Positions 1-64,000 of a stretch of 64,000 nucleotides of DNA are shown here, piece after piece (positions within the stretch are counted from its first letter, which is position 1; every line of letters begins with the position of its first letter). Under the pieces are notes generated by a model. It did no database searches. It was not told the DNA's origin and worked only from the letters and a program-made list of their open reading frames with translations. This DNA comes from a virus. The stretch lies in IMG/VR virus record IMGVR_UViG_3300025141_016157, positions 96,347 through 160,346 of that record. One strand, written 5' to 3'. Made by a program: the position numbers and the translations under genes.

Positions 1-1
1 G

Positions 2-841
2 ACAGGCCTAGCACAGATAGATAAAAAAGATATTTTAAACGGCGGTCTTGGTCGAGGGGAAATTGGTGTCATTACAGCACCAACCGGAGTGGGAAAATCA
101 CACTTTCTTGTTCACGTCGGATGTGAGGCGCTAAAGGTTGGGAAAAATGTAATACATTACACATTTGAATTATCTGAAAGAGCTGTTGGGATAAGATATG
201 ACTCAAATCTTTGTAATATTCCCAGTAATGATATTGTTGAAAGAAAGGATGAGGTTATAAAGAACTACAAAGATAGTGATTTAGGCAGGCTAATCATTAA
301 AGAATATCCAACGGGATCTGCAACCGTTATGACAATTAGAAATCATATTGAAAAGCTTCTATTGAAAGGTTTTGTACCAAGCCTGATAGTCATTGATTAC
401 GCAGACATTATGAGATCATCAAGGTCTTATGACTCTTTGCGACACGAGTTAAAACTAGTATATGAAGAATTGAGAAATCTTGCAATGGATATGAACCTTC
501 CAGTATGGACTGCTTCTCAGGCAAACAGAGAGGCATCAAATGCATCCGTTGTCGGTCTAGAGAATATGTCAGAAGCATATGGAAAAGCAATGGTTGCAGA
601 TGTTGTTCTTTCAATATCAAGAAAGCCAATGGAAAAAGCAACAGGCGAAGGAAGGCTTTTCATAGCAAAGAACAGGGCAGGAAGAGATGGAATACTATTT
701 CCAATTTATCTCGACACGTCAATGTCAAAGCTTAGAATTGTTCAAGATTCTTCTGAGATGTCACTTTCTGATGTAGTAAAGTCAGATGAGTCAGATATGA
801 AGAATCTTTTAAAGAAAAAATGGAGACAGGTCAATTCTTAG
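2..841 (+). CDS. Replicative DnaB-family helicase, C-terminal ATPase domain (5' end outside window)
   Basis: The frame is open from base 2 and the true start lies upstream, so only the RecA-like motor domain is visible. It shows a Walker A loop (APTGVGKSH), a Walker B strand ending in IDYAD, and a later SQANRE segment typical of DnaB / T4 gp41 helicases. An ILNGGLGRGEIGVI stretch before the P-loop matches the linker-to-motor junction of this family. It would unwind DNA at the phage replication fork, presumably with the DNA polymerase III alpha subunit encoded at 15 kb. A KaiC-like ATPase is the main alternative, but the order and spacing of motifs favour the helicase. An internal ATG at 89 is not the real start because the P-loop begins before it. 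Confidence 0.85.
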   Translation, partial: TGLAQIDKKDILNGGLGRGEIGVITAPTGVGKSHFLVHVGCEALKVGKNVIHYTFELSERAVGIRYDSNLCNIPSNDIVERKDEVIKNYKDSDLGRLIIKEYPTGSATVMTIRNHIEKLLLKGFVPSLIVIDYADIMRSSRSYDSLRHELKLVYEELRNLAMDMNLPVWTASQANREASNASVVGLENMSEAYGKAMVADVVLSISRKPMEKATGEGRLFIAKNRAGRDGILFPIYLDTSMSKLRIVQDSSEMSLSDVVKSDESDMKNLLKKKWRQVNS

Positions 842-870
842 GTGTAATATTGACTTAAAGGAAAAAATCA

Positions 871-3387
871 ATGTTTACTTATGACAACGTATATGAATCA
901 AGTCTAAAATATTTCAAGGGAGATTCTCTGGCTTCAAATGTTTTTTTAACGAAATATGCTTTAACTGGCAGAGATGGTGATATTCTTGAAGAATGTCCAG
1001 AAGATATGCACAAAAGACTTGCAAAAGAGTTTGCTAGAGTAGAGAAAAAATACCCCAATCCTGTATCAGAAAGAGAAATTTTCTCCCTTTTGAAAGATTT
1101 CAAGTATATAATACCGCAGGGTTCACCTATGGCTGGTATTGGAAATAATAATCAGATACAGTCAATATCAAACTGCTTTGTTGTCGAATCACCTCACGAT
1201 TCTTATGGTGGAATTCTTAAGACAGACCAAGAGCTAGTTCAGATTGCCAAACGGCGAGGAGGTGTAGGTTTTGACATATCCAATATTAGACCAAAGGGTA
1301 TGACAACTGGGAATGCAGCAAGGACAACAGACGGAATTGAAGTTTTCATGGATAGATTTAGCAATTCATGTCGTGAAGTAGCCCAGGGAGGCAGACGCGG
1401 TGCATTAATGCTAACCATATCAGTCCACCATCCGCAGATAAAAGATTTTATAAAGATTAAAAGAGATCTATCAAGAGTTACAGGTGCAAATATATCAGTA
1501 AGAGTAACAGATGAGTTTATGAATGCTGTAAAAGAAAATGGTGAAGTTGGGCTTAGATGGCCTGTTGACTCCTCATCACCAAAAGTTACAAAGATCGAAC
1601 AAGCTTCAGAAATATGGCACCTCTTAATTGAGTCAGCACATTCATCAGCAGAGCCTGGAATATTATTTTGGGATACTGCTAAGTCAATGACACCTTCTGA
1701 CATATACGAAAGTGAAGGCTTTGGATCTGTGTCAACAAACCCATGCGGTGAAATTATATTGTCGCCGTATGATTCATGCAGGCTTATGCTTGTAAACTTG
1801 ACTTCTTTTGTAAGAGACCCGTGGTCAGATAATGCTGAGTTTAACTTTGGCGATTTTGCATCAAAAGTTCAAAAAGCTCAGCGGTTAATGGATGACATGA
1901 TCGATCTTGAAGTAGAGCAAGTAGACAAGATTATTCAAAAAATAGAGAATGATACTCAGCCTGAAAGTGTAAAAAAGATTGAGAAAGATCTATGGGAAAA
2001 TATCAAGCTTCAAGCTGTCAATGGCAGAAGAACCGGTCTCGGGATAACTGGTCTGGGTGATACACTTGCAATGTTATCCATACGATACGGATCAAAGGAA
2101 TCTATCAGAATAACAGAAGAAATATATAAGTGGCTTGCAATTAATTCTTACGAGTCATCTATTATCCTTGCAAAAGAAAGAGGGTCATTCCCAGCGTGGG
2201 ATTCAGAAAAAGAAAAAGATCATCCGTTTATTTCAAGAATTGTAAGTGAGCTTCTACCCCACAGACAAGAAGATTATGAAAAATATGGTAGAAGAAATAT
2301 TGCAAATACTACAACAGCTCCTGCTGGGTCAGTATCAGTCCTTACACAGACAACATCTGGCATTGAGCCGGCATTTATGCTTCACTATACACGACGTAAA
2401 AAGCTGACAGGTCAAGATTCAAGCGGAAGAGTAGATTTTGTAGATGATAGCGGTGATGAATGGCAAGAATATACTGTGTATCATCATGGGTTTAAAAGAT
2501 GGATGAAGCACATGTCCGAATCGGATCCTGATATCTTTATGGGTCTTTCAGATGATGAGATGGTATCAATGAGTCCATACACAAGGGCAACTGCTAGTGA
2601 GATTGACTGGATCTCGAAAGTAAAAATGCAGGCCGCTGCTCAAAAGTGGGTATGTCATGCAATATCAAATACAACAAATCTACCCTCTGATGTTGATGTT
2701 GAAACTGTAAAGAAAGTTTATATGACAGGCTGGGAGCTTGGCTGCAAAGGAGTAACAGTATATCGCGATGGAAGTAGAGCTGGAGTTCTTGTATCTAGTG
2801 ATAAAACATCGAAAAAGAAAGACCTATCCTTTAAAAGCAATCGTGCACCAAAGCGCCCAGAGATCCTGTCTTGTGAAATACATCAAGCTTCTGTTTCAGG
2901 AGAGCCGTGGACTATAATAGTAGGATTGATGCAAGGAAGGCCATACGAGATATTTGGGGGAAAATCTGAATATGTTGAAATACCGAGAAAATATAAATCT
3001 GGATTTTTAACAAAAAAATCTAGAAAGACTATGAATTCAAAATATAATCTAAGCTTCGGCGAAGAAGGCGAAGAAATAATTGTAAGAGATATTGCAACTG
3101 TATTCGACAACCCAAATTATTCAGCATTTACAAGAACATTATCACTAGCATTACGACACGGAGCTCCTGTTAACTATGTCTGTGAGCAACTTCAAAAAGA
3201 TAGGGATGCAGATTTATTTAGTTTTTCAAAAGTAATAGCAAGATGTCTTAAAAAGTACATAGCAGATGGAACAAAGCCTGGAAACGGAACAATAGATTGT
3301 AACTGTGATAATGCAGAAGAGTGCGAAGTAGTATATCAAGAGGGATGTGCTACATGCCTTACATGTGGTTTTGCGAAATGCGGATAA
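871..3387 (+). CDS. nrdJ: Adenosylcobalamin-dependent (class II) ribonucleoside-diphosphate/triphosphate reductase
   Basis: This 838-residue protein reduces ribonucleotides to deoxyribonucleotides using coenzyme B12. Class II features are the SNCFVVESP segment near residue 100, the RRGGVGFDIS loop, the active-site NPCGE motif near residue 290, the TAPAGSVSVL segment, and a cysteine-rich C-terminus (CNCDNAEEC and CATCLTCGFAKCG) that serves as the redox shuttle. There is no N-terminal ATP-cone and no adjacent small subunit, as expected for class II. It lies 29 nt after the helicase gene, so replication and dNTP supply look co-transcribed. The phage depends on host cobalamin if this call is right. 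Start ATG follows a GGAAAA ribosome site. Confidence 0.95.
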   Translation: MFTYDNVYESSLKYFKGDSLASNVFLTKYALTGRDGDILEECPEDMHKRLAKEFARVEKKYPNPVSEREIFSLLKDFKYIIPQGSPMAGIGNNNQIQSISNCFVVESPHDSYGGILKTDQELVQIAKRRGGVGFDISNIRPKGMTTGNAARTTDGIEVFMDRFSNSCREVAQGGRRGALMLTISVHHPQIKDFIKIKRDLSRVTGANISVRVTDEFMNAVKENGEVGLRWPVDSSSPKVTKIEQASEIWHLLIESAHSSAEPGILFWDTAKSMTPSDIYESEGFGSVSTNPCGEIILSPYDSCRLMLVNLTSFVRDPWSDNAEFNFGDFASKVQKAQRLMDDMIDLEVEQVDKIIQKIENDTQPESVKKIEKDLWENIKLQAVNGRRTGLGITGLGDTLAMLSIRYGSKESIRITEEIYKWLAINSYESSIILAKERGSFPAWDSEKEKDHPFISRIVSELLPHRQEDYEKYGRRNIANTTTAPAGSVSVLTQTTSGIEPAFMLHYTRRKKLTGQDSSGRVDFVDDSGDEWQEYTVYHHGFKRWMKHMSESDPDIFMGLSDDEMVSMSPYTRATASEIDWISKVKMQAAAQKWVCHAISNTTNLPSDVDVETVKKVYMTGWELGCKGVTVYRDGSRAGVLVSSDKTSKKKDLSFKSNRAPKRPEILSCEIHQASVSGEPWTIIVGLMQGRPYEIFGGKSEYVEIPRKYKSGFLTKKSRKTMNSKYNLSFGEEGEEIIVRDIATVFDNPNYSAFTRTLSLALRHGAPVNYVCEQLQKDRDADLFSFSKVIARCLKKYIADGTKPGNGTIDCNCDNAEECEVVYQEGCATCLTCGFAKCG

Positions 3388-3418
3388 TAATTAGTATAAA
3401 CCCAAGAGGAATTTAAAA

Positions 3419-4021
3419 ATGCATTGGAAAAGTACAATATCACCTTTAATAAAAGAAATAGAGCTAAGAAAATCTCCTCAAATAATAAGAGTAAATAAGT
3501 TCGATGAAAAGTCAGCAAAAGAATTTCAAGATCAAGTATCACTTGCGCACAACACAGGGCAAAAGGTAATTCCTGTTATCATCGATTCTTATGGCGGCCA
3601 AGTTTATTCGCTTATGGCAATGATAGCTACAATTAATGCATCTGAAATACCAATTGTAACAATTGTAGAGGGAAAGGCGATGTCTTGCGGTGCAGTCTTA
3701 TTTTCATTTGGTGAACAGGGTCTAAGATTTATGGATCCCGATGCTACTATTATGATTCATGATGTTTCATCTATGGATTTTGGAAAAGTTGAAGAGTTAA
3801 AAGCTAGCGCAGCAGAGGCAGATCGTCTAAATGATAAAATTTATACTATGATGGCTAGGAATTGCGGAAAGAAAGATGACTATTTTTTAAAAATTGTAGA
3901 TAAGAAAAAGCATGCAGACTGGTTTTTAGATTCTAATGAAGCAAAGAAGCATGGAATGGCAAATCAGATAAGAGTTCCAAAGCTTTCAATAAGTGTAGAT
4001 GTGTCAATAGACCTGGAGTAA
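3419..4021 (+). CDS. ClpP-like serine protease
   Basis: A 200-residue ClpP/SppA-fold protein. The catalytic triad is readable: Ser89 in GKAMSCGA, His114 in IMIHDVSS, and Asp167 in ADWFLDSNEAKKHG; the Ser-to-His spacing of 25 residues equals that of E. coli ClpP. The IDSYGG oxyanion-hole loop is also present. Length matches ClpP. It could act with host Clp ATPases, or be a head-maturation protease, since some tailed phages use ClpP-like enzymes for that. No capsid genes lie nearby, so the second role is only a possibility. It sits between the ribonucleotide reductase and the endolysin with short gaps and a GAGGAA ribosome site. Confidence 0.85.
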   Translation: MHWKSTISPLIKEIELRKSPQIIRVNKFDEKSAKEFQDQVSLAHNTGQKVIPVIIDSYGGQVYSLMAMIATINASEIPIVTIVEGKAMSCGAVLFSFGEQGLRFMDPDATIMIHDVSSMDFGKVEELKASAAEADRLNDKIYTMMARNCGKKDDYFLKIVDKKKHADWFLDSNEAKKHGMANQIRVPKLSISVDVSIDLE

Positions 4022-4028
4022 ATATAAA

Positions 4029-4982
4029 ATGGATAAAGATTTTTATAACAAGTCTAGCTCCGATAGTTTAGGCTGGAAGCCTTCTTGGTTTGGATGCGAA
4101 GAATTTGACTTTAATTTAGTAAAAGCGGTCCAAAAATGGCAAAAAGCTCATGGATTAACCGGAGACGGTCTTGTTGGGCCAATGACATATAGAAGGATCT
4201 GGACAGAAAGGGAAGTCAGCATTTCAGACTATGAGCCTAGAAAAAACGATTATACTTCTTATGGCAATCATCACATTGTTCACAATGGGAACTTTATCCC
4301 TATTGAATGGAATAAGGTTGTTCTATGGGATGAAAGAGATGGATTCAAGGCAAGCAAGGGATGCTATACTGATTATTCTGGAAAACCTGATCGTGAACCG
4401 ACAATGTTCGTGAACCATTGGGATGTATGTCTTAGTGCTGAGTCTTGTGCGACAGTTTTGAATAGGCGTGGAATATCTGTCCATTTTCTTATAGACAATG
4501 ATGGAACAATCTTTCAAATGCTAGATACGCAGCACAAGGCGTGGCATGCCGGAATCCCGAGGTATGAAGGTGGCAATACGAAGGGGATTGGGGTAGAGAT
4601 TAGTAACGCGTATTATCCAAAGTACCAGGATTGGTATGTTCGAAAAGGCTTTGGTGAGCGACCACTTCAAGAACATGGCTATGTTCATGGAAAAACCCTG
4701 GACCCATTTTTAGATTTTTATCCTGTCCAGCTTGAAGCTTTAAAAGCGCTATGGAAAGCTATTCATATTGGTATTGGTATTCCGCTTGAGTATCCAAAGA
4801 ATTCCAACGGGCATATCGAAACTAGCATCCACAAAGAATGCGAACGAGGAAAATTTCATGGAATATGTAACCACTACAACTTTATCAAAACGAAAATTGA
4901 TTGTGCTGGTCTTGATCTTCCTACTCTTTTAGATGAAGTAAAGAGAACACCGATGTATTGCCTGGATAAAAATAGTGAATGA
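4029..4982 (+). CDS. N-acetylmuramoyl-L-alanine amidase endolysin with N-terminal peptidoglycan-binding domain
   Basis: A 317-residue lysin. Residues about 30-60 form a PG_binding_1 repeat (VKAVQKWQKAHGLTGDG, then GPMTYRRI). The rest is an Amidase_2 zinc domain: VNHWDVC, SVHFLIDNDGTIFQ, KAWHAGIP, GIGVEISN, and a late GICNHYNFIKTKIDCAG that supplies the final His and Cys ligands. It would cleave the amide bond between muramic acid and the peptide stem at lysis. There is no signal peptide, so a holin is expected; a candidate is far downstream at 31.4 kb. The stop overlaps the ATG of the cysteine synthase (ATGA). Confidence 0.9.
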   Translation: MDKDFYNKSSSDSLGWKPSWFGCEEFDFNLVKAVQKWQKAHGLTGDGLVGPMTYRRIWTEREVSISDYEPRKNDYTSYGNHHIVHNGNFIPIEWNKVVLWDERDGFKASKGCYTDYSGKPDREPTMFVNHWDVCLSAESCATVLNRRGISVHFLIDNDGTIFQMLDTQHKAWHAGIPRYEGGNTKGIGVEISNAYYPKYQDWYVRKGFGERPLQEHGYVHGKTLDPFLDFYPVQLEALKALWKAIHIGIGIPLEYPKNSNGHIETSIHKECERGKFHGICNHYNFIKTKIDCAGLDLPTLLDEVKRTPMYCLDKNSE

Positions 4983-5842
4983 TAAATAATATGAATCTAT
5001 CACTAGAAAGAATTATAGGGGATACACCGCTAGTAAAGATCTCAGATAAAATATACGGAAAGCTAGAAACATACAGTCCATCTGGATCTGTAAAAGATAG
5101 AATGATTTCATATGTTGTCAAGAAATCAATCGACAGGGGTGAAATATCAGAAAATACTACACTTTGTGATGCAACAAGCGGAAACACTGGGATAGCGCTA
5201 AGCATGATTGCTGCATCGCTTGGTTTAAAATGCGTTATTTTTATGCCATCTAACATGTCTGAAGAAAGAAAGAAAATGATGAAAATCTATGGTGCAAGAA
5301 TTATAGACGCACCTGAAGATGATTTTGAAAGAGCGATTTCAATGAGGGATGAATTCATATCTGCGGGATCTAATATATGGTCACCCATGCAGTTTAGCAA
5401 TCTTGAAAACATAGAATGCCATGAGACAATTACAGGTCCGGAAATTCAAAATCAGATAACAAGTCGAGGCCTAGCATGGTCAGCATTTATTCATGGCTCA
5501 GGGACGGGCGGAACAATTGAAGGAGTTCGTAGATTTTTAAAAAATACACCTACAGAAATACACATGGTTGTTCCAGATGAATCACCGCATGGAATACAAG
5601 GGATCGGTGATGGAAAAGATTTCCTAGCCAATCCAGAAGAAATGGATGGTATCATAGTAATAAAAACAGAAGATGCAATCATGCGAGCAAAAGACTTTGC
5701 AAGAGAAACTGGACTTCTAGTGGGTATCAGTTCTGGAGCTAATATACTTGCATCGGAAAAATATGTAGCTAATAACTCTCCTGATGGGTCAGTTGTTACA
5801 ATTCTATGTGATCGTGGTGAGCGGTATATGTCAATCTATTAA
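4979..5842 (+). CDS. Cysteine synthase / PLP-dependent beta-substitution enzyme (CysK/CysM family)
   Basis: A 287-residue fold-type II PLP enzyme, slightly shorter than bacterial CysK (about 310-320). Key motifs: the Schiff-base lysine K39 in SGSVKDR, the substrate loop ATSGNTG, the PLP-phosphate loop GSGTGGTI, and GISSGAN. It should make cysteine from O-acetylserine (or a relative) and sulfide. It is translationally coupled to the endolysin by a 4-nt overlap. A phage-borne cysteine synthase is an auxiliary metabolic gene; the neighbouring sulfotransferase suggests an interest in sulfur metabolism. Threonine synthase or serine dehydratase are less likely because of the SGSVKDR and TSGNTG pairing. 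Confidence 0.88.
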   Translation: MINNMNLSLERIIGDTPLVKISDKIYGKLETYSPSGSVKDRMISYVVKKSIDRGEISENTTLCDATSGNTGIALSMIAASLGLKCVIFMPSNMSEERKKMMKIYGARIIDAPEDDFERAISMRDEFISAGSNIWSPMQFSNLENIECHETITGPEIQNQITSRGLAWSAFIHGSGTGGTIEGVRRFLKNTPTEIHMVVPDESPHGIQGIGDGKDFLANPEEMDGIIVIKTEDAIMRAKDFARETGLLVGISSGANILASEKYVANNSPDGSVVTILCDRGERYMSIY

Positions 5843-5871
5843 TTGTAAAGATTAATATTTTTTTATATAAT
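5843..5871 (+). promoter_or_regulatory. Putative phage promoter, TTGTAAA-N16-TATAAT
   Basis: TTGTAAA at 5843-5849 and TATAAT at 5866-5871 are separated by exactly 16 nt, directly after the cysteine synthase stop and 26 nt before the sulfotransferase ATG. The same element with the same spacing recurs elsewhere in the window. Confidence 0.6.
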
Positions 5872-5897
5872 AATAAAAATTACTGTAGTGAGAATAG

Positions 5898-6836
5898 ATG
5901 AAAGATTTCATATTTAAAATTAACAAAGCTAGAATTGACAAAGTAGCTAATGAAATAGCAAGGGTAAATCCCCAGCTATCTGATATAAAAGGATGGGAGG
6001 ATGATTGCTCTGTTGCTTTAAAGATTCAAGCAGCGATTCTTTTATCAAAAAAAGAAGATTTTGCAGATATTGTAGAGAATGAAAAGGGAGCTATTAGTAT
6101 ATCTAAGGTTGTTCCCGTGAGATATTTCAATACAGCCGGTGATCATTGCTATTTTGTAAAATATAAAAGATCTTTTATTCACATACCCAAGACTGGGGGT
6201 CGACATCTAATATACAAATATTTTGTATTTCAAGTTGGTGGCAACCACATGTTTGCAAAAACTAATAGTGAAAACTATGGTCAATATACAGAAGATTTTA
6301 AAAGATGCTTTACGATTGTAAGAAATCCATTTAGCTGGCTTTATAGCTACTGGGCACATATTTCAGAAGGCGGGGATCATACGGGTCATCACGGATGCCG
6401 ACTCATTTCAAATAATAGTACATTTGAAAAATTTATTTTTAATGTCTGCAATCTAGAAAAAGATGAGTACTGGTTTCCCTATAATAGTGGAATGACTTCT
6501 CAGATTTTTGACATTGATGAAAAAATATGTGTAAGCGATATAATATTTTTTGAAAAATATAGTGAAGGCATTATGTCTCTCAATATTGAAGAAAAGTGCG
6601 AGCCTTTCTTGTCATTCGAATGTCAGGAAAAACATAGAAGATTTATTGAATTTAGGCAAAGCTCAGACGAATATAAGAAACACTATACTGATGAAATGAT
6701 TGATGCAGTTAGTAGAAAGTTTAAGTTTGACTTAGATTTCTTAGGGTATGACTTTAACGGATTAGTTCACAAAAAGTCATCAATTCATATTCCCAAGAAA
6801 GTGTTCAAAAGTGAACTATCAAATATTTGGAAATAG
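5898..6836 (+). CDS. Sulfotransferase family protein (PAPS-dependent type)
   Basis: A 312-residue protein whose central part resembles Sulfotransfer_2 proteins. The 5'-phosphosulfate loop is SFIHIPKTGGRH (about residues 93-104) and the 3'-phosphate motif is IVRNPFSWLYSYW. The N-terminal 90 residues and the C-terminal tail are not recognised. It would transfer sulfate from PAPS to a carbohydrate or other acceptor; the acceptor cannot be inferred. It has its own promoter-like element upstream. A second, shorter family member lies at 28.1 kb. Cell-surface modification to block superinfection is a possible role, but that is speculation. Confidence 0.75.
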   Translation: MKDFIFKINKARIDKVANEIARVNPQLSDIKGWEDDCSVALKIQAAILLSKKEDFADIVENEKGAISISKVVPVRYFNTAGDHCYFVKYKRSFIHIPKTGGRHLIYKYFVFQVGGNHMFAKTNSENYGQYTEDFKRCFTIVRNPFSWLYSYWAHISEGGDHTGHHGCRLISNNSTFEKFIFNVCNLEKDEYWFPYNSGMTSQIFDIDEKICVSDIIFFEKYSEGIMSLNIEEKCEPFLSFECQEKHRRFIEFRQSSDEYKKHYTDEMIDAVSRKFKFDLDFLGYDFNGLVHKKSSIHIPKKVFKSELSNIWK

Positions 6837-6845
6837 TATAAAGTG

Positions 6846-6872
6846 TTGATCCCGCAAAGATCACCTTATAAT
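6846..6872 (+). promoter_or_regulatory. Putative promoter with short dyad
   Basis: A TTGATC box (6846-6851) and TATAAT (6867-6872) are 15 nt apart. The box overlaps a perfect 5-bp inverted repeat, TGATC at 6847-6851 and GATCA at 6859-6863, which could be an operator. It sits 53 nt before the nucleotidyltransferase gene. Confidence 0.4.
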
Positions 6873-6924
6873 CTAATTCAAGAGAAGTTGTATATTTATG
6901 ATATATAAATGATGGTGGAGCAGT

Positions 6925-7713
6925 ATGACAAACTATGCTAAGAAAAACGCGTCTTTAATTTTTGAACATATTAGGATCGATGAGGCTGAGGCAGAAGATG
7001 TAGATGTAGTAGGCTTTGAAATCAATGAAACGTTAGATTCTGATATATGGTCTGAAAGTGAAAAGATGAAACCTGAGGTTAGAGAGAAACTTCTTGCTGT
7101 CTCTGAAGACTTTATAGCTGGGCTTCCATTCGATGTTGACGCTGAAGATATTAAACTAACTGGATCTCTTGCGACATATAACTGGTCAAGATTTTCCGAT
7201 GTTGATCTTCATATTGTAGTTGATTTTACTACTGTTGATGATGATGAACAGCTAGTAAAAGATTATTTTAATTCCAAGAAGACTGTGTGGAACTTAAAGC
7301 ATGAAATTTATATACGAGGATATGAAGTTGAAATATACGTTGAAAATATAAATGATAAACACACAGCACAAGGCATGTATTCAATTCTTCACGATGAGTG
7401 GATAAAGAAACCAAAAAGAGAATTTTTTGAGATAGATGAGGAAGAAGTTAGGAAAAAGGCAGCATCAATAATGTCGCAGATAGAGTATATCGAAGAAGTC
7501 TCAAGCGATGAGCCAGCAGAAGCAGAAAAACTAGCAGAAAGAACAAAAGAAAAAATTAGAAAGATGAGACAGGCAGGTCTTGATTCAGAGAAGGGAATCT
7601 ATTCAGTTAAAAATGTTGCTTTTAAAGTCCTAAGAAGAAACGGATATCTTGAGAGGCTAAGTAATATAAAGACTCAGTCATATGACAGGGTAATGTCTCT
7701 AGCAGACCTATAA
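6925..7713 (+). CDS. Pol-beta-type nucleotidyltransferase domain protein
   Basis: A 262-residue protein with a minimal nucleotidyltransferase core: LTGSLATYNWSRFSDVDLH carries the GS motif and the two metal-binding aspartates in DVDLH, and a later EVEIYVE strand may hold the third carboxylate. The family appears often in marine phages with unknown substrate. The first 25 residues include IRIDEAEAED, which fits an (L/I)xE-A prohead-type cleavage site, so the protein might be processed and packaged. The C-terminal third is helical and charged. It is followed after 8 nt by the SleB-like gene, suggesting one transcript. Confidence 0.7.
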   Translation: MTNYAKKNASLIFEHIRIDEAEAEDVDVVGFEINETLDSDIWSESEKMKPEVREKLLAVSEDFIAGLPFDVDAEDIKLTGSLATYNWSRFSDVDLHIVVDFTTVDDDEQLVKDYFNSKKTVWNLKHEIYIRGYEVEIYVENINDKHTAQGMYSILHDEWIKKPKREFFEIDEEEVRKKAASIMSQIEYIEEVSSDEPAEAEKLAERTKEKIRKMRQAGLDSEKGIYSVKNVAFKVLRRNGYLERLSNIKTQSYDRVMSLADL

Positions 7714-7721
7714 TTAGATAC

Positions 7722-8357
7722 ATGATTATTACAGAGAAAAGGATAAGAGAAATTGTTCTCGAAGAAATTATAAGAGAGCAAGAAGAAGTCAATCAAGATT
7801 GTCCAATTCCATTTCTTGCTGCCATATTAGCCTCTGAAGCTCCCAATAGTGAAAGAGAGATGAGTGCCGTATATGATGTTATTATGAAACGAGCAGAAAT
7901 AGGCTTTAAAGAAGTAAATACGGTCGATGGACAATTAAGAGTTCCCAGGCAATTCTCTGGATATACAAGATTTAGACCAGACGATACTGCATTTATTGCA
8001 TACTATAGTGGTACTGCTCCAGATTCTGAATATTCAGTTTCAGCAGATAGAGTAGAAACAGAGAAGCTTATAAGAAGAAATCAATTTAAAAGAGCATGTG
8101 GTGTAATAGTCTCAGATTTTCAAGATCCCGGTAACCCAGATGCACCTACATATGGAGCAACTCATTTTGTAAATCCAAGAGCAGCATCGACAGATAACAA
8201 GTGGTGGGAACTAGATACGTTTAGACCGATTCCGATTAATAATGGATATATAGGTGATCATCTTTTTGGGTGGGACTTGACAACAAGACAGTCAAGAGAA
8301 TCATATTTACAGTTTAGATCTAGCCATCCAGAATTTAGCAGTCTCTATCCGGATTAA
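7722..8357 (+). CDS. SleB-like cell-wall hydrolase with N-terminal packaging-type tag
   Basis: Residues 1-19 match the shared tag (MIITEKRIREIVLEEIIRE). The remainder resembles the Hydrolase_2 / SleB lytic glycosidase fold: LAAILASEAPNSEREMSAVY corresponds to the family's early catalytic-glutamate region, followed by RQFSGYTRF and YGATHFVNP, which align with the family's QFSG and GATHF segments. Predicted action is cleavage of peptidoglycan glycan strands. With a packaging tag instead of a signal peptide, a virion-carried lysin used at entry is the best guess. Length is 211 residues. The SleB assignment is by motif only, so moderate. Confidence 0.65.
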   Translation: MIITEKRIREIVLEEIIREQEEVNQDCPIPFLAAILASEAPNSEREMSAVYDVIMKRAEIGFKEVNTVDGQLRVPRQFSGYTRFRPDDTAFIAYYSGTAPDSEYSVSADRVETEKLIRRNQFKRACGVIVSDFQDPGNPDAPTYGATHFVNPRAASTDNKWWELDTFRPIPINNGYIGDHLFGWDLTTRQSRESYLQFRSSHPEFSSLYPD

Positions 8358-8360
8358 GCT

Positions 8361-9020
8361 TTAATCTTCAAATTTTCTCAGCCTGGCAACACCATCTGTC
8401 ACAGTAACATACGTCTGGTGTGTAACCCAGTCGCCTGCATTGATATATGTTTTAATATTCTGATCTTCGTCAACCCATATTAAAGCTTCTGGTATGTGTG
8501 TATGACCCATAATAAACACATCAACTTTGGGATGGTGTCTAAGAATATTTATAATTGATCTTAGCTTGTGCTTCTTAATTTGAATTTCCGTCCACCATGT
8601 TGTAAAGTCAAAGTTAAAAGTGAATTCAAGTATATTTTGAATAACAGATAGAAATTTAACAAATACTCTATTTGCAAGAGCACCCTTGTCGTAAGAATCG
8701 CCGTGTTCAACTCTAAACACTCGGCCTTCATCTTCAAAGTCATACCTTTTAACAAATTCAACACCCATTATTTTTTTACCAACAACTCCCATTAAACCTT
8801 CGTCATGATTTCCAACTACATAGATAATTCTTTTTGCATCACCCATTTTTTCAAGTATCTGAAGACATCTTTCTGTAAAGACAGGTATCTTTATAAAATC
8901 TATAATATCACCAGCGAGAACAAGCTCATCACAATCCTCAGACTCTAAAAATGATAAAAGCTCGAGAGACTTATAGAACCTAGTCCCAATATGTGTATCA
9001 GATATAATAACTCTTTTCAT
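8361..9020 (-). CDS. LpxH/YbbF-like calcineurin-type metallophosphoesterase
   Basis: A minus-strand gene converging on the SleB-like gene with a 3-nt gap. The metallophosphoesterase signature is complete: ISDTHIGT, LAGDIIDF, VGNHDEG, a HGD segment and MGHTHIPE, in that order, over 219 residues. The nearest textbook relative is UDP-2,3-diacylglucosamine hydrolase of lipid A synthesis, which has the same motif order and length, but the substrate cannot be fixed from sequence. If it acts on lipid A precursors it could alter the host outer membrane. Orientation opposite to its neighbours suggests separate control. Confidence 0.75.
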   Translation of the reverse strand: MKRVIISDTHIGTRFYKSLELLSFLESEDCDELVLAGDIIDFIKIPVFTERCLQILEKMGDAKRIIYVVGNHDEGLMGVVGKKIMGVEFVKRYDFEDEGRVFRVEHGDSYDKGALANRVFVKFLSVIQNILEFTFNFDFTTWWTEIQIKKHKLRSIINILRHHPKVDVFIMGHTHIPEALIWVDEDQNIKTYINAGDWVTHQTYVTVTDGVARLRKFED

Positions 9021-9113
9021 TGAACAGTTTGCTAACCTTATATTAATATTATATACAGAACTACAAGGTGTACTATACTTGTGTTACTGAAGTTTAAAAA
9101 TAAAGGAAAAAAA

Positions 9114-9356
9114 ATGACAGATACAAAAAACACATCAATGGCTTTTAGCGATGAGGTAATTGGACAAATTGCAAAACTAGTCCAACTAGCAATTATTACA
9201 GGGACAGATATTGTTGATAATTTAAGGATGATGCGTGTAACTCTTGATGGAGAAACTGATGTTCTTACACTAACTGAAGAATATCGTGAAATATCAGAGG
9301 CTCAGGTTGAAAAGCTTATGCAAGAAGTAGAGGCACTTCAATCAGAAGAGGTGTAA
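9114..9356 (+). CDS. Small hypothetical protein
   Basis: An 80-residue acidic protein. The ATG at 9114 is preferred over the upstream GTG at 9081 because an AAAGGAAAA ribosome site lies just before it and the extension would be lysine-rich and unlike the rest. The fold looks helical (DEVIGQIAKLVQLAIITG), followed by a short strand region and a helical EAQVEKLMQEVEALQ tail. It precedes the MazG-like gene by 3 nt, so the two are probably co-translated. Function unknown. Confidence 0.65.
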   Translation: MTDTKNTSMAFSDEVIGQIAKLVQLAIITGTDIVDNLRMMRVTLDGETDVLTLTEEYREISEAQVEKLMQEVEALQSEEV

Positions 9357-9359
9357 GCT

Positions 9360-9731
9360 ATGGAAGATAGACTCTTAGAAATATTTAGGAGAAGAGAATC
9401 TTTTATGAAGAGCCTTGGTGATTCTTCCGGAGAATCTATGAACTGGCCACTTGATTTATCAAAAAAAGAAAATCAGCAACATGTCAGGGATATGGCACTA
9501 AGAGGTGTCGAAGAGATGTTTGAAGCACTTCAGCATTTAAAAAACTGGAAACCTCATCGGAAAACAGAAATAACTGAATTTGATAGAGAAGAATTTCTTG
9601 AAGAGATTGTAGATGCATTTAATTATTTTCTATCGATTCTTGTCCTTACAGGATTTGATGATAATGATTTAATTGATGCATACAGAAGAAAAGACAAGAT
9701 TATAAATGAAAGATTGAGGACTGGATATTGA
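9360..9731 (+). CDS. All-alpha NTP pyrophosphatase (dUTPase_2/MazG-like)
   Basis: A 123-residue all-alpha NTP pyrophosphohydrolase. The magnesium-binding helices are visible: RGVEEMFEALQHLKNWKPHR and then EFLEEIVDAFNYF, giving the EExxE ... ExxD pattern of dimeric dUTPases and MazG. It would hydrolyse dUTP or another non-canonical dNTP to the monophosphate, protecting phage DNA and feeding dUMP to ThyX. Its stop overlaps the start of the next gene, itself a MazG-like/HAD fusion, so the two form a nucleotide-sanitation pair. Confidence 0.75.
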   Translation: MEDRLLEIFRRRESFMKSLGDSSGESMNWPLDLSKKENQQHVRDMALRGVEEMFEALQHLKNWKPHRKTEITEFDREEFLEEIVDAFNYFLSILVLTGFDDNDLIDAYRRKDKIINERLRTGY

Positions 9732-10639
9732 AAGTTAAAAAGCTATTTGAAGATCAGAATTATTTTTCAAAGATGATAGGTACTGTGTGTAACACATCAG
9801 AAGATCTTGATAACTTTACAAAAACCCTATCTCTTGCACTTCATAAAGAAGTAAGTGATCTTGTATCTGCTACTAACTATAGATCTCACACTGATGATAG
9901 TATGGTTCCAGATGCAGACAAGATACTTTTTGAATCAGTAGATGTAATTAGATATGCAGTAGCTATAATGAATGCGTGGAGCATAACTCCTGAAAAATTT
10001 CAAAAAGCATGGATACTAAAGGACAAGTATCTTTCACTTTCAAGAAAGATTGAAGGAAATACTTGGAAAGGGGAAAAAGTTGCAATTGTTGATATGGACG
10101 ATGTTCTTTGTGAGTTTAGAGTAGGATTTTCAAATTGGCTAAATAAAAACTACAGCGTTATAACTGATGTAGAATCAAAAGAGTATTATTTTATTAATGC
10201 TCTTGAAAAAGCAGGTATAAACCCAGAGGGAATATTTTTAAAATTTGTATCTGAAGATGGATTCTCATCTTTAAAGCCAGCATCCGGTGCAATAGATTTT
10301 ATTAAATCTCTTCAGGAGAAAGGTTATTTTATTCATATATTGACTGCAAGGCCAGGAGATAATCTAAGATGTCTTTATAATACACTTGACTGGCTTGACT
10401 CAAACAATGTCTGCTTTGACAAGGTTAGCTTCTCATCAGAAAAACTGAGATGGTGCATGCAATCAGAATACTGGTCATCAGGTGCAATAGAGTTTGCAAT
10501 AGATGATTCACCTAAACATGCAGCAGAATATGCAAAACATGATATAAGAGTTCTTTTGCCAAGAAAGACTTATAATACAGAGGTTCAAAGTCTTTCAAAT
10601 GTAATTGTCTATGATTCTTTCCTAGATATTGATATTTAA
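9728..10639 (+). CDS. MazG-like domain fused to HAD-type 5'(3')-deoxyribonucleotidase
   Basis: A 303-residue fusion beginning with TTG at the TTGA overlap with the previous stop. Residues about 1-110 look like an all-alpha pyrophosphatase (LHKEVSDLVSATNYRSH, then KILFESVDVIRYAVAIMNAW). From about residue 118 there is a HAD domain: motif I IVDMDDVLCEF, a HILTARPGD motif II/III region and a final AIDDSPKHA motif IV. Similar HAD proteins dephosphorylate dNMPs. One chain could convert an unwanted dNTP to dNMP and then to nucleoside. The E/D pattern in the MazG part is less complete than in the preceding gene, so that half may be degenerate. Confidence 0.7.
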   Translation: MKVKKLFEDQNYFSKMIGTVCNTSEDLDNFTKTLSLALHKEVSDLVSATNYRSHTDDSMVPDADKILFESVDVIRYAVAIMNAWSITPEKFQKAWILKDKYLSLSRKIEGNTWKGEKVAIVDMDDVLCEFRVGFSNWLNKNYSVITDVESKEYYFINALEKAGINPEGIFLKFVSEDGFSSLKPASGAIDFIKSLQEKGYFIHILTARPGDNLRCLYNTLDWLDSNNVCFDKVSFSSEKLRWCMQSEYWSSGAIEFAIDDSPKHAAEYAKHDIRVLLPRKTYNTEVQSLSNVIVYDSFLDIDI

Positions 10640-10667
10640 TTTATCCAATGATTAAGAATTTTCTGCA

Positions 10668-10702
10668 GCAGTTGAATAATTAAACATGTTAACTGCTATA
10701 AT
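10668..10702 (+). promoter_or_regulatory. Putative promoter/operator with inverted repeat
   Basis: GCAGTT at 10668-10673 and AACTGC at 10691-10696 form a perfect 6-bp inverted repeat immediately before TATAAT at 10697-10702. TTGAAT at 10672 could serve as a -35 with a 19-nt spacer. It lies upstream of the tagged gene at 10739. Confidence 0.4.
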
Positions 10703-10738
10703 TGTAGAAATAAATTTATTAACGAAATAGAGGAAAAG

Positions 10739-11671
10739 ATGAAGCTAACTCAAAAATCTTTAAAGAAAATTATTCTTAGCGAGCTTAGAAGGTCCATATC
10801 AGAACAAGCACGAGATGCGGGTGACGTCCCCGGGGGCCAGGCACCAGCACGAGGCACCCAAGCCTATGCTGACAGCCAGAGAGAAATATGGGGTGTCTCT
10901 GATGAAGATCTCGAAAGAGAGCGCATCCAGAAACAGGCAGACGAGCGAGGAATATCTTTTGAAGAAATGGAGGCTATTCTTGCTCATATGGATTCCCCAG
11001 AGTACCGCAGAGAACAATACCTAAGACAGCAAGAACAGGCACGTGCCCATGCACGGGATGAAGGAAACTGGCCTGAGCCAAGGACTGGCAATATGTATGA
11101 AATCATTGGTGATCCACACAGCGTTGATATTCAAAACGGATTGAAGTGGTTGTGGCTTGGTGCAGTCCGGGACTCTAAGGTTTTGGAAGGTGTTGCTAAA
11201 CAGTTCACCCCTAGAGTTCCAGCTGAGGGTGAGTACTTGGCAGGTTTTTCTTCTCCGATGTGGGCATTGGTTGATCACAGGGACGAAAATGGTGTATATA
11301 CACAGCTTGTCACTCAGCCCGTGGGTGAGAGGCGAAGAGGCGCAGAGATATGCAGAATCACCGTCGAATACATTATGAAAGTATCGGGCGATCAAGTAGA
11401 TTGTGAAATGGCATGGAACAGTGATATGGTTAGACCAGGTAGCCAGCTTGCGCGAATGATGGACGCAGCAGTTCAGGCAGTAAATGGTTCATCAGCTTCT
11501 TTCCCTGCATCGCTAAAATTCTTTCCTGATGGACGAACTGAGGGAGCAAACGCAGAAGTTCCAGCCTCAGAAGACGAAGTACCGGTTGCAATTCTTGAAT
11601 TCACAGGAGGCGAGGTTGTGGCGCTGGTCAACATGGACTTCGGTTTTCGCGTTAGCCCATATGCTCGATAA
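10739..11671 (+). CDS. Tagged accessory protein, function unknown
   Basis: A 310-residue protein. Residues 1-22 (MKLTQKSLKKIILSELRR then SISE) match the shared tag and end in ISE before QA, close to the T4 prohead protease consensus. A low-complexity, Arg/Gln/Glu-rich helical stretch follows (about 30-110), then a more globular part (about 120-310) that I do not recognise; no HExxH or nucleotide-binding motif is visible. The 5' part of the gene is richer in G+C (a CCCCGGGGGCC run) than neighbouring genes, which suggests recent acquisition. Probably cargo delivered in the capsid if the tag hypothesis holds. Confidence 0.7.
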   Translation: MKLTQKSLKKIILSELRRSISEQARDAGDVPGGQAPARGTQAYADSQREIWGVSDEDLERERIQKQADERGISFEEMEAILAHMDSPEYRREQYLRQQEQARAHARDEGNWPEPRTGNMYEIIGDPHSVDIQNGLKWLWLGAVRDSKVLEGVAKQFTPRVPAEGEYLAGFSSPMWALVDHRDENGVYTQLVTQPVGERRRGAEICRITVEYIMKVSGDQVDCEMAWNSDMVRPGSQLARMMDAAVQAVNGSSASFPASLKFFPDGRTEGANAEVPASEDEVPVAILEFTGGEVVALVNMDFGFRVSPYAR

Positions 11672-11729
11672 TAGACTGACAAATTATGAACACTTCGCAT
11701 TGTTTTTTTCATAGTTGAGTTTTTTTATA

Positions 11730-11758
11730 TTGTAAACTTTAATTTCTTGCTGTATTGT
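11730..11758 (+). promoter_or_regulatory. Putative phage promoter, TTGTAAA-N16-TATTGT
   Basis: TTGTAAA at 11730-11736 is followed 16 nt later by TATTGT at 11753-11758, a weaker form of the recurrent element, 25 nt before the secreted-protein gene at 11784. Confidence 0.45.
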
Positions 11759-11783
11759 ATAAATGTAAAGCACAGGAGGAAAT

Positions 11784-12212
11784 ATGTTTCGTTTTACCCT
11801 ACTCACGCCCCTACTTTTTTCACTCTCAGCATACGGAGATATTCCACCAGATAATATTCGCATTGAATCTACTCTGGTTGGAAATGCTCCTATAGAGATT
11901 CCTGAGAGTGATTGCTCTTCTCCCATTTCAAACTCTATTGTTAAGTTTTTAGATACGGGATCAATGTGCATTGAAGGTGTTCGTGCCCATATTGATGGAA
12001 GAGGTTGTAATACAATTTTCTGGGAAAGGGGTTCTGATAATGAATATATCTTCTTTTGCAAGACAAGAGATACATGTGATATTACTCATGTAGGAAGATT
12101 TATTGCATACCCGACTTCACTTCCCGCACCTGAGATTTATTCTAGAAATCCTGCTATTTGCGAAGATTCAAATTATATTATTTTTCATGAACAAAATAAT
12201 GTTAGTGAATAA
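11784..12212 (+). CDS. Small secreted protein
   Basis: A 142-residue protein with a Sec signal peptide (MFRFTLLTPLLFSLSAYGD, cleavage probably after SAYG). The mature part has six cysteines or more, at least some in pairs (SDCSSP, SMCIEG, GCNTIFWERG, FFCKTRDTCD, AICEDSNY), suggesting a disulfide-stabilised periplasmic fold. I do not recognise the family. A strong AGGAGGAAAT ribosome site precedes the ATG. It lies alone between a tagged gene and ThyX with its own promoter-like element, consistent with an accessory host-envelope role. Confidence 0.7.
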   Translation: MFRFTLLTPLLFSLSAYGDIPPDNIRIESTLVGNAPIEIPESDCSSPISNSIVKFLDTGSMCIEGVRAHIDGRGCNTIFWERGSDNEYIFFCKTRDTCDITHVGRFIAYPTSLPAPEIYSRNPAICEDSNYIIFHEQNNVSE

Positions 12213-12242
12213 AATTAACTAGCGTTAAATATAGGAATACAG

Positions 12243-13229
12243 ATGCCAAAAAATAAAAACTTAGAACCAGTTACTTTTCCAATGAAGATTAGATTTGACG
12301 AGGATCCGAGCACTGAGTTTAAGAATGATCTTGAATCAATTAATATTTCACTACTAGACCATCCCGACCCGCTTAGGGCAAGAAGGATGGTGTACCAATT
12401 TATTAATGCAACATGGGAAGATGAGCCCGGTCTTCACAATCCAGACGATGTAGATGACTGGAAGCTTTTTCAAGCACTAGAAGCTGCGCTTCAGTTCAAA
12501 GCTTTGCCTACAGTCTTGGAGACGCTTGATTTTACATTTAGAATTGAAGGAATCGATGTCCAGACAGTTACACATTTAATTCGGCATAGAACAGGATCTT
12601 TCTCTGCTCAGTGTACAGGAGACAGGTGGCAATCTCATGCAAATGCATTAGTTCCCGGTCCCATTCAGAATAGTCCTGAGATTTATGAAAGATGGAAAAG
12701 TCTAGTTGTTGAGTCAAAGAAGCTTTATTGTGACATGATTGATACAAGGAAGATTTCGATTATGGATGCACGAACAATTCTTCCAAAGTGTCTCGAGACA
12801 CATTATTACGCACGCTTTAATATGAAAGATCTTCTAAACTTTATTAGACAAAGAATGGATAAGCAAATTCAGCCAACAACTGACAATATTATTGCATATC
12901 AGATGTACTTAGCCGTTGCAAGAATATTTCCAGAAGTTACAACAGTCGTGAATATGCACTCACCTTCGAGACATTATGTTGCTACTGCAAGAACCGGAAA
13001 GGCAACAAATCTTTATTTTCCAGATAAAGATTCTGATTCGTTTGACTGGCACCCTAATGACTTTATCTACTCAGCATATCGCGATGAAGTAAATGGTACA
13101 GACCCAGATCTCGGCGGAAGAGAAAACTTTAAATTTTCAGAATTGGCATCAATGTACGATAGACAGGTCAATGACCTTGTAGAAAAGTACAATGAGTGGA
13201 AAGAAACTGTCGGATTTGAATCACCATAG
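12243..13229 (+). CDS. thyX: Flavin-dependent thymidylate synthase
   Basis: A 328-residue ThyX-family protein that would methylate dUMP to dTMP using FAD and methylenetetrahydrofolate. The signature is LIRHRTGSFSAQCTGDRW: the RHR triplet (residues 114-116) is intact, but the serine that normally ends RHR-x7-S is Cys124 here. Other ThyX-like segments are LPKCLETHYYARFNMKDLLN and FIRQRMDKQIQP. It is longer than typical ThyX proteins (about 220-250), with extra residues at both ends. It complements the thymidine kinase and MazG-like enzymes encoded in the window. No thyA-type complete gene is visible. Confidence 0.88.
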   Translation: MPKNKNLEPVTFPMKIRFDEDPSTEFKNDLESINISLLDHPDPLRARRMVYQFINATWEDEPGLHNPDDVDDWKLFQALEAALQFKALPTVLETLDFTFRIEGIDVQTVTHLIRHRTGSFSAQCTGDRWQSHANALVPGPIQNSPEIYERWKSLVVESKKLYCDMIDTRKISIMDARTILPKCLETHYYARFNMKDLLNFIRQRMDKQIQPTTDNIIAYQMYLAVARIFPEVTTVVNMHSPSRHYVATARTGKATNLYFPDKDSDSFDWHPNDFIYSAYRDEVNGTDPDLGGRENFKFSELASMYDRQVNDLVEKYNEWKETVGFESP

Positions 13230-13237
13230 GCGAAAAA

Positions 13238-13654
13238 ATGTCTTTTTCAGATTCATTTAGCATGATTGAATCATGGCTTTTTGAAAAGGATTATGAAGTC
13301 TTGTACGAGACTGATGGTCAAGATGCTGTTTATTTTGGCTGTAAGCAAATTATTCTTAACAGTAGAAACCATATTGAAAAGAGACTATATATACTTTTGC
13401 ACGAATGTGGTCACATACTAATAAATAGCAACTCTTTCGACAGGGTATTTTCCCTTAGCAGCGAAACAGAAGCTATAATGGGCGGTAGAAAAGTTTCTAG
13501 AAAAAGAAGAGTTGCAAAGCTAACAGAGGAAATTGAAGCCTGGAAACGAGGTGAGAATCTTGCAAGAAGGCTTGGGATAGAAATAAATGAAGAAAAGTTT
13601 GATAGAATACGTGCGAATGCTATTATGAGCTATATCGAATGGGCAAGAGATTAG
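13238..13654 (+). CDS. ImmA/IrrE-like zinc metallopeptidase-like protein
   Basis: A 138-residue protein with the zinc motif HECGH inside YILLHECGHILINS (about residue 50), flanked as in ImmA/IrrE peptidases by a preceding strand pair and a following helix. A later KLTEEIEAWKRGENLARRLG helix offers the third ligand region (EIEAW). Phage proteins of this type occur widely as small HExxH enzymes of uncertain substrate. It begins 8 nt after ThyX with a GGCGAAAAA site. It has no packaging tag, unlike the next peptidase, which lies convergently and overlaps it by 4 nt. Confidence 0.7.
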   Translation: MSFSDSFSMIESWLFEKDYEVLYETDGQDAVYFGCKQIILNSRNHIEKRLYILLHECGHILINSNSFDRVFSLSSETEAIMGGRKVSRKRRVAKLTEEIEAWKRGENLARRLGIEINEEKFDRIRANAIMSYIEWARD

Positions 13655-14463
13655 CTCACTGAATGTTTAATATTTGTGTAGAGCTTAGTTAGAAATTTCT
13701 CTAGAGATTTTCTATCATTCTTTAATGTTTCTTTATATCTGGAAACTATTCCAGCAAGATCAGAGTCTTGCCTTTTGATAAGTGAAAGCGCTTCTTCTTG
13801 CGTGTATTTATCTAAAAGCTGCTCAGATGCTTCATATGCAAATGCATCAATTTCATTATGAAGGCTAAGGTAGTCTTCCTGCGTTCCGCCTTTTGACAAC
13901 TGCTTGGGATCGTTCTGTAGTTCTTCCCATGCCTCTTCTTCACTAATCCCTTTGCTTTCTGCCTGTTTCTTAAGTTGATTATAGTGAACTAGTTCATGGT
14001 TGATAGTTCGTGATATTATCTTTGATAGCTCTGTAGAGTCTAAGTCATCCATATCATACTCATCAGAGTAGGGTCTAAACTCAAGCCATATAATGTGTTT
14101 CCCATTTTCAGGACCTCTGTATTGACCTCTCATCATCCAGTTGCTAGGATATCCTCCATATTCATCTCCCGGTCCTAAAGTATATAGCTCATTATCTGTA
14201 ACACTGAGGAAAAAATATAGATCTGTACCAAGATCACTAGCAGATGTATTTAGTGCATCCATAAGAGTTTCAATTGCAGGAGTTGACCAGGTCGACTCAT
14301 CAACAAGATCTACATCATTTTCATTGTGAGCCATTTCCCAAAACTTAGAATCGACAATTCCTTGAAAAATAGCTGATGTCAATTCTTTATCAGGTGCTGT
14401 TGATTCACACAGCAAGATCTCTTCCTTGATGATCTGTCTTAATTGCCTGCGTGTGATTTTCAT
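13651..14463 (-). CDS. Tagged HExxH metallopeptidase
   Basis: A 270-residue minus-strand gene. Residues 1-20 are the shared tag, MKITRRQLRQIIKEEILLCE, ending in LCE before ST, which fits the (L/I)xE-(A/S/G) prohead cleavage consensus. A zinc motif HELVH occurs in RTINHELVHYNQL (about residue 160), with a downstream HNEIDAFAYEA glutamate that would be the third ligand. The rest is unrecognised. It is the only tagged gene on the minus strand, and converges with the ImmA-like gene. Expected role: a packaged peptidase delivered to the host or acting during virion maturation. Confidence 0.75.
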   Translation of the reverse strand: MKITRRQLRQIIKEEILLCESTAPDKELTSAIFQGIVDSKFWEMAHNENDVDLVDESTWSTPAIETLMDALNTSASDLGTDLYFFLSVTDNELYTLGPGDEYGGYPSNWMMRGQYRGPENGKHIIWLEFRPYSDEYDMDDLDSTELSKIISRTINHELVHYNQLKKQAESKGISEEEAWEELQNDPKQLSKGGTQEDYLSLHNEIDAFAYEASEQLLDKYTQEEALSLIKRQDSDLAGIVSRYKETLKNDRKSLEKFLTKLYTNIKHSVS

Positions 14464-14569
14464 GTTTAAACCCTGTTAGATAATAATTATTTCACTTTTT
14501 CTAATTTATTTTAAAAACTACTTGCGACAAAGTTATAATCATCTATACTATAAACAAGGAGAAATAGTA

Positions 14570-15010
14570 ATGAAAGCGTATCTTGCAAGTTCATGGTTTA
14601 ACCCTGTTGCAAATCAAGAGGTTGATGATATTATCTCATCACTTGAGAACAATAACTTTGAGGTATTTTCACCTCGTGATTTTTTTGTTTGTCCGCCAAC
14701 TGCTGACCTGGCAACACAAAAGTCAACCTATGAGGGAAATCTTGAACATCTTCACAAGTGTGATTTTATGGTTTGTAATACTCATGGAAAAGATATGGGT
14801 TCAATTTTTGAAGCTGGATATTTTAAAGCACTTGAAAAGCCTATCGTTTATTTCTGCGCTGGGCTGCCCGCAGGGGCGGCATTCAACTTAATGTTGGCAC
14901 AGAGCGGAGTAAAAGTATGCACATCTATTGATGAGCTTAATGACTACATGGCACGCTGTAACTCAGAGGGTAAGCTTCTTTTCGAGCCATACTATGGAAA
15001 TATTGAGTAG
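14570..15010 (+). CDS. Nucleoside 2-deoxyribosyltransferase-like protein
   Basis: A 146-residue protein. The ATG at 14570 follows AAGGAGAAATAGTA and is a better start than the in-frame ATG at 14522, which overlaps promoter sequence. Features of the NDT fold: KAYLASSWF at the N-terminus, FSPRDFF, and KCDFMVCNTHGKDMGSIFEAGYFKAL, where the D and E-A-G-Y residues correspond to the nucleotide-binding and catalytic region. It would exchange or hydrolyse the glycosidic bond of deoxynucleosides or their monophosphates, fitting the nucleotide-metabolism theme. A TTGCGA (14523) and TATACT (14547) pair just upstream looks like a sigma-70 promoter. Confidence 0.7.
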   Translation: MKAYLASSWFNPVANQEVDDIISSLENNNFEVFSPRDFFVCPPTADLATQKSTYEGNLEHLHKCDFMVCNTHGKDMGSIFEAGYFKALEKPIVYFCAGLPAGAAFNLMLAQSGVKVCTSIDELNDYMARCNSEGKLLFEPYYGNIE

Positions 15011-15029
15011 AATTTAATAACATCGTTGC

Positions 15030-15058
15030 GTGTAAATTTGGCTAATTTATTTTATAAT
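15030..15058 (+). promoter_or_regulatory. Putative phage promoter, GTGTAAA-N16-TATAAT
   Basis: GTGTAAA at 15030-15036 and TATAAT at 15053-15058, spacer 16 nt, sit 17 nt before the DNA polymerase III alpha ATG. One of the best copies of the recurrent element. Confidence 0.65.
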
Positions 15059-15074
15059 AAATTGAGGAATATAA

Positions 15075-18000
15075 ATGTCATCTATTATTAAACCCAAGAA
15101 GTTTGTCGGTCTACATGCACATTCTGGAACAGGTAGTCCGTATGACGGTCTTGGATATCCAAACCAGCATATTGACTTTGTCTTGTCAAATGAAATGAAT
15201 GCATGGGCACTGACTGATCACGGTAACGGTAACGGTCTTGCCCATGCACATGCTTATGCAAAGAAGCTAAAGAAGAAAGGTAGGGATTATCGACAGATTT
15301 ATGGTGTTGAGTTTTACTTTGTACCTTCATTGCTTGAATGGCGTGAATCTTACGAAGCACATCGTGAAGAAGTTCGTGCAGCAAGGTCTGAAAAGAAGTT
15401 AAAAGAGTCAACAGATATTAACTCTGAAGATGAGATTTCTGGAGGTCTTATAATTGAAAATGAAGATGAGACAAAAAATGATTTCGAGAAAAACGATTGG
15501 AAGAGGCGATATCACCTAGTTGTCATCGCAAAGAATCAAATTGGTCTACAGAATCTTTTCACTCTTGTCAAGAAGTCTTATACAGATGGTTTCTACAGAT
15601 TCCCTAGAATTGATTACAATCTTCTCAAGATGCACGGTGAGGGTCTTGTAGTAAGTACAGCATGCATTGGTGGCTATCCCTCATCTTTAATTGCTAGAGG
15701 GGAGGCAACAGGCAAGTCTGATAGTGATATTATTCTAGATTTAGAAAACATGTCTGATAGATTTATTGATGCCGTAGGCAGGAAAAACTTTAATCTAGAA
15801 GTTCAATTTAACTCTCTATCAATGCAACATAAAACCAATAAGCATCTTATTTCTCTACATGAGAAAACAGGTATACCGCTTGTCGCTACTGCTGATAGTC
15901 ACTACTATGGTAGAAATATGTGGGAAGCACGAGAATTGTATAGAAAACTCGGCCGCATGGGTGCAAGAGGAGATGCAATGCCGTCACTTCCAGCTTTTGA
16001 AGACTTGAAGTGTGAGCTCTATCCCAAGAATGCTGAACAAATGTGGGATGAGTATAAACAGCATGCTTCAAGCTATGATTTCTACAAGGGTAAAGATCAG
16101 CTAATAGCTGATGCAATTGAAAGATCTTACGATATTGCATGGGAACAATGCGAAGATGTCTGGTTTGATGAGGAGGCAAAGCTTCCAAGATTTGGTACAC
16201 CGACAGACTCAGCATTCAATCAGCTAGCACGAAGAGTTAAAGAGGCACTAGTTAAAGAAGACCTTCATAAAGATCAAGAATATGTTGATCGTGCAAAGAT
16301 GGAGCTAGATGATATCAAGTATCTTGGATTTGAAAACTATTTCCTAACTATGACAAAGGTTTTTGACCTAGCATCACAAAGCACTATTATCGGCCCAGGT
16401 CGCGGCTCTGGCGCTGGATCACTAGTTAACTACTTGCTAGGAATTACAACAACAGACCCGATTAAATATGGGCTTCTATGGGAGAGATTTCTTCACAGGG
16501 CAAAGGCAGGATGGCCAGACATTGATACAGATGCTGGTGATAGAGATGTCCTGATCAATGCTTCAAGAGAACTTTTCGGAGAAGAGTCTGTTGTTCCAGT
16601 TTCCAATTTTAATACACTTAAGCTTAAGTCCCTTGTTAAGGATGTTTCAAAGTTTTATGGTATTGACTTTGGCGAAGTTAACGCAATGACAAATACTTTA
16701 GAAAAAGATGTTATGCATAAAGCTATGGGTGATCATGAAGAAAGATCAACATATGTTCTTACACATGAAGATTGTATGAAGTACTCGCAGAAGTATTCTG
16801 ATTTTATGGATGAATACCCGAAGGTAAGTGAACATGTCCAGAATCTTTTTATGGAGTCTAGATCAATTGGTAGACATGCTGGGGGTGTTTTAATCTGCCC
16901 GAATCTCGAGAAGCATATGCCCGTTATTAAGGTAAGGGGCGAATTGCAAACACCATGGTCTGAAGGTATGAACTTTAGACATCTTGAAACAAACGGATTT
17001 CTTAAGTTTGATTTTCTCGGTCTAACAACACTTAAGATGGTCGAAGATTGTACAAGACTTATTCTTAGAAAGCAAGGCAATCTATCACCTACGTTTGCTG
17101 ATATTCAAAAGTTCTTTGATGAAAAGATGAATTGTAGATATAATGATCTTGATGATCAAAATGTATGGGAGCATGTTTACCATAAGGGTCGGTTTGTACA
17201 GGTATTCCAGTTTACCCAGCAAGGCGCAAGAAACTTTTGCACTTCTGCAAAGCCAAGTACTATTGAAGAATTAGCAACAATTACAGCAATCTATCGGCCA
17301 GGACCTCTTTCTGCTGGTGTTCATAGAAAGTACGTAAAAGCTAAGAAGTCAGTTGAGGATGGTAAACCTATTGAGTATGATCACCCTGTTATCGAAGAGA
17401 TTCTAAGCGAAACTTACGGCTTTATCTCGTTCCAAGAGCAGTTCATGCTCTTAGCACAGAAGCTAGCTAATTTTGACAAGGGTGCATCAGATAAGATGCG
17501 TAAGACACTAGTTAAGAAATCACTCGATTCAAATGCTGCAAAGGTTCAAGAAAGAATTGACCTTCACAAGAAGTTTGTCAACGGTGCAGTTGAGATATCT
17601 GGGATGGATAAGGACAAGGCTGAGAAGCTCTATGAGACAATTGAATTCTTCTCTGGGTATGGCTTCAATAAGTCGCATGCAGTGTCCTACGCCATTGATT
17701 CCTATTACTCTGCATGGCTTCACACATACTATGAAAAAGAATGGCTTGCAACATGCTTGCAAACACAAAATGGCTCTAGTAAGTTTGGAAAGGTCATCTC
17801 TGAGATTAAATCACTAGGATATACAATTTTACCGCCTGACATCAACGCCTCTTCTGATGTCTGGGTTTACAGTGATGAGAGGGGAGGCTTTGTCCCACCT
17901 CTAACAGCAATCAAGGGTGTTGGCGACGCTGCCGTTGCAGAGATTATGGAAAGGAGACCATTCTCCAGTCTTGATGAGATGATGTTTACTGAGGATGGCA

Positions 18001-18632
18001 AGTGGCGACCATCAAAGATGAACAAGACATGTTTTAGCTCACTTTCTTTGGTCGAGGCTTTTGGAAGCCTAGATGAGTTCAAAACTGGAAAGGTACTAAA
18101 TCACAGACAACTTTACACTGTTATCATTGACAACTATGACCTCCTTAAGAAGGGCAGACATGGAATGACAAAGACTGCTGTTAAGAAATTGTTAAAGGAA
18201 CAGGACTACATTCCAAACTTTATCGATATCAAGCTTAACGAGGTTGATGGAATGCCTGACTGGAATCGTGCAGAGAAGATTGGAAACAGTGTTGAATTAA
18301 TGGCAAGTGCAGATGAGACTCTTGTATTCCCGCCAAGAATTATGGCAAAGATTGAAAAGGCAGATGTTCGCCCAGTCACTGCACTCTCGGGAAAAGAAAG
18401 AGATATTGTCTGGTTCTGTATTCAAACAATGGAAGAGAGAACAACAAAGAACAACAAGAAGTTCTATCGGATGAAGGTCATGGATAATAACTCTGAGAGC
18501 TGCTGGCTCCGTGTCTGGGGTAGGTTTGATGATCCCCCTGACCTATATACCATGTGGCTGGCTGAAGTAGCTTCTACAGAGTCCTGGGGTTGTTCTACAT
18601 CATCATATAAGATGAAGAAGCTAGAGGTTTAG
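15075..18632 (+). CDS. dnaE: DNA polymerase III alpha subunit (DnaE type)
   Basis: A full-length 1185-residue C-family replicative polymerase (E. coli DnaE is 1160). The N-terminal PHP domain shows LHAHSGTGSPYDG, LTDHGNGNG, ATADSHYYGR. The three catalytic aspartates are visible: D482 and D484 in WPDIDTD and D646 in LKFDFLGLTTL; YRPGPL and the helix-hairpin-helix segment AIKGVGDAAV are also conserved. A C-terminal OB-like domain follows (MEERTTKNNKKFYRMKV). It should synthesise phage DNA with the window's DnaB-type helicase. Most phages use A- or B-family polymerases, so a bacterial-type alpha subunit is noteworthy. No clamp, tau or epsilon gene is seen here. Confidence 0.95.
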   Translation: MSSIIKPKKFVGLHAHSGTGSPYDGLGYPNQHIDFVLSNEMNAWALTDHGNGNGLAHAHAYAKKLKKKGRDYRQIYGVEFYFVPSLLEWRESYEAHREEVRAARSEKKLKESTDINSEDEISGGLIIENEDETKNDFEKNDWKRRYHLVVIAKNQIGLQNLFTLVKKSYTDGFYRFPRIDYNLLKMHGEGLVVSTACIGGYPSSLIARGEATGKSDSDIILDLENMSDRFIDAVGRKNFNLEVQFNSLSMQHKTNKHLISLHEKTGIPLVATADSHYYGRNMWEARELYRKLGRMGARGDAMPSLPAFEDLKCELYPKNAEQMWDEYKQHASSYDFYKGKDQLIADAIERSYDIAWEQCEDVWFDEEAKLPRFGTPTDSAFNQLARRVKEALVKEDLHKDQEYVDRAKMELDDIKYLGFENYFLTMTKVFDLASQSTIIGPGRGSGAGSLVNYLLGITTTDPIKYGLLWERFLHRAKAGWPDIDTDAGDRDVLINASRELFGEESVVPVSNFNTLKLKSLVKDVSKFYGIDFGEVNAMTNTLEKDVMHKAMGDHEERSTYVLTHEDCMKYSQKYSDFMDEYPKVSEHVQNLFMESRSIGRHAGGVLICPNLEKHMPVIKVRGELQTPWSEGMNFRHLETNGFLKFDFLGLTTLKMVEDCTRLILRKQGNLSPTFADIQKFFDEKMNCRYNDLDDQNVWEHVYHKGRFVQVFQFTQQGARNFCTSAKPSTIEELATITAIYRPGPLSAGVHRKYVKAKKSVEDGKPIEYDHPVIEEILSETYGFISFQEQFMLLAQKLANFDKGASDKMRKTLVKKSLDSNAAKVQERIDLHKKFVNGAVEISGMDKDKAEKLYETIEFFSGYGFNKSHAVSYAIDSYYSAWLHTYYEKEWLATCLQTQNGSSKFGKVISEIKSLGYTILPPDINASSDVWVYSDERGGFVPPLTAIKGVGDAAVAEIMERRPFSSLDEMMFTEDGKWRPSKMNKTCFSSLSLVEAFGSLDEFKTGKVLNHRQLYTVIIDNYDLLKKGRHGMTKTAVKKLLKEQDYIPNFIDIKLNEVDGMPDWNRAEKIGNSVELMASADETLVFPPRIMAKIEKADVRPVTALSGKERDIVWFCIQTMEERTTKNNKKFYRMKVMDNNSESCWLRVWGRFDDPPDLYTMWLAEVASTESWGCSTSSYKMKKLEV

Positions 18633-18663
18633 CCAGATATATATTATCTGAGTGTGACACAGC

Positions 18664-19995
18664 ATGAAGATAACAGAGTCAAGAATCAGAAGAATTATAA
18701 GAGAAGAGCTTCTTCAGGAATCTAGTGACTTTAGATTTGACATTAACAAAAGTGTATATGTACTTCCTGATGCGCAGGTAGAGATTGAAAAAGCGGGGGA
18801 TGGCTGGCTATTAAAGATCAGGAATTTACAAGCAGGACAATTTGGTTCAGTTCCTTTGAACATCTACGGACCATCCTACATGCTTGATTCGCTTGTACCA
18901 CACGGAGCAGAGCCGGGCGATAAGCATCATAGGTTCTTGCAATCTGTAGGCTTTCCATTTGATGATCATCCTCCCTACGAAACCTGGGAGAATGAATTTC
19001 CCGGGGGCGCCAGAAGATTTATCACTGATGGTGACTACCTTGATCAGTACCTTGAAAGATTTCACAAAGATGAGGAATTTACTAGTGAGTTCAGGCTAAG
19101 CTACTTTGGCTACGCTCAGGATGTCTTACAGGGAATTCGCTTAACGCTTGATAGAATTGACAGCTATATACATAGCAATAGGGTTCAAAATATCATAGCT
19201 AGGGATCATGATGATTTTAAAGATAAGCTTGCAAAATTTTTCTCAATAAGTGAAATAAACATTGTTGATAAGACAGCACGAGATACGGCTGGTTTCTATA
19301 TGCCATCTGAACACAGTATCACAATTGCAGTTGCAAGAAACCCGCGTAAGGTGACAAGGGAAACAACCTATCATGAATTTCTTCATCACTGGCAAGAAAT
19401 TTTTGATGAACCTGAAAATTTTGATTGGAAGTTTCGTCCACTTGAACGTGAAGATGAGACAGGCTTAGGGCAAGAAGATGAAACATATGAAGCTCTTTAT
19501 TCACAACTAATGGCTGCCTCAAATATTCCAGTAAGAAGGTGGCTTAGGAACCTCGGAGCAAGCTATCTTAATCTTCCTACTAATTTTGACAGATATACTG
19601 TTAGAGAGTCAATGAGAAAAGCTGAAAGCTTTGAGATGTCATTAAGCGCTGATGATAAGGGGGAGTGGAGTGGTTTTGATTCAGTCTTTAAGGCATTTTA
19701 CCAGTTTCAGGAAAACCACTTTACAATGTCCCTAAGACGACTCTTTATGATCTTAAATAACTTAGGATATGATTTAGATTTAACTAGTGATAATAGCATT
19801 GAAAGATTTAAAGAGGGATTAAATTTATTTTTAAGATTTGGATTTCCACACAGCGTATATCTTAAAAACAGGGATTTGATTGCGTTACCTTTGTTTCTTA
19901 AGCCTACACCAAAGAATATAAATTTAATCACAAGAATAGGTGATACTCTTGCTTCTAATGAAATACATTCTGACAGTGGTACTGAAACTGTATAA
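18664..19995 (+). CDS. Tagged HExxH metallopeptidase-like protein
   Basis: A 443-residue protein beginning with MKITESRIRRIIREELLQE, the clearest copy of the shared tag, with LQE before SS matching the prohead-protease consensus. The central zinc motif is HEFLHHW within ETTYHEFLHHWQEIF (about residue 240), with an acidic EDETYEALYS segment some 30 residues later that could give the third ligand. The C-terminal third is helical. Its first 60 bases are nearly identical to those of the gene at 20970. No signal peptide. Candidate packaged peptidase. Confidence 0.75.
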   Translation: MKITESRIRRIIREELLQESSDFRFDINKSVYVLPDAQVEIEKAGDGWLLKIRNLQAGQFGSVPLNIYGPSYMLDSLVPHGAEPGDKHHRFLQSVGFPFDDHPPYETWENEFPGGARRFITDGDYLDQYLERFHKDEEFTSEFRLSYFGYAQDVLQGIRLTLDRIDSYIHSNRVQNIIARDHDDFKDKLAKFFSISEINIVDKTARDTAGFYMPSEHSITIAVARNPRKVTRETTYHEFLHHWQEIFDEPENFDWKFRPLEREDETGLGQEDETYEALYSQLMAASNIPVRRWLRNLGASYLNLPTNFDRYTVRESMRKAESFEMSLSADDKGEWSGFDSVFKAFYQFQENHFTMSLRRLFMILNNLGYDLDLTSDNSIERFKEGLNLFLRFGFPHSVYLKNRDLIALPLFLKPTPKNINLITRIGDTLASNEIHSDSGTETV

Positions 19996-20035
19996 AACAA
20001 TTATTAAGAATAATTATATTAAGAGCAAAGTTATT

Positions 20036-20968
20036 ATGAAAATCACACACAAGCGGCTAAAAAGAATTATAAGAGAAGAGCTTCTACGTGAGGCCAGTGG
20101 AGCTGCAGGTCCGGGCACAGTTCCAGGATACAATTATATTGAGGTATCTGAGTACAGAGGTAAACCTGCTCACATGATAAATGCTAAGCATCTCAAAAGA
20201 ACTTTGAAAGAGACATTGGGTATAAAGCAACATGGAACGGCTGACGACCACTTCCACCAGGCGGGCTTGGGAGGTATTATTTCTGGTTGGGGAAGCCTAA
20301 GTAAGAAACTAACAAAAATCTGGAGCGATCGAATCCCCCAGGGACAAGGCGGTCATGGAACGGGATGCCAAAGCTGCTGGGCAGACTTCTTTATTCTTGT
20401 AGATCTTGGAAAATGTGGAGCATCTCAGGCATACTTGATCCCTGGTGTTAGCGTTGTTGAAGATATTCCAATTATAGTATTTGGAGATATTAGTCTTGAG
20501 CCTCTAATTGATCACATAGCAGATGAAGCAGGCTTGGCGATAATTGGGAAAGGCGAAAAAAGAGATGATGCTGAACAACAGACTGTTGAAAATGAGTGGG
20601 CAGAATGGACAGGTAGACAGTATGAGCTTATTAGTAAATTTCATAATAAGGTGTATTATGGAGGCGAGATGCTTTCCGACCTATTACACGATGCATTTGT
20701 TTTCCGGACACCAGTAATTGTTGTGCTCCCAAGGTCATCGCTAATTAAAGATATTGATCCGTGTGTCATTGCTAAAAATTATCAACTTCTTAGAGCGCCA
20801 CCGGTGACACCGGTGGCTCCAGCTGTTAAGGATGAAGTAGAGCTTGATCCTGCAAGCGTGGAGATAGATCCCCAGGGCCAGCAAATAGATATTGATTCTG
20901 AGATATATGATGCGCCTCTTGAGCCGTATAAATCTCCCTTTAGAACTCCAATAGGTAAGCAAGATTAA
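20036..20968 (+). CDS. Tagged accessory protein, function unknown
   Basis: A 310-residue protein. The ATG at 20036 gives the tag MKITHKRLKRIIREELLRE, ending LRE before AS; the further upstream ATG at 19940 overlaps the preceding gene and would bury the tag, so it is rejected. The body includes HGTADDHFHQAG, a Gly/Cys segment (GGHGTGCQSCWADFF) and alternating strands such as PIIVFGDISLEP and TPVIVVLPRSS; the C-terminal 50 residues are acidic and Pro-rich. The VLPRSS-type strand arrangement recalls ADP-ribosylating or mono-nucleotide-binding folds only vaguely. I assign no function. It is separated by 1 nt from the next tagged gene. Confidence 0.7.
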   Translation: MKITHKRLKRIIREELLREASGAAGPGTVPGYNYIEVSEYRGKPAHMINAKHLKRTLKETLGIKQHGTADDHFHQAGLGGIISGWGSLSKKLTKIWSDRIPQGQGGHGTGCQSCWADFFILVDLGKCGASQAYLIPGVSVVEDIPIIVFGDISLEPLIDHIADEAGLAIIGKGEKRDDAEQQTVENEWAEWTGRQYELISKFHNKVYYGGEMLSDLLHDAFVFRTPVIVVLPRSSLIKDIDPCVIAKNYQLLRAPPVTPVAPAVKDEVELDPASVEIDPQGQQIDIDSEIYDAPLEPYKSPFRTPIGKQD

Positions 20969-20969
20969 A

Positions 20970-23900
20970 ATGAAGATAACAGAATCCAGAATCAGAAGAA
21001 TCATAAGAGAAGAGCTTCTTAAAGAAGATAGCGAAGATACCGTTCTAGGAAAAATGAGCTGGCCCATGGCGCCTGGTGTCTCAGACCCGTTTGGTGAACT
21101 ACGATCCTCAAATCCCCCACCAGTTCTTTCAACATCAATGTGGTATGACCTCGATGGTGACGCAATGCTATCGAGTCATAAGATTGAATCAAAGAAATTT
21201 ATTGAACACCTTATGGATACTATAGAGCACAGAGGTGGAGTTGCAAACTCTGTTGCAAATGCTGGACACATCGCAGCTGTCTACAAGGAAATGGGTGTTG
21301 AGACGCGAATAGCTCCATACCCTGGGCCTAAGCATTGGGGTGCAGGAGATTATGAGTCATGGGGAGAGTTTCCAGGATCAGCAAGAAGTTTTTTTAAAAA
21401 GTATGACCCATGGGTTCTTGATGCGGACGAGATATTTCTCGTAACAGTTGATAATACTTCTTACAGGGCTCCTGGCCAAAAAGTTACAGAGATTGAACCT
21501 GAAGATATGGAGATGGGAGTTGAATACGGAGGAACAACTGATCCCGCAGCTGGCAAGATTAAGCGAGCACTTAGCTCTCTACTTGGTGACCTTACGCTTC
21601 CTGCCCATTACGATCCTTCACCAGTTCAACTGACCGCTGCTAAATCATGGCTGTCTCAATGGCTTCCAGGAGGAAATCCATCTCCTGAAATGGCTAGGGC
21701 AATGGCAGCTACAAATCCATACAATGCTGTCTGGGAAACATTTCTAGGTCCAATAAAAGAGTGTCTAAGCGGTCAAGCAGCTGCCAAAGAAGAAGCTACT
21801 CGAAGAGCATCAAAGCAGGATGATTTCTATTCTAGAGAAGGGGCAGACATAACCTTTGCTGGAGGAGCAACGTCAGAGGATACCCAGGCTGTTCTCAAAC
21901 AAATGCAAAAAACTGGGGAGGCAGAAAAGATATCAGATGAATCAATTGGGACTTCTTCTGCTGGTCTGTGTGCATCAGCCAGAGCATCAGAGCTTATAGC
22001 ATTGTTAGTTTTGCCATCTGGACAGTTTACTTTAGCCGGAAGGATTGCGCTAGCAGCTGGTCTCGTTCATCTTGCAAGAGGCTCTCACAGAGAGGCTATG
22101 TTTGAACTACTGCTTGGTGCATTTGAGATTGTAGCAGCAACCAAAGCGATTGTAAGATATACCGCAGTAGTTAAAAGTGCACTTAGGTCAGGAAAGCTTC
22201 CGGCAGATGACATTCTCGAAGAAATGATTAAAGCTGGAGTATTTGAAGAGCATGCTGATATAATAAGGCGGTTAGCAAGACAGCCAAAGATGGAGGAAGA
22301 AGTTCAAGCTATGCGCCAAGAGATGGCAAGAGTAATCGAGACAATGGATAGTACAGATCCCTTGAAGCCTTATCTGGATGCATATGTTAGAGGAGCCAGT
22401 TCAGATGAGCTTAGGGGAATATACAAGGCTGCCAAGGCTGAGATTGAGTCTGGAGCTCGCTGGGACATTCACACGTCAACTAGACGTGCAGCTGATATTG
22501 ATCCAGATGAGCTCGATGCGTGGCTAGAAAGACTTGAGGACTTACCGCTTACATCATCTCCTGGATCTAGAAAAGCTGTAATAGACAAGTATATAGAATC
22601 TCAGATCAGTATAAATAGAGCTCTGGAAGCTGAACAGGCAACAGCAAGAGGTGCAGGTCGAGGGAAATCGACTCCGGAAAATCCATGGGGAAAGGGTCCT
22701 GAGCCTAAAGCAATTAGACCCGCAGGATCTAAGGCGCCATTAGCACAAACAGCCAATATGGGAAGACAGATTATTGATTTAGCATATGCCAAATTACGAT
22801 CGATACCTGATGGTAAAATTTATAAGATTGCAAAATTCGAAAGAGGTCACTTCAGCGACGTTGATAGAATTGAAATTAGACTGGATGGTTTGTTTGATGT
22901 TGATGATATTGAAAAAATTGTTGACGACTCTCTCGGTGACTATCTAAACACGCTCACACCCCCGCAGGCATCAAGGTATAAGCAAGATGTTATTGAAGAA
23001 ATCCAAAACCTTGACTTTGTAGTAGGACCAAGGACTCCTGACAGGGTGGGACAATATGTCCAATCCGGACCTGGTCAAAGAGGCCAAGTCTGGGTTGAAC
23101 CGTTTGACAAAGAAGAGTGGAAGGCTATAGTAGGAACCAATAGAGATCGACCAGATTTTGAAGAAGCCGTTAAAAAAGCTTTTATCGACGCTCTAGATTC
23201 TGGAACAAAATTTGATTTGCCAGAGCAGGTGAGAAATACACTTTCTCATGAACTTGGTCACTGGATAGACCTCACTATCGAGGGAAATAAATATGATCAC
23301 CTTATTGTAGATTCAAATGGAATTCCCATGAGGGAAATCGATGGCAAGCAGATGACATTTGATCAAGCTGTCAAAGAAAGAAAAGTTAAAACAATAGAAG
23401 AATGGCTACAGGACCCGCCGGATATCTTTGGAGATTTCGTAACGCAACCCTGGCATGGAAGAATTGGGGAGCTAGATGCTGAAATAACAAGAGGCGTAAC
23501 AGATTTTCAAGATTCCCTAGAGGCATCAATTAAAAGAATTCGTGACCTTGATGATCAATATAAGCTTCCCTGGGATATCTCTCCCAGAAAGCCGCCGCGA
23601 GATCAACAGCCAGTAGCATCTGATAGTCCGTCAGCATGGGATAGAAGAAGTACTACCAAACACCCATCACAGACTACTCGCAGACAAGAGCCGAAAAAAT
23701 GGGATGATGCAGAGACAAAGTCAGCAATGCACAAAGAAGAGATGGCAGAGATCGGCTTGGACGAACTAGATTATACATATCAAATATTGACTGATAAAGA
23801 TCTATTTAGGGATATATTTGTCGGAGACTACTTTCCTATTGAGCCTAACCGTGGGTATCTTGATGATTATGGATGGGTAGGAAGTGCAGAAAATATCGTA

Positions 23901-24047
23901 GATCAAAAGATTGATGACGTTCTTTTCGAACCTGGCGGATTATGGGACTGGGCTAGAAAGGAAGCAGGAATAAACGTTGAGTACATTGACATGCAGGAGT
24001 CAGTTGTATATGTGTCTCGGTGGATGAAACTTGCAGGTATAAAATGA
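20970..24047 (+). CDS. Large tagged HExxH metallopeptidase-like protein
   Basis: A 1025-residue protein with the tag MKITESRIRRIIREELLKE, ending LKE before DS. About residues 345-410 are unusually hydrophobic and alanine-rich (LIALLVLPSGQFTLAGRI), possibly a membrane-interacting or insertion segment. A zinc motif HELGH lies near residue 763 (TLSHELGHWIDLTIEG) with an acidic GELDAEITRG downstream. Long charged helices flank both. The architecture of tag, membrane-active segment and peptidase suggests a virion-delivered enzyme that may have to cross a membrane; this is inference. The stop overlaps the next small gene (ATGA). Confidence 0.75.
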   Translation: MKITESRIRRIIREELLKEDSEDTVLGKMSWPMAPGVSDPFGELRSSNPPPVLSTSMWYDLDGDAMLSSHKIESKKFIEHLMDTIEHRGGVANSVANAGHIAAVYKEMGVETRIAPYPGPKHWGAGDYESWGEFPGSARSFFKKYDPWVLDADEIFLVTVDNTSYRAPGQKVTEIEPEDMEMGVEYGGTTDPAAGKIKRALSSLLGDLTLPAHYDPSPVQLTAAKSWLSQWLPGGNPSPEMARAMAATNPYNAVWETFLGPIKECLSGQAAAKEEATRRASKQDDFYSREGADITFAGGATSEDTQAVLKQMQKTGEAEKISDESIGTSSAGLCASARASELIALLVLPSGQFTLAGRIALAAGLVHLARGSHREAMFELLLGAFEIVAATKAIVRYTAVVKSALRSGKLPADDILEEMIKAGVFEEHADIIRRLARQPKMEEEVQAMRQEMARVIETMDSTDPLKPYLDAYVRGASSDELRGIYKAAKAEIESGARWDIHTSTRRAADIDPDELDAWLERLEDLPLTSSPGSRKAVIDKYIESQISINRALEAEQATARGAGRGKSTPENPWGKGPEPKAIRPAGSKAPLAQTANMGRQIIDLAYAKLRSIPDGKIYKIAKFERGHFSDVDRIEIRLDGLFDVDDIEKIVDDSLGDYLNTLTPPQASRYKQDVIEEIQNLDFVVGPRTPDRVGQYVQSGPGQRGQVWVEPFDKEEWKAIVGTNRDRPDFEEAVKKAFIDALDSGTKFDLPEQVRNTLSHELGHWIDLTIEGNKYDHLIVDSNGIPMREIDGKQMTFDQAVKERKVKTIEEWLQDPPDIFGDFVTQPWHGRIGELDAEITRGVTDFQDSLEASIKRIRDLDDQYKLPWDISPRKPPRDQQPVASDSPSAWDRRSTTKHPSQTTRRQEPKKWDDAETKSAMHKEEMAEIGLDELDYTYQILTDKDLFRDIFVGDYFPIEPNRGYLDDYGWVGSAENIVDQKIDDVLFEPGGLWDWARKEAGINVEYIDMQESVVYVSRWMKLAGIK

Positions 24048-24193
24048 AGATAAAAGGTGCCACCCAGGCTCACAAGGGTCATCTTGATTTCGAAGATGAT
24101 GAAGAAATAGACATCGAATTTGATGATTACGATTCTCCATTCACTACAGACTTCTGTGAAATGTTTCCTGATCACCCGAAATGCAGAGATTAA
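24044..24193 (+). CDS. Small acidic protein
   Basis: A 49-residue ORF whose ATG overlaps the stop of the preceding tagged gene (ATGA), so it is probably translated by coupling. It is strongly acidic in the middle (FEDDEEIDIEFDDYD) and ends with DFCEMFPDHPKCRD, a two-cysteine motif of the type FCExxPDxPxC seen at the C-terminus of various phage proteins. Function unknown; it could be a partner or inhibitor of the upstream peptidase. Confidence 0.6.
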   Translation: MKIKGATQAHKGHLDFEDDEEIDIEFDDYDSPFTTDFCEMFPDHPKCRD

Positions 24194-24238
24194 TTTATAT
24201 CAAATCTTAAAAACTTTAAACTATCATGTTATAATAAT

Positions 24239-25147
24239 ATGATGTTAATGTTTCCAACACAAAATTTATTTATCGAAGGTCCTGACTGTTCAGGAAAGAC
24301 AACACTCGTTAGAAATATTCACGATCTTTCCAGATACAAATGGCATATTCATGATAGATCTCAGATATCAAGAAAGATCTTTAAGTATGAATACAGTAGA
24401 AATCTTTACTATTCTGACGATGATTTTCACAGGGAGATTTTTAATCTTAACAATAGGTTTATTTTTCTACTCCCAGATATTGAAATAATAAAAGATAGAT
24501 TTAAATTGAGAGGGGATAATATTCACAAGAGTATAAGCGATATTGAAAAAGTTTATCATCTTTTTAAAGAAGAGCTTGAGCGTATCTCCAGTTTACCAAA
24601 TATTATACCGTGTTTCTCAGTTGCGACACCCAGGGCTGTTGAAGCTCTATGCACAACGCTGTCTCTAATAGAAAGAACAATGCTGAGAGAAGTTTCAGAT
24701 CAAGTTATAAAATCTGTCAATTTTTGTGGTGATGAATGCTTTCCTATTGAGTTTACTCTGTACGACAATGGAATGTTTGAAGAGGCAGATCCATTATCAA
24801 TGAGATATAAGCCCGAGGAGGAGTATTATGAAAAAATCTATGATAGAGTTCACAATAAAATTACAAATGAAATGCTGGGAAAAAATGAGTATAGTAGAAC
24901 AGAATCATTTTTATCAAGAAGATTTGTTTATTCCGATGATAGTTGCATATCATTTATTCAGCTTTCAGTAAGAAAAAATGTTATGGATTTTCACACAGTA
25001 ATAAGATCAACAGACGTCAAGAATATCTTTCCTCATGATCTTAAATTTTTATACTATCTTGCATCAACATGTTACAAAAGGTTCAAAGATAAGTGTAGTT
25101 CAGCAAGGCTTCGTTTTAATTTGAACTCTGCACACATAATTAGTTAA
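24239..25147 (+). CDS. P-loop nucleotide kinase fused to a thymidylate synthase-like domain
   Basis: A 302-residue fusion. Residues 1-130 form a thymidylate-kinase-like P-loop domain (FIEGPDCSGKTT; KDRFKLRGD lid). Residues about 135-302 resemble a shortened thymidylate synthase: Cys236 in DDSCISFIQLSV aligns with the catalytic Cys, R256 and D259 in IRSTDV with the phosphate/folate region, and SAHI at 297-300 with the conserved HIY. The Cys-to-Arg distance is 20 residues and Arg-to-D267 is 11, exactly as in E. coli ThyA (C146, R166, N177). The N177 position is Asp267, the residue that favours dCMP. The C-terminal end is truncated and Tyr209 is lost. It may be a dCMP-hydroxymethylase-like enzyme or a degenerate domain. 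Confidence 0.65.
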   Translation: MMLMFPTQNLFIEGPDCSGKTTLVRNIHDLSRYKWHIHDRSQISRKIFKYEYSRNLYYSDDDFHREIFNLNNRFIFLLPDIEIIKDRFKLRGDNIHKSISDIEKVYHLFKEELERISSLPNIIPCFSVATPRAVEALCTTLSLIERTMLREVSDQVIKSVNFCGDECFPIEFTLYDNGMFEEADPLSMRYKPEEEYYEKIYDRVHNKITNEMLGKNEYSRTESFLSRRFVYSDDSCISFIQLSVRKNVMDFHTVIRSTDVKNIFPHDLKFLYYLASTCYKRFKDKCSSARLRFNLNSAHIIS

Positions 25148-25173
25148 AATAATAATATAGGATTGGAGAATTT

Positions 25174-26184
25174 ATGAGAGCACTAATCACAGGAGGTTGC
25201 GGATTTATTGGATCAAATCTTGCAAAAGCTCTTGTATCAAATGGCTGGACAGTAGACGTAGTAGATAATATGTCAGCAGGATCAATTTCTGCACTTGATA
25301 ACTTAAAGATAAGACAATTACCCAATGCAAGCTTTTTACCACATTTTTATGAAAGTACTACTGGGACGGAAAGGGAAAGGATGCAAGATGAAATCTTGGT
25401 CATACCCGACGATCTTTCGCATGAATCAGTTTTAAATCATATAAGATCAAAAATGTATGATATTGTCTTTCATCAGGCAGCAATACCACGAGTAAGCTAC
25501 TCAGTTGAAAATCCTGCAGAAACCACATACGAAAATATTACAAAAACAGTTTCACTTTTTGAAGCTTGTAATGGAAATGTTAAAAGGGTCGTCTGGGCAT
25601 CTTCATCTTCAGTATATGGTGGCGCAAAGATTCTTCCAACTCCAGAATCAGAAAGAGGAAAGATGCTACCTCTTTCTCCATACGCCTGGCAAAAATTTGC
25701 GATTGAAGACTTTTCAAAGATTTGTGGAACACTCTATAATTTAGACATAGTGTGTTTAAGATATTTTAATGTTTTTGGACCTGGTCAGCTTGGAGACTCT
25801 CCGTATGCAACTGCAATATCTGCATGGTGCAATGCTGTAAAGAAAGGTTGCGGCCTTAGGAGTGACGGAGACGGCAATCAATCAAGAGATCTCTGCTATA
25901 TAGAAAATGTTATCCATGCTAATATTCTAGCTGCTACTTCAAGTAAGACATTTAACGGTAGATGCTATAATGTAGCTTGCGGAGATAGAGTTTCAAATAA
26001 TGAAATATTAGAGTTTTTTACTAATAAATTTGATGCTAGTATTATAAATGCACCTGAGAGACCTGGTGATGTCAAGCATACACAGGCAGATATAACTAGA
26101 ATACAAGATGAGCTTGGGTATTCACCAATTGTTGAATTTTGGGAAGGTCTAGATAAAACTATCAAATGGTGGGGTCTTGAGTGA
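25174..26184 (+). CDS. NAD-dependent nucleotide-sugar epimerase (GalE/extended SDR family)
   Basis: A 336-residue extended short-chain dehydrogenase. The Rossmann glycine motif is GGCGFIGSN (residues 6-14), the catalytic YxxxK is in PYAWQKFAIE, and a serine-rich WASSSSVYGG strand precedes it; RYFNVFGPGQ is also typical of UDP-glucose 4-epimerase relatives. It would interconvert NDP-sugars. It overlaps the following cupin gene by 4 nt, so a small sugar-modification operon is likely, perhaps for DNA or surface glycosylation; the actual sugar is unknown. Confidence 0.85.
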   Translation: MRALITGGCGFIGSNLAKALVSNGWTVDVVDNMSAGSISALDNLKIRQLPNASFLPHFYESTTGTERERMQDEILVIPDDLSHESVLNHIRSKMYDIVFHQAAIPRVSYSVENPAETTYENITKTVSLFEACNGNVKRVVWASSSSVYGGAKILPTPESERGKMLPLSPYAWQKFAIEDFSKICGTLYNLDIVCLRYFNVFGPGQLGDSPYATAISAWCNAVKKGCGLRSDGDGNQSRDLCYIENVIHANILAATSSKTFNGRCYNVACGDRVSNNEILEFFTNKFDASIINAPERPGDVKHTQADITRIQDELGYSPIVEFWEGLDKTIKWWGLE

Positions 26185-26606
26185 GTATTAAAATTCCAAA
26201 ACATGTAAAATCTTCATGGGTAAAAAAAGGCATGTCAAAGCCAATACAAAAACCGTGGGGCCATGAATATGTGTGGGCAGGATTTTCAGGAATTCATGGA
26301 AAATCTCTATTTATAAAAAAAGATCATAGAACAAGCTTTAAGTATCATAGTTTAAAAACTGAAGTTTTGTTTCTTCAAAAAGGAACAGCAGAAGTTACGT
26401 TTGGCGATGAATACTCATTACGAGATCCAGTTGGACACCCATTTAAAATAGAAATCATTGATGCCGGAAGCTCTCTAATGGTACAGTCAAATTGCCCCTA
26501 TAGAATAAAAGCAATATCTGACTGTGAGATTATTGAAATAGGTAATAACTCATCAGATACACCAGTAAGAATAGAAGATGACTACGGAAGAATAGAAAAT
26601 GAATAG
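26181..26606 (+). CDS. Cupin, mannose-6-phosphate isomerase type II-like
   Basis: A 141-residue single-cupin protein starting at GTG in a GTGA overlap with the epimerase stop. KPWGHEYVW matches the RPWGxY motif of the type II phosphomannose isomerase / GDP-mannose pyrophosphorylase cupin. The metal-binding cupin 1 motif is only partly recognisable (RTSFKYHSLKTEVLFLQKG, with His and Glu), and cupin 2 is PYRIKAISDCEIIEIG. With the epimerase it suggests sugar-nucleotide processing. It overlaps the thymidine kinase start by 8 nt. Confidence 0.7.
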   Translation: MSIKIPKHVKSSWVKKGMSKPIQKPWGHEYVWAGFSGIHGKSLFIKKDHRTSFKYHSLKTEVLFLQKGTAEVTFGDEYSLRDPVGHPFKIEIIDAGSSLMVQSNCPYRIKAISDCEIIEIGNNSSDTPVRIEDDYGRIENE

Positions 26607-27168
26607 AATGCCAGAATTTATTATATTTACAGGTCCAATGTTTGGAGCAAAAACAAGCAGGCTACTAGCAACAATTGATAGATTTTCATATCAAAATAGA
26701 AAAGTAATAGCATTTAAACCTAAAATAGATAGAAGATATTCGCAGACAGATATAACAACACATAACGGAATTTCTATTGAAGCACATGCTGTCAATACAG
26801 GTGAAGATATAGTATCTCAGGTTCTTGAAAGAGAAGATTGCATAGACGTTGTAGCTGTTGATGAAGCATTTATGATAGAAGATTGTGCAGATTCCCTGTT
26901 AAAGCTATTTAGAATGGGAAAGACAATAGTAGTTTCATCTCTTCAGCTGTCTGCATCTGGAAATGTTTTTACAGAGATTAGAGATATGATGCCATGGGCA
27001 ACCAAGATAGAAGTTTGTCCAGCAGTTTGCACTGTTTCTGGTCATGATGCATATTATACACACAAGAAGGTAGATGATCTTGCAGAAATTACTGTTGGTG
27101 GATCAGAGCTTTATGAACCTCGTTCATGGAAACATCATTCCTTCATGAATCAAACTTTTAAAAATTGA
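26599..27168 (+). CDS. tdk: Thymidine kinase (type II)
   Basis: A 189-residue TK. It phosphorylates thymidine (and deoxyuridine) with ATP. Features: P-loop GPMFGAKTSRL, catalytic VAVDEAFMIED, KPKIDRRY, and the lid and C-terminal zinc region (CPAVCTVSG). In most TKs the loop reads GPMFSGKT; here the residue before Lys is Ala rather than Gly, an unusual change. The second zinc Cys pair is also not visible near the C-terminus. Located in a run of nucleotide genes between cupin and DHH phosphoesterase. Confidence 0.85.
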   Translation: MNRMPEFIIFTGPMFGAKTSRLLATIDRFSYQNRKVIAFKPKIDRRYSQTDITTHNGISIEAHAVNTGEDIVSQVLEREDCIDVVAVDEAFMIEDCADSLLKLFRMGKTIVVSSLQLSASGNVFTEIRDMMPWATKIEVCPAVCTVSGHDAYYTHKKVDDLAEITVGGSELYEPRSWKHHSFMNQTFKN

Positions 27169-27175
27169 GAAAAAA

Positions 27176-28090
27176 ATGATTGAACCTACTAGTGTAAATT
27201 GCGTAATTTATCATGCTGATTGTACCGATGGTTTTGGTGCTGCTTATGCCGCATGGAAATGCTTGGGCAATAGAGCTGAATATCATCCATGTAAGCACGG
27301 CATGGATACACCAGACATAACGGGAAAAAGCGTTGTTATTTTAGATTTTTCCTTTGACAACTCAACAACAAAAAAAATGATTTCTGATGCTGAGTCATTG
27401 CTTGTAATTGACCATCATAAATCTGCAATGGTTGAGTTGCATGATATTACTAATACTCGTTTTGATATGACTAAGAGCGGAGCAATGCTAGCTTGGGAAT
27501 TTTTTCATCCCGGGAAAGAACCTCCAAAGTTCATCCAGTATATTCAAGATAGAGATCTTTGGAAGTGGGAACTCCCATACTCAAGAGAGTTTGCAGCAGC
27601 GTTTGACATGGTACCATTTGAGTTTGAAGAATTTGAGAAGTTTGAAGATGATTCTGTATTTGATGATGCTAGAAAGAGAGGGTCCTTTATCCTAGCTTAT
27701 TCTAAGACAGTTGTTAAGAAAGTGTGTGAAAAAGCATCACCTCGAAAAATGATGGGAAAGGATGTAATGGTGGTAAATGCTTCACACTGGATGTCAGAGA
27801 TTGGAGCTAGACTAGCTCCTGACTGTGATCTTGCTATGATATGGTACTGGGATCATGATGCAAAGCATACAAAAGTTAGCCTAAGAGCGTTTCATGATAC
27901 CGTAGACGTTTCAGAGATAGCTAAGAAATTTGGCGGAGGCGGGCATAGAAAAGCAGCGGGATTTCAACTTCCAAAAAATAAGCATGTAGAAGATTTATTT
28001 GATAAGCCAAAGCCTGCAAAGAAGAAGAGGGTGACAAGGCCAAAAACTAAAGCAAAGCAAGATCAGCAAAAAAAAGATGATGAAAAATAA
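27176..28090 (+). CDS. DHH-DHHA1 family phosphoesterase
   Basis: A 304-residue protein. The DHH domain has YHADCTDGFGAAYA, VVILDFSFD and the signature VIDHHKS (about residue 85); the C-terminal DHHA1 domain has the substrate loop GGGGHRKAAGF near residue 255. The tail is Lys-rich (KKKRVTRPKTKAKQ), typical of nucleic-acid contact. Family members such as NrnA/NrnB degrade short oligoribonucleotides, 3'-phosphoadenosine phosphate (PAP), or linear products of cyclic dinucleotides. PAP removal would suit the two PAPS-type sulfotransferases in the window; that link is inference. Confidence 0.8.
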   Translation: MIEPTSVNCVIYHADCTDGFGAAYAAWKCLGNRAEYHPCKHGMDTPDITGKSVVILDFSFDNSTTKKMISDAESLLVIDHHKSAMVELHDITNTRFDMTKSGAMLAWEFFHPGKEPPKFIQYIQDRDLWKWELPYSREFAAAFDMVPFEFEEFEKFEDDSVFDDARKRGSFILAYSKTVVKKVCEKASPRKMMGKDVMVVNASHWMSEIGARLAPDCDLAMIWYWDHDAKHTKVSLRAFHDTVDVSEIAKKFGGGGHRKAAGFQLPKNKHVEDLFDKPKPAKKKRVTRPKTKAKQDQQKKDDEK

Positions 28091-28101
28091 GGTTATAGCC
28101 A

Positions 28102-28743
28102 ATGTCAACTATATTTGAAAAAGATGGAAGAAGAATTCTATTTGTTCATATTCCTAAGTGCTCCGGTACATCTGTTAGAATGATGCTCCAGGAGGAAGGG
28201 TGGAAACCTCAACCTCAGCATATAATAAGGCCAACATTCTTTATCACAGGAGAGTTTGCTGGTCCCGTTACGTCTAATCATCAGCACGCAGAGATGAGAA
28301 ATGACTGGATTTCAAAATGGGATTATGAGTTTGCACTTGTAAGAAATCCATATGATAGATTAGTATCTCGTGGAAAACAGTCAGCAAGAAGGCTAAAGCT
28401 TACTTATATCAAAGAAGTTAATTTTTTTGCTTGGGCAGATGATGTTCTAGGAAGAGTTATGAGAAAAGAGGGTCCCGGCGCAGAAGATAATCACTACAGA
28501 CCACAAGTAGAATTTATTTCAGATAAAACTCAATGGTTTAGAATGGAAGACCAGAAAGAGCTTTTTTTAGAAACCCTTAGAAAGGAGAATATAATATCAA
28601 ACACTGCAAAGCTTGGCGTTTTTAACAAATCTCTTTCTGAGAATAATGAGTATAGCTTTAATTGGGGTATGTTTCCCGATATCCACAAAAGATTTTTAGA
28701 TAAATACAAAAAAGATTTTGACGTATTTGGATATAAAATATGA
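28102..28743 (+). CDS. Sulfotransferase family 2-like protein
   Basis: A 213-residue protein with the 5'-phosphosulfate-binding loop FVHIPKCSGTSVR (about residues 14-26) and the 3'-phosphate motif FALVRNPYDRLVSRG (about residues 75-90). Shorter than the family member at 5.9 kb but with the same motif order, so these are two independent sulfotransferases. Acceptor unknown. Its stop overlaps the dCMP deaminase start by 4 nt. Presence near a DHH phosphoesterase that could clear PAP is suggestive. Confidence 0.78.
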   Translation: MSTIFEKDGRRILFVHIPKCSGTSVRMMLQEEGWKPQPQHIIRPTFFITGEFAGPVTSNHQHAEMRNDWISKWDYEFALVRNPYDRLVSRGKQSARRLKLTYIKEVNFFAWADDVLGRVMRKEGPGAEDNHYRPQVEFISDKTQWFRMEDQKELFLETLRKENIISNTAKLGVFNKSLSENNEYSFNWGMFPDIHKRFLDKYKKDFDVFGYKI

Positions 28744-29153
28744 AAAGGCCGACGTGGAATAAAATATGGCTAGAGTTTGCAAACTCTATATCAAAAAGAT
28801 CATATGATCCAAGGTACAGAGTTGGAGCAGTAATAGTAACAGAAGATAACACACAGGTTTTATCAGTAGGGTATAATGGTAACTATGCAGGAGGGCCAAA
28901 TCAAGTTGAATCTACAGTTCCAGGAGAGTCTGGAATGATACATGCTGAAATTAATGCTTTGCTTAAAATGGATTATAATAATCCAAAGTCTAAAAAGTTA
29001 TACCTTACTTTATCACCGTGCAGAATGTGTGCAAAGGCAATAATAAATGCAGGAATATCAGAAGTTTTTTATTCCGAGATCTATAGAGATGATTCATCTC
29101 TTAAAATTCTAGATGAGTCGGGAATAAAACATAAGCTAATTCAATTAGAGTAA
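28740..29153 (+). CDS. Deoxycytidylate deaminase-like protein
   Basis: A 137-residue zinc deaminase. The metal site is HAEINALLK (His and catalytic Glu, about residue 68) and SPCRMCAKAII (two Cys, about residue 93). Preceding RDPRYRVGAVIV-type segment (YDPRYRVGAVIV) fits the family. It would convert dCMP to dUMP for ThyX. The gene is ATGA-coupled to the sulfotransferase. It competes for the same dCMP pool as any dCMP-modifying enzyme, which makes its presence near the TS-like fusion relevant. Confidence 0.85.
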   Translation: MKRPTWNKIWLEFANSISKRSYDPRYRVGAVIVTEDNTQVLSVGYNGNYAGGPNQVESTVPGESGMIHAEINALLKMDYNNPKSKKLYLTLSPCRMCAKAIINAGISEVFYSEIYRDDSSLKILDESGIKHKLIQLE

Positions 29154-29170
29154 ATAATTATTAATGTATC

Positions 29171-29449
29171 ATGAAAGAATTGAACTCTAAATCCATCAAC
29201 AAATTAGTCTCTTATATAAGAGAGAACCTATCAGTATCTGCAGGCACAGGTGATAACAAAAGAATTCTTATCAAGCCCGGGTTGAAAATAACGCATGTGG
29301 GCAATAAAGAAAATCAGGGTTCTGGGCTCAATTATACAGTTGATGCAGTTTTAGATTCAGAAGATGGATTACTTATAAGATGTGTAAGACCCCCAGACGT
29401 CTTTATCACACTCACAGGCACTGACCTAAAACAGTTTGAGAGAACATAA
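29171..29449 (+). CDS. Small hypothetical protein
   Basis: A 92-residue protein with an N-terminal helix (SINKLVSYIRENL) and a beta-rich remainder (KRILIKPGLKITHVG, LIRCVRP, VFITLTG). The gene's stop overlaps the start of the superoxide dismutase gene by 1 nt (TAATG), so the two are co-translated. The N-terminal helix vaguely resembles the packaging tag but lacks a clear LxE site. Function unknown; possibly structural. Confidence 0.65.
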   Translation: MKELNSKSINKLVSYIRENLSVSAGTGDNKRILIKPGLKITHVGNKENQGSGLNYTVDAVLDSEDGLLIRCVRPPDVFITLTGTDLKQFERT

Positions 29450-30138
29450 TGACAATAACAAAAAAAGATTTATTATCTAAAATTAGAGATGATCTAAATT
29501 TATCAGATACCCTAGAAGAATCTATAATTGCCCAGCCAAAGAAGTTTAGATTAAAAACTGATTTATTGAGCGAGGCAAACAAGGTAAATCATGTTGAGCT
29601 ATATGATCAGTACGTAAAAGACTTTAATAAGATAAGCATTGAGTTAGACTCAGCTAATAGAAAAGACTCTAGCTCTAACGGATCACTCTATAGATCTTTA
29701 AAAATAGATGAGACATACAATCTAAACTCAGTATATCTTCATGAGCTTTACTTTAATAATATTAGCGATCTTCATAGTAATATTCCAATGGACTCTTTGG
29801 TGTATATGAGGCTGTCTAGAGATTTTGGAACATTCGATGCCTGGCAGCAAGATTTTATAGCCAGCTGCATGGCCTCAAGATGCGGATGGGCTATCACATA
29901 TTATAATATGTTCACACAGACTTATATGAATTGTCCTATTGATCTACACTCGATTAATGTGCCTGTTGGTGCATACCCAGTAATTGTTATGGATGTTTGG
30001 CAGCATGCATATTATCGTGATTATCTAAAGGATAAGAAATCTTATGTTTTTGGAATGATGAAACAGCTCAATTGGAGCGTGATTGAAAAGAGGGTTGAAA
30101 AAGCAGAAGAGATATCAAGAGTGGTAAAAGGTGGATAG
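29449..30138 (+). CDS. Fe/Mn superoxide dismutase with N-terminal tag-like extension
   Basis: A 229-residue SOD. The four metal ligands are readable: H48 (NHVELYDQYV), H98 (YLHELYF), D182 and H186 (MDVWQHAYYRDYL). Their spacing (50, 84, 4) nearly equals that of standard SODs (H26, H74, D159, H163), but all are shifted by about 22 residues. The extra N-terminus, MTITKKDLLSKIRDDLNL then SDTLEES, resembles the packaging tag and ends LEE before S, a prohead-type site. The usual WEHAYY is WQHAYY. It would detoxify superoxide, possibly inside the virion or on arrival in the host. DFGTFDAWQQDF is also SOD-like. Confidence 0.82.
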   Translation: MTITKKDLLSKIRDDLNLSDTLEESIIAQPKKFRLKTDLLSEANKVNHVELYDQYVKDFNKISIELDSANRKDSSSNGSLYRSLKIDETYNLNSVYLHELYFNNISDLHSNIPMDSLVYMRLSRDFGTFDAWQQDFIASCMASRCGWAITYYNMFTQTYMNCPIDLHSINVPVGAYPVIVMDVWQHAYYRDYLKDKKSYVFGMMKQLNWSVIEKRVEKAEEISRVVKGG

Positions 30139-30142
30139 GTAA

Positions 30143-30775
30143 ATGTCAAGTTTAAAAGATATTAGTCTTTTCTTAGAAGAGACAGCAAAAGAATTATATG
30201 CAGAGCCTTTAAGCTCTACTGATGCTGTAAGGCAGACAGGTGACTCCGTTGATGATCAAATAGATTCATTTCTTATAGCATTTGAAAGAGACTCGGTAAT
30301 TTCAAAAGATGAACAGGTAATGGAGTCTTTAAAAGATATGAGCCTAAGGGTTTTATTTGAACAGCCAAGCGCTGCAGAAGAAGCTGAGGATGCTGAGGGT
30401 GAAGATGTTGCTGTAGATCCAGAAGAAGAAGAGGCAAAAGATCCTGAAACTGAAGACCCTGTGGGAAGCGAGAGGATAAAAGTAGATGAACCAGTAGATA
30501 CTCCCATGCTTCCCCTTGATATTGATTCATTTGCAAAGAGGGTTGCAAGGCTTGCTGAAAATGGACCTACACTTCTTGATCTTGAGACTGTTATAGTAAA
30601 TCGAGCATTAAACTACCTAAGAGAAAATTATAACGAGCAACATGCTAAATCTCTTCTTGAGGTTCTTGATGATCAATTTGATTTCAATATTGACGATGCC
30701 GGTGCGCCTCTAGAGACACCGTTTGCTGTAGGAGCATATGCCGGCGGAACAGGCGGCCTCGGTGGAGGCGGGTGA
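30143..30775 (+). CDS. Acidic scaffold-like protein
   Basis: A 210-residue very acidic protein. N-terminus MSSLKDISLFLEETAKELYAE resembles the tag family in position and in ending with xAE. Residues about 75-115 are dominated by Glu/Asp (EEAEDAEGEDVAVDPEEEEA). A helical region follows (IDSFAKRVARLAENG; NRALNYLREN) and the end is Gly-rich (GGTGGLGGGG). Similar organisation occurs in the gene at 35683. Acidic, low-complexity proteins near head genes are typical of prohead cores. No enzymatic motif. Confidence 0.65.
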   Translation: MSSLKDISLFLEETAKELYAEPLSSTDAVRQTGDSVDDQIDSFLIAFERDSVISKDEQVMESLKDMSLRVLFEQPSAAEEAEDAEGEDVAVDPEEEEAKDPETEDPVGSERIKVDEPVDTPMLPLDIDSFAKRVARLAENGPTLLDLETVIVNRALNYLRENYNEQHAKSLLEVLDDQFDFNIDDAGAPLETPFAVGAYAGGTGGLGGGG

Positions 30776-30778
30776 TAT

Positions 30779-31069
30779 TTGACCAAGTCTATATTAAAAG
30801 AGTTAGAAAGAAGAAAATCACTACATTTTAATATTCCATCCTCAGCTCACTCTTCATTGAGAATAAACTGTTTTAAGCTTGGGATAACAATGCAAGATTT
30901 TTTTGAAGAGATTTCAAATCTTGTTGAGTCAGAATCACCTATTGTACTTTCAATTATGGAAACTGTCGCAGAGAATAAGAAAAACAAACAAATTAAAAAG
31001 CTTGCCGAAACAGATGTAGAATCGTTGTATAATATGATAGAGAAAGAAATCGGTGAAGGTAAAAGTTGA
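30779..31069 (+). CDS. Ribbon-helix-helix (Arc-like) small protein
   Basis: A 96-residue protein starting at TTG directly after the acidic protein gene. SLHFNIPSSAHSSLRINCFK followed by LGITMQDFFEEISNLV gives the strand-helix-helix pattern of Arc/MetJ DNA-binding proteins. The C-terminus is a charged helix. Likely a phage regulator or small DNA-binding protein. It overlaps the next gene by 4 nt. Confidence 0.65.
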   Translation: MTKSILKELERRKSLHFNIPSSAHSSLRINCFKLGITMQDFFEEISNLVESESPIVLSIMETVAENKKNKQIKKLAETDVESLYNMIEKEIGEGKS

Positions 31070-31338
31070 CAAGTAGAGTAGCTAAATTTTTTAAAAATAT
31101 AAGAAATAGATTTCATTTATTCTTTGTTGGAAAAGTCTTTGAAAAAAGGTGCAAAGATCTAGAAGCACAAGTAGAGTTTATGTCTTCAATAATCACACAA
31201 CAGTCTCAGCTGATAGCATCCCTTGCTGTTGTTCAAAGTGATCTGGCAAAGTCCATAAGGGAGAATGGACTATTGGACTCTAGCGGAGAATATCTTACAC
31301 TTAGGATACCCATCTCAGATGACGGTCCTGCTAATTAA
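31066..31338 (+). CDS. Small coiled-coil protein
   Basis: A 90-residue protein starting at TTG in a TTGACA overlap. A basic N-terminus (RVAKFFKNIRNRFHLFFVGK) is followed by a heptad-like helix (FEKRCKDLEAQVEFMSSI and LIASLAVVQSDLAKSI). No strong transmembrane segment, though the N-terminal amphipathic stretch could bind membranes. It precedes the lysis cassette by 49 nt. Function unknown. Confidence 0.55.
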   Translation: MTSRVAKFFKNIRNRFHLFFVGKVFEKRCKDLEAQVEFMSSIITQQSQLIASLAVVQSDLAKSIRENGLLDSSGEYLTLRIPISDDGPAN

Positions 31339-31387
31339 GACTAATTAATCTCTATATCGTAATATTTATTATAAAGAGGAATTAATT

Positions 31388-31627
31388 ATGGGTGACAATG
31401 AAATAGACATTCAGGAAGTAAATGCGCATAAAGCTGGAGAAAAGATTGGCCTTGTTGATAGGATTGTAGGTAGAATAATATCAAGAAAGTTTTTTGTATT
31501 TTTAACTGCAACTGGCCTTATGGCATTCTACGGTCTAGACAGTGAGACATGGGGCATGATAGCAATGATTTATATCGGCGGTCAGTCAGTTATAGATGCA
31601 GCAATTGCATGGAGACACGGTGCTTGA
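31388..31627 (+). CDS. Small membrane protein, holin candidate
   Basis: A 79-residue protein with two hydrophobic segments, KFFVFLTATGLMAFYGL and WGMIAMIYIGGQSVIDAAI, separated by a short polar turn, and a charged N-terminus. The size and two-segment layout match class II-type holins or small holin-like proteins. It is followed by a spanin-like membrane coiled-coil protein with a short overlap, which supports a lysis module. It would permeabilise the inner membrane for the amidase encoded at 4.0 kb. AAAGAGGAATTAATT precedes the ATG. Confidence 0.6.
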   Translation: MGDNEIDIQEVNAHKAGEKIGLVDRIVGRIISRKFFVFLTATGLMAFYGLDSETWGMIAMIYIGGQSVIDAAIAWRHGA

Positions 31628-32024
31628 ATCAATTACGATTTTGATTATTAAGGAAAAGCTTTCAGATATCTGGAGAGTAATAAAAAAGTATTGGCAATTT
31701 TTTCTAGGAATGAGTGTTGCAGTGATCTTCTTTATTCTTACAAGAGATACTAGTAAAGCAAGCAAAGCTCTTGAGCAATTTAGAAAATCTTCAAAAGACG
31801 AAAGAGAGCGATCACTAGAAATTCAAGAAGACAAGCAGAGTGATATTGAAAAAGCAGTAGACGAGTTTAGTGAAGATATCAATAGTGCAGCAGAGGATCT
31901 CTCTGAGAGAAGTCGACAGCTAGAAGAAGAAAAGGAAAGAATCAAAAATGAACTTCTTGAAAAAGAGGAAAAAGAAAGAGGTTCAATAGCAGAAGAGATA
32001 TCAGAAACTTTAGATAAAATTTAA
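31620..32024 (+). CDS. Membrane-anchored coiled-coil protein, i-spanin candidate
   Basis: I prefer the GTG at 31620 (overlapping the previous stop) to the upstream ATG at 31596, since it gives a short N-terminal cytosolic part before the single membrane segment FFLGMSVAVIFFILT. The rest (about 90 residues) is a long charged coiled coil (KDERERSLEIQEDKQS; RSRQLEEEKERIKNELLEKE), the usual design of Rz-like inner-membrane spanins. About 134 residues. The downstream gene encodes a signal-peptide protein that could be its outer partner, although it lacks an obvious lipobox. Confidence 0.6.
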   Translation: MLESITILIIKEKLSDIWRVIKKYWQFFLGMSVAVIFFILTRDTSKASKALEQFRKSSKDERERSLEIQEDKQSDIEKAVDEFSEDINSAAEDLSERSRQLEEEKERIKNELLEKEEKERGSIAEEISETLDKI

Positions 32025-32054
32025 CTTTTAGAACGAGATTTATAAAATTTAATC

Positions 32055-32516
32055 ATGCAATTTTTTTCAAAAAATTTTTTAATTCTAGCTTTTTCTCTCT
32101 TTCTTACTGGATTTTCACCAGTATCACATGCAGATGATCTTGATGCAGTTCCTATTTCTGAAGGTGACCCAGCCCCGTTTTCAGGAACCCTTCTAACAAA
32201 TGAAGCTGCTGCTTCTTTACTTGCAGAGATACATACATGCGCTGAAAGATCAACATCACAACTTCAGTTTGAACTTGACAGTACAAGAGCACGATGTGAA
32301 CTAGACCTTTCTCTATCGCAGATAAATCTTGATAGCAGTGTACAGAGATATCAGTCTGTAATACTTGCGCAAGATGAGCAGCTTGAATATTTATTAAAAT
32401 CAAATACAAATCAGGGAATGTCTAAAGAGGTTACATTTATAGTTGGCGTTGTTGCTGGTGTACTTGTTATGACAGGATCAGCATATGCATTACAAGCGAT
32501 ATCAAATTCCAACTAA
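32055..32516 (+). CDS. Exported protein with signal peptide and C-terminal membrane segment
   Basis: A 153-residue protein. Signal peptide: NFLILAFSLFLTGFSPVSHA, cleavage after SHA. Next, DPAPFSGTLLTNEAAASLLA is a motif I know from small phage and bacterial periplasmic proteins; then a helical region with two cysteines (HTCAERS, RARCELD), and a C-terminal membrane segment (VTFIVGVVAGVLVMTGSAYAL). It follows the spanin candidate by 30 nt, so an envelope function at lysis is plausible. Function otherwise unknown. Confidence 0.65.
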   Translation: MQFFSKNFLILAFSLFLTGFSPVSHADDLDAVPISEGDPAPFSGTLLTNEAAASLLAEIHTCAERSTSQLQFELDSTRARCELDLSLSQINLDSSVQRYQSVILAQDEQLEYLLKSNTNQGMSKEVTFIVGVVAGVLVMTGSAYALQAISNSN

Positions 32517-32558
32517 ATAACTTCAATTCTACTGAATAATTAATGATAGGAGAGTTGC

Positions 32559-34733
32559 ATGATGAATGTTATTGTTAATAAGAAATCTCTCGTGAGCGCA
32601 CTTGTTGAAGCGATCATGTCAGAAGAAGAGCCGCCAGAATTCGAAAGAGTAAACGTTCATGAAGATGAGCCAATTGTACCAAACGAGATGATGGCAACAC
32701 AGCTTGCTGAGTTTGTGCCTCCTGTCGGAGATCCTGAGTTTGTGCCAGTATCAATTGAAGAATTGGGAAGCTCAGCACAAGCAATATCTCGTGAAGTTCC
32801 GCCTACTGAGATAGAATATTTTTATAGAAAGCTTCATCAATTGCTTGATGTATGTCTTGACAGAGAGGCAGAAAAATCAATGAAAATAGAAACTATTGTT
32901 CATAGGATTTTATCAGAAGCTGATAATATGAAAGATGCTTTTCTTAAAAAAGCAGTTGAGAGAGTAACTGCAGGTGAGGATGCGTATAGTGTAGCCGTTG
33001 AACTCATTGACTCATATGTAGAATTTGAAGAAGAAGATCCCGAGGAGTTATCATCAAATATTCAAATGCTATCTTACGGAATTGAAGATGATCGCAGTGA
33101 AGATGTCGAGATTGAAGATAGCAAAGAAGAAATCGAAACGACAGCTGAGCCTATAGATCAAGATACGAAAGGCAGTGAGAGTGAAAAAAGTGAAGATGAC
33201 TTCTCATATACAGATGAAGATTACGATGCAGACCTTGCAAAAGAACAGATGGATGAATCAGAAGAATCAATTGCTAGTGATATTGTAGATCTAATTATGA
33301 AAAAAGGTCTTCATACAACAGTTCTAAAAGATCCTGAAACTGGTGAGAAAGAAATGGTACCAGTTGTAATAATTGACCCGGCCACAGGCGACTTTAAGAT
33401 GTCTGAAAAAGAAATGAGAGTTCTTGCATCTGAATCTTACGGGTTTGAAATTATAAAAACAGCACTAGAGATGTCTGATATTGCAGGGCTTTTTTCAAAG
33501 CTTAGTGATAAGGCGGGAAGTGACAAAGCAGCATATCTATGGCTGTATTCAAATCTAAGTGAGATTTTAGGCAAAGAGGGCAATCCTGTTTCATCTGAGC
33601 TTGGTGCAGAGATGTATGCAAATCAAATTGCAGATACGATTGGAAAATACGGTGAAGCAGTTAAGGATCAACTTCTGGCAATGGCTGATCAGGTCGAGAC
33701 AAAGACAGAAGACATAGCAACAGAAATTGGTCGAGGAAGCGACTCGCTGTCAATAGTTGTTCCACCCGATGAAATGGCAGCAGCTCTTAGGCTAGTCGCT
33801 GATCAAAGATTAGAGGTGCCAAGGAGAGGTCGACCTAGACTTTATGATGAAGATGAACCTCGTGAAGCAATGACACCCGAGATGAGAAAACAAATCAGGG
33901 CAGAAAGAAGAAGAGCAGAGCTTGAATTAGAGTATGAGCCTGGTAAAATGCACCTCTCACCTAAAGCTCTTAGGGCTATGATGGATGGCATTGCAACAAG
34001 TCTCGGAGTCTCACTTGGGAATGTTAGAAATGTCATATATGATGATCTCAAAGTCTATGGCCTTCCCGCTGAAGATCTAAGAAAGATGATACAGGTTGAT
34101 AAGATGCCAGGCGGAAGAGAGAAAATACCATTCACATATGATCCGCTTAGAGTTCAGGCAAAAGAGAAGATTGTAGAGAAACTGTACGACATGTATAGAA
34201 ATGCAATGATGTCGTATGTTGATGAAGTTGCAAGCTCTGATGATGAAGAAGATAGAGATATCGGTGAGGCTTATAGGGATCTATTCTTTGGAGACGGAGG
34301 CTTCTACCAGCCCGGCCTTGACGGGTATGTTGCACTTCAGGCGCAAGTTGGAGGCCCTACGCTCGAAGATCCAGACTCTGTTGACATTGATGATATAGCC
34401 TTTAGAACGAAGAGAAAAGCTTACGACTTTATTCAGGAATTTATTGATCAGGTTGCAAAAGAATGGCTTGACCCTGAGTCTCCTGAATACAAGCAGGCAA
34501 AAGAAGGGGGAATGAGAGCGTTCTTAAACTCCCTGGTTAATGATGAAACGTTTAGTGATGTAAGTTCTCGAGCTGATATTGATAATATTATTGATAAAGA
34601 AGTTGGTGATATATCTAACTCTCTAGACGAAGACAGGCTTAAAGAGATTATTGATATAGTATTTGACAAAGCACCAAAAAGAACTAAGAAATATATTGCT
34701 AGAGTTAAGAAAGAGCTAGGGAAGCAGGTATAA
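32559..34733 (+). CDS. Large acidic protein, probable virion or prohead component
   Basis: A 724-residue protein. The N-terminal MNVIVNKKSLVSALVEAIMS followed by EEEPP resembles the tag in hydrophobic pattern and may be a distant version. Residues about 150-240 are strongly acidic. No membrane segment, signal peptide or catalytic motif is visible; the C-terminal half contains helical stretches such as KRKAYDFIQEFIDQVAKEWL. Its size, acidity and place in a run of non-enzymatic proteins suggest a scaffold or internal head protein. It begins with ATGATG after GATAGGAGAGTTGC. Confidence 0.6.
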   Translation: MMNVIVNKKSLVSALVEAIMSEEEPPEFERVNVHEDEPIVPNEMMATQLAEFVPPVGDPEFVPVSIEELGSSAQAISREVPPTEIEYFYRKLHQLLDVCLDREAEKSMKIETIVHRILSEADNMKDAFLKKAVERVTAGEDAYSVAVELIDSYVEFEEEDPEELSSNIQMLSYGIEDDRSEDVEIEDSKEEIETTAEPIDQDTKGSESEKSEDDFSYTDEDYDADLAKEQMDESEESIASDIVDLIMKKGLHTTVLKDPETGEKEMVPVVIIDPATGDFKMSEKEMRVLASESYGFEIIKTALEMSDIAGLFSKLSDKAGSDKAAYLWLYSNLSEILGKEGNPVSSELGAEMYANQIADTIGKYGEAVKDQLLAMADQVETKTEDIATEIGRGSDSLSIVVPPDEMAAALRLVADQRLEVPRRGRPRLYDEDEPREAMTPEMRKQIRAERRRAELELEYEPGKMHLSPKALRAMMDGIATSLGVSLGNVRNVIYDDLKVYGLPAEDLRKMIQVDKMPGGREKIPFTYDPLRVQAKEKIVEKLYDMYRNAMMSYVDEVASSDDEEDRDIGEAYRDLFFGDGGFYQPGLDGYVALQAQVGGPTLEDPDSVDIDDIAFRTKRKAYDFIQEFIDQVAKEWLDPESPEYKQAKEGGMRAFLNSLVNDETFSDVSSRADIDNIIDKEVGDISNSLDEDRLKEIIDIVFDKAPKRTKKYIARVKKELGKQV

Positions 34734-34736
34734 AAA

Positions 34737-35129
34737 ATGAGATTGACAGACTTAATCGTTGAAAGTGCAGAAAGAGAGTTTTCCGGAGTAGGATCTGTTG
34801 ACGATATGATACAACAGGTATCAGTAAAATCTACTATTGATGCAGGATTACCCATAATTGCTAGAGAATCAGACTGGGAGACACTTCAAAGTCCTACACG
34901 CCTTGCAAGATCTTTTTCATTTGAATCTCTAGATAAAATTAGATATTTTATTAATGAAATGCTTGCATATCAATCTATATCAAATCATCACTGCACAATG
35001 ATAGTTCAAGAAAATATTATCCATATAGAGACATATACACATGATGTAAATAATATAACTGCTCAAGATTTAAGCTTAGCAAAATTTGCAGATGAGATAT
35101 ATGAAGACACTAGGTTCTTTTTAACATGA
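34737..35129 (+). CDS. Pterin-4a-carbinolamine dehydratase-like protein
   Basis: A 130-residue protein whose second half follows the PCD/DCoH pattern: DWETLQSPTRLARSFSFESL, then KIRYFINEMLAYQ, SNHHCTMIVQ (the HH pair), and IHIETYTHDVNNITAQDLSL (the TH and later D). In the family these residues form the pterin active site. The N-terminus MRLTDLIVESAERE includes IVE before S, a possible prohead cleavage site. Pterin recycling in a phage is unusual, though PCD-like genes are known in cyanophages. It starts 3 nt after the large acidic gene. Confidence 0.7.
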   Translation: MRLTDLIVESAEREFSGVGSVDDMIQQVSVKSTIDAGLPIIARESDWETLQSPTRLARSFSFESLDKIRYFINEMLAYQSISNHHCTMIVQENIIHIETYTHDVNNITAQDLSLAKFADEIYEDTRFFLT

Positions 35130-35479
35130 GTGAGCGTTTCATTATAAGCAGAGAGCTTGAAGGTATAATTGATAAAGAAAACGTTTTTGGAGACGAAGGT
35201 CTAAATAGCATTTCTATAGAAATTTTATTAAAAACGTTTAAAATAAATAGTAATATAAAGAATATAAAAATTAAAAAAAGATCAGTATCTTTCATGTTTT
35301 CAATAGCTGAAAGTGATATCTACAATCTTATATCACATAATGGGCCGATAGATCTAATATCTGTAGGGAGGCAACAAGATAAATTTGTTCAGTTTGCAGA
35401 TTGTAATATTAGATCGCTAGACATAACAGCAAATGAAGATATGTATATTTGTAAAATTATTATAGATAGAATTGAATAA
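35126..35479 (+). CDS. Hypothetical protein
   Basis: A 117-residue protein overlapping the PCD-like gene by 4 nt (ATGA). It appears to be alpha/beta (GLNSISIEILLKTFKINS; KNIKIKKRSVSFMFSIAES; MYICKIIIDRIE). I see no motif. Co-translation with the PCD-like protein suggests a shared complex or process. Confidence 0.6.
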   Translation: MSERFIISRELEGIIDKENVFGDEGLNSISIEILLKTFKINSNIKNIKIKKRSVSFMFSIAESDIYNLISHNGPIDLISVGRQQDKFVQFADCNIRSLDITANEDMYICKIIIDRIE

Positions 35480-35500
35480 TTAATCACGAGGAGTTATAAT

Positions 35501-35683
35501 ATGAAACGTAAATCTCAAAGCTTTTCTTTTGATAAGTTTGTAACAGATATAGAAAAAAGAGAAGAAGATGCTAGAAAAAAGGTTGAAGATCACCAAAGCC
35601 AGCAAGAATCTCACCCAGGAAGAAAATATAATAAGCTCTACAGAGAACACTGGCAAAATAGAGTAAAGTTTCGGAGAAAATAA
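35501..35683 (+). CDS. Small basic hypothetical protein
   Basis: A 60-residue, highly charged protein (KFVTDIEKREEDARKKVEDH, then RKYNKLYREHWQNRVKF). A GAGGAG ribosome site precedes the ATG. The stop overlaps the next start (TAATG). Small basic proteins between acidic ones may bind DNA or acidic scaffold. No family recognised. Confidence 0.6.
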   Translation: MKRKSQSFSFDKFVTDIEKREEDARKKVEDHQSQQESHPGRKYNKLYREHWQNRVKFRRK

Positions 35684-36402
35684 TGTCATCAATAAGATTA
35701 AAGACAAAGCAAGATATTAAAGATTTTTTTAAAATTCTTGCTGAAGAAAGTGTAAAAAGCGCAAAAAAGCAAGTTCTAGATACTGGTGCCAGCTATTTGA
35801 ACAGTCAATCAAAGCTAGATAAAAAAGCTTATTCAGATATTAGAGAAGAGGAGGAAGAAGAAGTAGTCGAAGACGACTTGGACGTATCCGCAGCGACTCC
35901 TGAAGAACCTGTTGCAGCAGAAGAGGATATTGATACCTCAGTGGCTGTTGAGACTCAAGACATAGAAGATGTATCGCTAGATTCAATTGCAAAGAAAATA
36001 AAAATAATGAGAAGCGGTCTGTCAGTTGATGATTCTTCAGTTCAACAACCATTAAGAACATATTTTGATTTATTGAGCGATGCAGAAAGGAAAGCTTTGT
36101 ATGCATTTCTAAATGCAATAGCTGGAATGATGACTGGCGAGACAACGGCAGAAAACGCTGATGACCCGAGTGATCCTCCTTATAATGTTACAATGAGTTC
36201 AGGTGAAATTGAAACTGAAGATGAAGAAAGTATAGAGACAGAAGATTTTCTAGATGATACATCAGATATAGATGTTGAAGTAGAAGAAGAGGAAGAAGTT
36301 GAATCAGACGGAAGTGTTCCAATTAGAGTTGGAGGCGTTCAGTCAAGGAAATCAATATCTGAAATTAGAAAAAAAGTAATTTCACTTCTTGGAAAGTCAT
36401 GA
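35683..36402 (+). CDS. Acidic scaffold-like protein
   Basis: A 239-residue strongly acidic protein laid out like the one at 30143: N-terminal helix (TKQDIKDFFKILAEESVKSA, containing LAE before E), an acidic linker (REEEEEEVVEDDLD), a short conserved-looking helical core (LDSIAKKIKIMRSGLS; RTYFDLLSDAERKALYAFLN), a second acidic run (EVEEEEEVESDG), and a C-terminal helix KSISEIRKKVISLLGKS that resembles the packaging tag. Probably prohead core or virion-internal. Confidence 0.65.
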   Translation: MSSIRLKTKQDIKDFFKILAEESVKSAKKQVLDTGASYLNSQSKLDKKAYSDIREEEEEEVVEDDLDVSAATPEEPVAAEEDIDTSVAVETQDIEDVSLDSIAKKIKIMRSGLSVDDSSVQQPLRTYFDLLSDAERKALYAFLNAIAGMMTGETTAENADDPSDPPYNVTMSSGEIETEDEESIETEDFLDDTSDIDVEVEEEEEVESDGSVPIRVGGVQSRKSISEIRKKVISLLGKS

Positions 36403-36596
36403 AAATAAAGGGAAAATCAGAGTCTAGAACTATTAGCATTGGCAAAGATTCAACAATGGAAATTGAAGTAAGCGAAATAATTATTGAGCAGATAAAAAAA
36501 GAGTATGGAATTGAAAGTGTTGATGACTACCATCTTCAAATTTTCTTTAGGGATGTTTTGAAAGATGCATCTTTAAATATTTTAAACGACAGATAG
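36399..36596 (+). CDS. Small hypothetical protein
   Basis: A 65-residue protein coupled to the preceding gene by a 4-nt overlap (ATGA). Mixed strand-helix (TISIGKDSTMEIEVSEIII; DDYHLQIFFRDVLKDASL). No recognisable motif. Confidence 0.55.
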   Translation: MKIKGKSESRTISIGKDSTMEIEVSEIIIEQIKKEYGIESVDDYHLQIFFRDVLKDASLNILNDR

Positions 36597-36610
36597 AGGG
36601 TAAAGATAGA

Positions 36611-37885
36611 ATGAGAATAAGTCGTCAAAAAATTGAAAGTCTGATTCTATCTGAGATAAGTTTAAAACATGAAATAGACTCAGATGAGTATATAAATGAA
36701 CTTGATGACCTGATACTATCCATCAAGAATCTTAAAAGCTCTTTAAGAAAAGGGCCTAGTAGAAAGTCAAATAGAAAGGAAATGCATCGATTGCAAAGTG
36801 CAATAGAGGCTGTTAGATTTATTAAAAAAAAATCTAAGAGAAAAAGAGAAAAAATGCTTTCTGAGGGTGGAAGGAAAATTTCTCACCTGCCAGAAGATAA
36901 AATAGCAAAGCTATCTCCTGAAGTTGTTACAAGTGCAATCTCAATCTATAGAGACCTTATTGCCCAGTTTAATGATTATCTAGGGCAGAAAGGGCTAGAT
37001 CCAGTTTCACCAGATAGAGCAGTTGGATCAACTGCTTATTATCAGGAAGATCTTGAGGAAGATTCAGATGTTATCTACGGAGATATAGACTATCTTGTTG
37101 TATTTCCACACGTTAAAAATAGTGAAAATTTTAAAAACTTAAGAGATTTACAGTCCAGAACTAAAAGAGAGTACTCTGGTTACTTTCTTGATTTTATAAA
37201 ATCTTCTAGTCCCGACAATGTAGACGTAGAGCTAACAGGTGAGGTATCTCCAACCATGGTTGTCTTGTCACTTCCAGATGATAAAAAAGTCCAAGTTGAT
37301 CTTATAGCAACGTTTCCAAGATATCAGGAATGGATGAATACAAGATGGGTTCCTGAAAGAGGTGTCAAAGGATATATTGGTGGAAATCTATACAAAGCAT
37401 TTGGAGATTCACTTGTTCTAACAGTTGGAGATCAGGGTGTTATTGCAAGAACTATTGATGGAAAAAGAGTTTCGTCAAACAAGCGAGGAAAAGAAGTAAA
37501 CGTTGAGCAAATATCATCAAGCCCACAGACTTTTTTTAAAGATATAGTTTCCTATCTATCCGGAGACAGTTTACAAATTTCAAAAGATCTGGAAGACTTC
37601 CAGGGAATGGATCCTAAAAATATTTCTGTATCTGATATAGCAAAAGGTATAAGACTTGTTTCAGAAAATCTTTATGAAAATGACTCCCTTCCGTCGAGAT
37701 TTAAAAATCCAAGAGAGATGCTAGAGGAGGTTCTTGCTCGTTTTAAGATAGCTATAGACAACTCTCTTTCTAAGAAGTCAAAGCCAAGCTCTCAAGGTGG
37801 TATGTTAAGTGATGAAAAGCTATCAAAGCTAGTAAAAATGAATGCAGAGCAGTATAATAATGTTAAAAGTGAATTTAACTTATAG
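36611..37885 (+). CDS. Pol-beta-type nucleotidyltransferase with tag-like N-terminus
   Basis: A 424-residue protein. The N-terminus MRISRQKIESLILSEISL follows the tag pattern (basic, then IESLILSEI) but without a clean LxE cleavage site. The nucleotidyltransferase core is AVGSTAYYQEDLEEDSD then VIYGDIDYLVVF, giving GS and two aspartates (GDIDY), with a third candidate carboxylate in KVQVDLIATF. The following helical region is unrecognised. Its substrate is unknown; three such cores occur in the window. Located just before the metallophosphoesterase and the giant nucleotidyltransferase protein. Confidence 0.7.
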   Translation: MRISRQKIESLILSEISLKHEIDSDEYINELDDLILSIKNLKSSLRKGPSRKSNRKEMHRLQSAIEAVRFIKKKSKRKREKMLSEGGRKISHLPEDKIAKLSPEVVTSAISIYRDLIAQFNDYLGQKGLDPVSPDRAVGSTAYYQEDLEEDSDVIYGDIDYLVVFPHVKNSENFKNLRDLQSRTKREYSGYFLDFIKSSSPDNVDVELTGEVSPTMVVLSLPDDKKVQVDLIATFPRYQEWMNTRWVPERGVKGYIGGNLYKAFGDSLVLTVGDQGVIARTIDGKRVSSNKRGKEVNVEQISSSPQTFFKDIVSYLSGDSLQISKDLEDFQGMDPKNISVSDIAKGIRLVSENLYENDSLPSRFKNPREMLEEVLARFKIAIDNSLSKKSKPSSQGGMLSDEKLSKLVKMNAEQYNNVKSEFNL

Positions 37886-37896
37886 AACGGCTTCGA

Positions 37897-38550
37897 ATGG
37901 ATTTCTTTATATCTGACTGTCATTTCGGTCACAAAAATATAATACGTTACATGGATAGACCATTTATGTCTGTCGATGATATGAATTTAAAAATGATCAA
38001 TCTTTGGAATGATACAGTTACTAATGATGATAGAGTCTTCTTAGTAGGAGACGCATTTCTTTGTAATGATGAAAAATCATCTGATATACTTAGTCAGCTT
38101 AACGGTTATAAAGTTTTAATTGCTGGCAATCATGACAAATCTGAAAGAACAATGCTTGACATAGGTTTCGATGAGTATCATAGAGAGCTTCAGTACAGCC
38201 TTGGTGATCTCGGAATTGCACTTATGAAACATTACCCACTTCCAGATATAGTGATCAAGGAAAAGGGGTATGACTATCTAATACACGGGCATCTTCATCG
38301 ACCGCCTCACACACAGGGTCTTAAAATTAATGTTGCTGCAGATCTTATTGACTTTATTCCAAAGGACTCTAATTATATAAGAACAATGCTCACGAGATCA
38401 GTTTCAAATGAAGAAAATGAAAAACTAGATTTTAAAATTAAAGACGATAAGATTAGTTTAAATTTAGAAATTAGAATTGAAGATTTTTCTGGAAGTGTAG
38501 ACCATATTTATAGTATATTAAGAAAGCATTGGGCTGAGGAAGAAAAATGA
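37897..38550 (+). CDS. Calcineurin-like metallophosphoesterase
   Basis: A 217-residue phosphoesterase: FISDCHFGHKNI (motif I), LVGDAFLC, IAGNHDKS and IHGHLHRPPH in the canonical order. Proteins of this type occur next to RNA repair or nucleotidyltransferase genes in phages; here the ATGA-overlapping neighbour is a ligase-like, three-NTase protein, so a joint 2',3'-end-processing or phosphate-removal role is plausible. Substrate not determined by sequence. Confidence 0.8.
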   Translation: MDFFISDCHFGHKNIIRYMDRPFMSVDDMNLKMINLWNDTVTNDDRVFLVGDAFLCNDEKSSDILSQLNGYKVLIAGNHDKSERTMLDIGFDEYHRELQYSLGDLGIALMKHYPLPDIVIKEKGYDYLIHGHLHRPPHTQGLKINVAADLIDFIPKDSNYIRTMLTRSVSNEENEKLDFKIKDDKISLNLEIRIEDFSGSVDHIYSILRKHWAEEEK

Positions 38551-41500
38551 AATTAGGACTTTATGGCGGCGGATTTAAACCGTTTCACACAGGACATTTT
38601 GCAAAATTACTTCTTGCACTAGACGAGAGCGATAGAGTTCTTTCGTTTTTCGGAATAAAGAAGCAGAAGATAAGCAAGAAAACGGGAAAGCCTTTAAAGA
38701 CACATTTTAGAAAATTCGGTGATGGCCCTGATGCAAGAGATTTTAATCAAGAAATGCAAGAGAAAATTGTTGCCATCTACGAGAAAGCTTTACAAGATGC
38801 ATATCCTGGAACACTAGATGTTATACCATCAGCTGATATTACACCGATAACAAATGTCCATAGCATGCTAGATAGGTTTGCATATTCTCAGATGACAGAC
38901 GAAGAGAAGCAAGAAGTGGGAACAGGGGAAAGCATACCAGAACTAACCTATCAAAGCTCTGGTGAAGATGGTGGTTCAATAAAAATAGATTTTAACGATA
39001 TTGATGAAGTTATAGTTGTTGCAGGATCAGAAGAGATTAACGGTCCCGTTTACATGGGAGCAATCAATAGGCGCGCAGAAAGAGGTGATTCTCGCATTGG
39101 AGAAAAGGTGAAGGAGCTTGTTGATTTGGGAAAAATAAAGCTAACTTCTGGTACAGCAGATGAAGGAAGGCTTGTTAATCTTTTAAATCAATATCATGAC
39201 AATGCAACAGAAGATATGGTAACTGTAAGAGGGACAGGTGTCCGTGGCCTAGCTGGAAGTAGAGATGTAGAGAATCTAATTAAATACCTGCCTAATATTC
39301 TTCCTCAGGATCAAAAAGAAGAAATAATAAAAATACTAATAGGTGAAGAACAGCTAGAACCATCAGCGAAGACGGAGTCATTTTTTATGCCAATTATTAC
39401 AGATAGCACAGTCTTAAGAGCTGCAGCACGATTTACAGCAAGAAAAAAAATTAAAGAATCTGTAGCAAGAAAAAAGGGAGAGGATCATATACCCGGGTTG
39501 ACAGAAGATATGTCTCTTACATTTGATAATCTTAGAAGTCTTATTGACGATGTTCTTAGCGGAAGAGTTGAGCATGTTGAGGAAAAGATGGATGGTCAAA
39601 ATTTTACATTCACCGTCCTTGATAATGGTGAAATAAGACTGTTTGGAAAAGGTGTTAGTGCAACTACATTAGAAAAAGGCGGAGCTGGAAGAGATGATAT
39701 TAGAGATCATCAAAGGTGGAATGAAAATGTTAAAGATGCTTTTGGATCTGGATATGATGTTGTAGATAAATACCTTGATGGTAAGGATGCTGATCTCATA
39801 AAAAGATTCTTTCAAAATGGAAAAGTTGTAGTTGAAGGACAGGTTATGACTCCGGCAAATCCTAATACGATACCATATACAGAAAATCATGTACGGTTTA
39901 TTAGACCGTTCACGCCTTATGATACTGAGATAGATCAGGATTCTTACAGAGATCTATTTTCAGATGCAGATGTAGAAATTCAAGATGAAAAAGGCCGTGA
40001 GTGGTCACTAGGTCATGTTCCAAAGCTTAAACAAGTTCAAGTTGATGCAAGCGAGATGCATGGAAAAATACAGGAATTACAAAGTGACATAGACAATCTT
40101 TTGTCAGGTATGGATCCCACCCCTCAGACTGTTGGTGAATATGCATCCCATGTATTAGAAAAATACATTGAAAGAGTTTCACCCCAGCTTGATCTAAGTG
40201 GTCTCAGCAGTGATCAAAAGAGAAGAGCACTTCAAAGACTTGCAACGGGCGATAAAAAAGTAATTGGAAAACCTGAAATGGGAAGTGCCTGGGCTGAGTT
40301 CCAGCAATTTGAAAAAATGAGAACTGCTCATGTATCTGCTGCAATAGCAGATCTAGAAAAAATTGTTCAAAAATTAGGGTCTTACTTTTTCGATACTCTT
40401 GAGTTTGCCTTGGCAACAAATGAGGGTGTGGTTGCAGAGCTAGCAAATGAAGTTGAGAAAATAAAACGTGCAAGAGAATCAGACCAGATAGTAGTTAAAA
40501 ATATTGAAACTGGCGATGTGTCTGATATGATTGATTCTAAATGGGCTACAAAGTTAGATACTTCTCTGGCACGAGTCGAACAGATGGATCTATTTAAAAA
40601 AGCTGTAGAGGGTGTCGTCCTTAGGTTCTCTGGCGATGATGGTAGAGACATTGTCACAAAATTAACAGGAATGTTTACACCGGTTCATAGGCTCGTAGGT
40701 CTTTTCAGATATCCAGATAGAAGCTCAAAAAGCCTTCTTTCAATTCAAATTCCAGATATTGAAGATGATATAGAAAGTGAAGATCTTACAGATGAAGAGG
40801 TTGATGCAATTAACGAAGTCCTTAGAGAGTTTGCTTTTAAACTGGGCTGGGAGAATATATTAATTGAAGGAGGTGCAGCATTTAAAAATATAGATGGTGA
40901 TAGTTTAACTACTAATATTGAATTAAAAAATGTCAATGATACTCTTGAAGATTTCTTCTCTAGCCACTTAAAACCTGCTGGTGTTGATATCTATAGACCT
41001 ATAGGAAGCACAGGTAAGAAATCGAAATCTGGTGATCTTGATATAGTGATTGGATCACCTCAAGGTATTGACAATCGTACTTTTAAAAATAAACTACTTG
41101 GTGCAATTCAATCTTCAATAGTAGACGGAGATGCAAAGCTTGTTGGACAAAATATAGCAGTAATGTATCCGATTAAAGGTTCACAACATGATGATTATGT
41201 TCAGATAGATATTATGATTGATAAATGTCCAGATGATGCATGCTGGCTTATGGCTGGAACAGGAGACGGTGAGATCAAAGGTGTGTATAGAAATTTACTA
41301 CTTAGCCATATTGCAAAAAGGCTAAGCCAGGATTCAGAAAACACACTATTCCCAGATGAAAAGATAGTAATATCAAACCCCGGCGGTCTTCAGTATAAGA
41401 GAATTAAAGACAATATAGACGGTCACCCTCATGATAAAAAGAATAATAAGAAGTGGACTAATATAGGGGAAAAAATTACTTCACCAGAAGAGATATTAAA

Positions 41501-43235
41501 AATATTGGGAATTAACATTTCACCAGAAGAGGCATTGACATTTCGTGGTGTTGCAAATGCAATAAATTCTGATCCGTCTCTTCAAAAGTACTTTGTTTCC
41601 GGTGATGCTAGTGATGGATTTGAAAGACTTTCATTTGAGGAATACATCTCTAGACACTTGACAGATGACAAGACATCACAAGAAGCTAGAAAAGCAGTAG
41701 AATATATTAATAATCTTAGCCTAGATGGAAATATTTCAACCCTGGCACTAGACGAACAAATAATCATACAGCAAATAGTCAGTAAAATTCTATCAGAGGG
41801 TAATTCAAATTCTTCGTCATTCCCATTTTCAAAAATTAGATGGTCTGACAAACTAAAGATGTTTTCATCCGGAAAGTGGAATCTTTGGCAAGAAAGGGTT
41901 TCAGCAACAGCAGACGGTGGAAAAGATCCAGAAGGTGCAGAGAAAGCTGTTGCTGCTATGGAGAACTTAATATACATTAGTCAAAATGGATATTCCGTAG
42001 TGGGCCAAGAAGGCGGAGGAATTCTTATACAGGGAAAGGGGATTAATGCAAAACTTGATGCTGATGAGGCTGTGGAGTATATTATTGGAATCAGAACAAG
42101 CGAGGATGAAGGAGAGCCAGCTCTTCCAAAAGTTAGAATAAGACACGTTGCAGGAACAAAACCATATGATCTAGAGCTTGCAGAGAATGGTGAGGCACTC
42201 GAGGTTAAAAAGATGGGCGGTAAAGATAGGCTTTCAAAGCTTGGATCTGCAACAGGCCGTGTCTTCGATAGACAGGTTAAGATTATAAGGCCCATTAGAG
42301 ATGCTGGACAAATTTCACAAAAGTTTATTGAAACTGGTTCAATTATTGATGAAAACGGCGCAGCTCTGATTAGAAGGATAGATTCTCCCCCTGAGGGATT
42401 TGAAATAGAAAATGTTGCAAAAGCAGTTGAAATGGTAGATTACTTTTTCAATAAGATTAGATTTGGAAACTCTAAAAAAGAACTTCCGGGAATAATGATA
42501 AAAGTAGAGGGTGGCCAGCTAGGCGCAGGAATGGTAAGAAAAATAAAGAGAAATGATCTTTTGAATATTCCAGATATGGGCAATCTCTTTGACATATGTA
42601 AAAAAGTATTAAATAATACACTTGGTGACTACTCTCCTGGAAAAGCAAGAGGGGATGACAGGGAGGGTGACAGTGTAGACGTTAAAGCTCAAACAGGAAA
42701 TACTGAATTTGAAGGCAAGGTATCGCTTGATTATTTTTACGATGAACTTATTTATAAACTATTTGACACAGATGAAGACAGTGTCGAGATAGATCCAGAA
42801 TTAATAGAATCATATGCGCAGTCGATAGAGATGCTCTCTGAAATCTATTCAGCTCTTGTCAAGATTAAAAATAATCAAGGAGAAGATGTATTCGATAATT
42901 TTATTTCAGATCTTCACTACGGGGGATTTTATGGCGTAGATTCGGAAGCCTATTATTCAATACCATGTGACTCAGATCATCTCGAAGTATATGGGACAAC
43001 TCAGGGATTCAGAGCTGTTCTTTCAATGAAGTCAATCCCACCTGAGGGCAGGGGTATATCTAGTGTAAAAATTAAAAAACCTGTTCCAGAAGAAGAGGTA
43101 GACCTTGAAGTCGATTTAAACTCTATAGATCCAAAGAAAGAGAATCCTGATGAGACACAAGATCATGATGTAGAAGAGATCGATATAGAAAAGATAGAGA
43201 ATGAAGAATCAGAAGATACCAGAGAAGATAGTTGA
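38547..43235 (+). CDS. Giant protein with three nucleotidyltransferase folds (adenylyltransferase, ligase-like, pol-beta-like)
   Basis: A 1562-residue chain. (1) Residues 1-310: cytidylyl/NMN-adenylyltransferase-like Rossmann domain with HTGH at 14-17 (GGGFKPFHTGHFAK) and an STVLR helix end near 285. (2) Residues about 315-770: covalent nucleotidyltransferase (ligase) fold with motif I EEKMDGQN, lysine K347, motif III/IIIa-like VVVEGQVM, and motif IV/V EGVVLRF. (3) About 800-930: pol-beta-type core, GSTGKKSKSGDLDIVIG (G820, D830, D832) and QIDIMI. The C-terminal 600 residues are unrecognised with an acidic tail. Likely nucleic-acid or nucleotide repair; substrate unknown. The end overlaps the next gene by 35 nt. 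Confidence 0.75.
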   Translation: MKLGLYGGGFKPFHTGHFAKLLLALDESDRVLSFFGIKKQKISKKTGKPLKTHFRKFGDGPDARDFNQEMQEKIVAIYEKALQDAYPGTLDVIPSADITPITNVHSMLDRFAYSQMTDEEKQEVGTGESIPELTYQSSGEDGGSIKIDFNDIDEVIVVAGSEEINGPVYMGAINRRAERGDSRIGEKVKELVDLGKIKLTSGTADEGRLVNLLNQYHDNATEDMVTVRGTGVRGLAGSRDVENLIKYLPNILPQDQKEEIIKILIGEEQLEPSAKTESFFMPIITDSTVLRAAARFTARKKIKESVARKKGEDHIPGLTEDMSLTFDNLRSLIDDVLSGRVEHVEEKMDGQNFTFTVLDNGEIRLFGKGVSATTLEKGGAGRDDIRDHQRWNENVKDAFGSGYDVVDKYLDGKDADLIKRFFQNGKVVVEGQVMTPANPNTIPYTENHVRFIRPFTPYDTEIDQDSYRDLFSDADVEIQDEKGREWSLGHVPKLKQVQVDASEMHGKIQELQSDIDNLLSGMDPTPQTVGEYASHVLEKYIERVSPQLDLSGLSSDQKRRALQRLATGDKKVIGKPEMGSAWAEFQQFEKMRTAHVSAAIADLEKIVQKLGSYFFDTLEFALATNEGVVAELANEVEKIKRARESDQIVVKNIETGDVSDMIDSKWATKLDTSLARVEQMDLFKKAVEGVVLRFSGDDGRDIVTKLTGMFTPVHRLVGLFRYPDRSSKSLLSIQIPDIEDDIESEDLTDEEVDAINEVLREFAFKLGWENILIEGGAAFKNIDGDSLTTNIELKNVNDTLEDFFSSHLKPAGVDIYRPIGSTGKKSKSGDLDIVIGSPQGIDNRTFKNKLLGAIQSSIVDGDAKLVGQNIAVMYPIKGSQHDDYVQIDIMIDKCPDDACWLMAGTGDGEIKGVYRNLLLSHIAKRLSQDSENTLFPDEKIVISNPGGLQYKRIKDNIDGHPHDKKNNKKWTNIGEKITSPEEILKILGINISPEEALTFRGVANAINSDPSLQKYFVSGDASDGFERLSFEEYISRHLTDDKTSQEARKAVEYINNLSLDGNISTLALDEQIIIQQIVSKILSEGNSNSSSFPFSKIRWSDKLKMFSSGKWNLWQERVSATADGGKDPEGAEKAVAAMENLIYISQNGYSVVGQEGGGILIQGKGINAKLDADEAVEYIIGIRTSEDEGEPALPKVRIRHVAGTKPYDLELAENGEALEVKKMGGKDRLSKLGSATGRVFDRQVKIIRPIRDAGQISQKFIETGSIIDENGAALIRRIDSPPEGFEIENVAKAVEMVDYFFNKIRFGNSKKELPGIMIKVEGGQLGAGMVRKIKRNDLLNIPDMGNLFDICKKVLNNTLGDYSPGKARGDDREGDSVDVKAQTGNTEFEGKVSLDYFYDELIYKLFDTDEDSVEIDPELIESYAQSIEMLSEIYSALVKIKNNQGEDVFDNFISDLHYGGFYGVDSEAYYSIPCDSDHLEVYGTTQGFRAVLSMKSIPPEGRGISSVKIKKPVPEEEVDLEVDLNSIDPKKENPDETQDHDVEEIDIEKIENEESEDTREDS

Positions 43236-43473
43236 TCAGCTAATTGAAGTTTCACAGTATGCAGGTGACTGCGATGACTGGATGATAATTAAAAAAGAAG
43301 TGATGAAAAGTATACCTTCTAGCCTTAGGATGCTATTTTCTAGAAGAGATCCTATAACAAAAGAGCAAGTTCCAAATGATTTTGATAATCTTGTAATAGA
43401 ATATTATTTTAATATCACGGGAACCCGGCTTAAGATACGGACACTTGAAGAAAGAAGAAAACTAAAAAATTAA
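43201..43473 (+). CDS. Hypothetical protein overlapping the giant gene
   Basis: A 90-residue ORF starting at ATG 43201 inside the last 35 nt of the giant gene, in another frame. It is likely real since it continues to 43473 with normal composition (DDWMIIKKEVMKSIPSSLRM; IEYYFNITGTRLKIRTLEE). Helical and charged. No known family. An alternative is a later start at the ATG of WMIIKKEVMKS, but that would leave a long gap. Confidence 0.55.
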   Translation: MKNQKIPEKIVDQLIEVSQYAGDCDDWMIIKKEVMKSIPSSLRMLFSRRDPITKEQVPNDFDNLVIEYYFNITGTRLKIRTLEERRKLKN

Positions 43474-43517
43474 CATTTTAAAATATTGTCTTATAGTTTT
43501 TTTATCAGGAGATTCTT

Positions 43518-43859
43518 ATGAGTGAAAACTGGATTCCAGAAATGTTATATGAAGAGGGCGAGGACGGTGAGTCATCTGCAATTCCCTTTATTATGGTTCC
43601 TCCGGGAGAGGAAATGCCCAAGCTTTTATATGTCTTTGAAAGTAGAGATACACAACAGTTTGAACCAGGAGCAGAAGGAGAAGAAATACCAATTATTGAA
43701 TGGGATCTTCATCAGTATGCAGACATGGTTGTTTTAAAAGATGGTCTCGATCTAGAGACTTATGATGCAGTTAGAGAGTGTCTTGGATTAGAACCGTTGA
43801 ATGTTGCAGTTGAAAAGGGTATAAAGATTACAAATACTGTTCGTGAAAATCTAGTTTAG
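43518..43859 (+). CDS. Hypothetical acidic protein
   Basis: A 113-residue acidic protein with a GGAGATTCTT ribosome site. Strand-rich region AIPFIMVPPGEEMPKLLYVF then EWDLHQYADMVVLKDGLDL. Similar small conserved proteins are common in large marine phages. Function unknown. Confidence 0.6.
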   Translation: MSENWIPEMLYEEGEDGESSAIPFIMVPPGEEMPKLLYVFESRDTQQFEPGAEGEEIPIIEWDLHQYADMVVLKDGLDLETYDAVRECLGLEPLNVAVEKGIKITNTVRENLV

Positions 43860-43909
43860 TAAAAACAAATTTTGCGTAATAATTAAATAGTGATTGGAGG
43901 CATTTAAAA

Positions 43910-44434
43910 ATGAACCTAGACGTTGATAGACTTGCACAACTAGCCGGGTTACCGGTTTCTACAAAGAGAAATCTTAACGAAGCTTCAAATAGAAGCATGC
44001 ATGATGACCCATCTGTTTCTGATGAGAAAGATCATCGCTTTGGAAAGAACCAATTGTCTGAAAGAGGCTCAAAGAAAGGTGACCAGTCTGCTACTCACTC
44101 AGACTATGAAAAAAATGAGGGTGGTGCCAAGAAAGGTGACCAGTCTGCTACTCACTCAGACTTTGAAGAGGCACTCAGTCTTCCCGATGAAAAGATTATG
44201 GGTGAGGAAGATGAAGTCGTTGATATTAATGAAGCAATGCTTGCCAAAGAGATTAAGAGAATGAGAAGGGAAAGACTTCAAGAGAATGAGCTTAGAGGAA
44301 TTATTAGAGCTGAGATTGGATCTATTATAAAAGATCTTAAGAAAGAGTCGTCAAGAGGCAGCTCTCGTTCTAGGTCGCGTGCCAACAAAATGAGACAGGT
44401 TACAATGGGAATTCCAGGTCCTGGATTTAGATAA
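43910..44434 (+). CDS. Repeat-containing protein with possible prohead cleavage site
   Basis: A 174-residue protein. The N-terminus DVDRLAQLAGLPVSTK then RNLNEASNRS contains LNE before AS, an exact fit to the T4-type (L/I)xE-A site. Two copies of KKGDQSATHSD-(Y/F)-E occur 19 residues apart. The C-terminal half is basic and Ser/Arg-rich (RGSSRSRSRANKMRQ), preceded by a helix (EIKRMRRERLQENELRGII). A strong terminator follows at 44457, so this gene ends the late-like block. A small internal head or scaffold-type protein is the likeliest identity. Confidence 0.7.
   Translation: MNLDVDRLAQLAGLPVSTKRNLNEASNRSMHDDPSVSDEKDHRFGKNQLSERGSKKGDQSATHSDYEKNEGGAKKGDQSATHSDFEEALSLPDEKIMGEEDEVVDINEAMLAKEIKRMRRERLQENELRGIIRAEIGSIIKDLKKESSRGSSRSRSRANKMRQVTMGIPGPGFR
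44072..44162 (+). repeat. Two direct 34-bp repeats
   Basis: Copies at 44072-44105 and 44129-44162 are identical (starting AAGAAAGGTGACC), 57 bp apart start to start. They encode KKGDQSATHSD twice, in frame, within the gene at 43910, so the repeat duplicates 19-residue protein units rather than acting on its own. Confidence 0.85.
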
Positions 44435-44456
44435 ATCTAAATTAATTCTAATTAGT

Positions 44457-44490
44457 AAAAAAAGCCGGATTTTTTAATCCGGCTTTTTTA
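44457..44490 (+). terminator. Rho-independent terminator
   Basis: A stem AAAGCCGGATT / AATCCGGCTTT with a 4-nt T loop (stem arms at 44461-44471 and 44476-44486) is followed by a T run. It lies 23 nt after the repeat-containing gene and is the clearest terminator in the window; A-rich bases upstream of the stem could make it bidirectional. Confidence 0.85.
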
Positions 44491-44529
44491 TTTTTCTTTT
44501 TTTATGTGTATAATCTCTAAGAGGTTATA

Positions 44530-44962
44530 ATGAATTTTTCCGTTGGACAGGTAGTCTACCTATTAACTAAAAAAGATCCAAATGTCTATCCAGCACTTGT
44601 TTGTGAAGAAATTCACAAAAGATCTCTTACTGGAAAAACAACGAGCTATGTTGTCAGACTTCCAACAAAAGATTCACAAGAAGTTGAGCTTGATAAGCTA
44701 GATGCAGAGGTATTCACTGGTATTGATGAGGCTAGGTCTGAGATGATATCAAGAGCAACAGACCAGATTAACTTTATATTAGGAAAAGCAGAGGAAATAA
44801 GCTCAGTGTTTTCTGAGTTTGTAATTAATGAAAGTGAAAATCTTTCTGAAAATAGCAGCCCAGACATCCTAATTCCAGAAGAATATGCAACAGTTGACCT
44901 GGGTGATGGCCAGGTTGCAAGAATTAATGTTGGTGAAATTGACAAGATGAAGGGAGAAAGAG

Positions 44963-44970
<8 letters not shown>
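44530..44970 (+). CDS. Conserved phage hypothetical protein
   Basis: A 146-residue protein. The N-terminus looks like a small SH3-like or KOW barrel (SVGQVVYLLTKKDPNVYPAL), followed by helices and an acidic stretch (NESENLSENSSPDILIPE). It overlaps the next ORF by 8 nt and both precede GroEL; this gene pair has relatives in large marine phages. A TATAAT at 44509 just after the terminator may be its -10 box. Function unknown. Confidence 0.65.
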
Positions 44971-46748
<1,778 letters not shown>

Positions 46749-46791
46749 CTAAGAGAAATCTCGAATACTTATGTATTGAGGATCATGGTCA

Positions 46792-47172
46792 ATGATTGAT
46801 ATAGAGTCATTAGAAAGATTAATAGAAGCTATTATTTTAAATGAGTACGAAGAGACTAGGCTGGATAAAGCACTAGTAAATGTTAATTGCCTCCTTAAGC
46901 TTGATAAAGATTCTCACGTTCCTGATACACTTACGAGAATACGAGTCCTGCCAACTGTTTCTGTTGTAGGACAAAAATCTCCTGTTAATAGAGGCGGTGA
47001 CGGTGCCTCTGTAGAAGTATATGTCAAGTTTTTGCCAAACGGTTCTGACACCTACAAGAATCTAATTAATATAGCAAAATTAATAAAAGCATTGCCAGGA
47101 ATAAATATTGTAAAAGTTACAGAGCTTGACGGCAAAAAAGTTTCCTATAAGGGCAAGCCAATAATTGTCTAA
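46792..47172 (+). CDS. Hypothetical protein with tag-like N-terminus
   Basis: A 126-residue protein. N-terminus IESLERLIEAIILNEYEE has the same helix pattern as the tag (hydrophobic faces, LNE near the end) but an acidic net charge. The remainder is alpha/beta (TRIRVLPTVSVVG; VEVYVKFLP; GINIVKVTELDGKKVSYKG), possibly a ferredoxin-like fold. Function unknown. A GAGG ribosome site is some 10 nt from the ATG. Confidence 0.6.
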   Translation: MIDIESLERLIEAIILNEYEETRLDKALVNVNCLLKLDKDSHVPDTLTRIRVLPTVSVVGQKSPVNRGGDGASVEVYVKFLPNGSDTYKNLINIAKLIKALPGINIVKVTELDGKKVSYKGKPIIV

Positions 47173-47175
47173 AAC

Positions 47176-47204
47176 GTGTAAAGTTAGAAATTTTATGCTA
47201 TAAT
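47176..47204 (+). promoter_or_regulatory. Putative phage promoter, GTGTAAA-N16-TATAAT
   Basis: GTGTAAA at 47176-47182 and TATAAT at 47199-47204, spacer 16 nt, lie 26 nt upstream of the gene at 47230. Exact copy of the recurrent element. Confidence 0.65.
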
Positions 47205-47229
47205 AATAACATGCTGTCAAGGAGGAACT

Positions 47230-47481
47230 ATGCAGCTAAATTTGATTAACGGAGATAGACTTCCGTCTACTTCAGACTATGATATTAATCGATCAATTGA
47301 AGATTTAACAAGGCGTCTTAGGGATTCTGGTGCAAACTGGAGAGTTTCCGGGGGCAAGAGAAAGAAAGAAATGGGACTATTTCTTGAAACTGAGATTTGT
47401 TATCTTCAACGTGAGATCATGTGGAGAAGGTGTAGAGAAGTTCATCACCAAAACTATCTCAAAGGTTTACAAAAAAGATAG
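47230..47481 (+). CDS. Hypothetical protein
   Basis: An 83-residue basic protein with a consensus AAGGAGGAACT ribosome site. Helical and Arg-rich (INRSIEDLTRRLRDSGANW; CYLQREIMWRRCREVHHQ). It stands immediately upstream of the sigma factor's leader and has its own promoter-like element. Nucleic-acid binding is possible; not established. Confidence 0.6.
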   Translation: MQLNLINGDRLPSTSDYDINRSIEDLTRRLRDSGANWRVSGGKRKKEMGLFLETEICYLQREIMWRRCREVHHQNYLKGLQKR

Positions 47482-47525
47482 TTTTCAATTCAATATTGGT
47501 GTCTATATTATACTGTACAAAAAAC

Positions 47526-47554
47526 GTGCAAGTTTAAAAATTAAAAATTAAAAT
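47526..47554 (+). promoter_or_regulatory. Putative promoter upstream of sigma factor, variant GTGCAAG-N16-TAAAAT
   Basis: GTGCAAG at 47526-47532 and TAAAAT at 47549-47554 keep the 16-nt spacing of the recurrent element but with changes in both boxes. It lies 40 nt before the sigma factor ATG. Confidence 0.4.
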
Positions 47555-47582
47555 ATAAAAGTTAAAACATAAAAGTTAAAAC
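47555..47582 (+). repeat. Tandem 14-bp direct repeats in the sigma factor leader
   Basis: ATAAAAGTTAAAAC occurs twice in tandem at 47555-47568 and 47569-47582, between the putative -10 box and the ribosome site of the sigma gene. Could be a binding site or a slippage product. Confidence 0.6.
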
Positions 47583-47593
47583 AGGAGAAAAAC

Positions 47594-48319
47594 ATGGGTA
47601 ATTTACTTGATGTATATATGAAAGATGTTGGGAAATCTTCACTGCTCTCTCGAGAGCAAGAGGTTGAACTTTGCAAAAGAATTGAAATGGGCGATAGCTC
47701 TGCAAGAGATAAGATGATACAAAGCAATCTTAGACTTGCAATTAGCATTGCAAAGAGGTACTACAGAAGTGGATGCCCAATGGAAGACCTAATCCAGGAA
47801 TCTAATATTGGTCTCATGAAAGCAGTTGAGAGATTTGACTGGAGAAGGGGATTTAAGTTTAGTACATACGCAAGCTGGTGGATTAAGCAATCTGTATCGC
47901 GGTACGTAGCATCACATAAAAATACAGTTAGAGTTCCCTCTCATGCAATTTCACTTGCATATAAAGTAAAGAATCTAATTAAAGAATATGAAGAGGATCT
48001 CGGGAGCGTTCCGTCTGTTAAGGAAATAGCATCTCTTCTTGGTGTTACTGAGTCCATGGTTGAGCTGAGTGTTGAATCTCTTAAGCTTAATAATATTCTA
48101 TCTATTGATACACCGGTTGGTGATGCAGATTCATCTAGAACTATCGGTGACATGATTGAAGATAAAGATGCAAACTCTGTTGAAGATATACTAGATAACC
48201 AAAAAATAAGATCAGTAATTGTAGCTTCGCTTTCTAGACTAAGCAAAAGAGAAGAACAGGTTTTAAGATTGAGATTTGGAATCTCTGAAATTGAAAACGC
48301 AGAAGACTTTGAAATTTAA
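47594..48319 (+). CDS. Sigma-70 family RNA polymerase sigma factor lacking region 4.2
   Basis: A 241-residue sigma factor. Region 1.2: LLSREQEVELCKRIEMG. Region 2: NLRLAISIAKRYYRSG, PMEDLIQESNIGLMKAVERF, FKFSTYASWWIKQSVSRYV (-10 recognition). Region 3: a SVKEIASLLGVTESMVE helix-turn-helix. Region 4.1 starts (LSKREEQVLRLRFGI) but the chain ends a few residues later, so the -35-binding helix-turn-helix is missing. The next gene, 11 nt downstream, encodes a small HTH protein that may supply it. Ribosome site ACAGGAGAAAAAC. It would redirect host RNA polymerase to phage promoters. Confidence 0.9.
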   Translation: MGNLLDVYMKDVGKSSLLSREQEVELCKRIEMGDSSARDKMIQSNLRLAISIAKRYYRSGCPMEDLIQESNIGLMKAVERFDWRRGFKFSTYASWWIKQSVSRYVASHKNTVRVPSHAISLAYKVKNLIKEYEEDLGSVPSVKEIASLLGVTESMVELSVESLKLNNILSIDTPVGDADSSRTIGDMIEDKDANSVEDILDNQKIRSVIVASLSRLSKREEQVLRLRFGISEIENAEDFEI

Positions 48320-48330
48320 AGGAGAAAGTT

Positions 48331-48624
48331 ATGCCAATGCCTAAAGGACACAAATCAGAAAATGGATACGCAACAGTTCAAGGACAAGGAGGACTTGGAT
48401 ACAGAGAGATTGCAGAACATATGACAGAGTGTGGAGATTCAATGAATCACTCTACTGCTCGAAATATATTTCTTCGTGCTGTTAAGAAAGTTGCAAGAGA
48501 TGCATGCACAATGACAGGCTCTACTGCTACAGAAAATGAAATCGAAAAGATCGCATCTGATCCCAGGTTTCAAGCAGGCCTAATTGAAATAATTAGCGAT
48601 GAATCCTCTAGAATTCTTATTTAA
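48331..48624 (+). CDS. Small helix-turn-helix protein, candidate sigma region 4 partner
   Basis: A 97-residue protein after AAAGGAGAAAGTT. Its core GLGYREIAEHMTECGDSMNH then STARNIFLRAVKKVARD is a helix-turn-helix like sigma region 4.2 (EIA ... helix turn ... ARNIFLRAVKKV). MPKGH and GYATVQ at the N-terminus are typical of a small conserved marine-phage family. By position it could complete the truncated upstream sigma factor, analogous to T4 gp55 with gp33. The C-terminus is acidic and overlaps the next gene by 26 nt. Confidence 0.7.
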   Translation: MPMPKGHKSENGYATVQGQGGLGYREIAEHMTECGDSMNHSTARNIFLRAVKKVARDACTMTGSTATENEIEKIASDPRFQAGLIEIISDESSRILI

Positions 48625-48895
48625 GTCTCTTCAGTCACTAAATACTGAGACTGCGCTTCTGGAAGCTTGTGAGTGGGATGAGGATAGAGTTTTGTATGTC
48701 AAGGATTGTCTTGAAACATCACTAGCAGAAATACTTAAAAGTAATGATACATTTTCACTTATTGATATTTCAAAAGAAATTAGAAAAAAAATGTTGAATA
48801 CTATTAGTGAAAAAGAGGCTAACGTCTGCCTACATATTGTTGATGGGCTATTACATAGCACTGCAATTATAAAAGGAGATAGTTATGAAAATTAA
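48599..48895 (+). CDS. Hypothetical protein
   Basis: A 98-residue helical protein (PLEFLFKSLQSLNTETALLE; SLIDISKEIRKKMLNTISE) starting inside the last 26 nt of the HTH gene and overlapping the next gene by 11 nt. Dense overlaps on both sides suggest a translated chain of small early-type genes. No motif recognised. Confidence 0.55.
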   Translation: MNPLEFLFKSLQSLNTETALLEACEWDEDRVLYVKDCLETSLAEILKSNDTFSLIDISKEIRKKMLNTISEKEANVCLHIVDGLLHSTAIIKGDSYEN

Positions 48896-49145
48896 GCTTT
48901 CTTATTTTTTAGGAAAAAGAAAAACAAACATTAAAGATCTTTGTAGAAATTACAGGATAAAGAGTTACAATTCTTTGTGTGATTTTCTTCAAGAGAATAG
49001 AGTTGAGGAGCCTTCCGAAAAAGATGTATCTTATATTTTCCGTAGTGAAGATAAAAAAAAATCTGAAAAACCTGCTTCGCAAAAGGGAAAATCATCAAGC
49101 TTGAAAAAGAATTCAGGAAACTATAGACCAGGCCCGAAGAAATAA
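48885..49145 (+). CDS. Hypothetical basic protein
   Basis: An 86-residue Lys-rich protein with ribosome site AAAAGGAGATAGTT inside the previous gene. First half helical with DLCRNYRIKSYNSLCDFLQ (HTH-like spacing), second half low complexity (SEDKKKSEKPASQKGKSSS) and ending RPGPKK. Possibly nucleic-acid binding. Confidence 0.6.
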   Translation: MKIKLSYFLGKRKTNIKDLCRNYRIKSYNSLCDFLQENRVEEPSEKDVSYIFRSEDKKKSEKPASQKGKSSSLKKNSGNYRPGPKK

Positions 49146-49155
49146 ACATCATAAA

Positions 49156-49407
49156 ATGATTGAAACAGACGGAATTGCTATTGTAAATGATAGGTGCTAT
49201 ATAGATCTTGAATCTCATATAGTTGCAATTCAATTTGACAGAGTTACGTTTACAGTTCATGTTGAAGAGTTTTTAGATTTTTTTAATTCAATAGACAGTG
49301 TAAGAGAATATCTTATTAACTCTGACAGCTATGTAGTTGGAACTACTATGCAGGGAGAGAGAGAAGAGATAATTGTTCCAAAGCCCACAGATGAAGAGTG
49401 CTCATAG
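49156..49407 (+). CDS. Hypothetical protein
   Basis: An 83-residue acidic protein, strand-rich in the first half (GIAIVNDRCYIDLESHIVAI, VTFTVHVEEFLDFF). No motif recognised; the short 10-nt spacing to its neighbours suggests an operon. Confidence 0.55.
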   Translation: MIETDGIAIVNDRCYIDLESHIVAIQFDRVTFTVHVEEFLDFFNSIDSVREYLINSDSYVVGTTMQGEREEIIVPKPTDEECS

Positions 49408-49409
49408 AG

Positions 49410-49709
49410 ATGAACTTAACATTTTCAAATGACAGGTCTAGTGTAACATCTTATGCTCATGATCCGCTATTAGTATCTAAATTGAATAGTACACTTATAA
49501 ACTTTCCAAAGATTTTAGATGGAATGGGAGAGAAAGTCGTTATTTGCGATTGTAAAAAATGCAAGCCATCTGGATTTGCAAAGTTCGCTGAGGTAATAAT
49601 CTTTGAATGGACCGCGAATGGAAACAAGTATGAAAAAGCTTTTTCAGGATACAATAGTTACTTTATACAAAATATAATTCATAAGTTAGAATCAATGAAT
49701 CAAGGTTAG
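49410..49709 (+). CDS. Small Cys-rich hypothetical protein
   Basis: About 99 residues from ATG 49410; an in-frame GTG at 49398 inside the previous gene is an alternative start. VVICDCKKCKPSG (CxCxxC) may bind zinc. The rest is strand-rich (EVIIFEWTANGNKYEKAF). Function unknown. Confidence 0.55.
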   Translation: MNLTFSNDRSSVTSYAHDPLLVSKLNSTLINFPKILDGMGEKVVICDCKKCKPSGFAKFAEVIIFEWTANGNKYEKAFSGYNSYFIQNIIHKLESMNQG

Positions 49710-49718
49710 AGGTATTTT

Positions 49719-50033
49719 TTGAAATTCGATCATATAGCACTTAAGTCTTCAGATATTGATGCATCAATTGAGTGGTACAAGACGTGTCTGTCTTGCACTG
49801 TAGATTATGTAGATTCAACATGGGCAATGCTAGACTGCAATGGTACAAAAATTGCGCTTGTGAAAGAAGGAACACATCCACCCCACTTAGCGTTTCAAGT
49901 AATGTCAGAAGTAAAATTTCCATGTGATGAGTCACTAATTAAAAAACATAGGGACGGATCTTCATATTACTATGGTACTGATCCTGATGGAAATATTATA
50001 GAATGGGTAGCATATCCAGAAAAACAAGAATAG
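49719..50033 (+). CDS. VOC/glyoxalase-fold protein
   Basis: A 104-residue single-domain VOC protein starting at TTG. KFDHIALKSSDIDASIEWYK begins with the usual metal-ligand His; GTHPPHLAFQV contains a central His and DPDGNIIEWVAYP holds the C-terminal Glu, so the H...H...E pattern for metal binding looks complete. The family includes glyoxalase I and antibiotic-resistance (fosfomycin/bleomycin) proteins; function here is open. Confidence 0.7.
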   Translation: MKFDHIALKSSDIDASIEWYKTCLSCTVDYVDSTWAMLDCNGTKIALVKEGTHPPHLAFQVMSEVKFPCDESLIKKHRDGSSYYYGTDPDGNIIEWVAYPEKQE

Positions 50034-50059
50034 TTATATATTAATAATGGAGAAAGATT

Positions 50060-50524
50060 ATGTCATCAAGTAGATTCCCTGGGCAGGGTCCCAACTTTGT
50101 TCCAGCATACCAAGTGTCTGGAATTCCATATGTTACAAGCTCAGCTGGGCCTAAGGCAAATGCTGATCCAGTCTTAAGAGTAGCATTTCCAACTGTTACA
50201 AAAAGTGTAATGATTAAAAATACGGGAAACTATGGTCTAAGGGTAGCATTTACAAAGTCAGGATCATACAAGGCATCTGAGTCACATGAAGATGGAACGC
50301 CTCCAGCGTCATTTATAAGTCAATACTTCATGATACCTCCGTGTGACGCATCTGCGGGAGTTGCTGATGCCCCTCCTACAGTATTTGATGTCAGATGTAA
50401 GGAAATATTCCTTAGGTCAAACGATACAGGCAACGTTGCACCTTTCAGTCTGTATGCTGCATTGACAGGTGTTGAACAATTTCCTATTATCTCTGGAAGC
50501 ACTGGATTCAAGGGAGTTGGCTAG
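50060..50524 (+). CDS. Small putative virion/decoration-type protein
   Basis: A 154-residue beta-rich protein: GPNFVPAYQVSGIPYVTSSA, then repeated strands (KSVMIKNTGNYGLRVAFTKS; FFLRSN-like KEIFLRSNDTGN). It matches the pattern of small structural proteins conserved in large marine phages as I recall them. Strong AATGGAGAAAG ribosome site and no enzymatic motifs. It overlaps the next gene by 1 nt. Identity is inferred mostly from pattern. Confidence 0.6.
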   Translation: MSSSRFPGQGPNFVPAYQVSGIPYVTSSAGPKANADPVLRVAFPTVTKSVMIKNTGNYGLRVAFTKSGSYKASESHEDGTPPASFISQYFMIPPCDASAGVADAPPTVFDVRCKEIFLRSNDTGNVAPFSLYAALTGVEQFPIISGSTGFKGVG

Positions 50525-50754
50525 TGGCTACTAGGGAAACAATAAAAGAACTTGTAGAGAGATTATCGACAATAGAAAATGAAATAAAACTTCTTCAAGT
50601 TGATAAGAAAGATTTAATTTCCTCATACAGTGACAGGGTTGATATCAAGGCTTTTAGAGCGGCATGGGCAGTAATGAAAGCGAAGAAGAGAGTTGATGAA
50701 TCTGAGTTTGAACAGATTCTAGATGAGATTGAAAAGAGCGTTTCATTGACGTGA
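50524..50754 (+). CDS. GapR/DUF2312-like small helical protein
   Basis: A 76-residue helical protein starting with GTG. LVERLSTIENEIKLLQVDKK followed by DLISSYSDRVDIKAFRAAW resembles the DUF2312 (GapR) coiled coil (RIERLEEEKK ... AkgnGfD-KALR). GapR-like proteins bind overtwisted DNA near moving polymerases. Similarity is moderate; a generic coiled coil is the alternative. Overlaps the next gene by 4 nt. Confidence 0.55.
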   Translation: MATRETIKELVERLSTIENEIKLLQVDKKDLISSYSDRVDIKAFRAAWAVMKAKKRVDESEFEQILDEIEKSVSLT

Positions 50755-50960
50755 TCAGCCCAGGCGATATTGTTATCGTTGATAAGAATGCATTCGAATA
50801 CGCTGGAATAAGCTACGCTTGTGATACAGTAGGAGTTGTGATTTCAATACTATCAGGAAGAAGAGAGCTAAATCTCGATACTGATGAAATGTTTTGTGAA
50901 GTAATGATGCCCAGTGGAATGTTATCAATATTTTATAATAGAGACCTTGATGTTGCATAA
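50751..50960 (+). CDS. Small SH3-like hypothetical protein
   Basis: A 69-residue protein starting with GTG. ISPGDIVIVDKNAFEYAG begins like an SH3/KOW-type barrel, then DTVGVVISILSGRREL and a strand MFCEVMMPSGMLSIFY. Such short barrel proteins recur in phage genomes. Function unknown. Confidence 0.55.
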   Translation: MISPGDIVIVDKNAFEYAGISYACDTVGVVISILSGRRELNLDTDEMFCEVMMPSGMLSIFYNRDLDVA

Positions 50961-51049
50961 AATGTAAATTAACTTTCATAAATTATATGAATGTTCTAGT
51001 TATCGAATATGTAATTAATGTAGGGTTCATTTTTTTATAGAGAGGGATT

Positions 51050-51211
51050 ATGAAACTATTGAAAAGTAGATCATTTTGGGTTTTTCTCTCATCAATAAAT
51101 GTAACTTCTGCAATGATCTGTGCATTTTGCGGATCACTTGAAGGAACAATAACTTGTATTCTTTCTTTGGGGGCATGTATGATATCATATAGCCTCTCAG
51201 AGAATCCCTAG
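51050..51211 (+). CDS. Small membrane protein
   Basis: A 53-residue ORF preceded by AGAGAGGGATT and ending with TAG directly abutting the next ATG at 51212. Two hydrophobic stretches (FWVFLSSINVTSAMICAFCG and ITCILSLGACMISYSL) suggest a two-pass membrane peptide with four cysteines. Function unknown; possibly a small host-membrane effector. Confidence 0.55.
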   Translation: MKLLKSRSFWVFLSSINVTSAMICAFCGSLEGTITCILSLGACMISYSLSENP

Positions 51212-51700
51212 ATGAAATACTTAAAACCGATTAGCAAATATAAGTGGAATTCAGGTTGCGGTGACATTGTTTTTTTTGATGACATTATAGAAGATATAAG
51301 ATTTCACACTAAAAATGGTGGAAATATTTATATAGGCGCTGATAGTCAAATACATGGAACGACATGCACGTTTGTTACTGCAATATGCCTTCACGGCGGA
51401 GATAAAAAAGCAAGCAGGTATTACTTTAAAAGAGAACCGCAGATAAAATATCCCAATAGAAATTTAAGAAATAGAATAAACGAAGAAGTTACAAGGGCAA
51501 TTGATGTTTTTTTGTATTTGTCTGATACAGTGCCTGATATTAAAGTAGAGATACATATTGATATTGGCAGTACTGAGAAATCTAGGACAAGGACACTTGT
51601 TGATTCTATTACCGGGTGGGTAAAAGGGTTCGGAGTTCCCTATAAAATCAAACCAGATGCATGGGCATCAGCAGCAGTTGCAGACAGGCATACAAAATAA
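51212..51700 (+). CDS. RNase H-like YkuK/DUF458 family protein
   Basis: A 162-residue protein. IYIGADSQIHGTTCTFV has the first Asp of an RNase H-type site; VEIHIDIGSTEKSRT and the C-terminal WVKGFGVPYKIKPDAWASAA with VADRHTK carry the other conserved acidic and basic positions of the DUF458 family. The family is predicted to be a nuclease or nucleic-acid processing enzyme; function is not known. Gene start abuts the previous stop. Confidence 0.7.
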   Translation: MKYLKPISKYKWNSGCGDIVFFDDIIEDIRFHTKNGGNIYIGADSQIHGTTCTFVTAICLHGGDKKASRYYFKREPQIKYPNRNLRNRINEEVTRAIDVFLYLSDTVPDIKVEIHIDIGSTEKSRTRTLVDSITGWVKGFGVPYKIKPDAWASAAVADRHTK

Positions 51701-51819
51701 CTCTAGGACTTCAACTAGGGTACCCAGATCAGCTCCAGATTTATTTCAAGTGATCCACTGATTGGTTTATTGGATAGGAACCAGGATGCTTCTTATGTTT
51801 AATTTAAGCTACTCTTTAC
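51701..51819. other. Non-coding gap
   Basis: About 120 nt between the YkuK-like gene and the TilS promoter. GATCAGCTCC / TTCAAGTGATCC segments and a CTAGG...CTAGGG imperfect repeat are present, but I see no clear hairpin or ORF. It may hold untranslated leader or a small RNA; not supported. Confidence 0.3.
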
Positions 51820-51848
51820 GTGTAAATATTGCAAATAAATTATAAAAT
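51820..51848 (+). promoter_or_regulatory. Putative phage promoter, GTGTAAA-N16-TAAAAT
   Basis: GTGTAAA at 51820-51826 and TAAAAT at 51843-51848 with a 16-nt spacer, 17 nt before the TilS ATG at 51865. Confidence 0.6.
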
Positions 51849-51864
51849 ATATTTGGATATAAAT

Positions 51865-52482
51865 ATGATTAAAGTTCTTGGAAGAATTCCCAATAGGGTT
51901 GTTTTGGCGTGTAGCGGTGGGCCGGATTCAATGGCAGCTGCAAGTTTTATACTTAATAGTAGAAGAGACATGTCTATTTTGCATTTTGATCATCACACAG
52001 ATCATTCAAAAGATGCAAGAGCTCTTGTTGAAAGATTTTGTGAAAATTATAAAATACCTCTTAGAGTTGTTGACATCGAAGGTTCTCCTGAAAAAGGCGA
52101 ATCTTGTGAAAAGTGGTGGAGGGATAAAAGATACAATGTGTTTCACGAGTATAGTGCTCCAGTAATAACAGCTCATAACCTAGATGATGTTGCAGAGTGG
52201 TGGCTATTTACATCTCTTAGGGGAAACCCACGAGTAATGCCGTATAGAAATAAAAATGTATTTAGGCCTTTTCTAATTACAAAAAAACTAGATCTAGAAA
52301 ACTGGTGTGAAAAAAACAATGTTCCGTTTGTAATAGATCCTACAAACTCAGGTGACAGGTTTGCCAGATCACTAATTAGAAAAAATATTATTCCAGAAGC
52401 ACTAAGGGTGGCACCGGGATTTTTAAAGACAATGTCCAATAAAGTTAAAAAAGATTACTCGGAGAATCAAAATGAAAATTAA
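51865..52482 (+). CDS. tilS: tRNA(Ile)-lysidine synthase
   Basis: A 205-residue protein, shorter than bacterial TilS (about 330-430) because it lacks the C-terminal domains. The ATP loop is ACSGGPDSMA; then TAHNLDDVAEWW (HxxDD/E-T region), RGNPRVMPYR, VFRPFL, and DPTNSGDRFARSLIRKNIIP, which matches the TilS motif for the RNxxR segment. It would convert C34 of tRNA-Ile(CAU) to lysidine, changing decoding from AUG to AUA. The window carries two CAU tRNAs at 63.3-63.9 kb. ATG 51865 is chosen over 51829 because the latter lies in the promoter. It overlaps the IMPDH gene by 11 nt. Confidence 0.87.
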   Translation: MIKVLGRIPNRVVLACSGGPDSMAAASFILNSRRDMSILHFDHHTDHSKDARALVERFCENYKIPLRVVDIEGSPEKGESCEKWWRDKRYNVFHEYSAPVITAHNLDDVAEWWLFTSLRGNPRVMPYRNKNVFRPFLITKKLDLENWCEKNNVPFVIDPTNSGDRFARSLIRKNIIPEALRVAPGFLKTMSNKVKKDYSENQNEN

Positions 52483-53509
52483 AAAATGTCTATCATTTGA
52501 TGATATACTTCTCGTTCCAAGAATGTCAGATATTGTGTCACGAAGTGAAATTGACATTAACACTAATATTGGGGGAGGGATATCACTGAATCTACCAGTT
52601 ATTTCTTCTCCTATGGATACTGTAACAGAATCTGACATGGCTGTTGGAATGGATCAGAACGGCGGCTTGGGAATTATTCACAGATATAACACAGTTGAAA
52701 ATCAATGTGAAATAGTAAAGACAGCAATTAGTAGAAATGCATATCATGTAGGTGCAGCAATCGGTGTTTCTGGAGACTATATTGAAAGAGCAAGATCGCT
52801 TATTAGTGCAGGAGCAACTATTCTTTGCGTTGATATTGCCCATGGTCATCATACTTTAATGAGGCACGCACTCTCTACACTTAGAAATACTTTGGGTCAT
52901 GATGTACATATTATGGCTGGAAATGTTGCAACAAGAGAGGGGTACGAATCTCTTGCTGATTGGGGTGCTACATCTGTAAGAGTTGGAATTGGCGGTGGGT
53001 CAATATGCTCAACTAGAATTCAAACAGGACATGGTGTTCCCACATTTCAATCAATACTTGATTGCTCGGAGTCAAGCTATACTTTTGATGTTCCTATAGT
53101 TGCAGATGGCGGGATTAAAAATAGTGGTGATATTGTAAAAGCTCTTGCTGCAGGAGCTTCATCTGTCATGCTTGGATCATTAATCTCTGGGACAGAGGAA
53201 TCTCCAGGCGTTAAAATTTCTAGAGATGGACTTGTCTATAAGGAGTACAGGGGAATGGCTTCATCTCGTGCACAGATAAACTGGAGAGGAAAAATTGCAT
53301 CTAGGGAAGGTGTTGCAGCTCTTGTACCATATAAGGGGCCTGTTTGTGAAATTCTAAAGAGCCTTGAGGCAGGAATAAGAAGCGGACTAAGCTATACCGG
53401 AAGTAAGAATATTGAACATTTTCAGGCAACATCTGAGATGATTATTCAGACATCGGCAGGAATCGCGGAAAGCAATACACATGTTTTTTCTCGAGGTTTA
53501 AAGTTTTGA
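52472..53509 (+). CDS. guaB: IMP dehydrogenase / GMP reductase family protein without CBS domains
   Basis: A 345-residue TIM-barrel. FDDILLVP near the N-terminus, GGLGIIHRYN, the catalytic loop GIGGGSICSTR (Cys), IVADGGIK, and the flap region with EYRGMAS. There is no insertion of a CBS pair. IMPDH makes XMP from IMP for GTP synthesis; GMP reductase does the reverse, and the two families share these motifs. I favour IMPDH because of the EGVAALVPYKG flap region. A phage copy could boost GTP/dGTP supply. Symbol given as best guess. Confidence 0.8.
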   Translation: MKIKKCLSFDDILLVPRMSDIVSRSEIDINTNIGGGISLNLPVISSPMDTVTESDMAVGMDQNGGLGIIHRYNTVENQCEIVKTAISRNAYHVGAAIGVSGDYIERARSLISAGATILCVDIAHGHHTLMRHALSTLRNTLGHDVHIMAGNVATREGYESLADWGATSVRVGIGGGSICSTRIQTGHGVPTFQSILDCSESSYTFDVPIVADGGIKNSGDIVKALAAGASSVMLGSLISGTEESPGVKISRDGLVYKEYRGMASSRAQINWRGKIASREGVAALVPYKGPVCEILKSLEAGIRSGLSYTGSKNIEHFQATSEMIIQTSAGIAESNTHVFSRGLKF

Positions 53510-53557
53510 AAATAACAGATAATTGTGTTAATATTATTATGGAAGAGGTAGAATATT

Positions 53558-53788
53558 TTGAATAATTTTTTTCTAGAAAAAGGTAGGCATGTCTATCTAA
53601 GTGAAGTGGGGCATAGAGGATTTCTCTATCCCGAGTCTTCAGAGACTGTGGTCCTATATTCATCAAATTGTGAAATGCTTCCATGGGTAGGGAGTAATAC
53701 AAAGAAAGCAATTTTGGTACCGGAGAATTCAGTCTCAGTAGCAGGAAGTCCTAATAAAAAAATTCCTGTCTGGGTGAAAAATGGATAA
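53558..53788 (+). CDS. Small hypothetical protein
   Basis: A 76-residue protein starting at TTG after a GAAGAGGTAGAATATT site. Strand-rich (RHVYLSEVGHRGFLYPES; KKAILVPENSVSVAG). It overlaps the helicase gene by 8 nt. Function unknown. Confidence 0.55.
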   Translation: MNNFFLEKGRHVYLSEVGHRGFLYPESSETVVLYSSNCEMLPWVGSNTKKAILVPENSVSVAGSPNKKIPVWVKNG

Positions 53789-55409
53789 TGGATATGAATC
53801 ATATCTAGAAAAGTTTCCGTATGAATCTATAAGAGATCAGCAGAAGACTGCGATAGACTTTGCACTGAAAACACTTCTAGCAGAAAATAAAAAGTTTTGC
53901 GTTATTGAAGCAGGCACAGGTGTAGGAAAATCAGCAGTAGGACTCACTGTTGCAAGAATTGTAGCAGAAAACTCTTCTTTTAGTGAAAAAACTTCAAAAG
54001 GATCATATTTTCTCACAACACAAAAAATACTCCAAGACCAGTACGAAAATGATTTTAACTCTATGGTGTCTCTAAAATCATCAACAAATTACAAGTGTAA
54101 TTATCACAAGAAAAATACATGCTCTGAAAGCCAGGCGCTTCTAAGAACTGAAGAGAAAGGGACAAGATTTTTTAATTCATGTGCATTTGACTGTGTCTAT
54201 AAAAAGAAAAAGAAGAAATTTCTTGAATCTCCCGAGAGTGTTACAAATTTTCCATACTTTCTTACAGAGGCTGGCTATAGTGGAAAGATAACCAAGAGAC
54301 AAGTTCTCATAGTAGACGAAGCCCATAATGTTGAATCAGAACTATCTCGCTTTGTGGAAGTAAGTGTCTCAGCACATTTTGCAAAAACACTTTTAAATCT
54401 AAAATTTCCCGAAAAGCCTACACAGTATAGAGTTTTTAAGTGGATAGTAGATGTATATTTACCTGCAGTTACAAGAAAAATATCACACATAGAAAGGATG
54501 ATTGAACAATTTGGTGGAGAAAAATTTAGAGAAAAGCTCAGCCAGTTTAAAAAAATTACACGACAGCTAGACCTATTAAGCAGTCACCTTTCAAAAATAG
54601 AGAATTTTGTAAACATGTATGATTCTGATAACTGGATATTTGATATCTCGAAAACAGACTATAGGGGAAGTCTTAGAGCGACTTTTAAACCTATCGATGT
54701 TTCCCCTTACGCAGAAGAGAGTTTATTTTCCCTAGGCGAAAAAGTTGTTATGATGAGTGCTACTATAATGGACAAGAAAACATTCTGTCAAACACTTGGG
54801 ATAAATGAGGATGATTGCGGATTTATTAGTATACCGTCACCTTTTGATCCCAAGAGCAGACCTGTTATATTCTCCCCTGTTGGCAGTATGAGTGCTAGAA
54901 ATATTGAGAAGACTCTTCCCAATCTTGCAAAGGCTGTTAAGGAAGTTTTAGATCATCATAAAGGTGAAAAAGGTATTATTCATTGTAAAACTTTTAAGAT
55001 AGCAAACTACATTAAAAGAAATGTTAAATCAAGTAGATTTATTATACACGACTCTACAAATAGAGATGAGATGTTAGCAAAGCATATATCTTCTAATCGT
55101 GATACAATTCTTCTTTCACCCTCTATGACAGAGGGCGTTGATTTAAAAGATGACTCTAGCAGATTTCAAATAATCTGCAAAGTTCCTTTTCCATATCTCG
55201 GAGATAAGCTTGTAAAGAAGCGGATGCATAAGTTTCCCGGATGGTATAATTTACAAACAGCAAAAACAATAGTCCAGTCAGCCGGTAGAAGTGTCAGAAA
55301 TGAAGATGATCATGCAGCCACTTATATTCTCGACTCTGACTTTAGCAGATTTTTACAGAATAATCGAGGGCTATTTTCAAAAGATTTCCTTCAGTGCTTA
55401 GTTGGATAA
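53781..55409 (+). CDS. XPD/DinG-like superfamily 2 DNA helicase with likely Fe-S cluster
   Basis: A 542-residue SF2 helicase. Motif I EAGTGVGKSAVGL (about residues 46-58), motif Ia TTQKILQDQY, DEAH box in ILIVDEAHN-like VLIVDEAHNVESE, SATIM (motif III), and motifs V/VI in SPSMTEGVDL and QSAGRSVRNEDDHA. Four cysteines (YKCNYH, NTCSES, SCAFDC) between Ia and II match the XPD/DinG iron-sulfur cluster. A repair or recombination helicase for the phage; T4 UvsW and Dda are different families. Overlaps the preceding small gene. Confidence 0.88.
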   Translation: MDNGYESYLEKFPYESIRDQQKTAIDFALKTLLAENKKFCVIEAGTGVGKSAVGLTVARIVAENSSFSEKTSKGSYFLTTQKILQDQYENDFNSMVSLKSSTNYKCNYHKKNTCSESQALLRTEEKGTRFFNSCAFDCVYKKKKKKFLESPESVTNFPYFLTEAGYSGKITKRQVLIVDEAHNVESELSRFVEVSVSAHFAKTLLNLKFPEKPTQYRVFKWIVDVYLPAVTRKISHIERMIEQFGGEKFREKLSQFKKITRQLDLLSSHLSKIENFVNMYDSDNWIFDISKTDYRGSLRATFKPIDVSPYAEESLFSLGEKVVMMSATIMDKKTFCQTLGINEDDCGFISIPSPFDPKSRPVIFSPVGSMSARNIEKTLPNLAKAVKEVLDHHKGEKGIIHCKTFKIANYIKRNVKSSRFIIHDSTNRDEMLAKHISSNRDTILLSPSMTEGVDLKDDSSRFQIICKVPFPYLGDKLVKKRMHKFPGWYNLQTAKTIVQSAGRSVRNEDDHAATYILDSDFSRFLQNNRGLFSKDFLQCLVG

Positions 55410-55424
55410 AAGCGTTAAGTTATT

Positions 55425-55772
55425 TTGTGGTTACAGCTAGCGATAAGTACTTTTTTATTTACTATTCTTCACACACTAGTCTGGTTTAGTACAAATTTAC
55501 AGTTTGTAAAAGGATTTGACAATAGTAAGTCTCTATTTATTTCATTGTTGCTTTCTATACCGATTACTTTATGCGCATTTTATGCAACAAAGATTGCGTA
55601 TAGCGCAATGAGTGACTCTCTTTGGTCTGTAAGATTTATAGGATTTGGAATGTCCTATCTTGTATTTCCAATACTAACATGGACTATTCTTGGTGAGTCT
55701 ATGTTTACGATAAAGACTATTTCGTGCATATGTCTTTCAATTATAATTGTGTGTATACAAGTTTTCTTTTAG
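55425..55772 (+). CDS. Small four-helix membrane protein (DMT/SMR-like)
   Basis: A 115-residue protein starting at TTG with four membrane segments (QLAISTFLFTILHTLVWF; SLFISLLLSIPITLCAFYA; FIGFGMSYLVFPILTWTIL; TISCICLSIIIVCIQVFF). Size and topology match small multidrug-resistance or EamA half-transporters, and phages sometimes carry such genes. A TILGE segment in the third/fourth helix region is reminiscent of EamA. No charged transport residue equivalent to SMR Glu14 is clear, so function is open. Confidence 0.65.
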   Translation: MWLQLAISTFLFTILHTLVWFSTNLQFVKGFDNSKSLFISLLLSIPITLCAFYATKIAYSAMSDSLWSVRFIGFGMSYLVFPILTWTILGESMFTIKTISCICLSIIIVCIQVFF

Positions 55773-55806
55773 TAGAAACGAATAATTATAAAATAGAGAG
55801 GGCTTG

Positions 55807-56229
55807 ATGAAAAATCATGTAGTTACCATTAGAGATATTCCCTTGTCTGTTGAGGTTGCAGATACTGAGGAACTAAGGCAGAAAGGTCTTATGAATAGGA
55901 TGAACCTGGCTCATGATTCAGGCATGCTTTTTATATTTGAAGAACCTAGAGAATTAGGGTTCTGGATGAAAAATACAAGAATACCTCTTTCTATTGCATT
56001 TCTATCATCGACAGGAGACATTTTGAACATAGAGGACATGAATCCGTACGATTCTACTACACAAAAATCTATTTCAGATGCCAGATGTGCAATAGAGGTA
56101 AACCAGGGGTGGTTTAAGAGAAATGGTATAAACCCAGGAGATACAGTAAGCGGGATTCCCATAGAGGATACAGTTACAATAACAGAAGATAAACTTAGAG
56201 AAATAGTACGGAATGTACTTTTAGGATAA
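55807..56229 (+). CDS. DUF192 family protein with C-terminal copy of the packaging-type tag
   Basis: A 140-residue DUF192 protein: VEVADTEELRQKGLMNRMNL, GMLFIFEEPRELGFWMKNTRIPL and SDARCAIEVNQGWFKRNGI are the family motifs. DUF192 proteins are small beta-rich proteins of unknown function. Most striking is the C-terminus ITEDKLREIVRNVLLG, which matches the N-terminal tag of other proteins in this window (e.g. ITEKRIREIVLEE). ATG 55807 is used because TTG 55804 lies inside the ribosome region. The next gene starts 5 nt later. Confidence 0.8.
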   Translation: MKNHVVTIRDIPLSVEVADTEELRQKGLMNRMNLAHDSGMLFIFEEPRELGFWMKNTRIPLSIAFLSSTGDILNIEDMNPYDSTTQKSISDARCAIEVNQGWFKRNGINPGDTVSGIPIEDTVTITEDKLREIVRNVLLG

Positions 56230-56234
56230 ATATT

Positions 56235-56804
56235 ATGAAACTAATTTCACTTTTTGCTCTTTTACTATCTGGCTGCGCAGCAACCCTTGACTCAGATGTT
56301 GGAGTTGAAGATTCTACGCAAGTAGACAATAGACAATGGCACACATGGGAGGAATGTGGCGCATTGCCCGGAGAGAACCCATGTAATTTTACGCTTCTTG
56401 ATCAGAATAATAAAGAAGTAGAGCTTTATGATTTCTATGGAAAGGTAATCATACTAGATCTTTCTGCAATGTGGTGTGGCATATGTGTAAACATAGCAGG
56501 AACTAGTGAAACTCTTGTAGATGATCTTGGTAGTGATAAAGTTGTATGGATAACCGTTCTAATAGAAGATGAATCTGGTCTCCCGCCTGATCAGAGTGAT
56601 TTACAAAGATGGGAATCTCAACACGGAGGATCAGGTCCAATACTTGCGGGAGATAGATCACTTGTAGATCCAACAGGAGAAACTGGATACCCAGTAACGG
56701 GTTGGCCAACAGTCGTAGTCATAGACCAAAAAATGACAGTATTCAATGGAATAACAGGCTGGAGTGAAGATATGGTTAGGGGATGGGTAACCTCACTGCT
56801 ATAG
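56235..56804 (+). CDS. Thioredoxin-fold lipoprotein
   Basis: A 189-residue lipoprotein: signal LISLFALLLSGCAAT with lipobox LSGC, acylated Cys at about residue 15. A thioredoxin/TlpA-AhpC-like domain follows: NFTLLDQNNKEVELYDFYGK, catalytic WCGIC in LSAMWCGICVN, and the cis-Pro loop GWPTVVVIDQ. It would reduce or isomerise disulfides in the periplasm, or repair envelope proteins. In this region it accompanies DUF192, VWA lipoproteins and a secreted protease, indicating an envelope-directed gene set. Confidence 0.82.
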   Translation: MKLISLFALLLSGCAATLDSDVGVEDSTQVDNRQWHTWEECGALPGENPCNFTLLDQNNKEVELYDFYGKVIILDLSAMWCGICVNIAGTSETLVDDLGSDKVVWITVLIEDESGLPPDQSDLQRWESQHGGSGPILAGDRSLVDPTGETGYPVTGWPTVVVIDQKMTVFNGITGWSEDMVRGWVTSLL

Positions 56805-56833
56805 TTGTAAAATTGTAAATAATTCTGTATTAT
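56805..56833 (+). promoter_or_regulatory. Putative phage promoter, TTGTAAA-N16-TATTAT
   Basis: TTGTAAA at 56805-56811 and TATTAT at 56828-56833, 16 nt apart, immediately after the thioredoxin lipoprotein stop and 25 nt before the GIY-YIG gene. Recurrent element. Confidence 0.55.
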
Positions 56834-56857
56834 TAGTTTGATAAAGAAGAATTTATT

Positions 56858-57118
56858 ATGATAGCTAAAGAAAAAAAATGGTACGTTTATCTTCTTGTCT
56901 GTTCAGACATGACTCTTTATTGTGGTATAACTACTGACATAGGAAGACGACTTGTTGAGCATAACCAGTCAAAGAAAGGTGCAAAATATACAAGATCGAG
57001 GAGGCCAGTAGAGCTTGTGGGCTATGTTGAAAAGAATAGCAGATCAGAAGCGCTATCATACGAAATAAAGATAAAAAAGCTTAAGAGGAAAGAAAAAATA
57101 CTAATGTTTATTCAATAG
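56858..57118 (+). CDS. GIY-YIG nuclease domain protein (YhbQ-like)
   Basis: An 86-residue protein: WYVYLLVCSDMTLYCGITTD (GIY and YIG equivalents, YVYLL and YCGIT), RRLVEHN with the catalytic Arg, and a YTRSRRPVELVG segment as in UPF0213/YhbQ. Such free-standing domains may act in DNA repair or as homing-type nucleases. It begins a group of small genes with its own promoter. Confidence 0.8.
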   Translation: MIAKEKKWYVYLLVCSDMTLYCGITTDIGRRLVEHNQSKKGAKYTRSRRPVELVGYVEKNSRSEALSYEIKIKKLKRKEKILMFIQ

Positions 57119-57136
57119 AATAATTACTTATTAGAC

Positions 57137-57808
57137 ATGACAGATAGTAAAAACATATTTAAAAAGTGGTTTTCACTTTTAGAATCAGAAGTAATAGACA
57201 GGTCAAGCCCTAGGTCACTACGTGTTCTTGATTTTGATCACACGGTTGCTTTTACTGGTGAGCTAGTATACGTTTTAAGCCCAGAAGGTGACGTAGTTGA
57301 AACACTTGATTCAGAAGAATATTCTCACCATAGCTTTTCTAGAGACGAAGTACTGGCTGGATTCTCTTACGATTTTAAAGAGTTTGATGACGTAAATCCA
57401 AGTAGGGCAAAAGAGAATAGTCATGTAACTACTATTTTGAGAAATTTTATTAATGCAAAACCAGAGAGAATTATTCTTATTCTCACTGCTCGAAATCAAG
57501 AGGCAGAAAAAGGAATTAGAAATTATTTAGAAACTATTGGAATAGATCACAGTAATATACATGTTGTAGGTGTTGGTAGTTCATCGCCGCAGAAGAAAGT
57601 AGATGAAGTGAAAAATATTTTAGATAAAAATATTTCTATTGATGAGGTAAGTTTTTTTGATGATTCAATGGCAAATACTGAGGAAATGATGAGATTTTTA
57701 AGCGGATATGAGAGAGACAATGGAGATACTGTCTTCTTTGATGTTGCAAAAGTCGAAGAAGATGGAAAATTAACTAGAATGCCCGGCTATAGGGTAAGGA
57801 GAAAATAA
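57137..57808 (+). CDS. HAD-like hydrolase
   Basis: A 223-residue HAD-fold protein. Motif I VLDFDHTVAFTG (Asp nucleophile), motif II ILILTARNQEAEK, and motif IV FFDDSMANTEE. The N-terminal 25 residues (KNIFKKWFSLLESEVIDRSS) look like a leader; LLE before S fits a T4-type cleavage site, so this may be another packaged enzyme. Polynucleotide or nucleotide phosphatase activity is possible. Stop and the next start are adjacent. Confidence 0.72.
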   Translation: MTDSKNIFKKWFSLLESEVIDRSSPRSLRVLDFDHTVAFTGELVYVLSPEGDVVETLDSEEYSHHSFSRDEVLAGFSYDFKEFDDVNPSRAKENSHVTTILRNFINAKPERIILILTARNQEAEKGIRNYLETIGIDHSNIHVVGVGSSSPQKKVDEVKNILDKNISIDEVSFFDDSMANTEEMMRFLSGYERDNGDTVFFDVAKVEEDGKLTRMPGYRVRRK

Positions 57809-58006
57809 ATGCTTAGAGTAGGTGATAGGGTTTTTCCCATAATGAATATGGGAGCAACTGGAACAATTGTAGATGTAAAGCTTGTTGAGTCTGGCGCATG
57901 GATGATCGGTGGTGCTTCTTCAAAAATAAGAAAGCTAATTGTCAAACATGACGATAACCAAATTTTAGAATACACTTCAAACGATCTTATGAGGCTAGAT
58001 GACTAA
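57809..58006 (+). CDS. Small KOW/SH3-like protein
   Basis: A 65-residue protein beginning immediately after the HAD stop. LRVGDRVFPIMNMGATGTIVDV resembles a KOW/SH3 barrel; the rest includes VKHDDNQILEYTS. Function unknown, similar to small ORFs elsewhere in this genome (50751, 63060). The stop overlaps the next start by 1 nt. Confidence 0.6.
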   Translation: MLRVGDRVFPIMNMGATGTIVDVKLVESGAWMIGGASSKIRKLIVKHDDNQILEYTSNDLMRLDD

Positions 58007-58236
58007 TGAAGAAAGATAATACTATAGATTCAAACACACCAATAGAAGATAGACTTGAAGCTCTTGAGGCTGAGCTAGCAAAATATAGCGAAAAATCTAA
58101 TACAGGTGCAAACCCGCTAGGCTTTGTAAAAAAAATAGTTAAAAGAGTTTTCTGTAGGCAAAACTTAGAACTGTTCCTTTCAGTTGCAGCAATTGCAATT
58201 TCTCTAGCAACTGCATTTTATACATTGGGATCATAA
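58006..58236 (+). CDS. Small membrane protein
   Basis: A 76-residue protein with a charged N-terminal helix (EDRLEALEAELAKYSEKS) and one C-terminal membrane segment (LFLSVAAIAISLATAFYTL), giving a tail-anchored topology. Translationally linked to the KOW-like gene. Function unknown. Confidence 0.6.
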   Translation: MKKDNTIDSNTPIEDRLEALEAELAKYSEKSNTGANPLGFVKKIVKRVFCRQNLELFLSVAAIAISLATAFYTLGS

Positions 58237-58241
58237 GATAT

Positions 58242-58270
58242 ACAATTTAATGATTTATAAAATAAATTGT
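58242..58270. promoter_or_regulatory. Inverted repeat upstream of the gene at 58318
   Basis: ACAATTTA at 58242-58249 and TAAATTGT at 58263-58270 form a perfect 8-bp inverted repeat with a 13-nt loop. A possible TTGTGA (58268-58273) and TATTAT (58292-58297) promoter overlaps its right arm. It could be an operator or a weak terminator of the preceding gene. Confidence 0.4.
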
Positions 58271-58317
58271 GATAGTCTTTTCACCTTGTGTATTATGTAA
58301 CTATAGGAGTAATGAAT

Positions 58318-58578
58318 ATGGATATGTTTCAAGAAATTCTTAGTTCTGGATTTGAAATTCCAGTAGATGAAGCATTTCATCCCGAATGTATCTTAAGCGG
58401 ATCGGGTTTTGGATGGTTCTATAGCGAAACAAAGAGAACAATGGTTAGAGTTATAAGGGGATCTGAATGTCTTATTTTTGACAAAGACCCTACAAATGAT
58501 TCAAAAGTTATTGTTCAAATTGGAAATGAAGTTCTCTCAATTCCTGAAAGTGAACTTCTTGAAGTTGGGTGGAATTAA
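58318..58578 (+). CDS. Hypothetical protein
   Basis: About 86 residues from ATG 58318, chosen because AGGAG at 58304-58308 is then well spaced; ATG 58312 is an alternative. Strand-rich (RTMVRVIRGSECLIFDKDP; SKVIVQIGNEVLSIPESEL). Small conserved-type phage protein of unknown function. Confidence 0.6.
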   Translation: MDMFQEILSSGFEIPVDEAFHPECILSGSGFGWFYSETKRTMVRVIRGSECLIFDKDPTNDSKVIVQIGNEVLSIPESELLEVGWN

Positions 58579-58802
58579 ACAAGATATTGAAAAAAAATAG
58601 TGCTTGCTATAAACCCAGAGATAAAACAAGATATTGAAATTAATTTTATTTTTCTAATTTTGTTTTTTACCTCTTTATCTCTTGCTTCGATAAGGGCGAG
58701 AGAAATATCTACATGATACTCTCTAAGGTTTAAAGAGCACTCTTTATCTATAAGCTCTCTCTCTTTTTTCTGCAATAGAAATGGATGTGGAATTATTTTC
58801 AT
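58575..58802 (-). CDS. Putative small membrane protein (tail-anchored)
   Basis: A 75-residue minus-strand ORF overlapping the + strand gene end by 4 nt: a soluble charged part (FLLQKKERELIDKECSLNLR) and a C-terminal membrane segment (LISISCFISGFIASTIFFQY). No good ribosome site is visible upstream. It fills a 328-nt + strand gap, so either this gene is real or the gap is non-coding. Confidence 0.45.
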   Translation of the reverse strand: MKIIPHPFLLQKKERELIDKECSLNLREYHVDISLALIEARDKEVKNKIRKIKLISISCFISGFIASTIFFQYLV

Positions 58803-58906
58803 TTTTTATATAAGTCTCTATTGTATGTTTTTATTTTTGATCCATATTTTAGATATTTAATATTTGATACCTTTATACGTATATAGCATATAGACACGAG
58901 GTTAAT

Positions 58907-59569
58907 ATGAAAAACGCTGTACTTATAGGAATGATAGGAATATTGCTTGGATCACCGTTAGATTCTCATGCAGATCCTCCAGAAATAGAAGAAGTTCATG
59001 CAGGACCAGAGAGAAGCTTTGAATCAATAATGAGATCTGTAGTGGAAGTTAGAAGCTTTTACGGATATGGAACAGGAACAGTTTTTGAAAAATCTGGTAA
59101 AACATATGTTCTTACTGCTGCACACGTAGTAACAGGTGTTGACAATGAGCCGATTGCAGTTTTTGTAGTCCACGGTGAAGAGCAAAAGCCGGCAACAATA
59201 GCGTATATTGATTCAGGTTCAGATATTGCCATTTTAGCAATCGATGAAATGGAGACACGAGATCCGTATAGACTAAAATTTAGAAGATCTGAAATTGGAG
59301 TAGGTGATAGGGCTGGATACTGTGGGTTTCCTAATAGAAGAGATCTTGCTTGCTTTTCTGGCGGAATTTCACATACTTCTGACGGAGTAATAAATTTACA
59401 CTCTTACGCATTCGGAGGTGCATCAGGCTCTCTTGTCGTAGACTCAAGAGGTAAAGCAATTGGAATACTTAGTGCAATTGAAGTAGCGAGGTTCTATGGT
59501 ATGCCTACACCCCTTGAAAGCATAGTATGGATAAGACCATTATCTAGGGATATTCTTGAAAACCTATAG
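58907..59569 (+). CDS. Secreted trypsin-like (chymotrypsin-fold) serine protease
   Basis: A 220-residue S1-type protease. Signal peptide KNAVLIGMIGILLGSPLD, with HADPP following. Triad: H73 in LTAAHVV, D106 in SDIAIL, S173 in FGGASGSLV. GTGTVFEKSGK before H73 is typical. It would act in the periplasm or outside the cell, possibly processing envelope or defence proteins. It has its own transcript start region; a promoter of the recurrent type lies just after it for the nuclease gene. Confidence 0.85.
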   Translation: MKNAVLIGMIGILLGSPLDSHADPPEIEEVHAGPERSFESIMRSVVEVRSFYGYGTGTVFEKSGKTYVLTAAHVVTGVDNEPIAVFVVHGEEQKPATIAYIDSGSDIAILAIDEMETRDPYRLKFRRSEIGVGDRAGYCGFPNRRDLACFSGGISHTSDGVINLHSYAFGGASGSLVVDSRGKAIGILSAIEVARFYGMPTPLESIVWIRPLSRDILENL

Positions 59570-59571
59570 GA

Positions 59572-59601
59572 TTGTAAACTACAGCATTGCTAAGTTATAA
59601 T
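59572..59601 (+). promoter_or_regulatory. Putative phage promoter, TTGTAAA-N17-TATAAT
   Basis: TTGTAAA at 59572-59578 and TATAAT at 59596-59601, spacer 17 nt, lie 16 nt before the nuclease gene ATG at 59617. Confidence 0.6.
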
Positions 59602-59616
59602 TTAATGAGGTAAAAC

Positions 59617-60372
59617 ATGTACTTACAAAAAGATTCAGTCACCCCTACACTAGCTAGATTAGTAAATTTTGAAAATAAGCTTGAGAGTCTCTTCTGTGAT
59701 TTTAATTTAGATCTTAGAGAGAATACTGGCAGGAGAAATATGCTACTATCTCAGGCACAAGAGGTATTTTTTGCAGAAGCTATTTCTTCAAATGGGTACA
59801 ATGTATCATGTTCAGGAAAGACTGGTGAACCAGATATTGTTATAGAATGTATTGGAAAGGAGCTTGAGTGCAAGCTAACATCTAGCGGAAATAGATCGTG
59901 GCCGTTACAATGTGATTATACTACAATATCAAAAAAAGGAAGCCTTGATTTTTTATATGTGCTTTCAAATAAAGATTTTTCAGAGTTCGCTGTTTTACTA
60001 TTTGAAAATCTTACAGCAAAAGATTTTCACTTACCAGCACCCGGATCACGTCAGAAATCTAGAATGAACAAGGCGAACGCTATGAAAAAGTGCATAGTTC
60101 TTCATGGAGATGTTAATAATAAAAGCCAGCGACATATTTCAAAATATATCGATGATCTTTCTGAAGAAACAATGGGAAATAAGTCGAGAATTTCCGAACT
60201 TACAAGAAGGCTTGAAAATACTAAATCAGAAAAAAAGAGATTATCAATATTAAAAATGATAAAAAATGAAAAATTTAGATTTGAAAAGAAGAAAAGCAAG
60301 CTTTGTGAAAAAATTAAATACTGGACAGATTCAGGACCTCATTTTGAAATTTCGCTGGATGCAATTGCGTGA
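59617..60372 (+). CDS. PD-(D/E)XK nuclease, restriction-enzyme-like
   Basis: A 251-residue protein. The active-site block GEPDIVIE then CIGKELECKLTSS gives D73, E84 and K86 (D-x10-E-x-K), the PD-(D/E)XK signature. The C-terminal half has a long charged coiled coil (RISELTRRLENTKSEKKRLS). It could degrade host DNA, or act as a restriction enzyme, which would require protected phage DNA. No methyltransferase partner is next to it. A small membrane gene overlaps its stop. Confidence 0.68.
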   Translation: MYLQKDSVTPTLARLVNFENKLESLFCDFNLDLRENTGRRNMLLSQAQEVFFAEAISSNGYNVSCSGKTGEPDIVIECIGKELECKLTSSGNRSWPLQCDYTTISKKGSLDFLYVLSNKDFSEFAVLLFENLTAKDFHLPAPGSRQKSRMNKANAMKKCIVLHGDVNNKSQRHISKYIDDLSEETMGNKSRISELTRRLENTKSEKKRLSILKMIKNEKFRFEKKKSKLCEKIKYWTDSGPHFEISLDAIA

Positions 60373-60521
60373 AAGAAAAGGAAACAAGGAAAATTTGCAG
60401 GATTTTTGATGATATTATGACACTAACTGGAAGTCTTGCATTAAGTGTCTATATAGTTTACTATAGTATCTTTAGATACAAAGGTAATTCCGCTACAGAC
60501 AGGAAAGAATACCGTAAGTAA
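60369..60521 (+). CDS. Small membrane protein
   Basis: A 50-residue ORF starting with GTG in a GTGA overlap with the nuclease stop. One membrane segment (TLTGSLALSVYIVYYSIF) flanked by basic ends. Its last 29 bases overlap the end of the minus-strand VWA lipoprotein gene. Translational coupling supports it, but it is short. Confidence 0.45.
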   Translation: MKEKETRKICRIFDDIMTLTGSLALSVYIVYYSIFRYKGNSATDRKEYRK

Positions 60522-62097
60522 TATCTATAGAGCTTCCATCTGCTGGCGATGTTGTAAATATAACTGTGTTAGATGATTGCTCATATGTCCAATCTGATGA
60601 AATAACACCGTCAACAGTAACTGCTATCGTATCTTCAATTGGAATGTCTGATAAAGCAAATGCCATCTGTGCAAGAGATTCTCTTGCTAGCGTATCCATT
60701 GTTGTACTCCAGTCAGATGCACATATTGACATAAATGTTCCACCCAGATCACTCACTACATCGTAGTATCCATCACCAAATTGTGCGCCGCCGTTTGTGC
60801 TACACCCGGAAGGGTAATCTCCCGAGATTGCGTGTGCAACAATTAAATCTGATGAGCTCTTTAGCGAAAGCAGAGATGAAGAATAGTCTGACGGAACCAT
60901 CGTGCTTCTGTAAGTAGACCAGTCGGGTTCGTCGGAAACATATACAACAACTAGCCTAGAATGCGATCTAAAGAATCCTGTTGAAGACCCAGAAGAAGCA
61001 TCACCAGTAGTAGTAGATTCATATGCATGCCATAAACCAGCTTCCATTGCGCTACCTCGTGTCCCTATAGAGTCAACTTGAATATTAAATTCTCCAACGG
61101 GATCAGCTGTTGCATTTGTAATAACGTCTCCGACAAAATCGGCACTGTCTGTTGTTATAAGTGCAACCTGGTATGAAACACCAGCAGCATTGAAAGCATT
61201 CATAAAAGCATCAAAGTTATTCTGTAAGTTGGTTTGATTTCCACCCATGGACCCAGAGTTGTCTATAACAAAAAGAATATCAACATCTACTGTTCCATCT
61301 TGTGTAAATGAATCTAAGATCCAAGCTTCTATGTCTCCCAAACCATCTTGATCTGCGTAGGCAAGTGGTGTTGCAGGATCGTTAGAGACTATCTCTAGGT
61401 ACCCAGCATCATCATGAGTATCTAAAGGTAGGTAATCTATATTAAGATCTATAGTGTCTCCAGGAGCTACCGTGATAGGCAGAACACCCCATCCTGGCTC
61501 ATAGTCTTGCATAGAGAAGTCTACAGGAAGACTAGCGAAAAACTCTATATCAGAAATTATAAGATTTGAATTTCCAATATTCCCGACTTCTACTGAGAGT
61601 GTATCATCACAACCCAGGTAAACATTTCCAAAATCATGATAGTCAGGTGTTATTGTAATTACCGGTGCATCACCAGATCCATCAAGTAAAACATTGACAA
61701 TTGGCTCGTCATCATCATTAGAGACGATACTGATTGTATCATAATTAGTTTCATATGTTCCAGGAGCATAAGTGACAATAAGCTCAACTGAGCTTAAAGA
61801 ATCTACAATCCCAAGCGGTATCGCTGTAAGGGAAAAGTTTGAATCTCCTGCATGTAGATAGATGTTAGAAATGTTAAGATCACCATTTCCTATATTTTTA
61901 ATGTTGACAATAACATCTTGAGATTCTGATCCAGCACTAAGAGCACCGTAGTCATGATATGTAGGATCGACTTCTATTTCAGGAACAGTTATGCCCGGGT
62001 CTGATTCTTCTACATGTTTAGCAACTCCATAGTCACTTGTGCATCCAGATAGAAAAAATAGGAAAGTAAAGACTCCGACTTTAGATTTCATAAACAT
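60493..62097 (-). CDS. VWA-domain lipoprotein with choice-of-anchor D-like repeats
   Basis: About 534 residues. The ATG at 62097 (MFMKSKVGVFTFLFFLSGC) is preferred since GAGGTTGG lies just upstream; a longer start at 62136 overlaps more of the neighbour. Lipobox FLSGC. Two Ig-like ASPM/anchor-D segments follow (HDYGALSAGSESQDVIVNIK, NIGNGDLNI; HDFGNVYLGCDDTLSVEVGN, NIGNSNLII), then a von Willebrand A domain with MIDAS motif FVIDNSGSMGG. Predicted to sit in the outer membrane periplasmic face. Adhesion, superinfection exclusion or host mimicry are possible roles. Overlaps the upstream gene by 17 nt. Confidence 0.75.
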   Translation of the reverse strand: MFMKSKVGVFTFLFFLSGCTSDYGVAKHVEESDPGITVPEIEVDPTYHDYGALSAGSESQDVIVNIKNIGNGDLNISNIYLHAGDSNFSLTAIPLGIVDSLSSVELIVTYAPGTYETNYDTISIVSNDDDEPIVNVLLDGSGDAPVITITPDYHDFGNVYLGCDDTLSVEVGNIGNSNLIISDIEFFASLPVDFSMQDYEPGWGVLPITVAPGDTIDLNIDYLPLDTHDDAGYLEIVSNDPATPLAYADQDGLGDIEAWILDSFTQDGTVDVDILFVIDNSGSMGGNQTNLQNNFDAFMNAFNAAGVSYQVALITTDSADFVGDVITNATADPVGEFNIQVDSIGTRGSAMEAGLWHAYESTTTGDASSGSSTGFFRSHSRLVVVYVSDEPDWSTYRSTMVPSDYSSSLLSLKSSSDLIVAHAISGDYPSGCSTNGGAQFGDGYYDVVSDLGGTFMSICASDWSTTMDTLARESLAQMAFALSDIPIEDTIAVTVDGVISSDWTYEQSSNTVIFTTSPADGSSIDITYGILSCL

Positions 62098-62956
62098 TAT
62101 AACCAACCTCGACAACTGAGCTGTAGTTGGGGACAAAACCGAGCTGAACTGTATTTGTCTCTTCTACGTAAGTCCAATCATGTATTGCAACCTGGTCTAC
62201 ATATACGATAATTGACTCAAGAATAGGATCTTTCTCGCTTAGAATGATATAATCTCTTAACTGTGTAAGGTAAGATGAACTCGACAGCCAGACAGACCAG
62301 TCTTCTTCGCATATATCAATTGGATCTTTTCCGTACAGAATTGCTAATTCTTCATACTTGTATCCAATATCATATGTATAGCCACATTCGCTATCTTCGA
62401 GCTGCGTTATTGTAACTACGTCATGACTGACATCTTTAAACTCATCATTTAGCCAATCGTAGAATAGATCAGCTGAGATAGCACTTTGCTCATCTTCGTC
62501 AGAAATTAAGAATAATAGAAAATCCGCCTCTGGACGCCTGAAGGTTAATCCTTCCTCTGAGTCCAAAAAAGTGTATGTGGCTCCGAACCCCTCCTCTAAA
62601 TAAGTGCTAGGAAGAAGACTGGGTGCCATTAGCATATCTATGGCTGTAGATGATGAATCATAGGGCCCAGTGTAAGATAGCTCGCTAGGGTCCATTGTTA
62701 TATATCCAAACTTATAGTCAAGCGTGAGAGATTCAATATCAATTCTTAGTATGTCCATTCCGTCTGCAACATCTTCATAGTTATCTGACATCGATCCAGA
62801 GGTGTCTAATACAACCAAGACATCTAATTCTTTTAGCTGCTCTGATTGAACATATGAATCAATAACAACTCTCACCTCTTTAGTGTCTGTCACCTGATAG
62901 TCAGGTGTACATCCACAAAAAAATAACAAAACCAGGAGTGATACAAGCTTTTTCAT
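62081..62956 (-). CDS. VWA-domain lipoprotein
   Basis: About 291 residues from ATG 62956, chosen for an AGGACA ribosome site and a lipoprotein signal MKKLVSLLVLLFFCGC (lipobox FFCGC). The longer upstream start is rejected because it adds about 69 residues of non-signal sequence and overlaps a + strand gene. VWA motif VVLDTSGSMSD, then FLLFLISDEDE. The C-terminal ending (DWTYVEETNTVQLGF) resembles the end of the neighbouring lipoprotein (DWTYEQSSNTVIF), so the two are paralogues that form a minus-strand operon. Confidence 0.75.
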   Translation of the reverse strand: MKKLVSLLVLLFFCGCTPDYQVTDTKEVRVVIDSYVQSEQLKELDVLVVLDTSGSMSDNYEDVADGMDILRIDIESLTLDYKFGYITMDPSELSYTGPYDSSSTAIDMLMAPSLLPSTYLEEGFGATYTFLDSEEGLTFRRPEADFLLFLISDEDEQSAISADLFYDWLNDEFKDVSHDVVTITQLEDSECGYTYDIGYKYEELAILYGKDPIDICEEDWSVWLSSSSYLTQLRDYIILSEKDPILESIIVYVDQVAIHDWTYVEETNTVQLGFVPNYSSVVEVGYNVYEI

Positions 62957-63020
62957 AATTTGTCCTATAGAATTACGTATCACGAACTTCAATTCACTAA
63001 AAAAATATTTTACATTTAAT

Positions 63021-63048
63021 TTGTGCTGTACCCTTGTATCACTATAAT
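63021..63048 (+). promoter_or_regulatory. Putative promoter, TTGTGC-N16-TATAAT
   Basis: TTGTGC at 63021-63026 and TATAAT at 63043-63048 precede the small gene at 63060 by only 11 nt. A weaker relative of the recurrent element, in the divergent gap between the lipoprotein operon and the tRNA region. Confidence 0.45.
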
Positions 63049-63059
63049 TAAAGAGCGCT

Positions 63060-63278
63060 ATGGTAAGTGTAAGGGCAAAGGTTTCGATAGGAGATCTTGC
63101 AAGACATAAATGTGGAATTAACAAAGAAACAGCAGGCATTTCTGAAAGGATCGGACTAGTCATAGCAATAAATCCCGTTTTAGGATCGGGATTTCAGTCA
63201 GCAGAAATTATGTGGTGTACTAACGGAAATATTGAAACTGTTATGCTTAACTACCTAAGACCTATAAATAAACTTTAA
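63060..63278 (+). CDS. Small SH3-like hypothetical protein
   Basis: A 72-residue protein: SIGDLARHKCGINKETAGI, then GLVIAINPVLGSGFQSAEIM and NIETVMLNYLR. The GDLxRHK ... GLVxxI ... VMWxxGxxET pattern matches small barrel proteins common in large phages. It is divergent from the VWA lipoproteins. Confidence 0.65.
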   Translation: MVSVRAKVSIGDLARHKCGINKETAGISERIGLVIAINPVLGSGFQSAEIMWCTNGNIETVMLNYLRPINKL

Positions 63279-63285
63279 AAGTTAC

Positions 63286-63314
63286 GTGTAAACAACCATG
63301 GCTTTTATTATAAT
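63286..63314 (+). promoter_or_regulatory. Putative phage promoter for tRNA, GTGTAAA-N16-TATAAT
   Basis: GTGTAAA at 63286-63292 and TATAAT at 63309-63314, spacer 16 nt, lie 33 nt upstream of the first tRNA. Confidence 0.65.
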
Positions 63315-63347
63315 AAAGGTGTAATGGAAAACAAGCTAATTACATAT

Positions 63348-63425
63348 AGGCCTATAGCTCAATCAGGTTAGAGCATCGCTCTCATAAAGCGAGGGTTCTC
63401 GGTTCGAGTCCGAGTAGGCCTACCA
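63348..63425 (+). tRNA. tRNA with anticodon CAU (Ile2 candidate or Met)
   Basis: A complete cloverleaf with encoded CCA: 7-bp acceptor AGGCCTA/TAGGCCT, D stem GCTC/GAGC, anticodon stem TCGCT/AGCGA with loop CTCATAA, T stem CTCGG/CCGAG. Anticodon CAU at 63383-63385. The acceptor has C4-G69 and C5-G68, pairs also seen in bacterial tRNA-Ile2, and TilS is encoded in the window, so I lean to tRNA-Ile(CAU) read as AUA after lysidine modification; elongator Met remains possible. Confidence 0.85.
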
Positions 63426-63491
63426 TTTTTGATATTTTATAATTTAAAAAGACCCCCGGGCACAGTGCCTAGAAACTCGAAAGGAGAGAAA

Positions 63492-63770
63492 ATGAAAATA
63501 AAAACAAATGAAAATAAGATCGCCGATCATCACTATACATCAGCAGATGCTGGTGTGATGATTAGTGGTACTTTGAGTAATATTCCGTATGAATCCTATG
63601 TGACGATGGCAACAGATGCCGGCGTCAAGATTATTAAAGAGACAGTTTATACTATGAATAGAATCAAACTCCATGATCGACTGAACAAGGTTGCTTCAGG
63701 TACTATTACAGTAGAGGAGTTTATGAATGTTGTCCAGGGTGAAGTTCTGAGAACAGCAACGGGAATGTAA
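63492..63770 (+). CDS. Small hypothetical protein between tRNA genes
   Basis: A 92-residue protein starting at ATG 63492 after AAAGGAGAGAAA; the upstream ATG at 63429 is less likely as it has no such site. KIADHHYTSADAGVMISGTL, then ETVYTMNRIKLHDRLNKVAS and EEFMNVVQGEVLRTATG. Phage genomes often place small ORFs between tRNAs. Function unknown. Confidence 0.6.
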   Translation: MKIKTNENKIADHHYTSADAGVMISGTLSNIPYESYVTMATDAGVKIIKETVYTMNRIKLHDRLNKVASGTITVEEFMNVVQGEVLRTATGM

Positions 63771-63778
63771 AGAAAATT

Positions 63779-63808
63779 TTGTAAACCTATCCTAGCAGAG
63801 GATATAAT
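63779..63808 (+). promoter_or_regulatory. Putative phage promoter for tRNA, TTGTAAA-N17-TATAAT
   Basis: TTGTAAA at 63779-63785 and TATAAT at 63803-63808 (17-nt spacer) end 8 nt before the second tRNA, so transcription would begin at about the tRNA 5' end. Confidence 0.65.
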
Positions 63809-63816
63809 AGATTCAT

Positions 63817-63893
63817 CGGATCCTAGCTCAATCGGTTAGAGCAGCGGTCTCATAAACCGCCGGTTCTGGGTTCAAGTCCCAGGGATCCGACCA
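63817..63893 (+). tRNA. tRNA with anticodon CAU (Met or Ile2)
   Basis: Cloverleaf with encoded CCA: acceptor CGGATCC/GGATCCG, D stem GCTC/GAGC, anticodon stem GCGGT/ACCGC with loop CTCATAA, T stem CTGGG/CCCAG, discriminator A. Anticodon CAU at 63851-63853. C1-G72 is paired and the D arm is elongator-like, so it is not a typical initiator. Most likely elongator Met, with the first CAU tRNA being Ile2, or the reverse. Confidence 0.85.
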
Positions 63894-63900
63894 CTGCTTA

Positions 63901-63976
63901 GGGTCAATAGCTCAATTGGTAGAGCACCGGCCTTTTAAGCCGTAGGTTCTGGGTTCAAGTCCCAGTTGACCCACCA
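63901..63976 (+). tRNA. tRNA-Lys (anticodon UUU)
   Basis: Cloverleaf with encoded CCA: acceptor GGGTCAA/TTGACCC, D stem GCTC/GAGC, anticodon loop CTTTTAA (UUU at 63934-63936), T stem CTGGG/CCCAG. The outermost anticodon-stem pair is a C-U mismatch (63927 with 63943). Starts 7 nt after the CAU tRNA, so co-transcribed. AAA and AAG codons are frequent in the window's genes. Confidence 0.88.
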
Positions 63977-63991
63977 TCACAAGAGAGAGAA

Positions 63992-64000
63992 ATGATAAAA
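63992..64000 (+). CDS. Start of a gene running out of the window
   Basis: AAGAGAGAGAA followed by ATG at 63992 looks like a ribosome site and start; only three codons remain. Nothing about the product can be said. Confidence 0.35.

Follow-up and report, generated by a model that had tools for sequence, protein, structure and literature searches.

The proteins that a phage injects face host defences before any others do, and they are hard to spot because their bodies often match nothing. In T4, the unrelated proteins IPI to IPIII and Alt carry a short N-terminal leader, the capsid-targeting sequence (CTS), which ends in L/I-x-E and is cut by gp21. As far as the accessible part of the source goes, the T-even proteins Ip1 to Ip3, which are injected and act against type IV restriction, have only the packaging leader in common, and at least 10 are given for related phages (PMC12373910). 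Another source, also available in part, reports that Asp at position 10 of the T4 IPIII leader inhibits processing and leaves targeting unaffected (PMC9026906). In the phiKZ-like phages SPN3US and 201phi2-1, inner head proteins are cut after x-E by a gp21-related protease, and the accessible text proposes a CTS-like role (PMC5694885, PMC10052503). Unlike the leader described here, most of the phiKZ-like propeptides given in the available sections exceed 100 residues, and S/A-x-E is given as the phiKZ motif (PMC9026906). SPN3US gp53 and gp54 have a common N-terminal 15-mer, and the parts of these sources at hand describe no multi-cargo family for phiKZ-like phages.

The window, by which we mean the whole analysed stretch of 64,000 nucleotides from a 160-kb IMG/VR virus record, encodes six proteins that start with a common helix-like segment of 16 residues followed by [LI]xE. 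What it has in common with the T4 CTS is its N-terminal place, its shortness, the unrelated proteins that bear it and an L/I-x-E end; as in T4, the phage also encodes an S77 protease along with head genes of the T4 type. The leader differs in sequence, with a length of about 19 to 22 residues: searched against T4, the tag profile had no hit at E <= 10, and it scored IPI to IPIII at only -6.5 to -21.6 in their best stretches, so that there is no sequence match to the IP leader. The best reading is that the two leaders resemble each other in function and not in sequence. In the absence of virion or cleavage data, we nevertheless consider it likely, with good confidence, that the segment serves as a removable leader for capsid targeting, by which cargo is loaded into the prohead. 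The tagged proteins of the window, its two doubtful matches and two further copies elsewhere in the record are as follows.

7722..8357, plus strand: tagged protein, 211 aa; leader residues 1-19 (7722-7778), E19; predicted cut between IRE and Q
10739..11671, plus strand: tagged protein, 310 aa; leader residues 1-22 (10739-10804), E22; predicted cut between ISE and Q
13651..14463, minus strand: tagged protein, 270 aa, with HELVH (HExxH); leader residues 1-20 (14404-14463), E20; predicted cut between LCE and S
18664..19995, plus strand: tagged protein, 443 aa, with HEFLH (HExxH); leader residues 1-19 (18664-18720), E19; predicted cut between LQE and S
20036..20968, plus strand: tagged protein, 310 aa; leader residues 1-19 (20036-20092), E19; predicted cut between LRE and A
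20970..24047, plus strand: tagged protein, 1025 aa, with HELGH (HExxH); leader residues 1-19 (20970-21026), E19; predicted cut between LKE and D
36611..37885, plus strand: doubtful seventh copy (MRISRQKIESLILSEI), 424 aa; 15.5 bits with the six-sequence profile, 1.1 bits with the relatives profile
55804..56229, plus strand: DUF192 protein (E 3.4e-33) with a tag-like helix at its extreme C-terminus (ITEDKLREIVRNVLLG); 18.5 bits with the six-sequence profile, 7.4 with the relatives profile
Record 61161-61406: additional tagged protein, just behind the prohead protease; relatives-only profile, 23.5 bits
Record 60687-61094: additional tagged protein, just behind the prohead protease; relatives-only profile, 14.9 bits

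The first-pass annotation had claimed a nearly identical start for these six proteins, a cleavage-like site at its end and different bodies behind it, and all of this was borne out. All six ORFs are present, and in a leave-one-out profile their tags scored 26.6 to 46.4 bits; the highest score among 3180 proteins shuffled from this record was 20.0. All six have [LI]xE, with Glu at 19, 20 or 22 and S, A, D or Q as the next residue, and the best cross-match between bodies (all-against-all blastp, residues 25 onwards) has E = 0.037. A second profile, built from relatives only (237 proteins), recovered the six at 15.5 to 49.4 bits (shuffled maximum, 8.3), 7722 (15.9) and 10739 (15.5) being clearly weaker than the other four. 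Over the whole record its top eight matches all lie within 2 residues of a protein start, for 20036 that of an in-frame ATG. The mechanical ORF there, 19940-20968, opens at GTG 19940; the tagged ATG is codon 33 in frame, and the start is likely this ATG at 20036, within the longer ORF. The copy at 36611..37885 was excluded from the count on its 1.1 bits with the relatives profile. At the DNA level (65 nt), two of the window tag copies are 71% and 88% identical to a third. The six genes lie about 38 to 62 kb away from the head genes of the record. Only 3 of 159 ORFs have a T4-type late promoter motif upstream, and the motif was not informative.

The leader is not confined to this phage. In IMG/VR the tag pattern picks out at least 120 stretches, against 1 for a codon-reversed control, and single records hold up to 29 matches, compared with three IPs plus Alt in T4. 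Tagged genes in relatives often stand in tandem arrays. The pattern used to collect relatives was strict (MKIT followed by II[KR]EE, with ATG demanded), which biases residues 1-15 and the ATG start but leaves residues 17-24 unbiased. The tag is N-terminal in 390 of 404 copies, a position that is partly selected because the pattern demanded ATG; where the tag began with a start codon, ORF calling for this count also took that codon as the start. Identical N-termini were collapsed before the site was counted, leaving 377 distinct tags. A tblastn search of phages with the tag alone found nothing, probably because the query is too short. Among cultured relatives, Flavobacterium phage immuto has a single clear copy, immuto35A_190, which starts MKKSQLRQIIKEAL. 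Cellular genomes with a match to the pattern lacked S77 in 11 of 14 cases.

The record encodes its own prohead protease, an S77 member (PF03420, E 1.2e-26, 90 bits against a curated cut-off of 27; PHROG head maturation protease, 4e-56), together with T4-type terminase, portal and Gp23; a scaffold-like protein is encoded at record 62705-64156. All 21 aligned capsid proteins have [LIV][LV]xE ahead of their conserved part, in this record LLRE followed by Q; of the 30 loci considered, eight had no ORF and two were in the wrong frame, and the capsid region of one relative had no match in annotated phages. The at least 120 stretches come from about 118 tagged records, and we looked for S77 in the 42 of these that have 48 kb or more. 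S77 was present in 29 of the 42, against 11 of 30 random records (the 30 of 50 that, at 47 kb or more, entered the size-matched count; one shorter control was also positive). Every tagged record in which Gp23 is detectable (27) also has S77; none of the 13 without S77 has a Gp23 match, and 12 of these lack a T4-type terminase match too. At 100 kb or more, the count does not discriminate (18/20 tagged, 7/9 random). The gross co-occurrence observed is thus moderate, and we do not use it alone as a strong argument, because large random contigs often carry S77. The tag was absent from all 11 random S77 records searched for it. S77 is modestly enriched at tag loci (21/120 against 10/136 control loci, p = 0.02), and in 16 of these 21 the tag starts within 1.5 kb of the protease start, a figure without a chance level. 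The first-pass annotation had expected co-occurrence with a gp21-type protease and had counted a tagged genome without a prohead protease as a refutation. The expectation held for this record and for the 27 with Gp23; it was not met by G011 (125 kb, tagged, with terminase), which shows no S77, S78 or Gp23 match and so, at the thresholds used, fits that condition.

Two findings go beyond what had been noted before. One is a conserved gene behind the protease, seen in 13 records (12 relatives and our own; two rows are identical), which begins with a diverged leader ending in E and then G or A; its protein has no match in annotated phages. The other is a second leader, class II (MKxLLxxW...LxE), which stands on some bodies homologous to tagged ones, ends in L/I-x-E, resembles the N-terminus of the S77 protease and, by eye only, looks closer to the T4 CTS than class I does. 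The motif [VIL]Lx[ESD][WFY] stands at the N-terminus of 26 of 27 proteases. Counts for class II (15/2453 against 0/1909; for the other pattern, 30/1756 against 5/1909) are merely descriptive because the patterns were written after examples had been seen, and 12 of the 30 matches look by eye like the protease itself. Judged by sequence, class I leaders resemble the post-protease gene of the head cluster, and class II leaders the protease N-terminus. Some tagged bodies have homologs with different leaders that also end in LxE; that of 13651(-) has one, in L110, whose leader ends in LKE before A.

Unlike the T-even Ip1 to Ip3, the tagged bodies of the window are of unknown function, and three of the six contain HExxH, against 2 of the 153 other ORFs of the record. 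These three may be zinc metallopeptidases; family searches gave no family above cut-off for them. HExxH was ruled out as a general mark of tagged proteins, since among the 388 tagged proteins of all the loci retrieved, an HExxH-type motif scan lists proteins of this phage alone. The 7722 body has a weak similarity, under the cut-off, to Hydrolase_2 cell-wall hydrolases (PF07486, E 0.0044), and Pfam and PHROG searches found no family for that of 10739. Only the bodies of 18664, 20036, 20970 and 7722 were searched among annotated phages, without a match. In IMG/VR, with a search that reaches close relatives alone, 18664 and 20970 had no relatives and 7722 had one copy, 100% identical. None of the six matched PADLOC. 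Predicted structures were unusable (mean pLDDT 34 for 18664 alone and 52 for 13651(-) with one homolog). Most scanned tagged bodies likewise match no family, enzyme domains (AAA_33, GNAT) occurring in some, and for one tagged kinase, two annotated phages gave matches to polynucleotide kinases or RNA ligases, with two unannotated records matching as well. The cargos are mostly accessory proteins without a family match.

A helix that is never cut, and that docks these proteins to another phage or host hub such as the replication site, the host polymerase or the membrane, could also produce a conserved start, LxE being merely part of the helix. Conservation lies almost wholly in residues 1-16 (1-15 also being selected by the search pattern), and the segment has amphipathic character, with a hydrophobic moment of 0.44 where bodies have 0.27. 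HxxE is raised as well (173 against 69), as expected of a helix, and [LIVM]xE with E at residues 18-24 is missing in 141 of the 377 tags. It is present in the other 236, compared with 73.7 (sd 7.3) in shuffles; in the strict form, [LI]xE, the numbers are 193 against 51.9, with 184 lacking it there. Several features speak against an uncut helix: the hydrophobic residue of the site shifts between 17, 19 and 20 and Glu stays two residues on, Asp in place of Glu is depleted (33 against 61.3 in shuffles), and the following residue is A, G or S in 42.8% against 22.7%. The diverged copy at the start of a conserved head-cluster gene and the other leaders, likewise ending in LxE, on some homologous bodies count against it too, and we regard an uncut docking helix as unlikely.

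Alternatively, the tagged proteins may be structural parts of the virion instead of cargo, the leader being a propeptide for ordered head assembly. The two additional tagged proteins of the record lie between the protease and the capsid gene, and conservation of the post-protease gene extends to 13 records, both of which fit such a role; the lack of family matches for most bodies, the number of tags per record and the enzyme domains do not, and we think this rather improbable. Least credible, and in our judgement very hard to sustain, is a functionless leftover of recombination, in which a cassette from the 5' end of a gene was copied round the genome. The DNA identity between window copies and the tandem arrays of relatives would suit it, but the peptide is kept across many phages with differing bodies, and the spacing between Glu and the hydrophobic residue is constant although LxE floats. 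Synonymous codons in the tag also vary broadly as in the bodies, and therefore selection acts on the protein; a DNA-level element was dropped on the same ground.

A removable capsid-targeting leader thus remains our preferred reading. The amphipathic helix (residues 1 to about 16) would dock the new protein on the prohead core, the phage's gp21-type S77 protease would cut [LI]xE during head maturation, and the cargo, freed within the head, would be injected along with the DNA; docking, cutting, packaging and injection are all inferred. The capsid-targeting module put forward in the first-pass annotation is supported in its computational part only, by S77 in the record and in all 27 tagged records with Gp23, a site far beyond chance and the different leaders on homologous bodies. 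We also lean, by no great measure, towards a broader view, in which two interchangeable leaders serve a large uncultured lineage of T4-like phages as the standard system for loading injected effectors, class I copying the N-terminus of the post-protease gene and class II that of the protease, perhaps on some 10 to 29 different accessory proteins per phage.

A readable leader would allow candidate injected proteins to be listed from sequence alone in many uncultured genomes, and, if loading by two leaders is true, what an uncultured phage injects would be predictable from the leader alone. Such a leader could also provide a transplantable head-loading signal outside the T4 group. The different leaders on homologous bodies make the required content of a capsid-targeting signal directly testable.

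The six window proteins for which the first-pass annotation claimed a common N-terminal segment (7722, 10739, 13651(-), 18664, 20036 and 20970, named by gene position) all carry this tag in frame where it was placed, and the [LI]xE said to follow is present in every one, at residue 19, 20 or 22. Against profiles built without the tag being scored, the six gave 26.6 to 46.4 bits, and the best shuffled protein reached 20.0 (n = 3180). That their bodies differ was confirmed, as no match was found among the six (best E, 0.037). Searches of these bodies against Pfam, PHROG, NCBIfam and PADLOC gave nothing above any cut-off; below cut-off, the 7722 body has weak similarity to Hydrolase_2 and 13651(-) to two PHROGs of unknown function (0.001 and 0.004).

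The tag is real and far wider than the window. At least 120 stretches in IMG/VR match a degenerate DNA pattern for it, versus one for a control with the codons reversed. The pattern also occurs in 18 stretches of 14 bacterial and archaeal genomes (84,980 searched, one per species), and 3 of these 14 have S77, the gp21-type prohead protease family. The consensus of 237 distinct tagged proteins from IMG/VR loci is MKITK.QL..IIKEEL, after which conservation falls off; selection for ATG in the search pattern narrows any argument from N-terminal position. A profile from 48 sequences gave 1 to 29 matches per record (E <= 0.001) in 25 S77 records picked for having the tag, the richest being G036, G013, G009 and G027 (29, 26, 24 and 23 matches). 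Random records gave weak matches in 2 of 37, and none of the 11 random S77 records gave any. Eight annotated phage records were tried. An uncultured 484-kb phage had 26 matches (E <= 10), with Met at the start in 9 of the 10 distinct matches read, and Flavobacterium phage immuto had one clear match. S-SSM7 and Mel-JY01 matched weakly, apparently by chance, and the profile search (E <= 10) found no tag in RM378, T4, RAS14 or LR756511.

Residues 17 onward played no part in choosing the sequences, and it is here that the cleavage-like site lies. An [LIVM]xE ending at residues 18 to 24 is present in 236 of 377 distinct tags, compared to 73.7 (sd 7.3; highest count, 98) in 1000 rounds of shuffling residues 17 to 60, and is absent there from 141. 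The significance is overstated, because related tags are not independent. The spacing hydrophobic-x-x-E was also commoner than shuffled (173 versus 69), which is what a helix would give. The Asp version of the site is rarer than shuffled (33 versus 61.3), and A, G or S stands right after the site in 42.8% versus 22.7%. Among 237 tags, the frequency of Glu two residues past a hydrophobic residue at 17, 19 and 20 is 0.68, 0.36 and 0.65, versus 0.10 to 0.12 when that residue is not hydrophobic. A review of T4 head work gives L/I-x-E as the gp21 motif and states that in the IPIII leader an Asp at position 10 inhibits processing and not targeting (PMC9026906).

The source record is an IMG/VR virus of 160,346 bases, of which the window covers 96347-160346, and its remainder outside the window was also fetched. 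It holds the following:
Record 55.5-66.2 kb, outside the window: head-gene region with T4-type terminase, portal, S77 prohead protease and Gp23
Same region: T4-type portal (PF07230, 8e-79)
Same region: Gp23 capsid protein (PF07068, 3e-76)

The order is terminase, portal, 284-aa protein, protease, scaffold-like protein and capsid. The stretch from protease to capsid also contains four small genes; its 483-aa protein, which has no Pfam match, is called scaffold-like from position only. Immuto has a similar order, and that of T4 is portal, gp67, gp68, gp21, gp22 and gp23. In gross counts the co-occurrence of tag and protease is only moderate. Of 42 tagged records (>= 48 kb), 29 gave an S77 match, versus 11 of 30 random ones (>= 47 kb; Fisher p = 0.0085), and the contrast is gone at >= 100 kb (18 of 20 versus 7 of 9). 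The capsid protein is more informative: Gp23 is present in 27 of the 29 S77-positive tagged records and in none of the 13 negative ones, only one of which has a T4-type terminase; judged from these matches, the majority of the negatives therefore appear to be fragments lacking the head genes. The exception is G011, a 125-kb record with one tag (29.7 bits) and a terminase, in which no S77, S78 or Gp23 match was found. All 21 aligned capsid proteins (20 loci and the window's own record) have [LIV][LV]xE ahead of the conserved part. In the record's own protein this reads LLRE/QSS (slash, predicted cut; Glu at residue 61); T4 gp23 has LTE/AE near residue 65, without alignment between the two. A ClpP-like protein at window 3419-4021 (+), with a further match to the head maturation proteases of PHROG (4.8e-25), is a possible second protease distant from the head genes.

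In 12 relatives and the window's own record, a gene shortly behind the protease encodes a 130- to 147-aa product with a conserved C-terminus and a diverged tag as leader, ..LK.LVKECLVEIL.E/G and variants (13 sequences, two identical). Counting this gene, protease-to-capsid neighbourhoods have an N-terminal tag of >= 12 bits in 15 of 27 tagged records and of >= 8 bits in 21 (our own count), with none in 6. The post-protease protein (record 60687-61094) and the scaffold-like protein (62705-64156) end alike, in NWAALAF and RWAVLAG, perhaps a shell-binding motif. Also outside the window, record 51357-51713 has a weak tag-like start and is homologous to tagged bodies in four loci (L104, L073, L124 and L062).

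Another homolog in the fetched loci was found for 125 tagged bodies, and a homolog under the tag threshold for 31. Of these sub-threshold homologs, 27 align close to the body start. Several bear the same tag in diverged form, and five (L110:3374, L110:4265, L100:1391, L273:5579(-) and L118:9903, by locus and gene start) by eye have the body close behind a different short leader again ending LxE, such as MKKLLTEWRKYLNE, MSNSTSKWFKYLTE and MKHLREYIRQILLE. In other homologs the matching part lies deep within a longer protein. The stretch scanned had no site in 5 of the 27, and these counts have no control. The protein 13651(-) is homologous over its length to L110:3374-4201 (28% identity, 6e-24), whose leader is MRFLKEYISQVLKE/A. 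A second class of leader, ending L/I-x-E and resembling the S77 N-terminus, fits a narrow pattern in 15 of 2453 proteins of tag-phage loci versus 0 of 1909 in control loci, and a wider one, which catches the protease too, in 30 of 1756 versus 5 of 1909. S77 N-termini read [VIL]Lx[ESD][WFY] in 26 of 27; these patterns were devised after the fact.

Most second-class bodies scanned had no Pfam match. GNAT was matched above cut-off (4e-6); below it were LigT phosphoesterase (4e-4), Tlde1/YkuD (2e-4 and 0.002) and the ADP-ribosyltransferase ART-PolyVal (3e-4). T4 Alt is an injected ADP-ribosyltransferase. Half of the tagged window proteins (three of six) contain HExxH, compared to 2 of the record's 153 other ORFs (p = 0.0003). 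It is not a general mark of tagged proteins: when 388 of them from all loci were scanned in a similar way, every protein listed belonged to this phage. The relatives' tagged proteins of >= 150 aa (n = 68) hit only ten Pfam families, one or two proteins each, including pentapeptide and decapeptide repeats, AAA_33, GNAT, DUF6745 and EF-hand.

Several window genes are recorded here as observations. The HExxH cargos 18664-19995 and 20970-24047, otherwise unrelated, have a short stretch in common (10 of 15 residues, E 0.044; by eye EFPG.AR.F). A small untagged HExxH protein (HECGH; 13238-13654 (+)) is encoded tail to tail with, and overlapping, tagged 13651(-). A DUF192 protein (55804-56229 (+)) has a tag-like helix at its end. 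L110:6998-9769 starts by eye with a DUF192 domain, followed by a stretch similar to that helix, ending LLLRE/SS, and by eye a nucleotidyltransferase-like region, so that in L110 the helix may mark an internal cut. Two lipoprotein-like genes with overlapping ends, 60493-62136 (-) and 62081-63163 (-), lie near three tRNA genes and by eye have von Willebrand-like D.SGSM motifs. By eye only, 45159-46748 (+) is the phage's own GroEL-type chaperonin gene.

What is already known are the leader of T4, the propeptides of giant phages and the injected proteins of T-even phages (PMC9026906, PMC5694885, PMC10052503, PMC12373910). Among the matches listed from open-access PubMed Central titles and abstracts the tag was not found, and an account outside that literature is possible. 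The selection for ATG, the lack of HExxH as a general mark and the restriction of clear leader swaps to five homologs each weaken individual arguments only. The tag does not match the T4 capsid-targeting sequence. Capsid targeting, as originally proposed, remains its best explanation; so read, it would work like the T4 sequence, as a leader that directs proteins to the capsid.

Follow-up and report, generated by a model that had tools for sequence, protein, structure and literature searches.

A phage protein with HxGH adenylyltransferase-like, RNA-ligase-like and PolX-like domains from a widespread adenylyltransferase–ligase family

Bacterial LigD unites a phosphoesterase, a polymerase and a ligase. 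Among viruses, Phaeocystis globosa virus encodes PgVPolX, a PolX–ligase fusion that fills and seals gaps (PMC5537341), and the RNA repair systems of phages consist of an ATP-grasp RNA ligase together with polynucleotide kinase, a HAD or calcineurin phosphatase and the pol-beta nucleotidyltransferase RlaP (PMC7824862). The gene described here lies in a stretch of 64,000 nucleotides (the window) taken from a 160-kb viral fragment, labelled G000, and forms one uninterrupted frame of 1562 codons on the plus strand, from the ATG at 38547 to the stop at 43235.

Domain architecture of the 1562-residue protein

The motifs GGGFKPFHTGH (aa 7–17), EKMDGQ (346, containing K347), EGVV (688), GST (820) and GDLDIVIG (829) are found along the protein. 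The features of the locus, with the basis of each assignment in brackets, are as follows.

36611..37885, plus strand: second pol-beta-like nucleotidyltransferase, 424 aa, GST..YGDID..VQVD (alignment; hhalign to the PolX-like domain)
37897..38550, plus strand: calcineurin-like phosphoesterase, 217 aa (Pfam Metallophos 6e-4; phrog_547 2.5e-39)
38547..43235, plus strand: fused 1562-aa protein, CyT – ligase – PolX-like – C-terminal region (ORF listing; full-length homologue in G001)
38547..39356, plus strand: HxGH (CyT/HIGH) adenylyltransferase-like domain, aa 1–270 (AF2, Foldseek, PDB profile, hhalign)
38586..38597, plus strand: HTGH motif, aa 14–17 (H17 kept in 24/24; either H or T at position 14)
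39444..40721, plus strand: RNA-ligase-like nucleotidyltransferase domain with helical insert, aa 300–725 (Pfam, family HMM, AF2, BFVD)
39585..39587, plus strand: K347, motif I lysine, EKMDG (invariant, 32/32)
39840..39842, plus strand: Q432, motif III position (8/9 clade members have Q, and 23/23 members outside the clade have E)
40608..40619, plus strand: motif IV EGVV, aa 688–691 (E688 and G689 invariant)
40659..40670, plus strand: motif V KLTG, aa 705–708 (K705, T707 and G708 invariant)
40839..41726, plus strand: Pol X-like domain, aa ~765–1060 (Foldseek; PDB profile)
41031..41042, plus strand: GDLD, aa 829–832, with D830 and D832 (9/9)
41208..41210, plus strand: D888, third carboxylate (9/9)
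41874..43232, plus strand: C-terminal region, aa 1110–1562 (no PDB profile match; not homologous to the C-terminus of the sister clade)

A direct Pfam profile search of the protein detects RNA_ligase (Rnl2 type, PF09414) only, just under the cut-off (E 4.6e-5, 24.1 bits vs. 27), and the case for three domains therefore draws mostly on relatives and on models. The first-pass annotation of this DNA had proposed three unrelated nucleotidyltransferase folds, and had allowed that some of the motifs might be coincidental. Chance can be excluded as their origin, because the motif residues are conserved in relatives, and structure prediction domain by domain, which that annotation had proposed, gave confident AlphaFold models for all three domains; together with the Foldseek neighbours, these models confirm, at the level of predicted folds, the presence of three unrelated nucleotidyltransferases in one phage protein.

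In the N-terminal (CyT) domain, G8, F10, P12, H17 and R233 are invariant (24/24 aligned sequences), and the HxGH fold is accompanied by an SxTxxR-like motif, as in NadM. The AlphaFold (AF2) model of this domain (pLDDT 88.7, pTM 0.83) finds its best PDB matches by Foldseek in NadM/NMNAT and phosphopantetheine adenylyltransferase (PPAT), and the top ten include TmcAL, a tRNA-acting member of the HxGH superfamily. A PDB profile search, with a profile that includes the CyT domain of the window protein, matched NMN adenylyltransferase at E 4e-8, and hhalign aligned the domain with the GRFQPFH branch of the family (99.9%, E 1e-31). The best NCBIfam match of the window protein, at 14.7 bits, is far from the curated NMNAT equivalog score of 409.

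The second domain is matched by the family HMM at E 1e-106, and its AlphaFold model lies mostly at 85–95 pLDDT. The earlier assignment of K347 as the motif I lysine of a ligase with recognisable later motifs held, since K347, E688 and K705 are invariant in 32/32 aligned members, as are D349, G350, G689, T707 and G708. In the alignment, motifs III and IV are separated by a long and conserved helical insert, and in most relatives the ligase domain stops shortly after motif V, where it is followed by no OB domain, a domain usual in DNA ligases. When a two-domain model was compared with BFVD, the top matches were two phage “Cytidyltransferase-like domain-containing” proteins, which are presumably members of the same CyT–ligase family, and several phage RNA ligases, including T4-type RnlA, were found at lower ranks; a sequence-profile search with the ligase domain reached no solved structure. 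The replacement of the motif III Glu by Gln in the clade of the window phage is a real caution, as it may impair classical ligase chemistry. Membership of the T4 Rnl1 type (PF09511) was rejected, as RNA_lig_T4_1 gave no match to the window protein, and so was an NAD+-dependent ligase (LigA), as neither a PF01653 (DNA_ligase_aden) match nor NadV was found in the G000 contig, which is a fragment.

The pol-beta-type core (GST... GDLDIVIG) recognised at first reading was likewise substantiated, with G820, S821, D830, D832 and D888 kept in 9/9 sequences. Its AlphaFold model lies mostly at 80–95 pLDDT, with low-confidence stretches within aa ~735–790, and nearly all of the 50 Foldseek PDB matches listed are Pol lambda, beta or mu (prob 1.00, E ~1e-4, ~215 columns). 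A clade profile searched against PDB gave matches of E 0.006 or higher to DNA polymerase lambda, ASFV Pol X and Pol beta, in an alignment spanning the GS..GDVD stretch and the segment that follows it. The curated DNA_pol_B_palm profile gave no match to the window protein and only weak ones in its sisters (E 0.03–0.1). By its predicted structure, the domain is most like the X-family polymerases. A place in the RlaP family was rejected, as a search of nine contigs with a threshold as loose as E 10 yielded no RlaP match.

The ~450 C-terminal residues had been passed over in the first-pass annotation. No PDB profile matched aa 1110–1562, for which a known fold was accordingly rejected, and no homology was detectable between this region and the C-termini of the sister clade. 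By eye, the YDLELAENGEALEVKKM pattern in this region recalls a PD-(D/E)XK nuclease, as do D..E-x-K patterns at both the window and the sister-clade C-termini. The sister-clade C-terminus, in which SD(I/V)Y ... GIE(V/I)KLPNAQAG is conserved (L186, L187, L188, L192, L193 and L195), looks like such a nuclease from its sequence pattern, and the PDB profile search gave it no nuclease support.

A phage family pairing HxGH and ligase domains

A tblastn search of annotated phages with the 1562-aa protein matched three records over aa 314–722, namely the “cytidylyltransferase like protein” of Microcystis phage Mel-JY01, a 915-aa protein with ParB-like and cytidylyltransferase domains, and a record in which the ligase and HxGH genes are separate neighbours. 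Single-sequence scans with the whole protein and with its C-terminal half found no relatives; these were reached through the protein of Mel-JY01, to which 304 stretches of IMG/VR are related, through the ligase-domain alignment (at least 395 related stretches), and through the window phage's DNA polymerase and PolX-like domain, of which the latter two located its very close relatives. A search for the same architecture in other phages, suggested by the first-pass annotation, did recover proteins of the same kind, but the protein proved to be no isolated oddity, being instead a clade-specific elaboration of a large CyT–ligase family.

The sister contig G001 encodes a full-length fused homologue (57% identical), and the fusion is also present in L193, L194 and L195; the genes are split in L192 and L196, and in G002, G003 and G007 the HxGH domain is a separate gene of ~280 aa overlapping the ligase–PolX gene. 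Across 140 family genes that encode 380 aa or more and do not run off a contig edge, the HxGH domain is fused to the ligase in 127 (before it in 102 and after it in 25) and encoded in a nearby or overlapping gene in 8, with no HxGH partner found for the remaining 5; these are counts of sequences from partly redundant loci, not of independent events. The combination of adenylyltransferase and ligase is thus a recurrent phage module and the family is widespread, and within this family the PolX-like domain marks the clade of the window phage. The family is abundant and apparently overlooked, being annotated at most as cytidylyltransferase, and current profiles miss the ligase half in most of the members scanned.

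The near-constant pairing of an HxGH domain with an RNA-ligase-like domain raises a pointed question about its biochemistry. One answer, which we put forward tentatively, is a new ligase system, whose own HxGH adenylyltransferase would feed, recycle or direct the ligase adenylate, or adenylylate the ends to be joined, and to which phages would have added kinase-like, HAD-like and PolX-like modules; if the HxGH domain does serve the ligase in this way, the near-obligate coupling would represent a ligation chemistry not yet described. A much more specific coupling, in which an HxGH NMN adenylyltransferase regenerates NAD+ from the NMN that an NAD+-dependent ligase sets free, would fit this pairing, the NadM/NMNAT proteins among the nearest solved relatives of the HxGH domain, and the conserved H314 segment ahead of motif I. 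It is nevertheless highly improbable, given the missing DNA_ligase_aden and NadV matches in the G000 contig, the best 50 BFVD matches, which include RNA ligases and name no NAD-dependent DNA ligase, and the phosphopantetheine adenylyltransferases, which fit the HxGH domain about as well.

Further domains have been recruited in relatives. A P-loop kinase of the AAA_33/zeta-toxin type occurs in members among L005–L084, with weaker polynucleotide-kinase matches in two, and L115 and L124 have, by motif search, a HAD-type DFDDTL sequence that separates CyT from the ligase. Kinase-like and HAD-like domains are of the activity types that prepare ends for ligation, and thereby support a role in strand repair; together with the PolX-like versions, they point to phage counter-measures against nucleic-acid-cutting defences.

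Several other sequence patterns were observed in the family. Many members, e.g., L024, L105 and L089 (8966–9010) among L005–L164, start with an amphipathic leader of ~15 residues, M-x-x-L-x-x-(F/W/Y)-L-V-E-x-I-L-x-E before A, L or S, which recalls the T4 capsid-targeting sequence; it was found at 48 of 1402 ORF N-termini vs. 4 in shuffles, mostly in the CyT–ligase family and at partly redundant loci. The leader is absent from the window 1562-aa protein, for which a prohead-packaging tag was therefore rejected. The motif (L/I/V/M/F)-x-E-G-G precedes the ligase domain in 109 of the 116 distinct members checked, and also stands ahead of the PolX-like domain (LIEGG, window aa ~775) and of the second pol-beta protein (36611–37885); it may mark a cleavage site of the prohead-protease type or be no more than a conserved structural element. 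A phrog_36119 protein stands alone at 6925–7713 in the window (E 1.7e-39), and a member of that family is inserted in L077 (aa 554–780), where it separates the HxGH from the ligase domain and lies next to a putative zinc-protease domain.

Polyvalent proteins are a known class in phages (PMC5512222), and the several disparate domains of the window protein, the frequent exchange of domains around the ligase and the leader-like N-termini of many relatives would suit a bundle of unrelated activities, assembled for delivery or counter-defence and not for one pathway. This explanation is unlikely, as most of the accessory domains belong to types that process nucleic-acid ends or transfer nucleotidyl groups, and the window protein carries no leader.

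Neighbouring genes and a proposed role in strand repair

The phosphoesterase gene shares four bases (ATGA) with the fused gene, and the 424-aa protein encoded before it is related to the PolX-like domain by hhalign (prob 75, E 2.5e-5). Both genes lie directly upstream in the window phage, G001, L193, L194, L195 and L196. In G002, G003, G007 and G008, the 424-aa protein is reduced to its N-terminal ~86 aa, and the phosphoesterase was not found in these contigs, which are fragments. Since the two are jointly missing in these four relatives, they have probably come and gone as a pair, as optional companions of the fused protein; the phosphoesterase was thus rejected as an obligate partner. The earlier suggestion that the phosphoesterase completes a repair or end-modifying pathway stands insofar as repair or end processing is still the best reading, but not as regards a fixed partnership.

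Elsewhere in the window, otherwise unrelated proteins (7722–8357, 10739–11671, 18664–19995 and 20970–24047) share an N-terminus like MKITESRIRRIIREELLxE. A GroEL-like chaperonin (45159–46748, 529 aa) and an RpoD-like sigma factor (47594–48319, 241 aa), both assigned by reading the sequence, and a pterin-4a-carbinolamine dehydratase-like protein (34737–35129, Pfam E 7.6e-13) are kept in sister contigs, and two tRNA-Met genes and one tRNA-Lys gene are located at 63348–63976.

The fused protein and its neighbours comprise the same kinds of parts as the phage RNA repair set, which supports a repair function, and the type of ligase somewhat favours RNA over DNA. With slightly better than even confidence, we infer that the protein is a strand-break healing-and-sealing enzyme, a multi-enzyme repair machine of a large marine-type phage, acting more likely on RNA than on DNA. 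In this scheme, nucleotides lost at a gap or a broken end would be put back by the PolX-like domain, and the RNA-ligase-like domain would seal the strand through a K347-AMP intermediate; the HxGH domain would assist as an adenylyltransferase tied permanently to the ligase. In the phages that have them, the phosphoesterase and the second pol-beta protein may clean or extend the ends beforehand, and the broken strand would more likely be RNA, e.g., host tRNA cut by defence nucleases, than DNA. Several points speak against this repair enzyme, namely the Gln at motif III, the sub-threshold RNA_ligase match and a PolX-like domain whose model resembles DNA and not RNA polymerases, as well as the four relatives whose contigs lack the phosphoesterase and the second pol-beta core; moreover, we know of no accepted role for an HxGH domain in nucleic-acid repair.

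The resemblance to polymerases that fill DNA gaps, the PgVPolX precedent (PMC5537341), and the failure to find a DNA ligase (PF01068 or PF01653) in the 160-kb G000 fragment together argue for a repair of phage DNA, in which the PolX-like domain fills short gaps, the ligase seals them and the phosphoesterase trims 3′ ends, in analogy to LigD. Such DNA gap repair is possible but considerably less probable than the healing and sealing of RNA, as the ligase domain resembles RNA ligases and in most relatives does not extend far beyond motif V, the phosphoesterase is dispensable, and the relative G010 carries a separate ATP-dependent DNA ligase as well. The idea of a replicative ligase, conceivable for G000, was set aside in view of the separate DNA ligase of G010.

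Comparison with described systems

The NadM-type NMN adenylyltransferases (1f9a, 1ej2 and 2qjo) and PPAT share with the window CyT domain the HxGH fold and the G-x-F-K/Q-P..H.GH and ST..R-like motifs, whereas identity is low, inserts are present at ~aa 40–70 and 115–150, and there is no Nudix or ribosylnicotinamide kinase domain. LigD has in principle the same three activities as the window system, but this is an analogy only, as its polymerase is of the archaeo-eukaryotic primase type and its phosphoesterase has a different fold, unlike the window protein and its neighbour.

With the phage RNA repair set (Rnl1/Rnl2, Pnkp and RlaP), the locus has in common the functions of ligase, pol-beta nucleotidyltransferase and phosphatase, and that of kinase in relatives only; it differs in having no RNA_lig_T4_1 or RlaP match and in the motif III Gln. 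A review of phage RNA repair mentions no HxGH partner, and the word “cytidylyltransferase” is absent from its text (PMC7824862); no description of an HxGH adenylyltransferase–ligase couple was found in the literature consulted, which was mostly outside subscription journals. The protein of Microcystis phage Mel-JY01 (WWT39297.1, 639 aa) combines an HxGH domain and the same ligase family in one polypeptide, but has no PolX-like domain, and its annotation covers the HxGH part only.

Like the window protein, PgVPolX is a single viral polypeptide that unites an X-family pol-beta-like core with a ligase of the lysine-adenylylating kind (PMC5537341). Its order is PolX then ligase, its ligase is a LigA-type NAD+ DNA ligase and it has no HxGH domain, whereas the ligase domain of the window protein is RNA-ligase-like, with no match to PF01653. 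The first-pass annotation knew of no characterised protein with this order of domains, and the full order was indeed found nowhere described, although the fusion of PolX and ligase has this precedent. As PgVPolX shows that such a fusion can act as one repair enzyme, the novelty of the window protein lies mainly in its HxGH–ligase couple and in the order of its domains.
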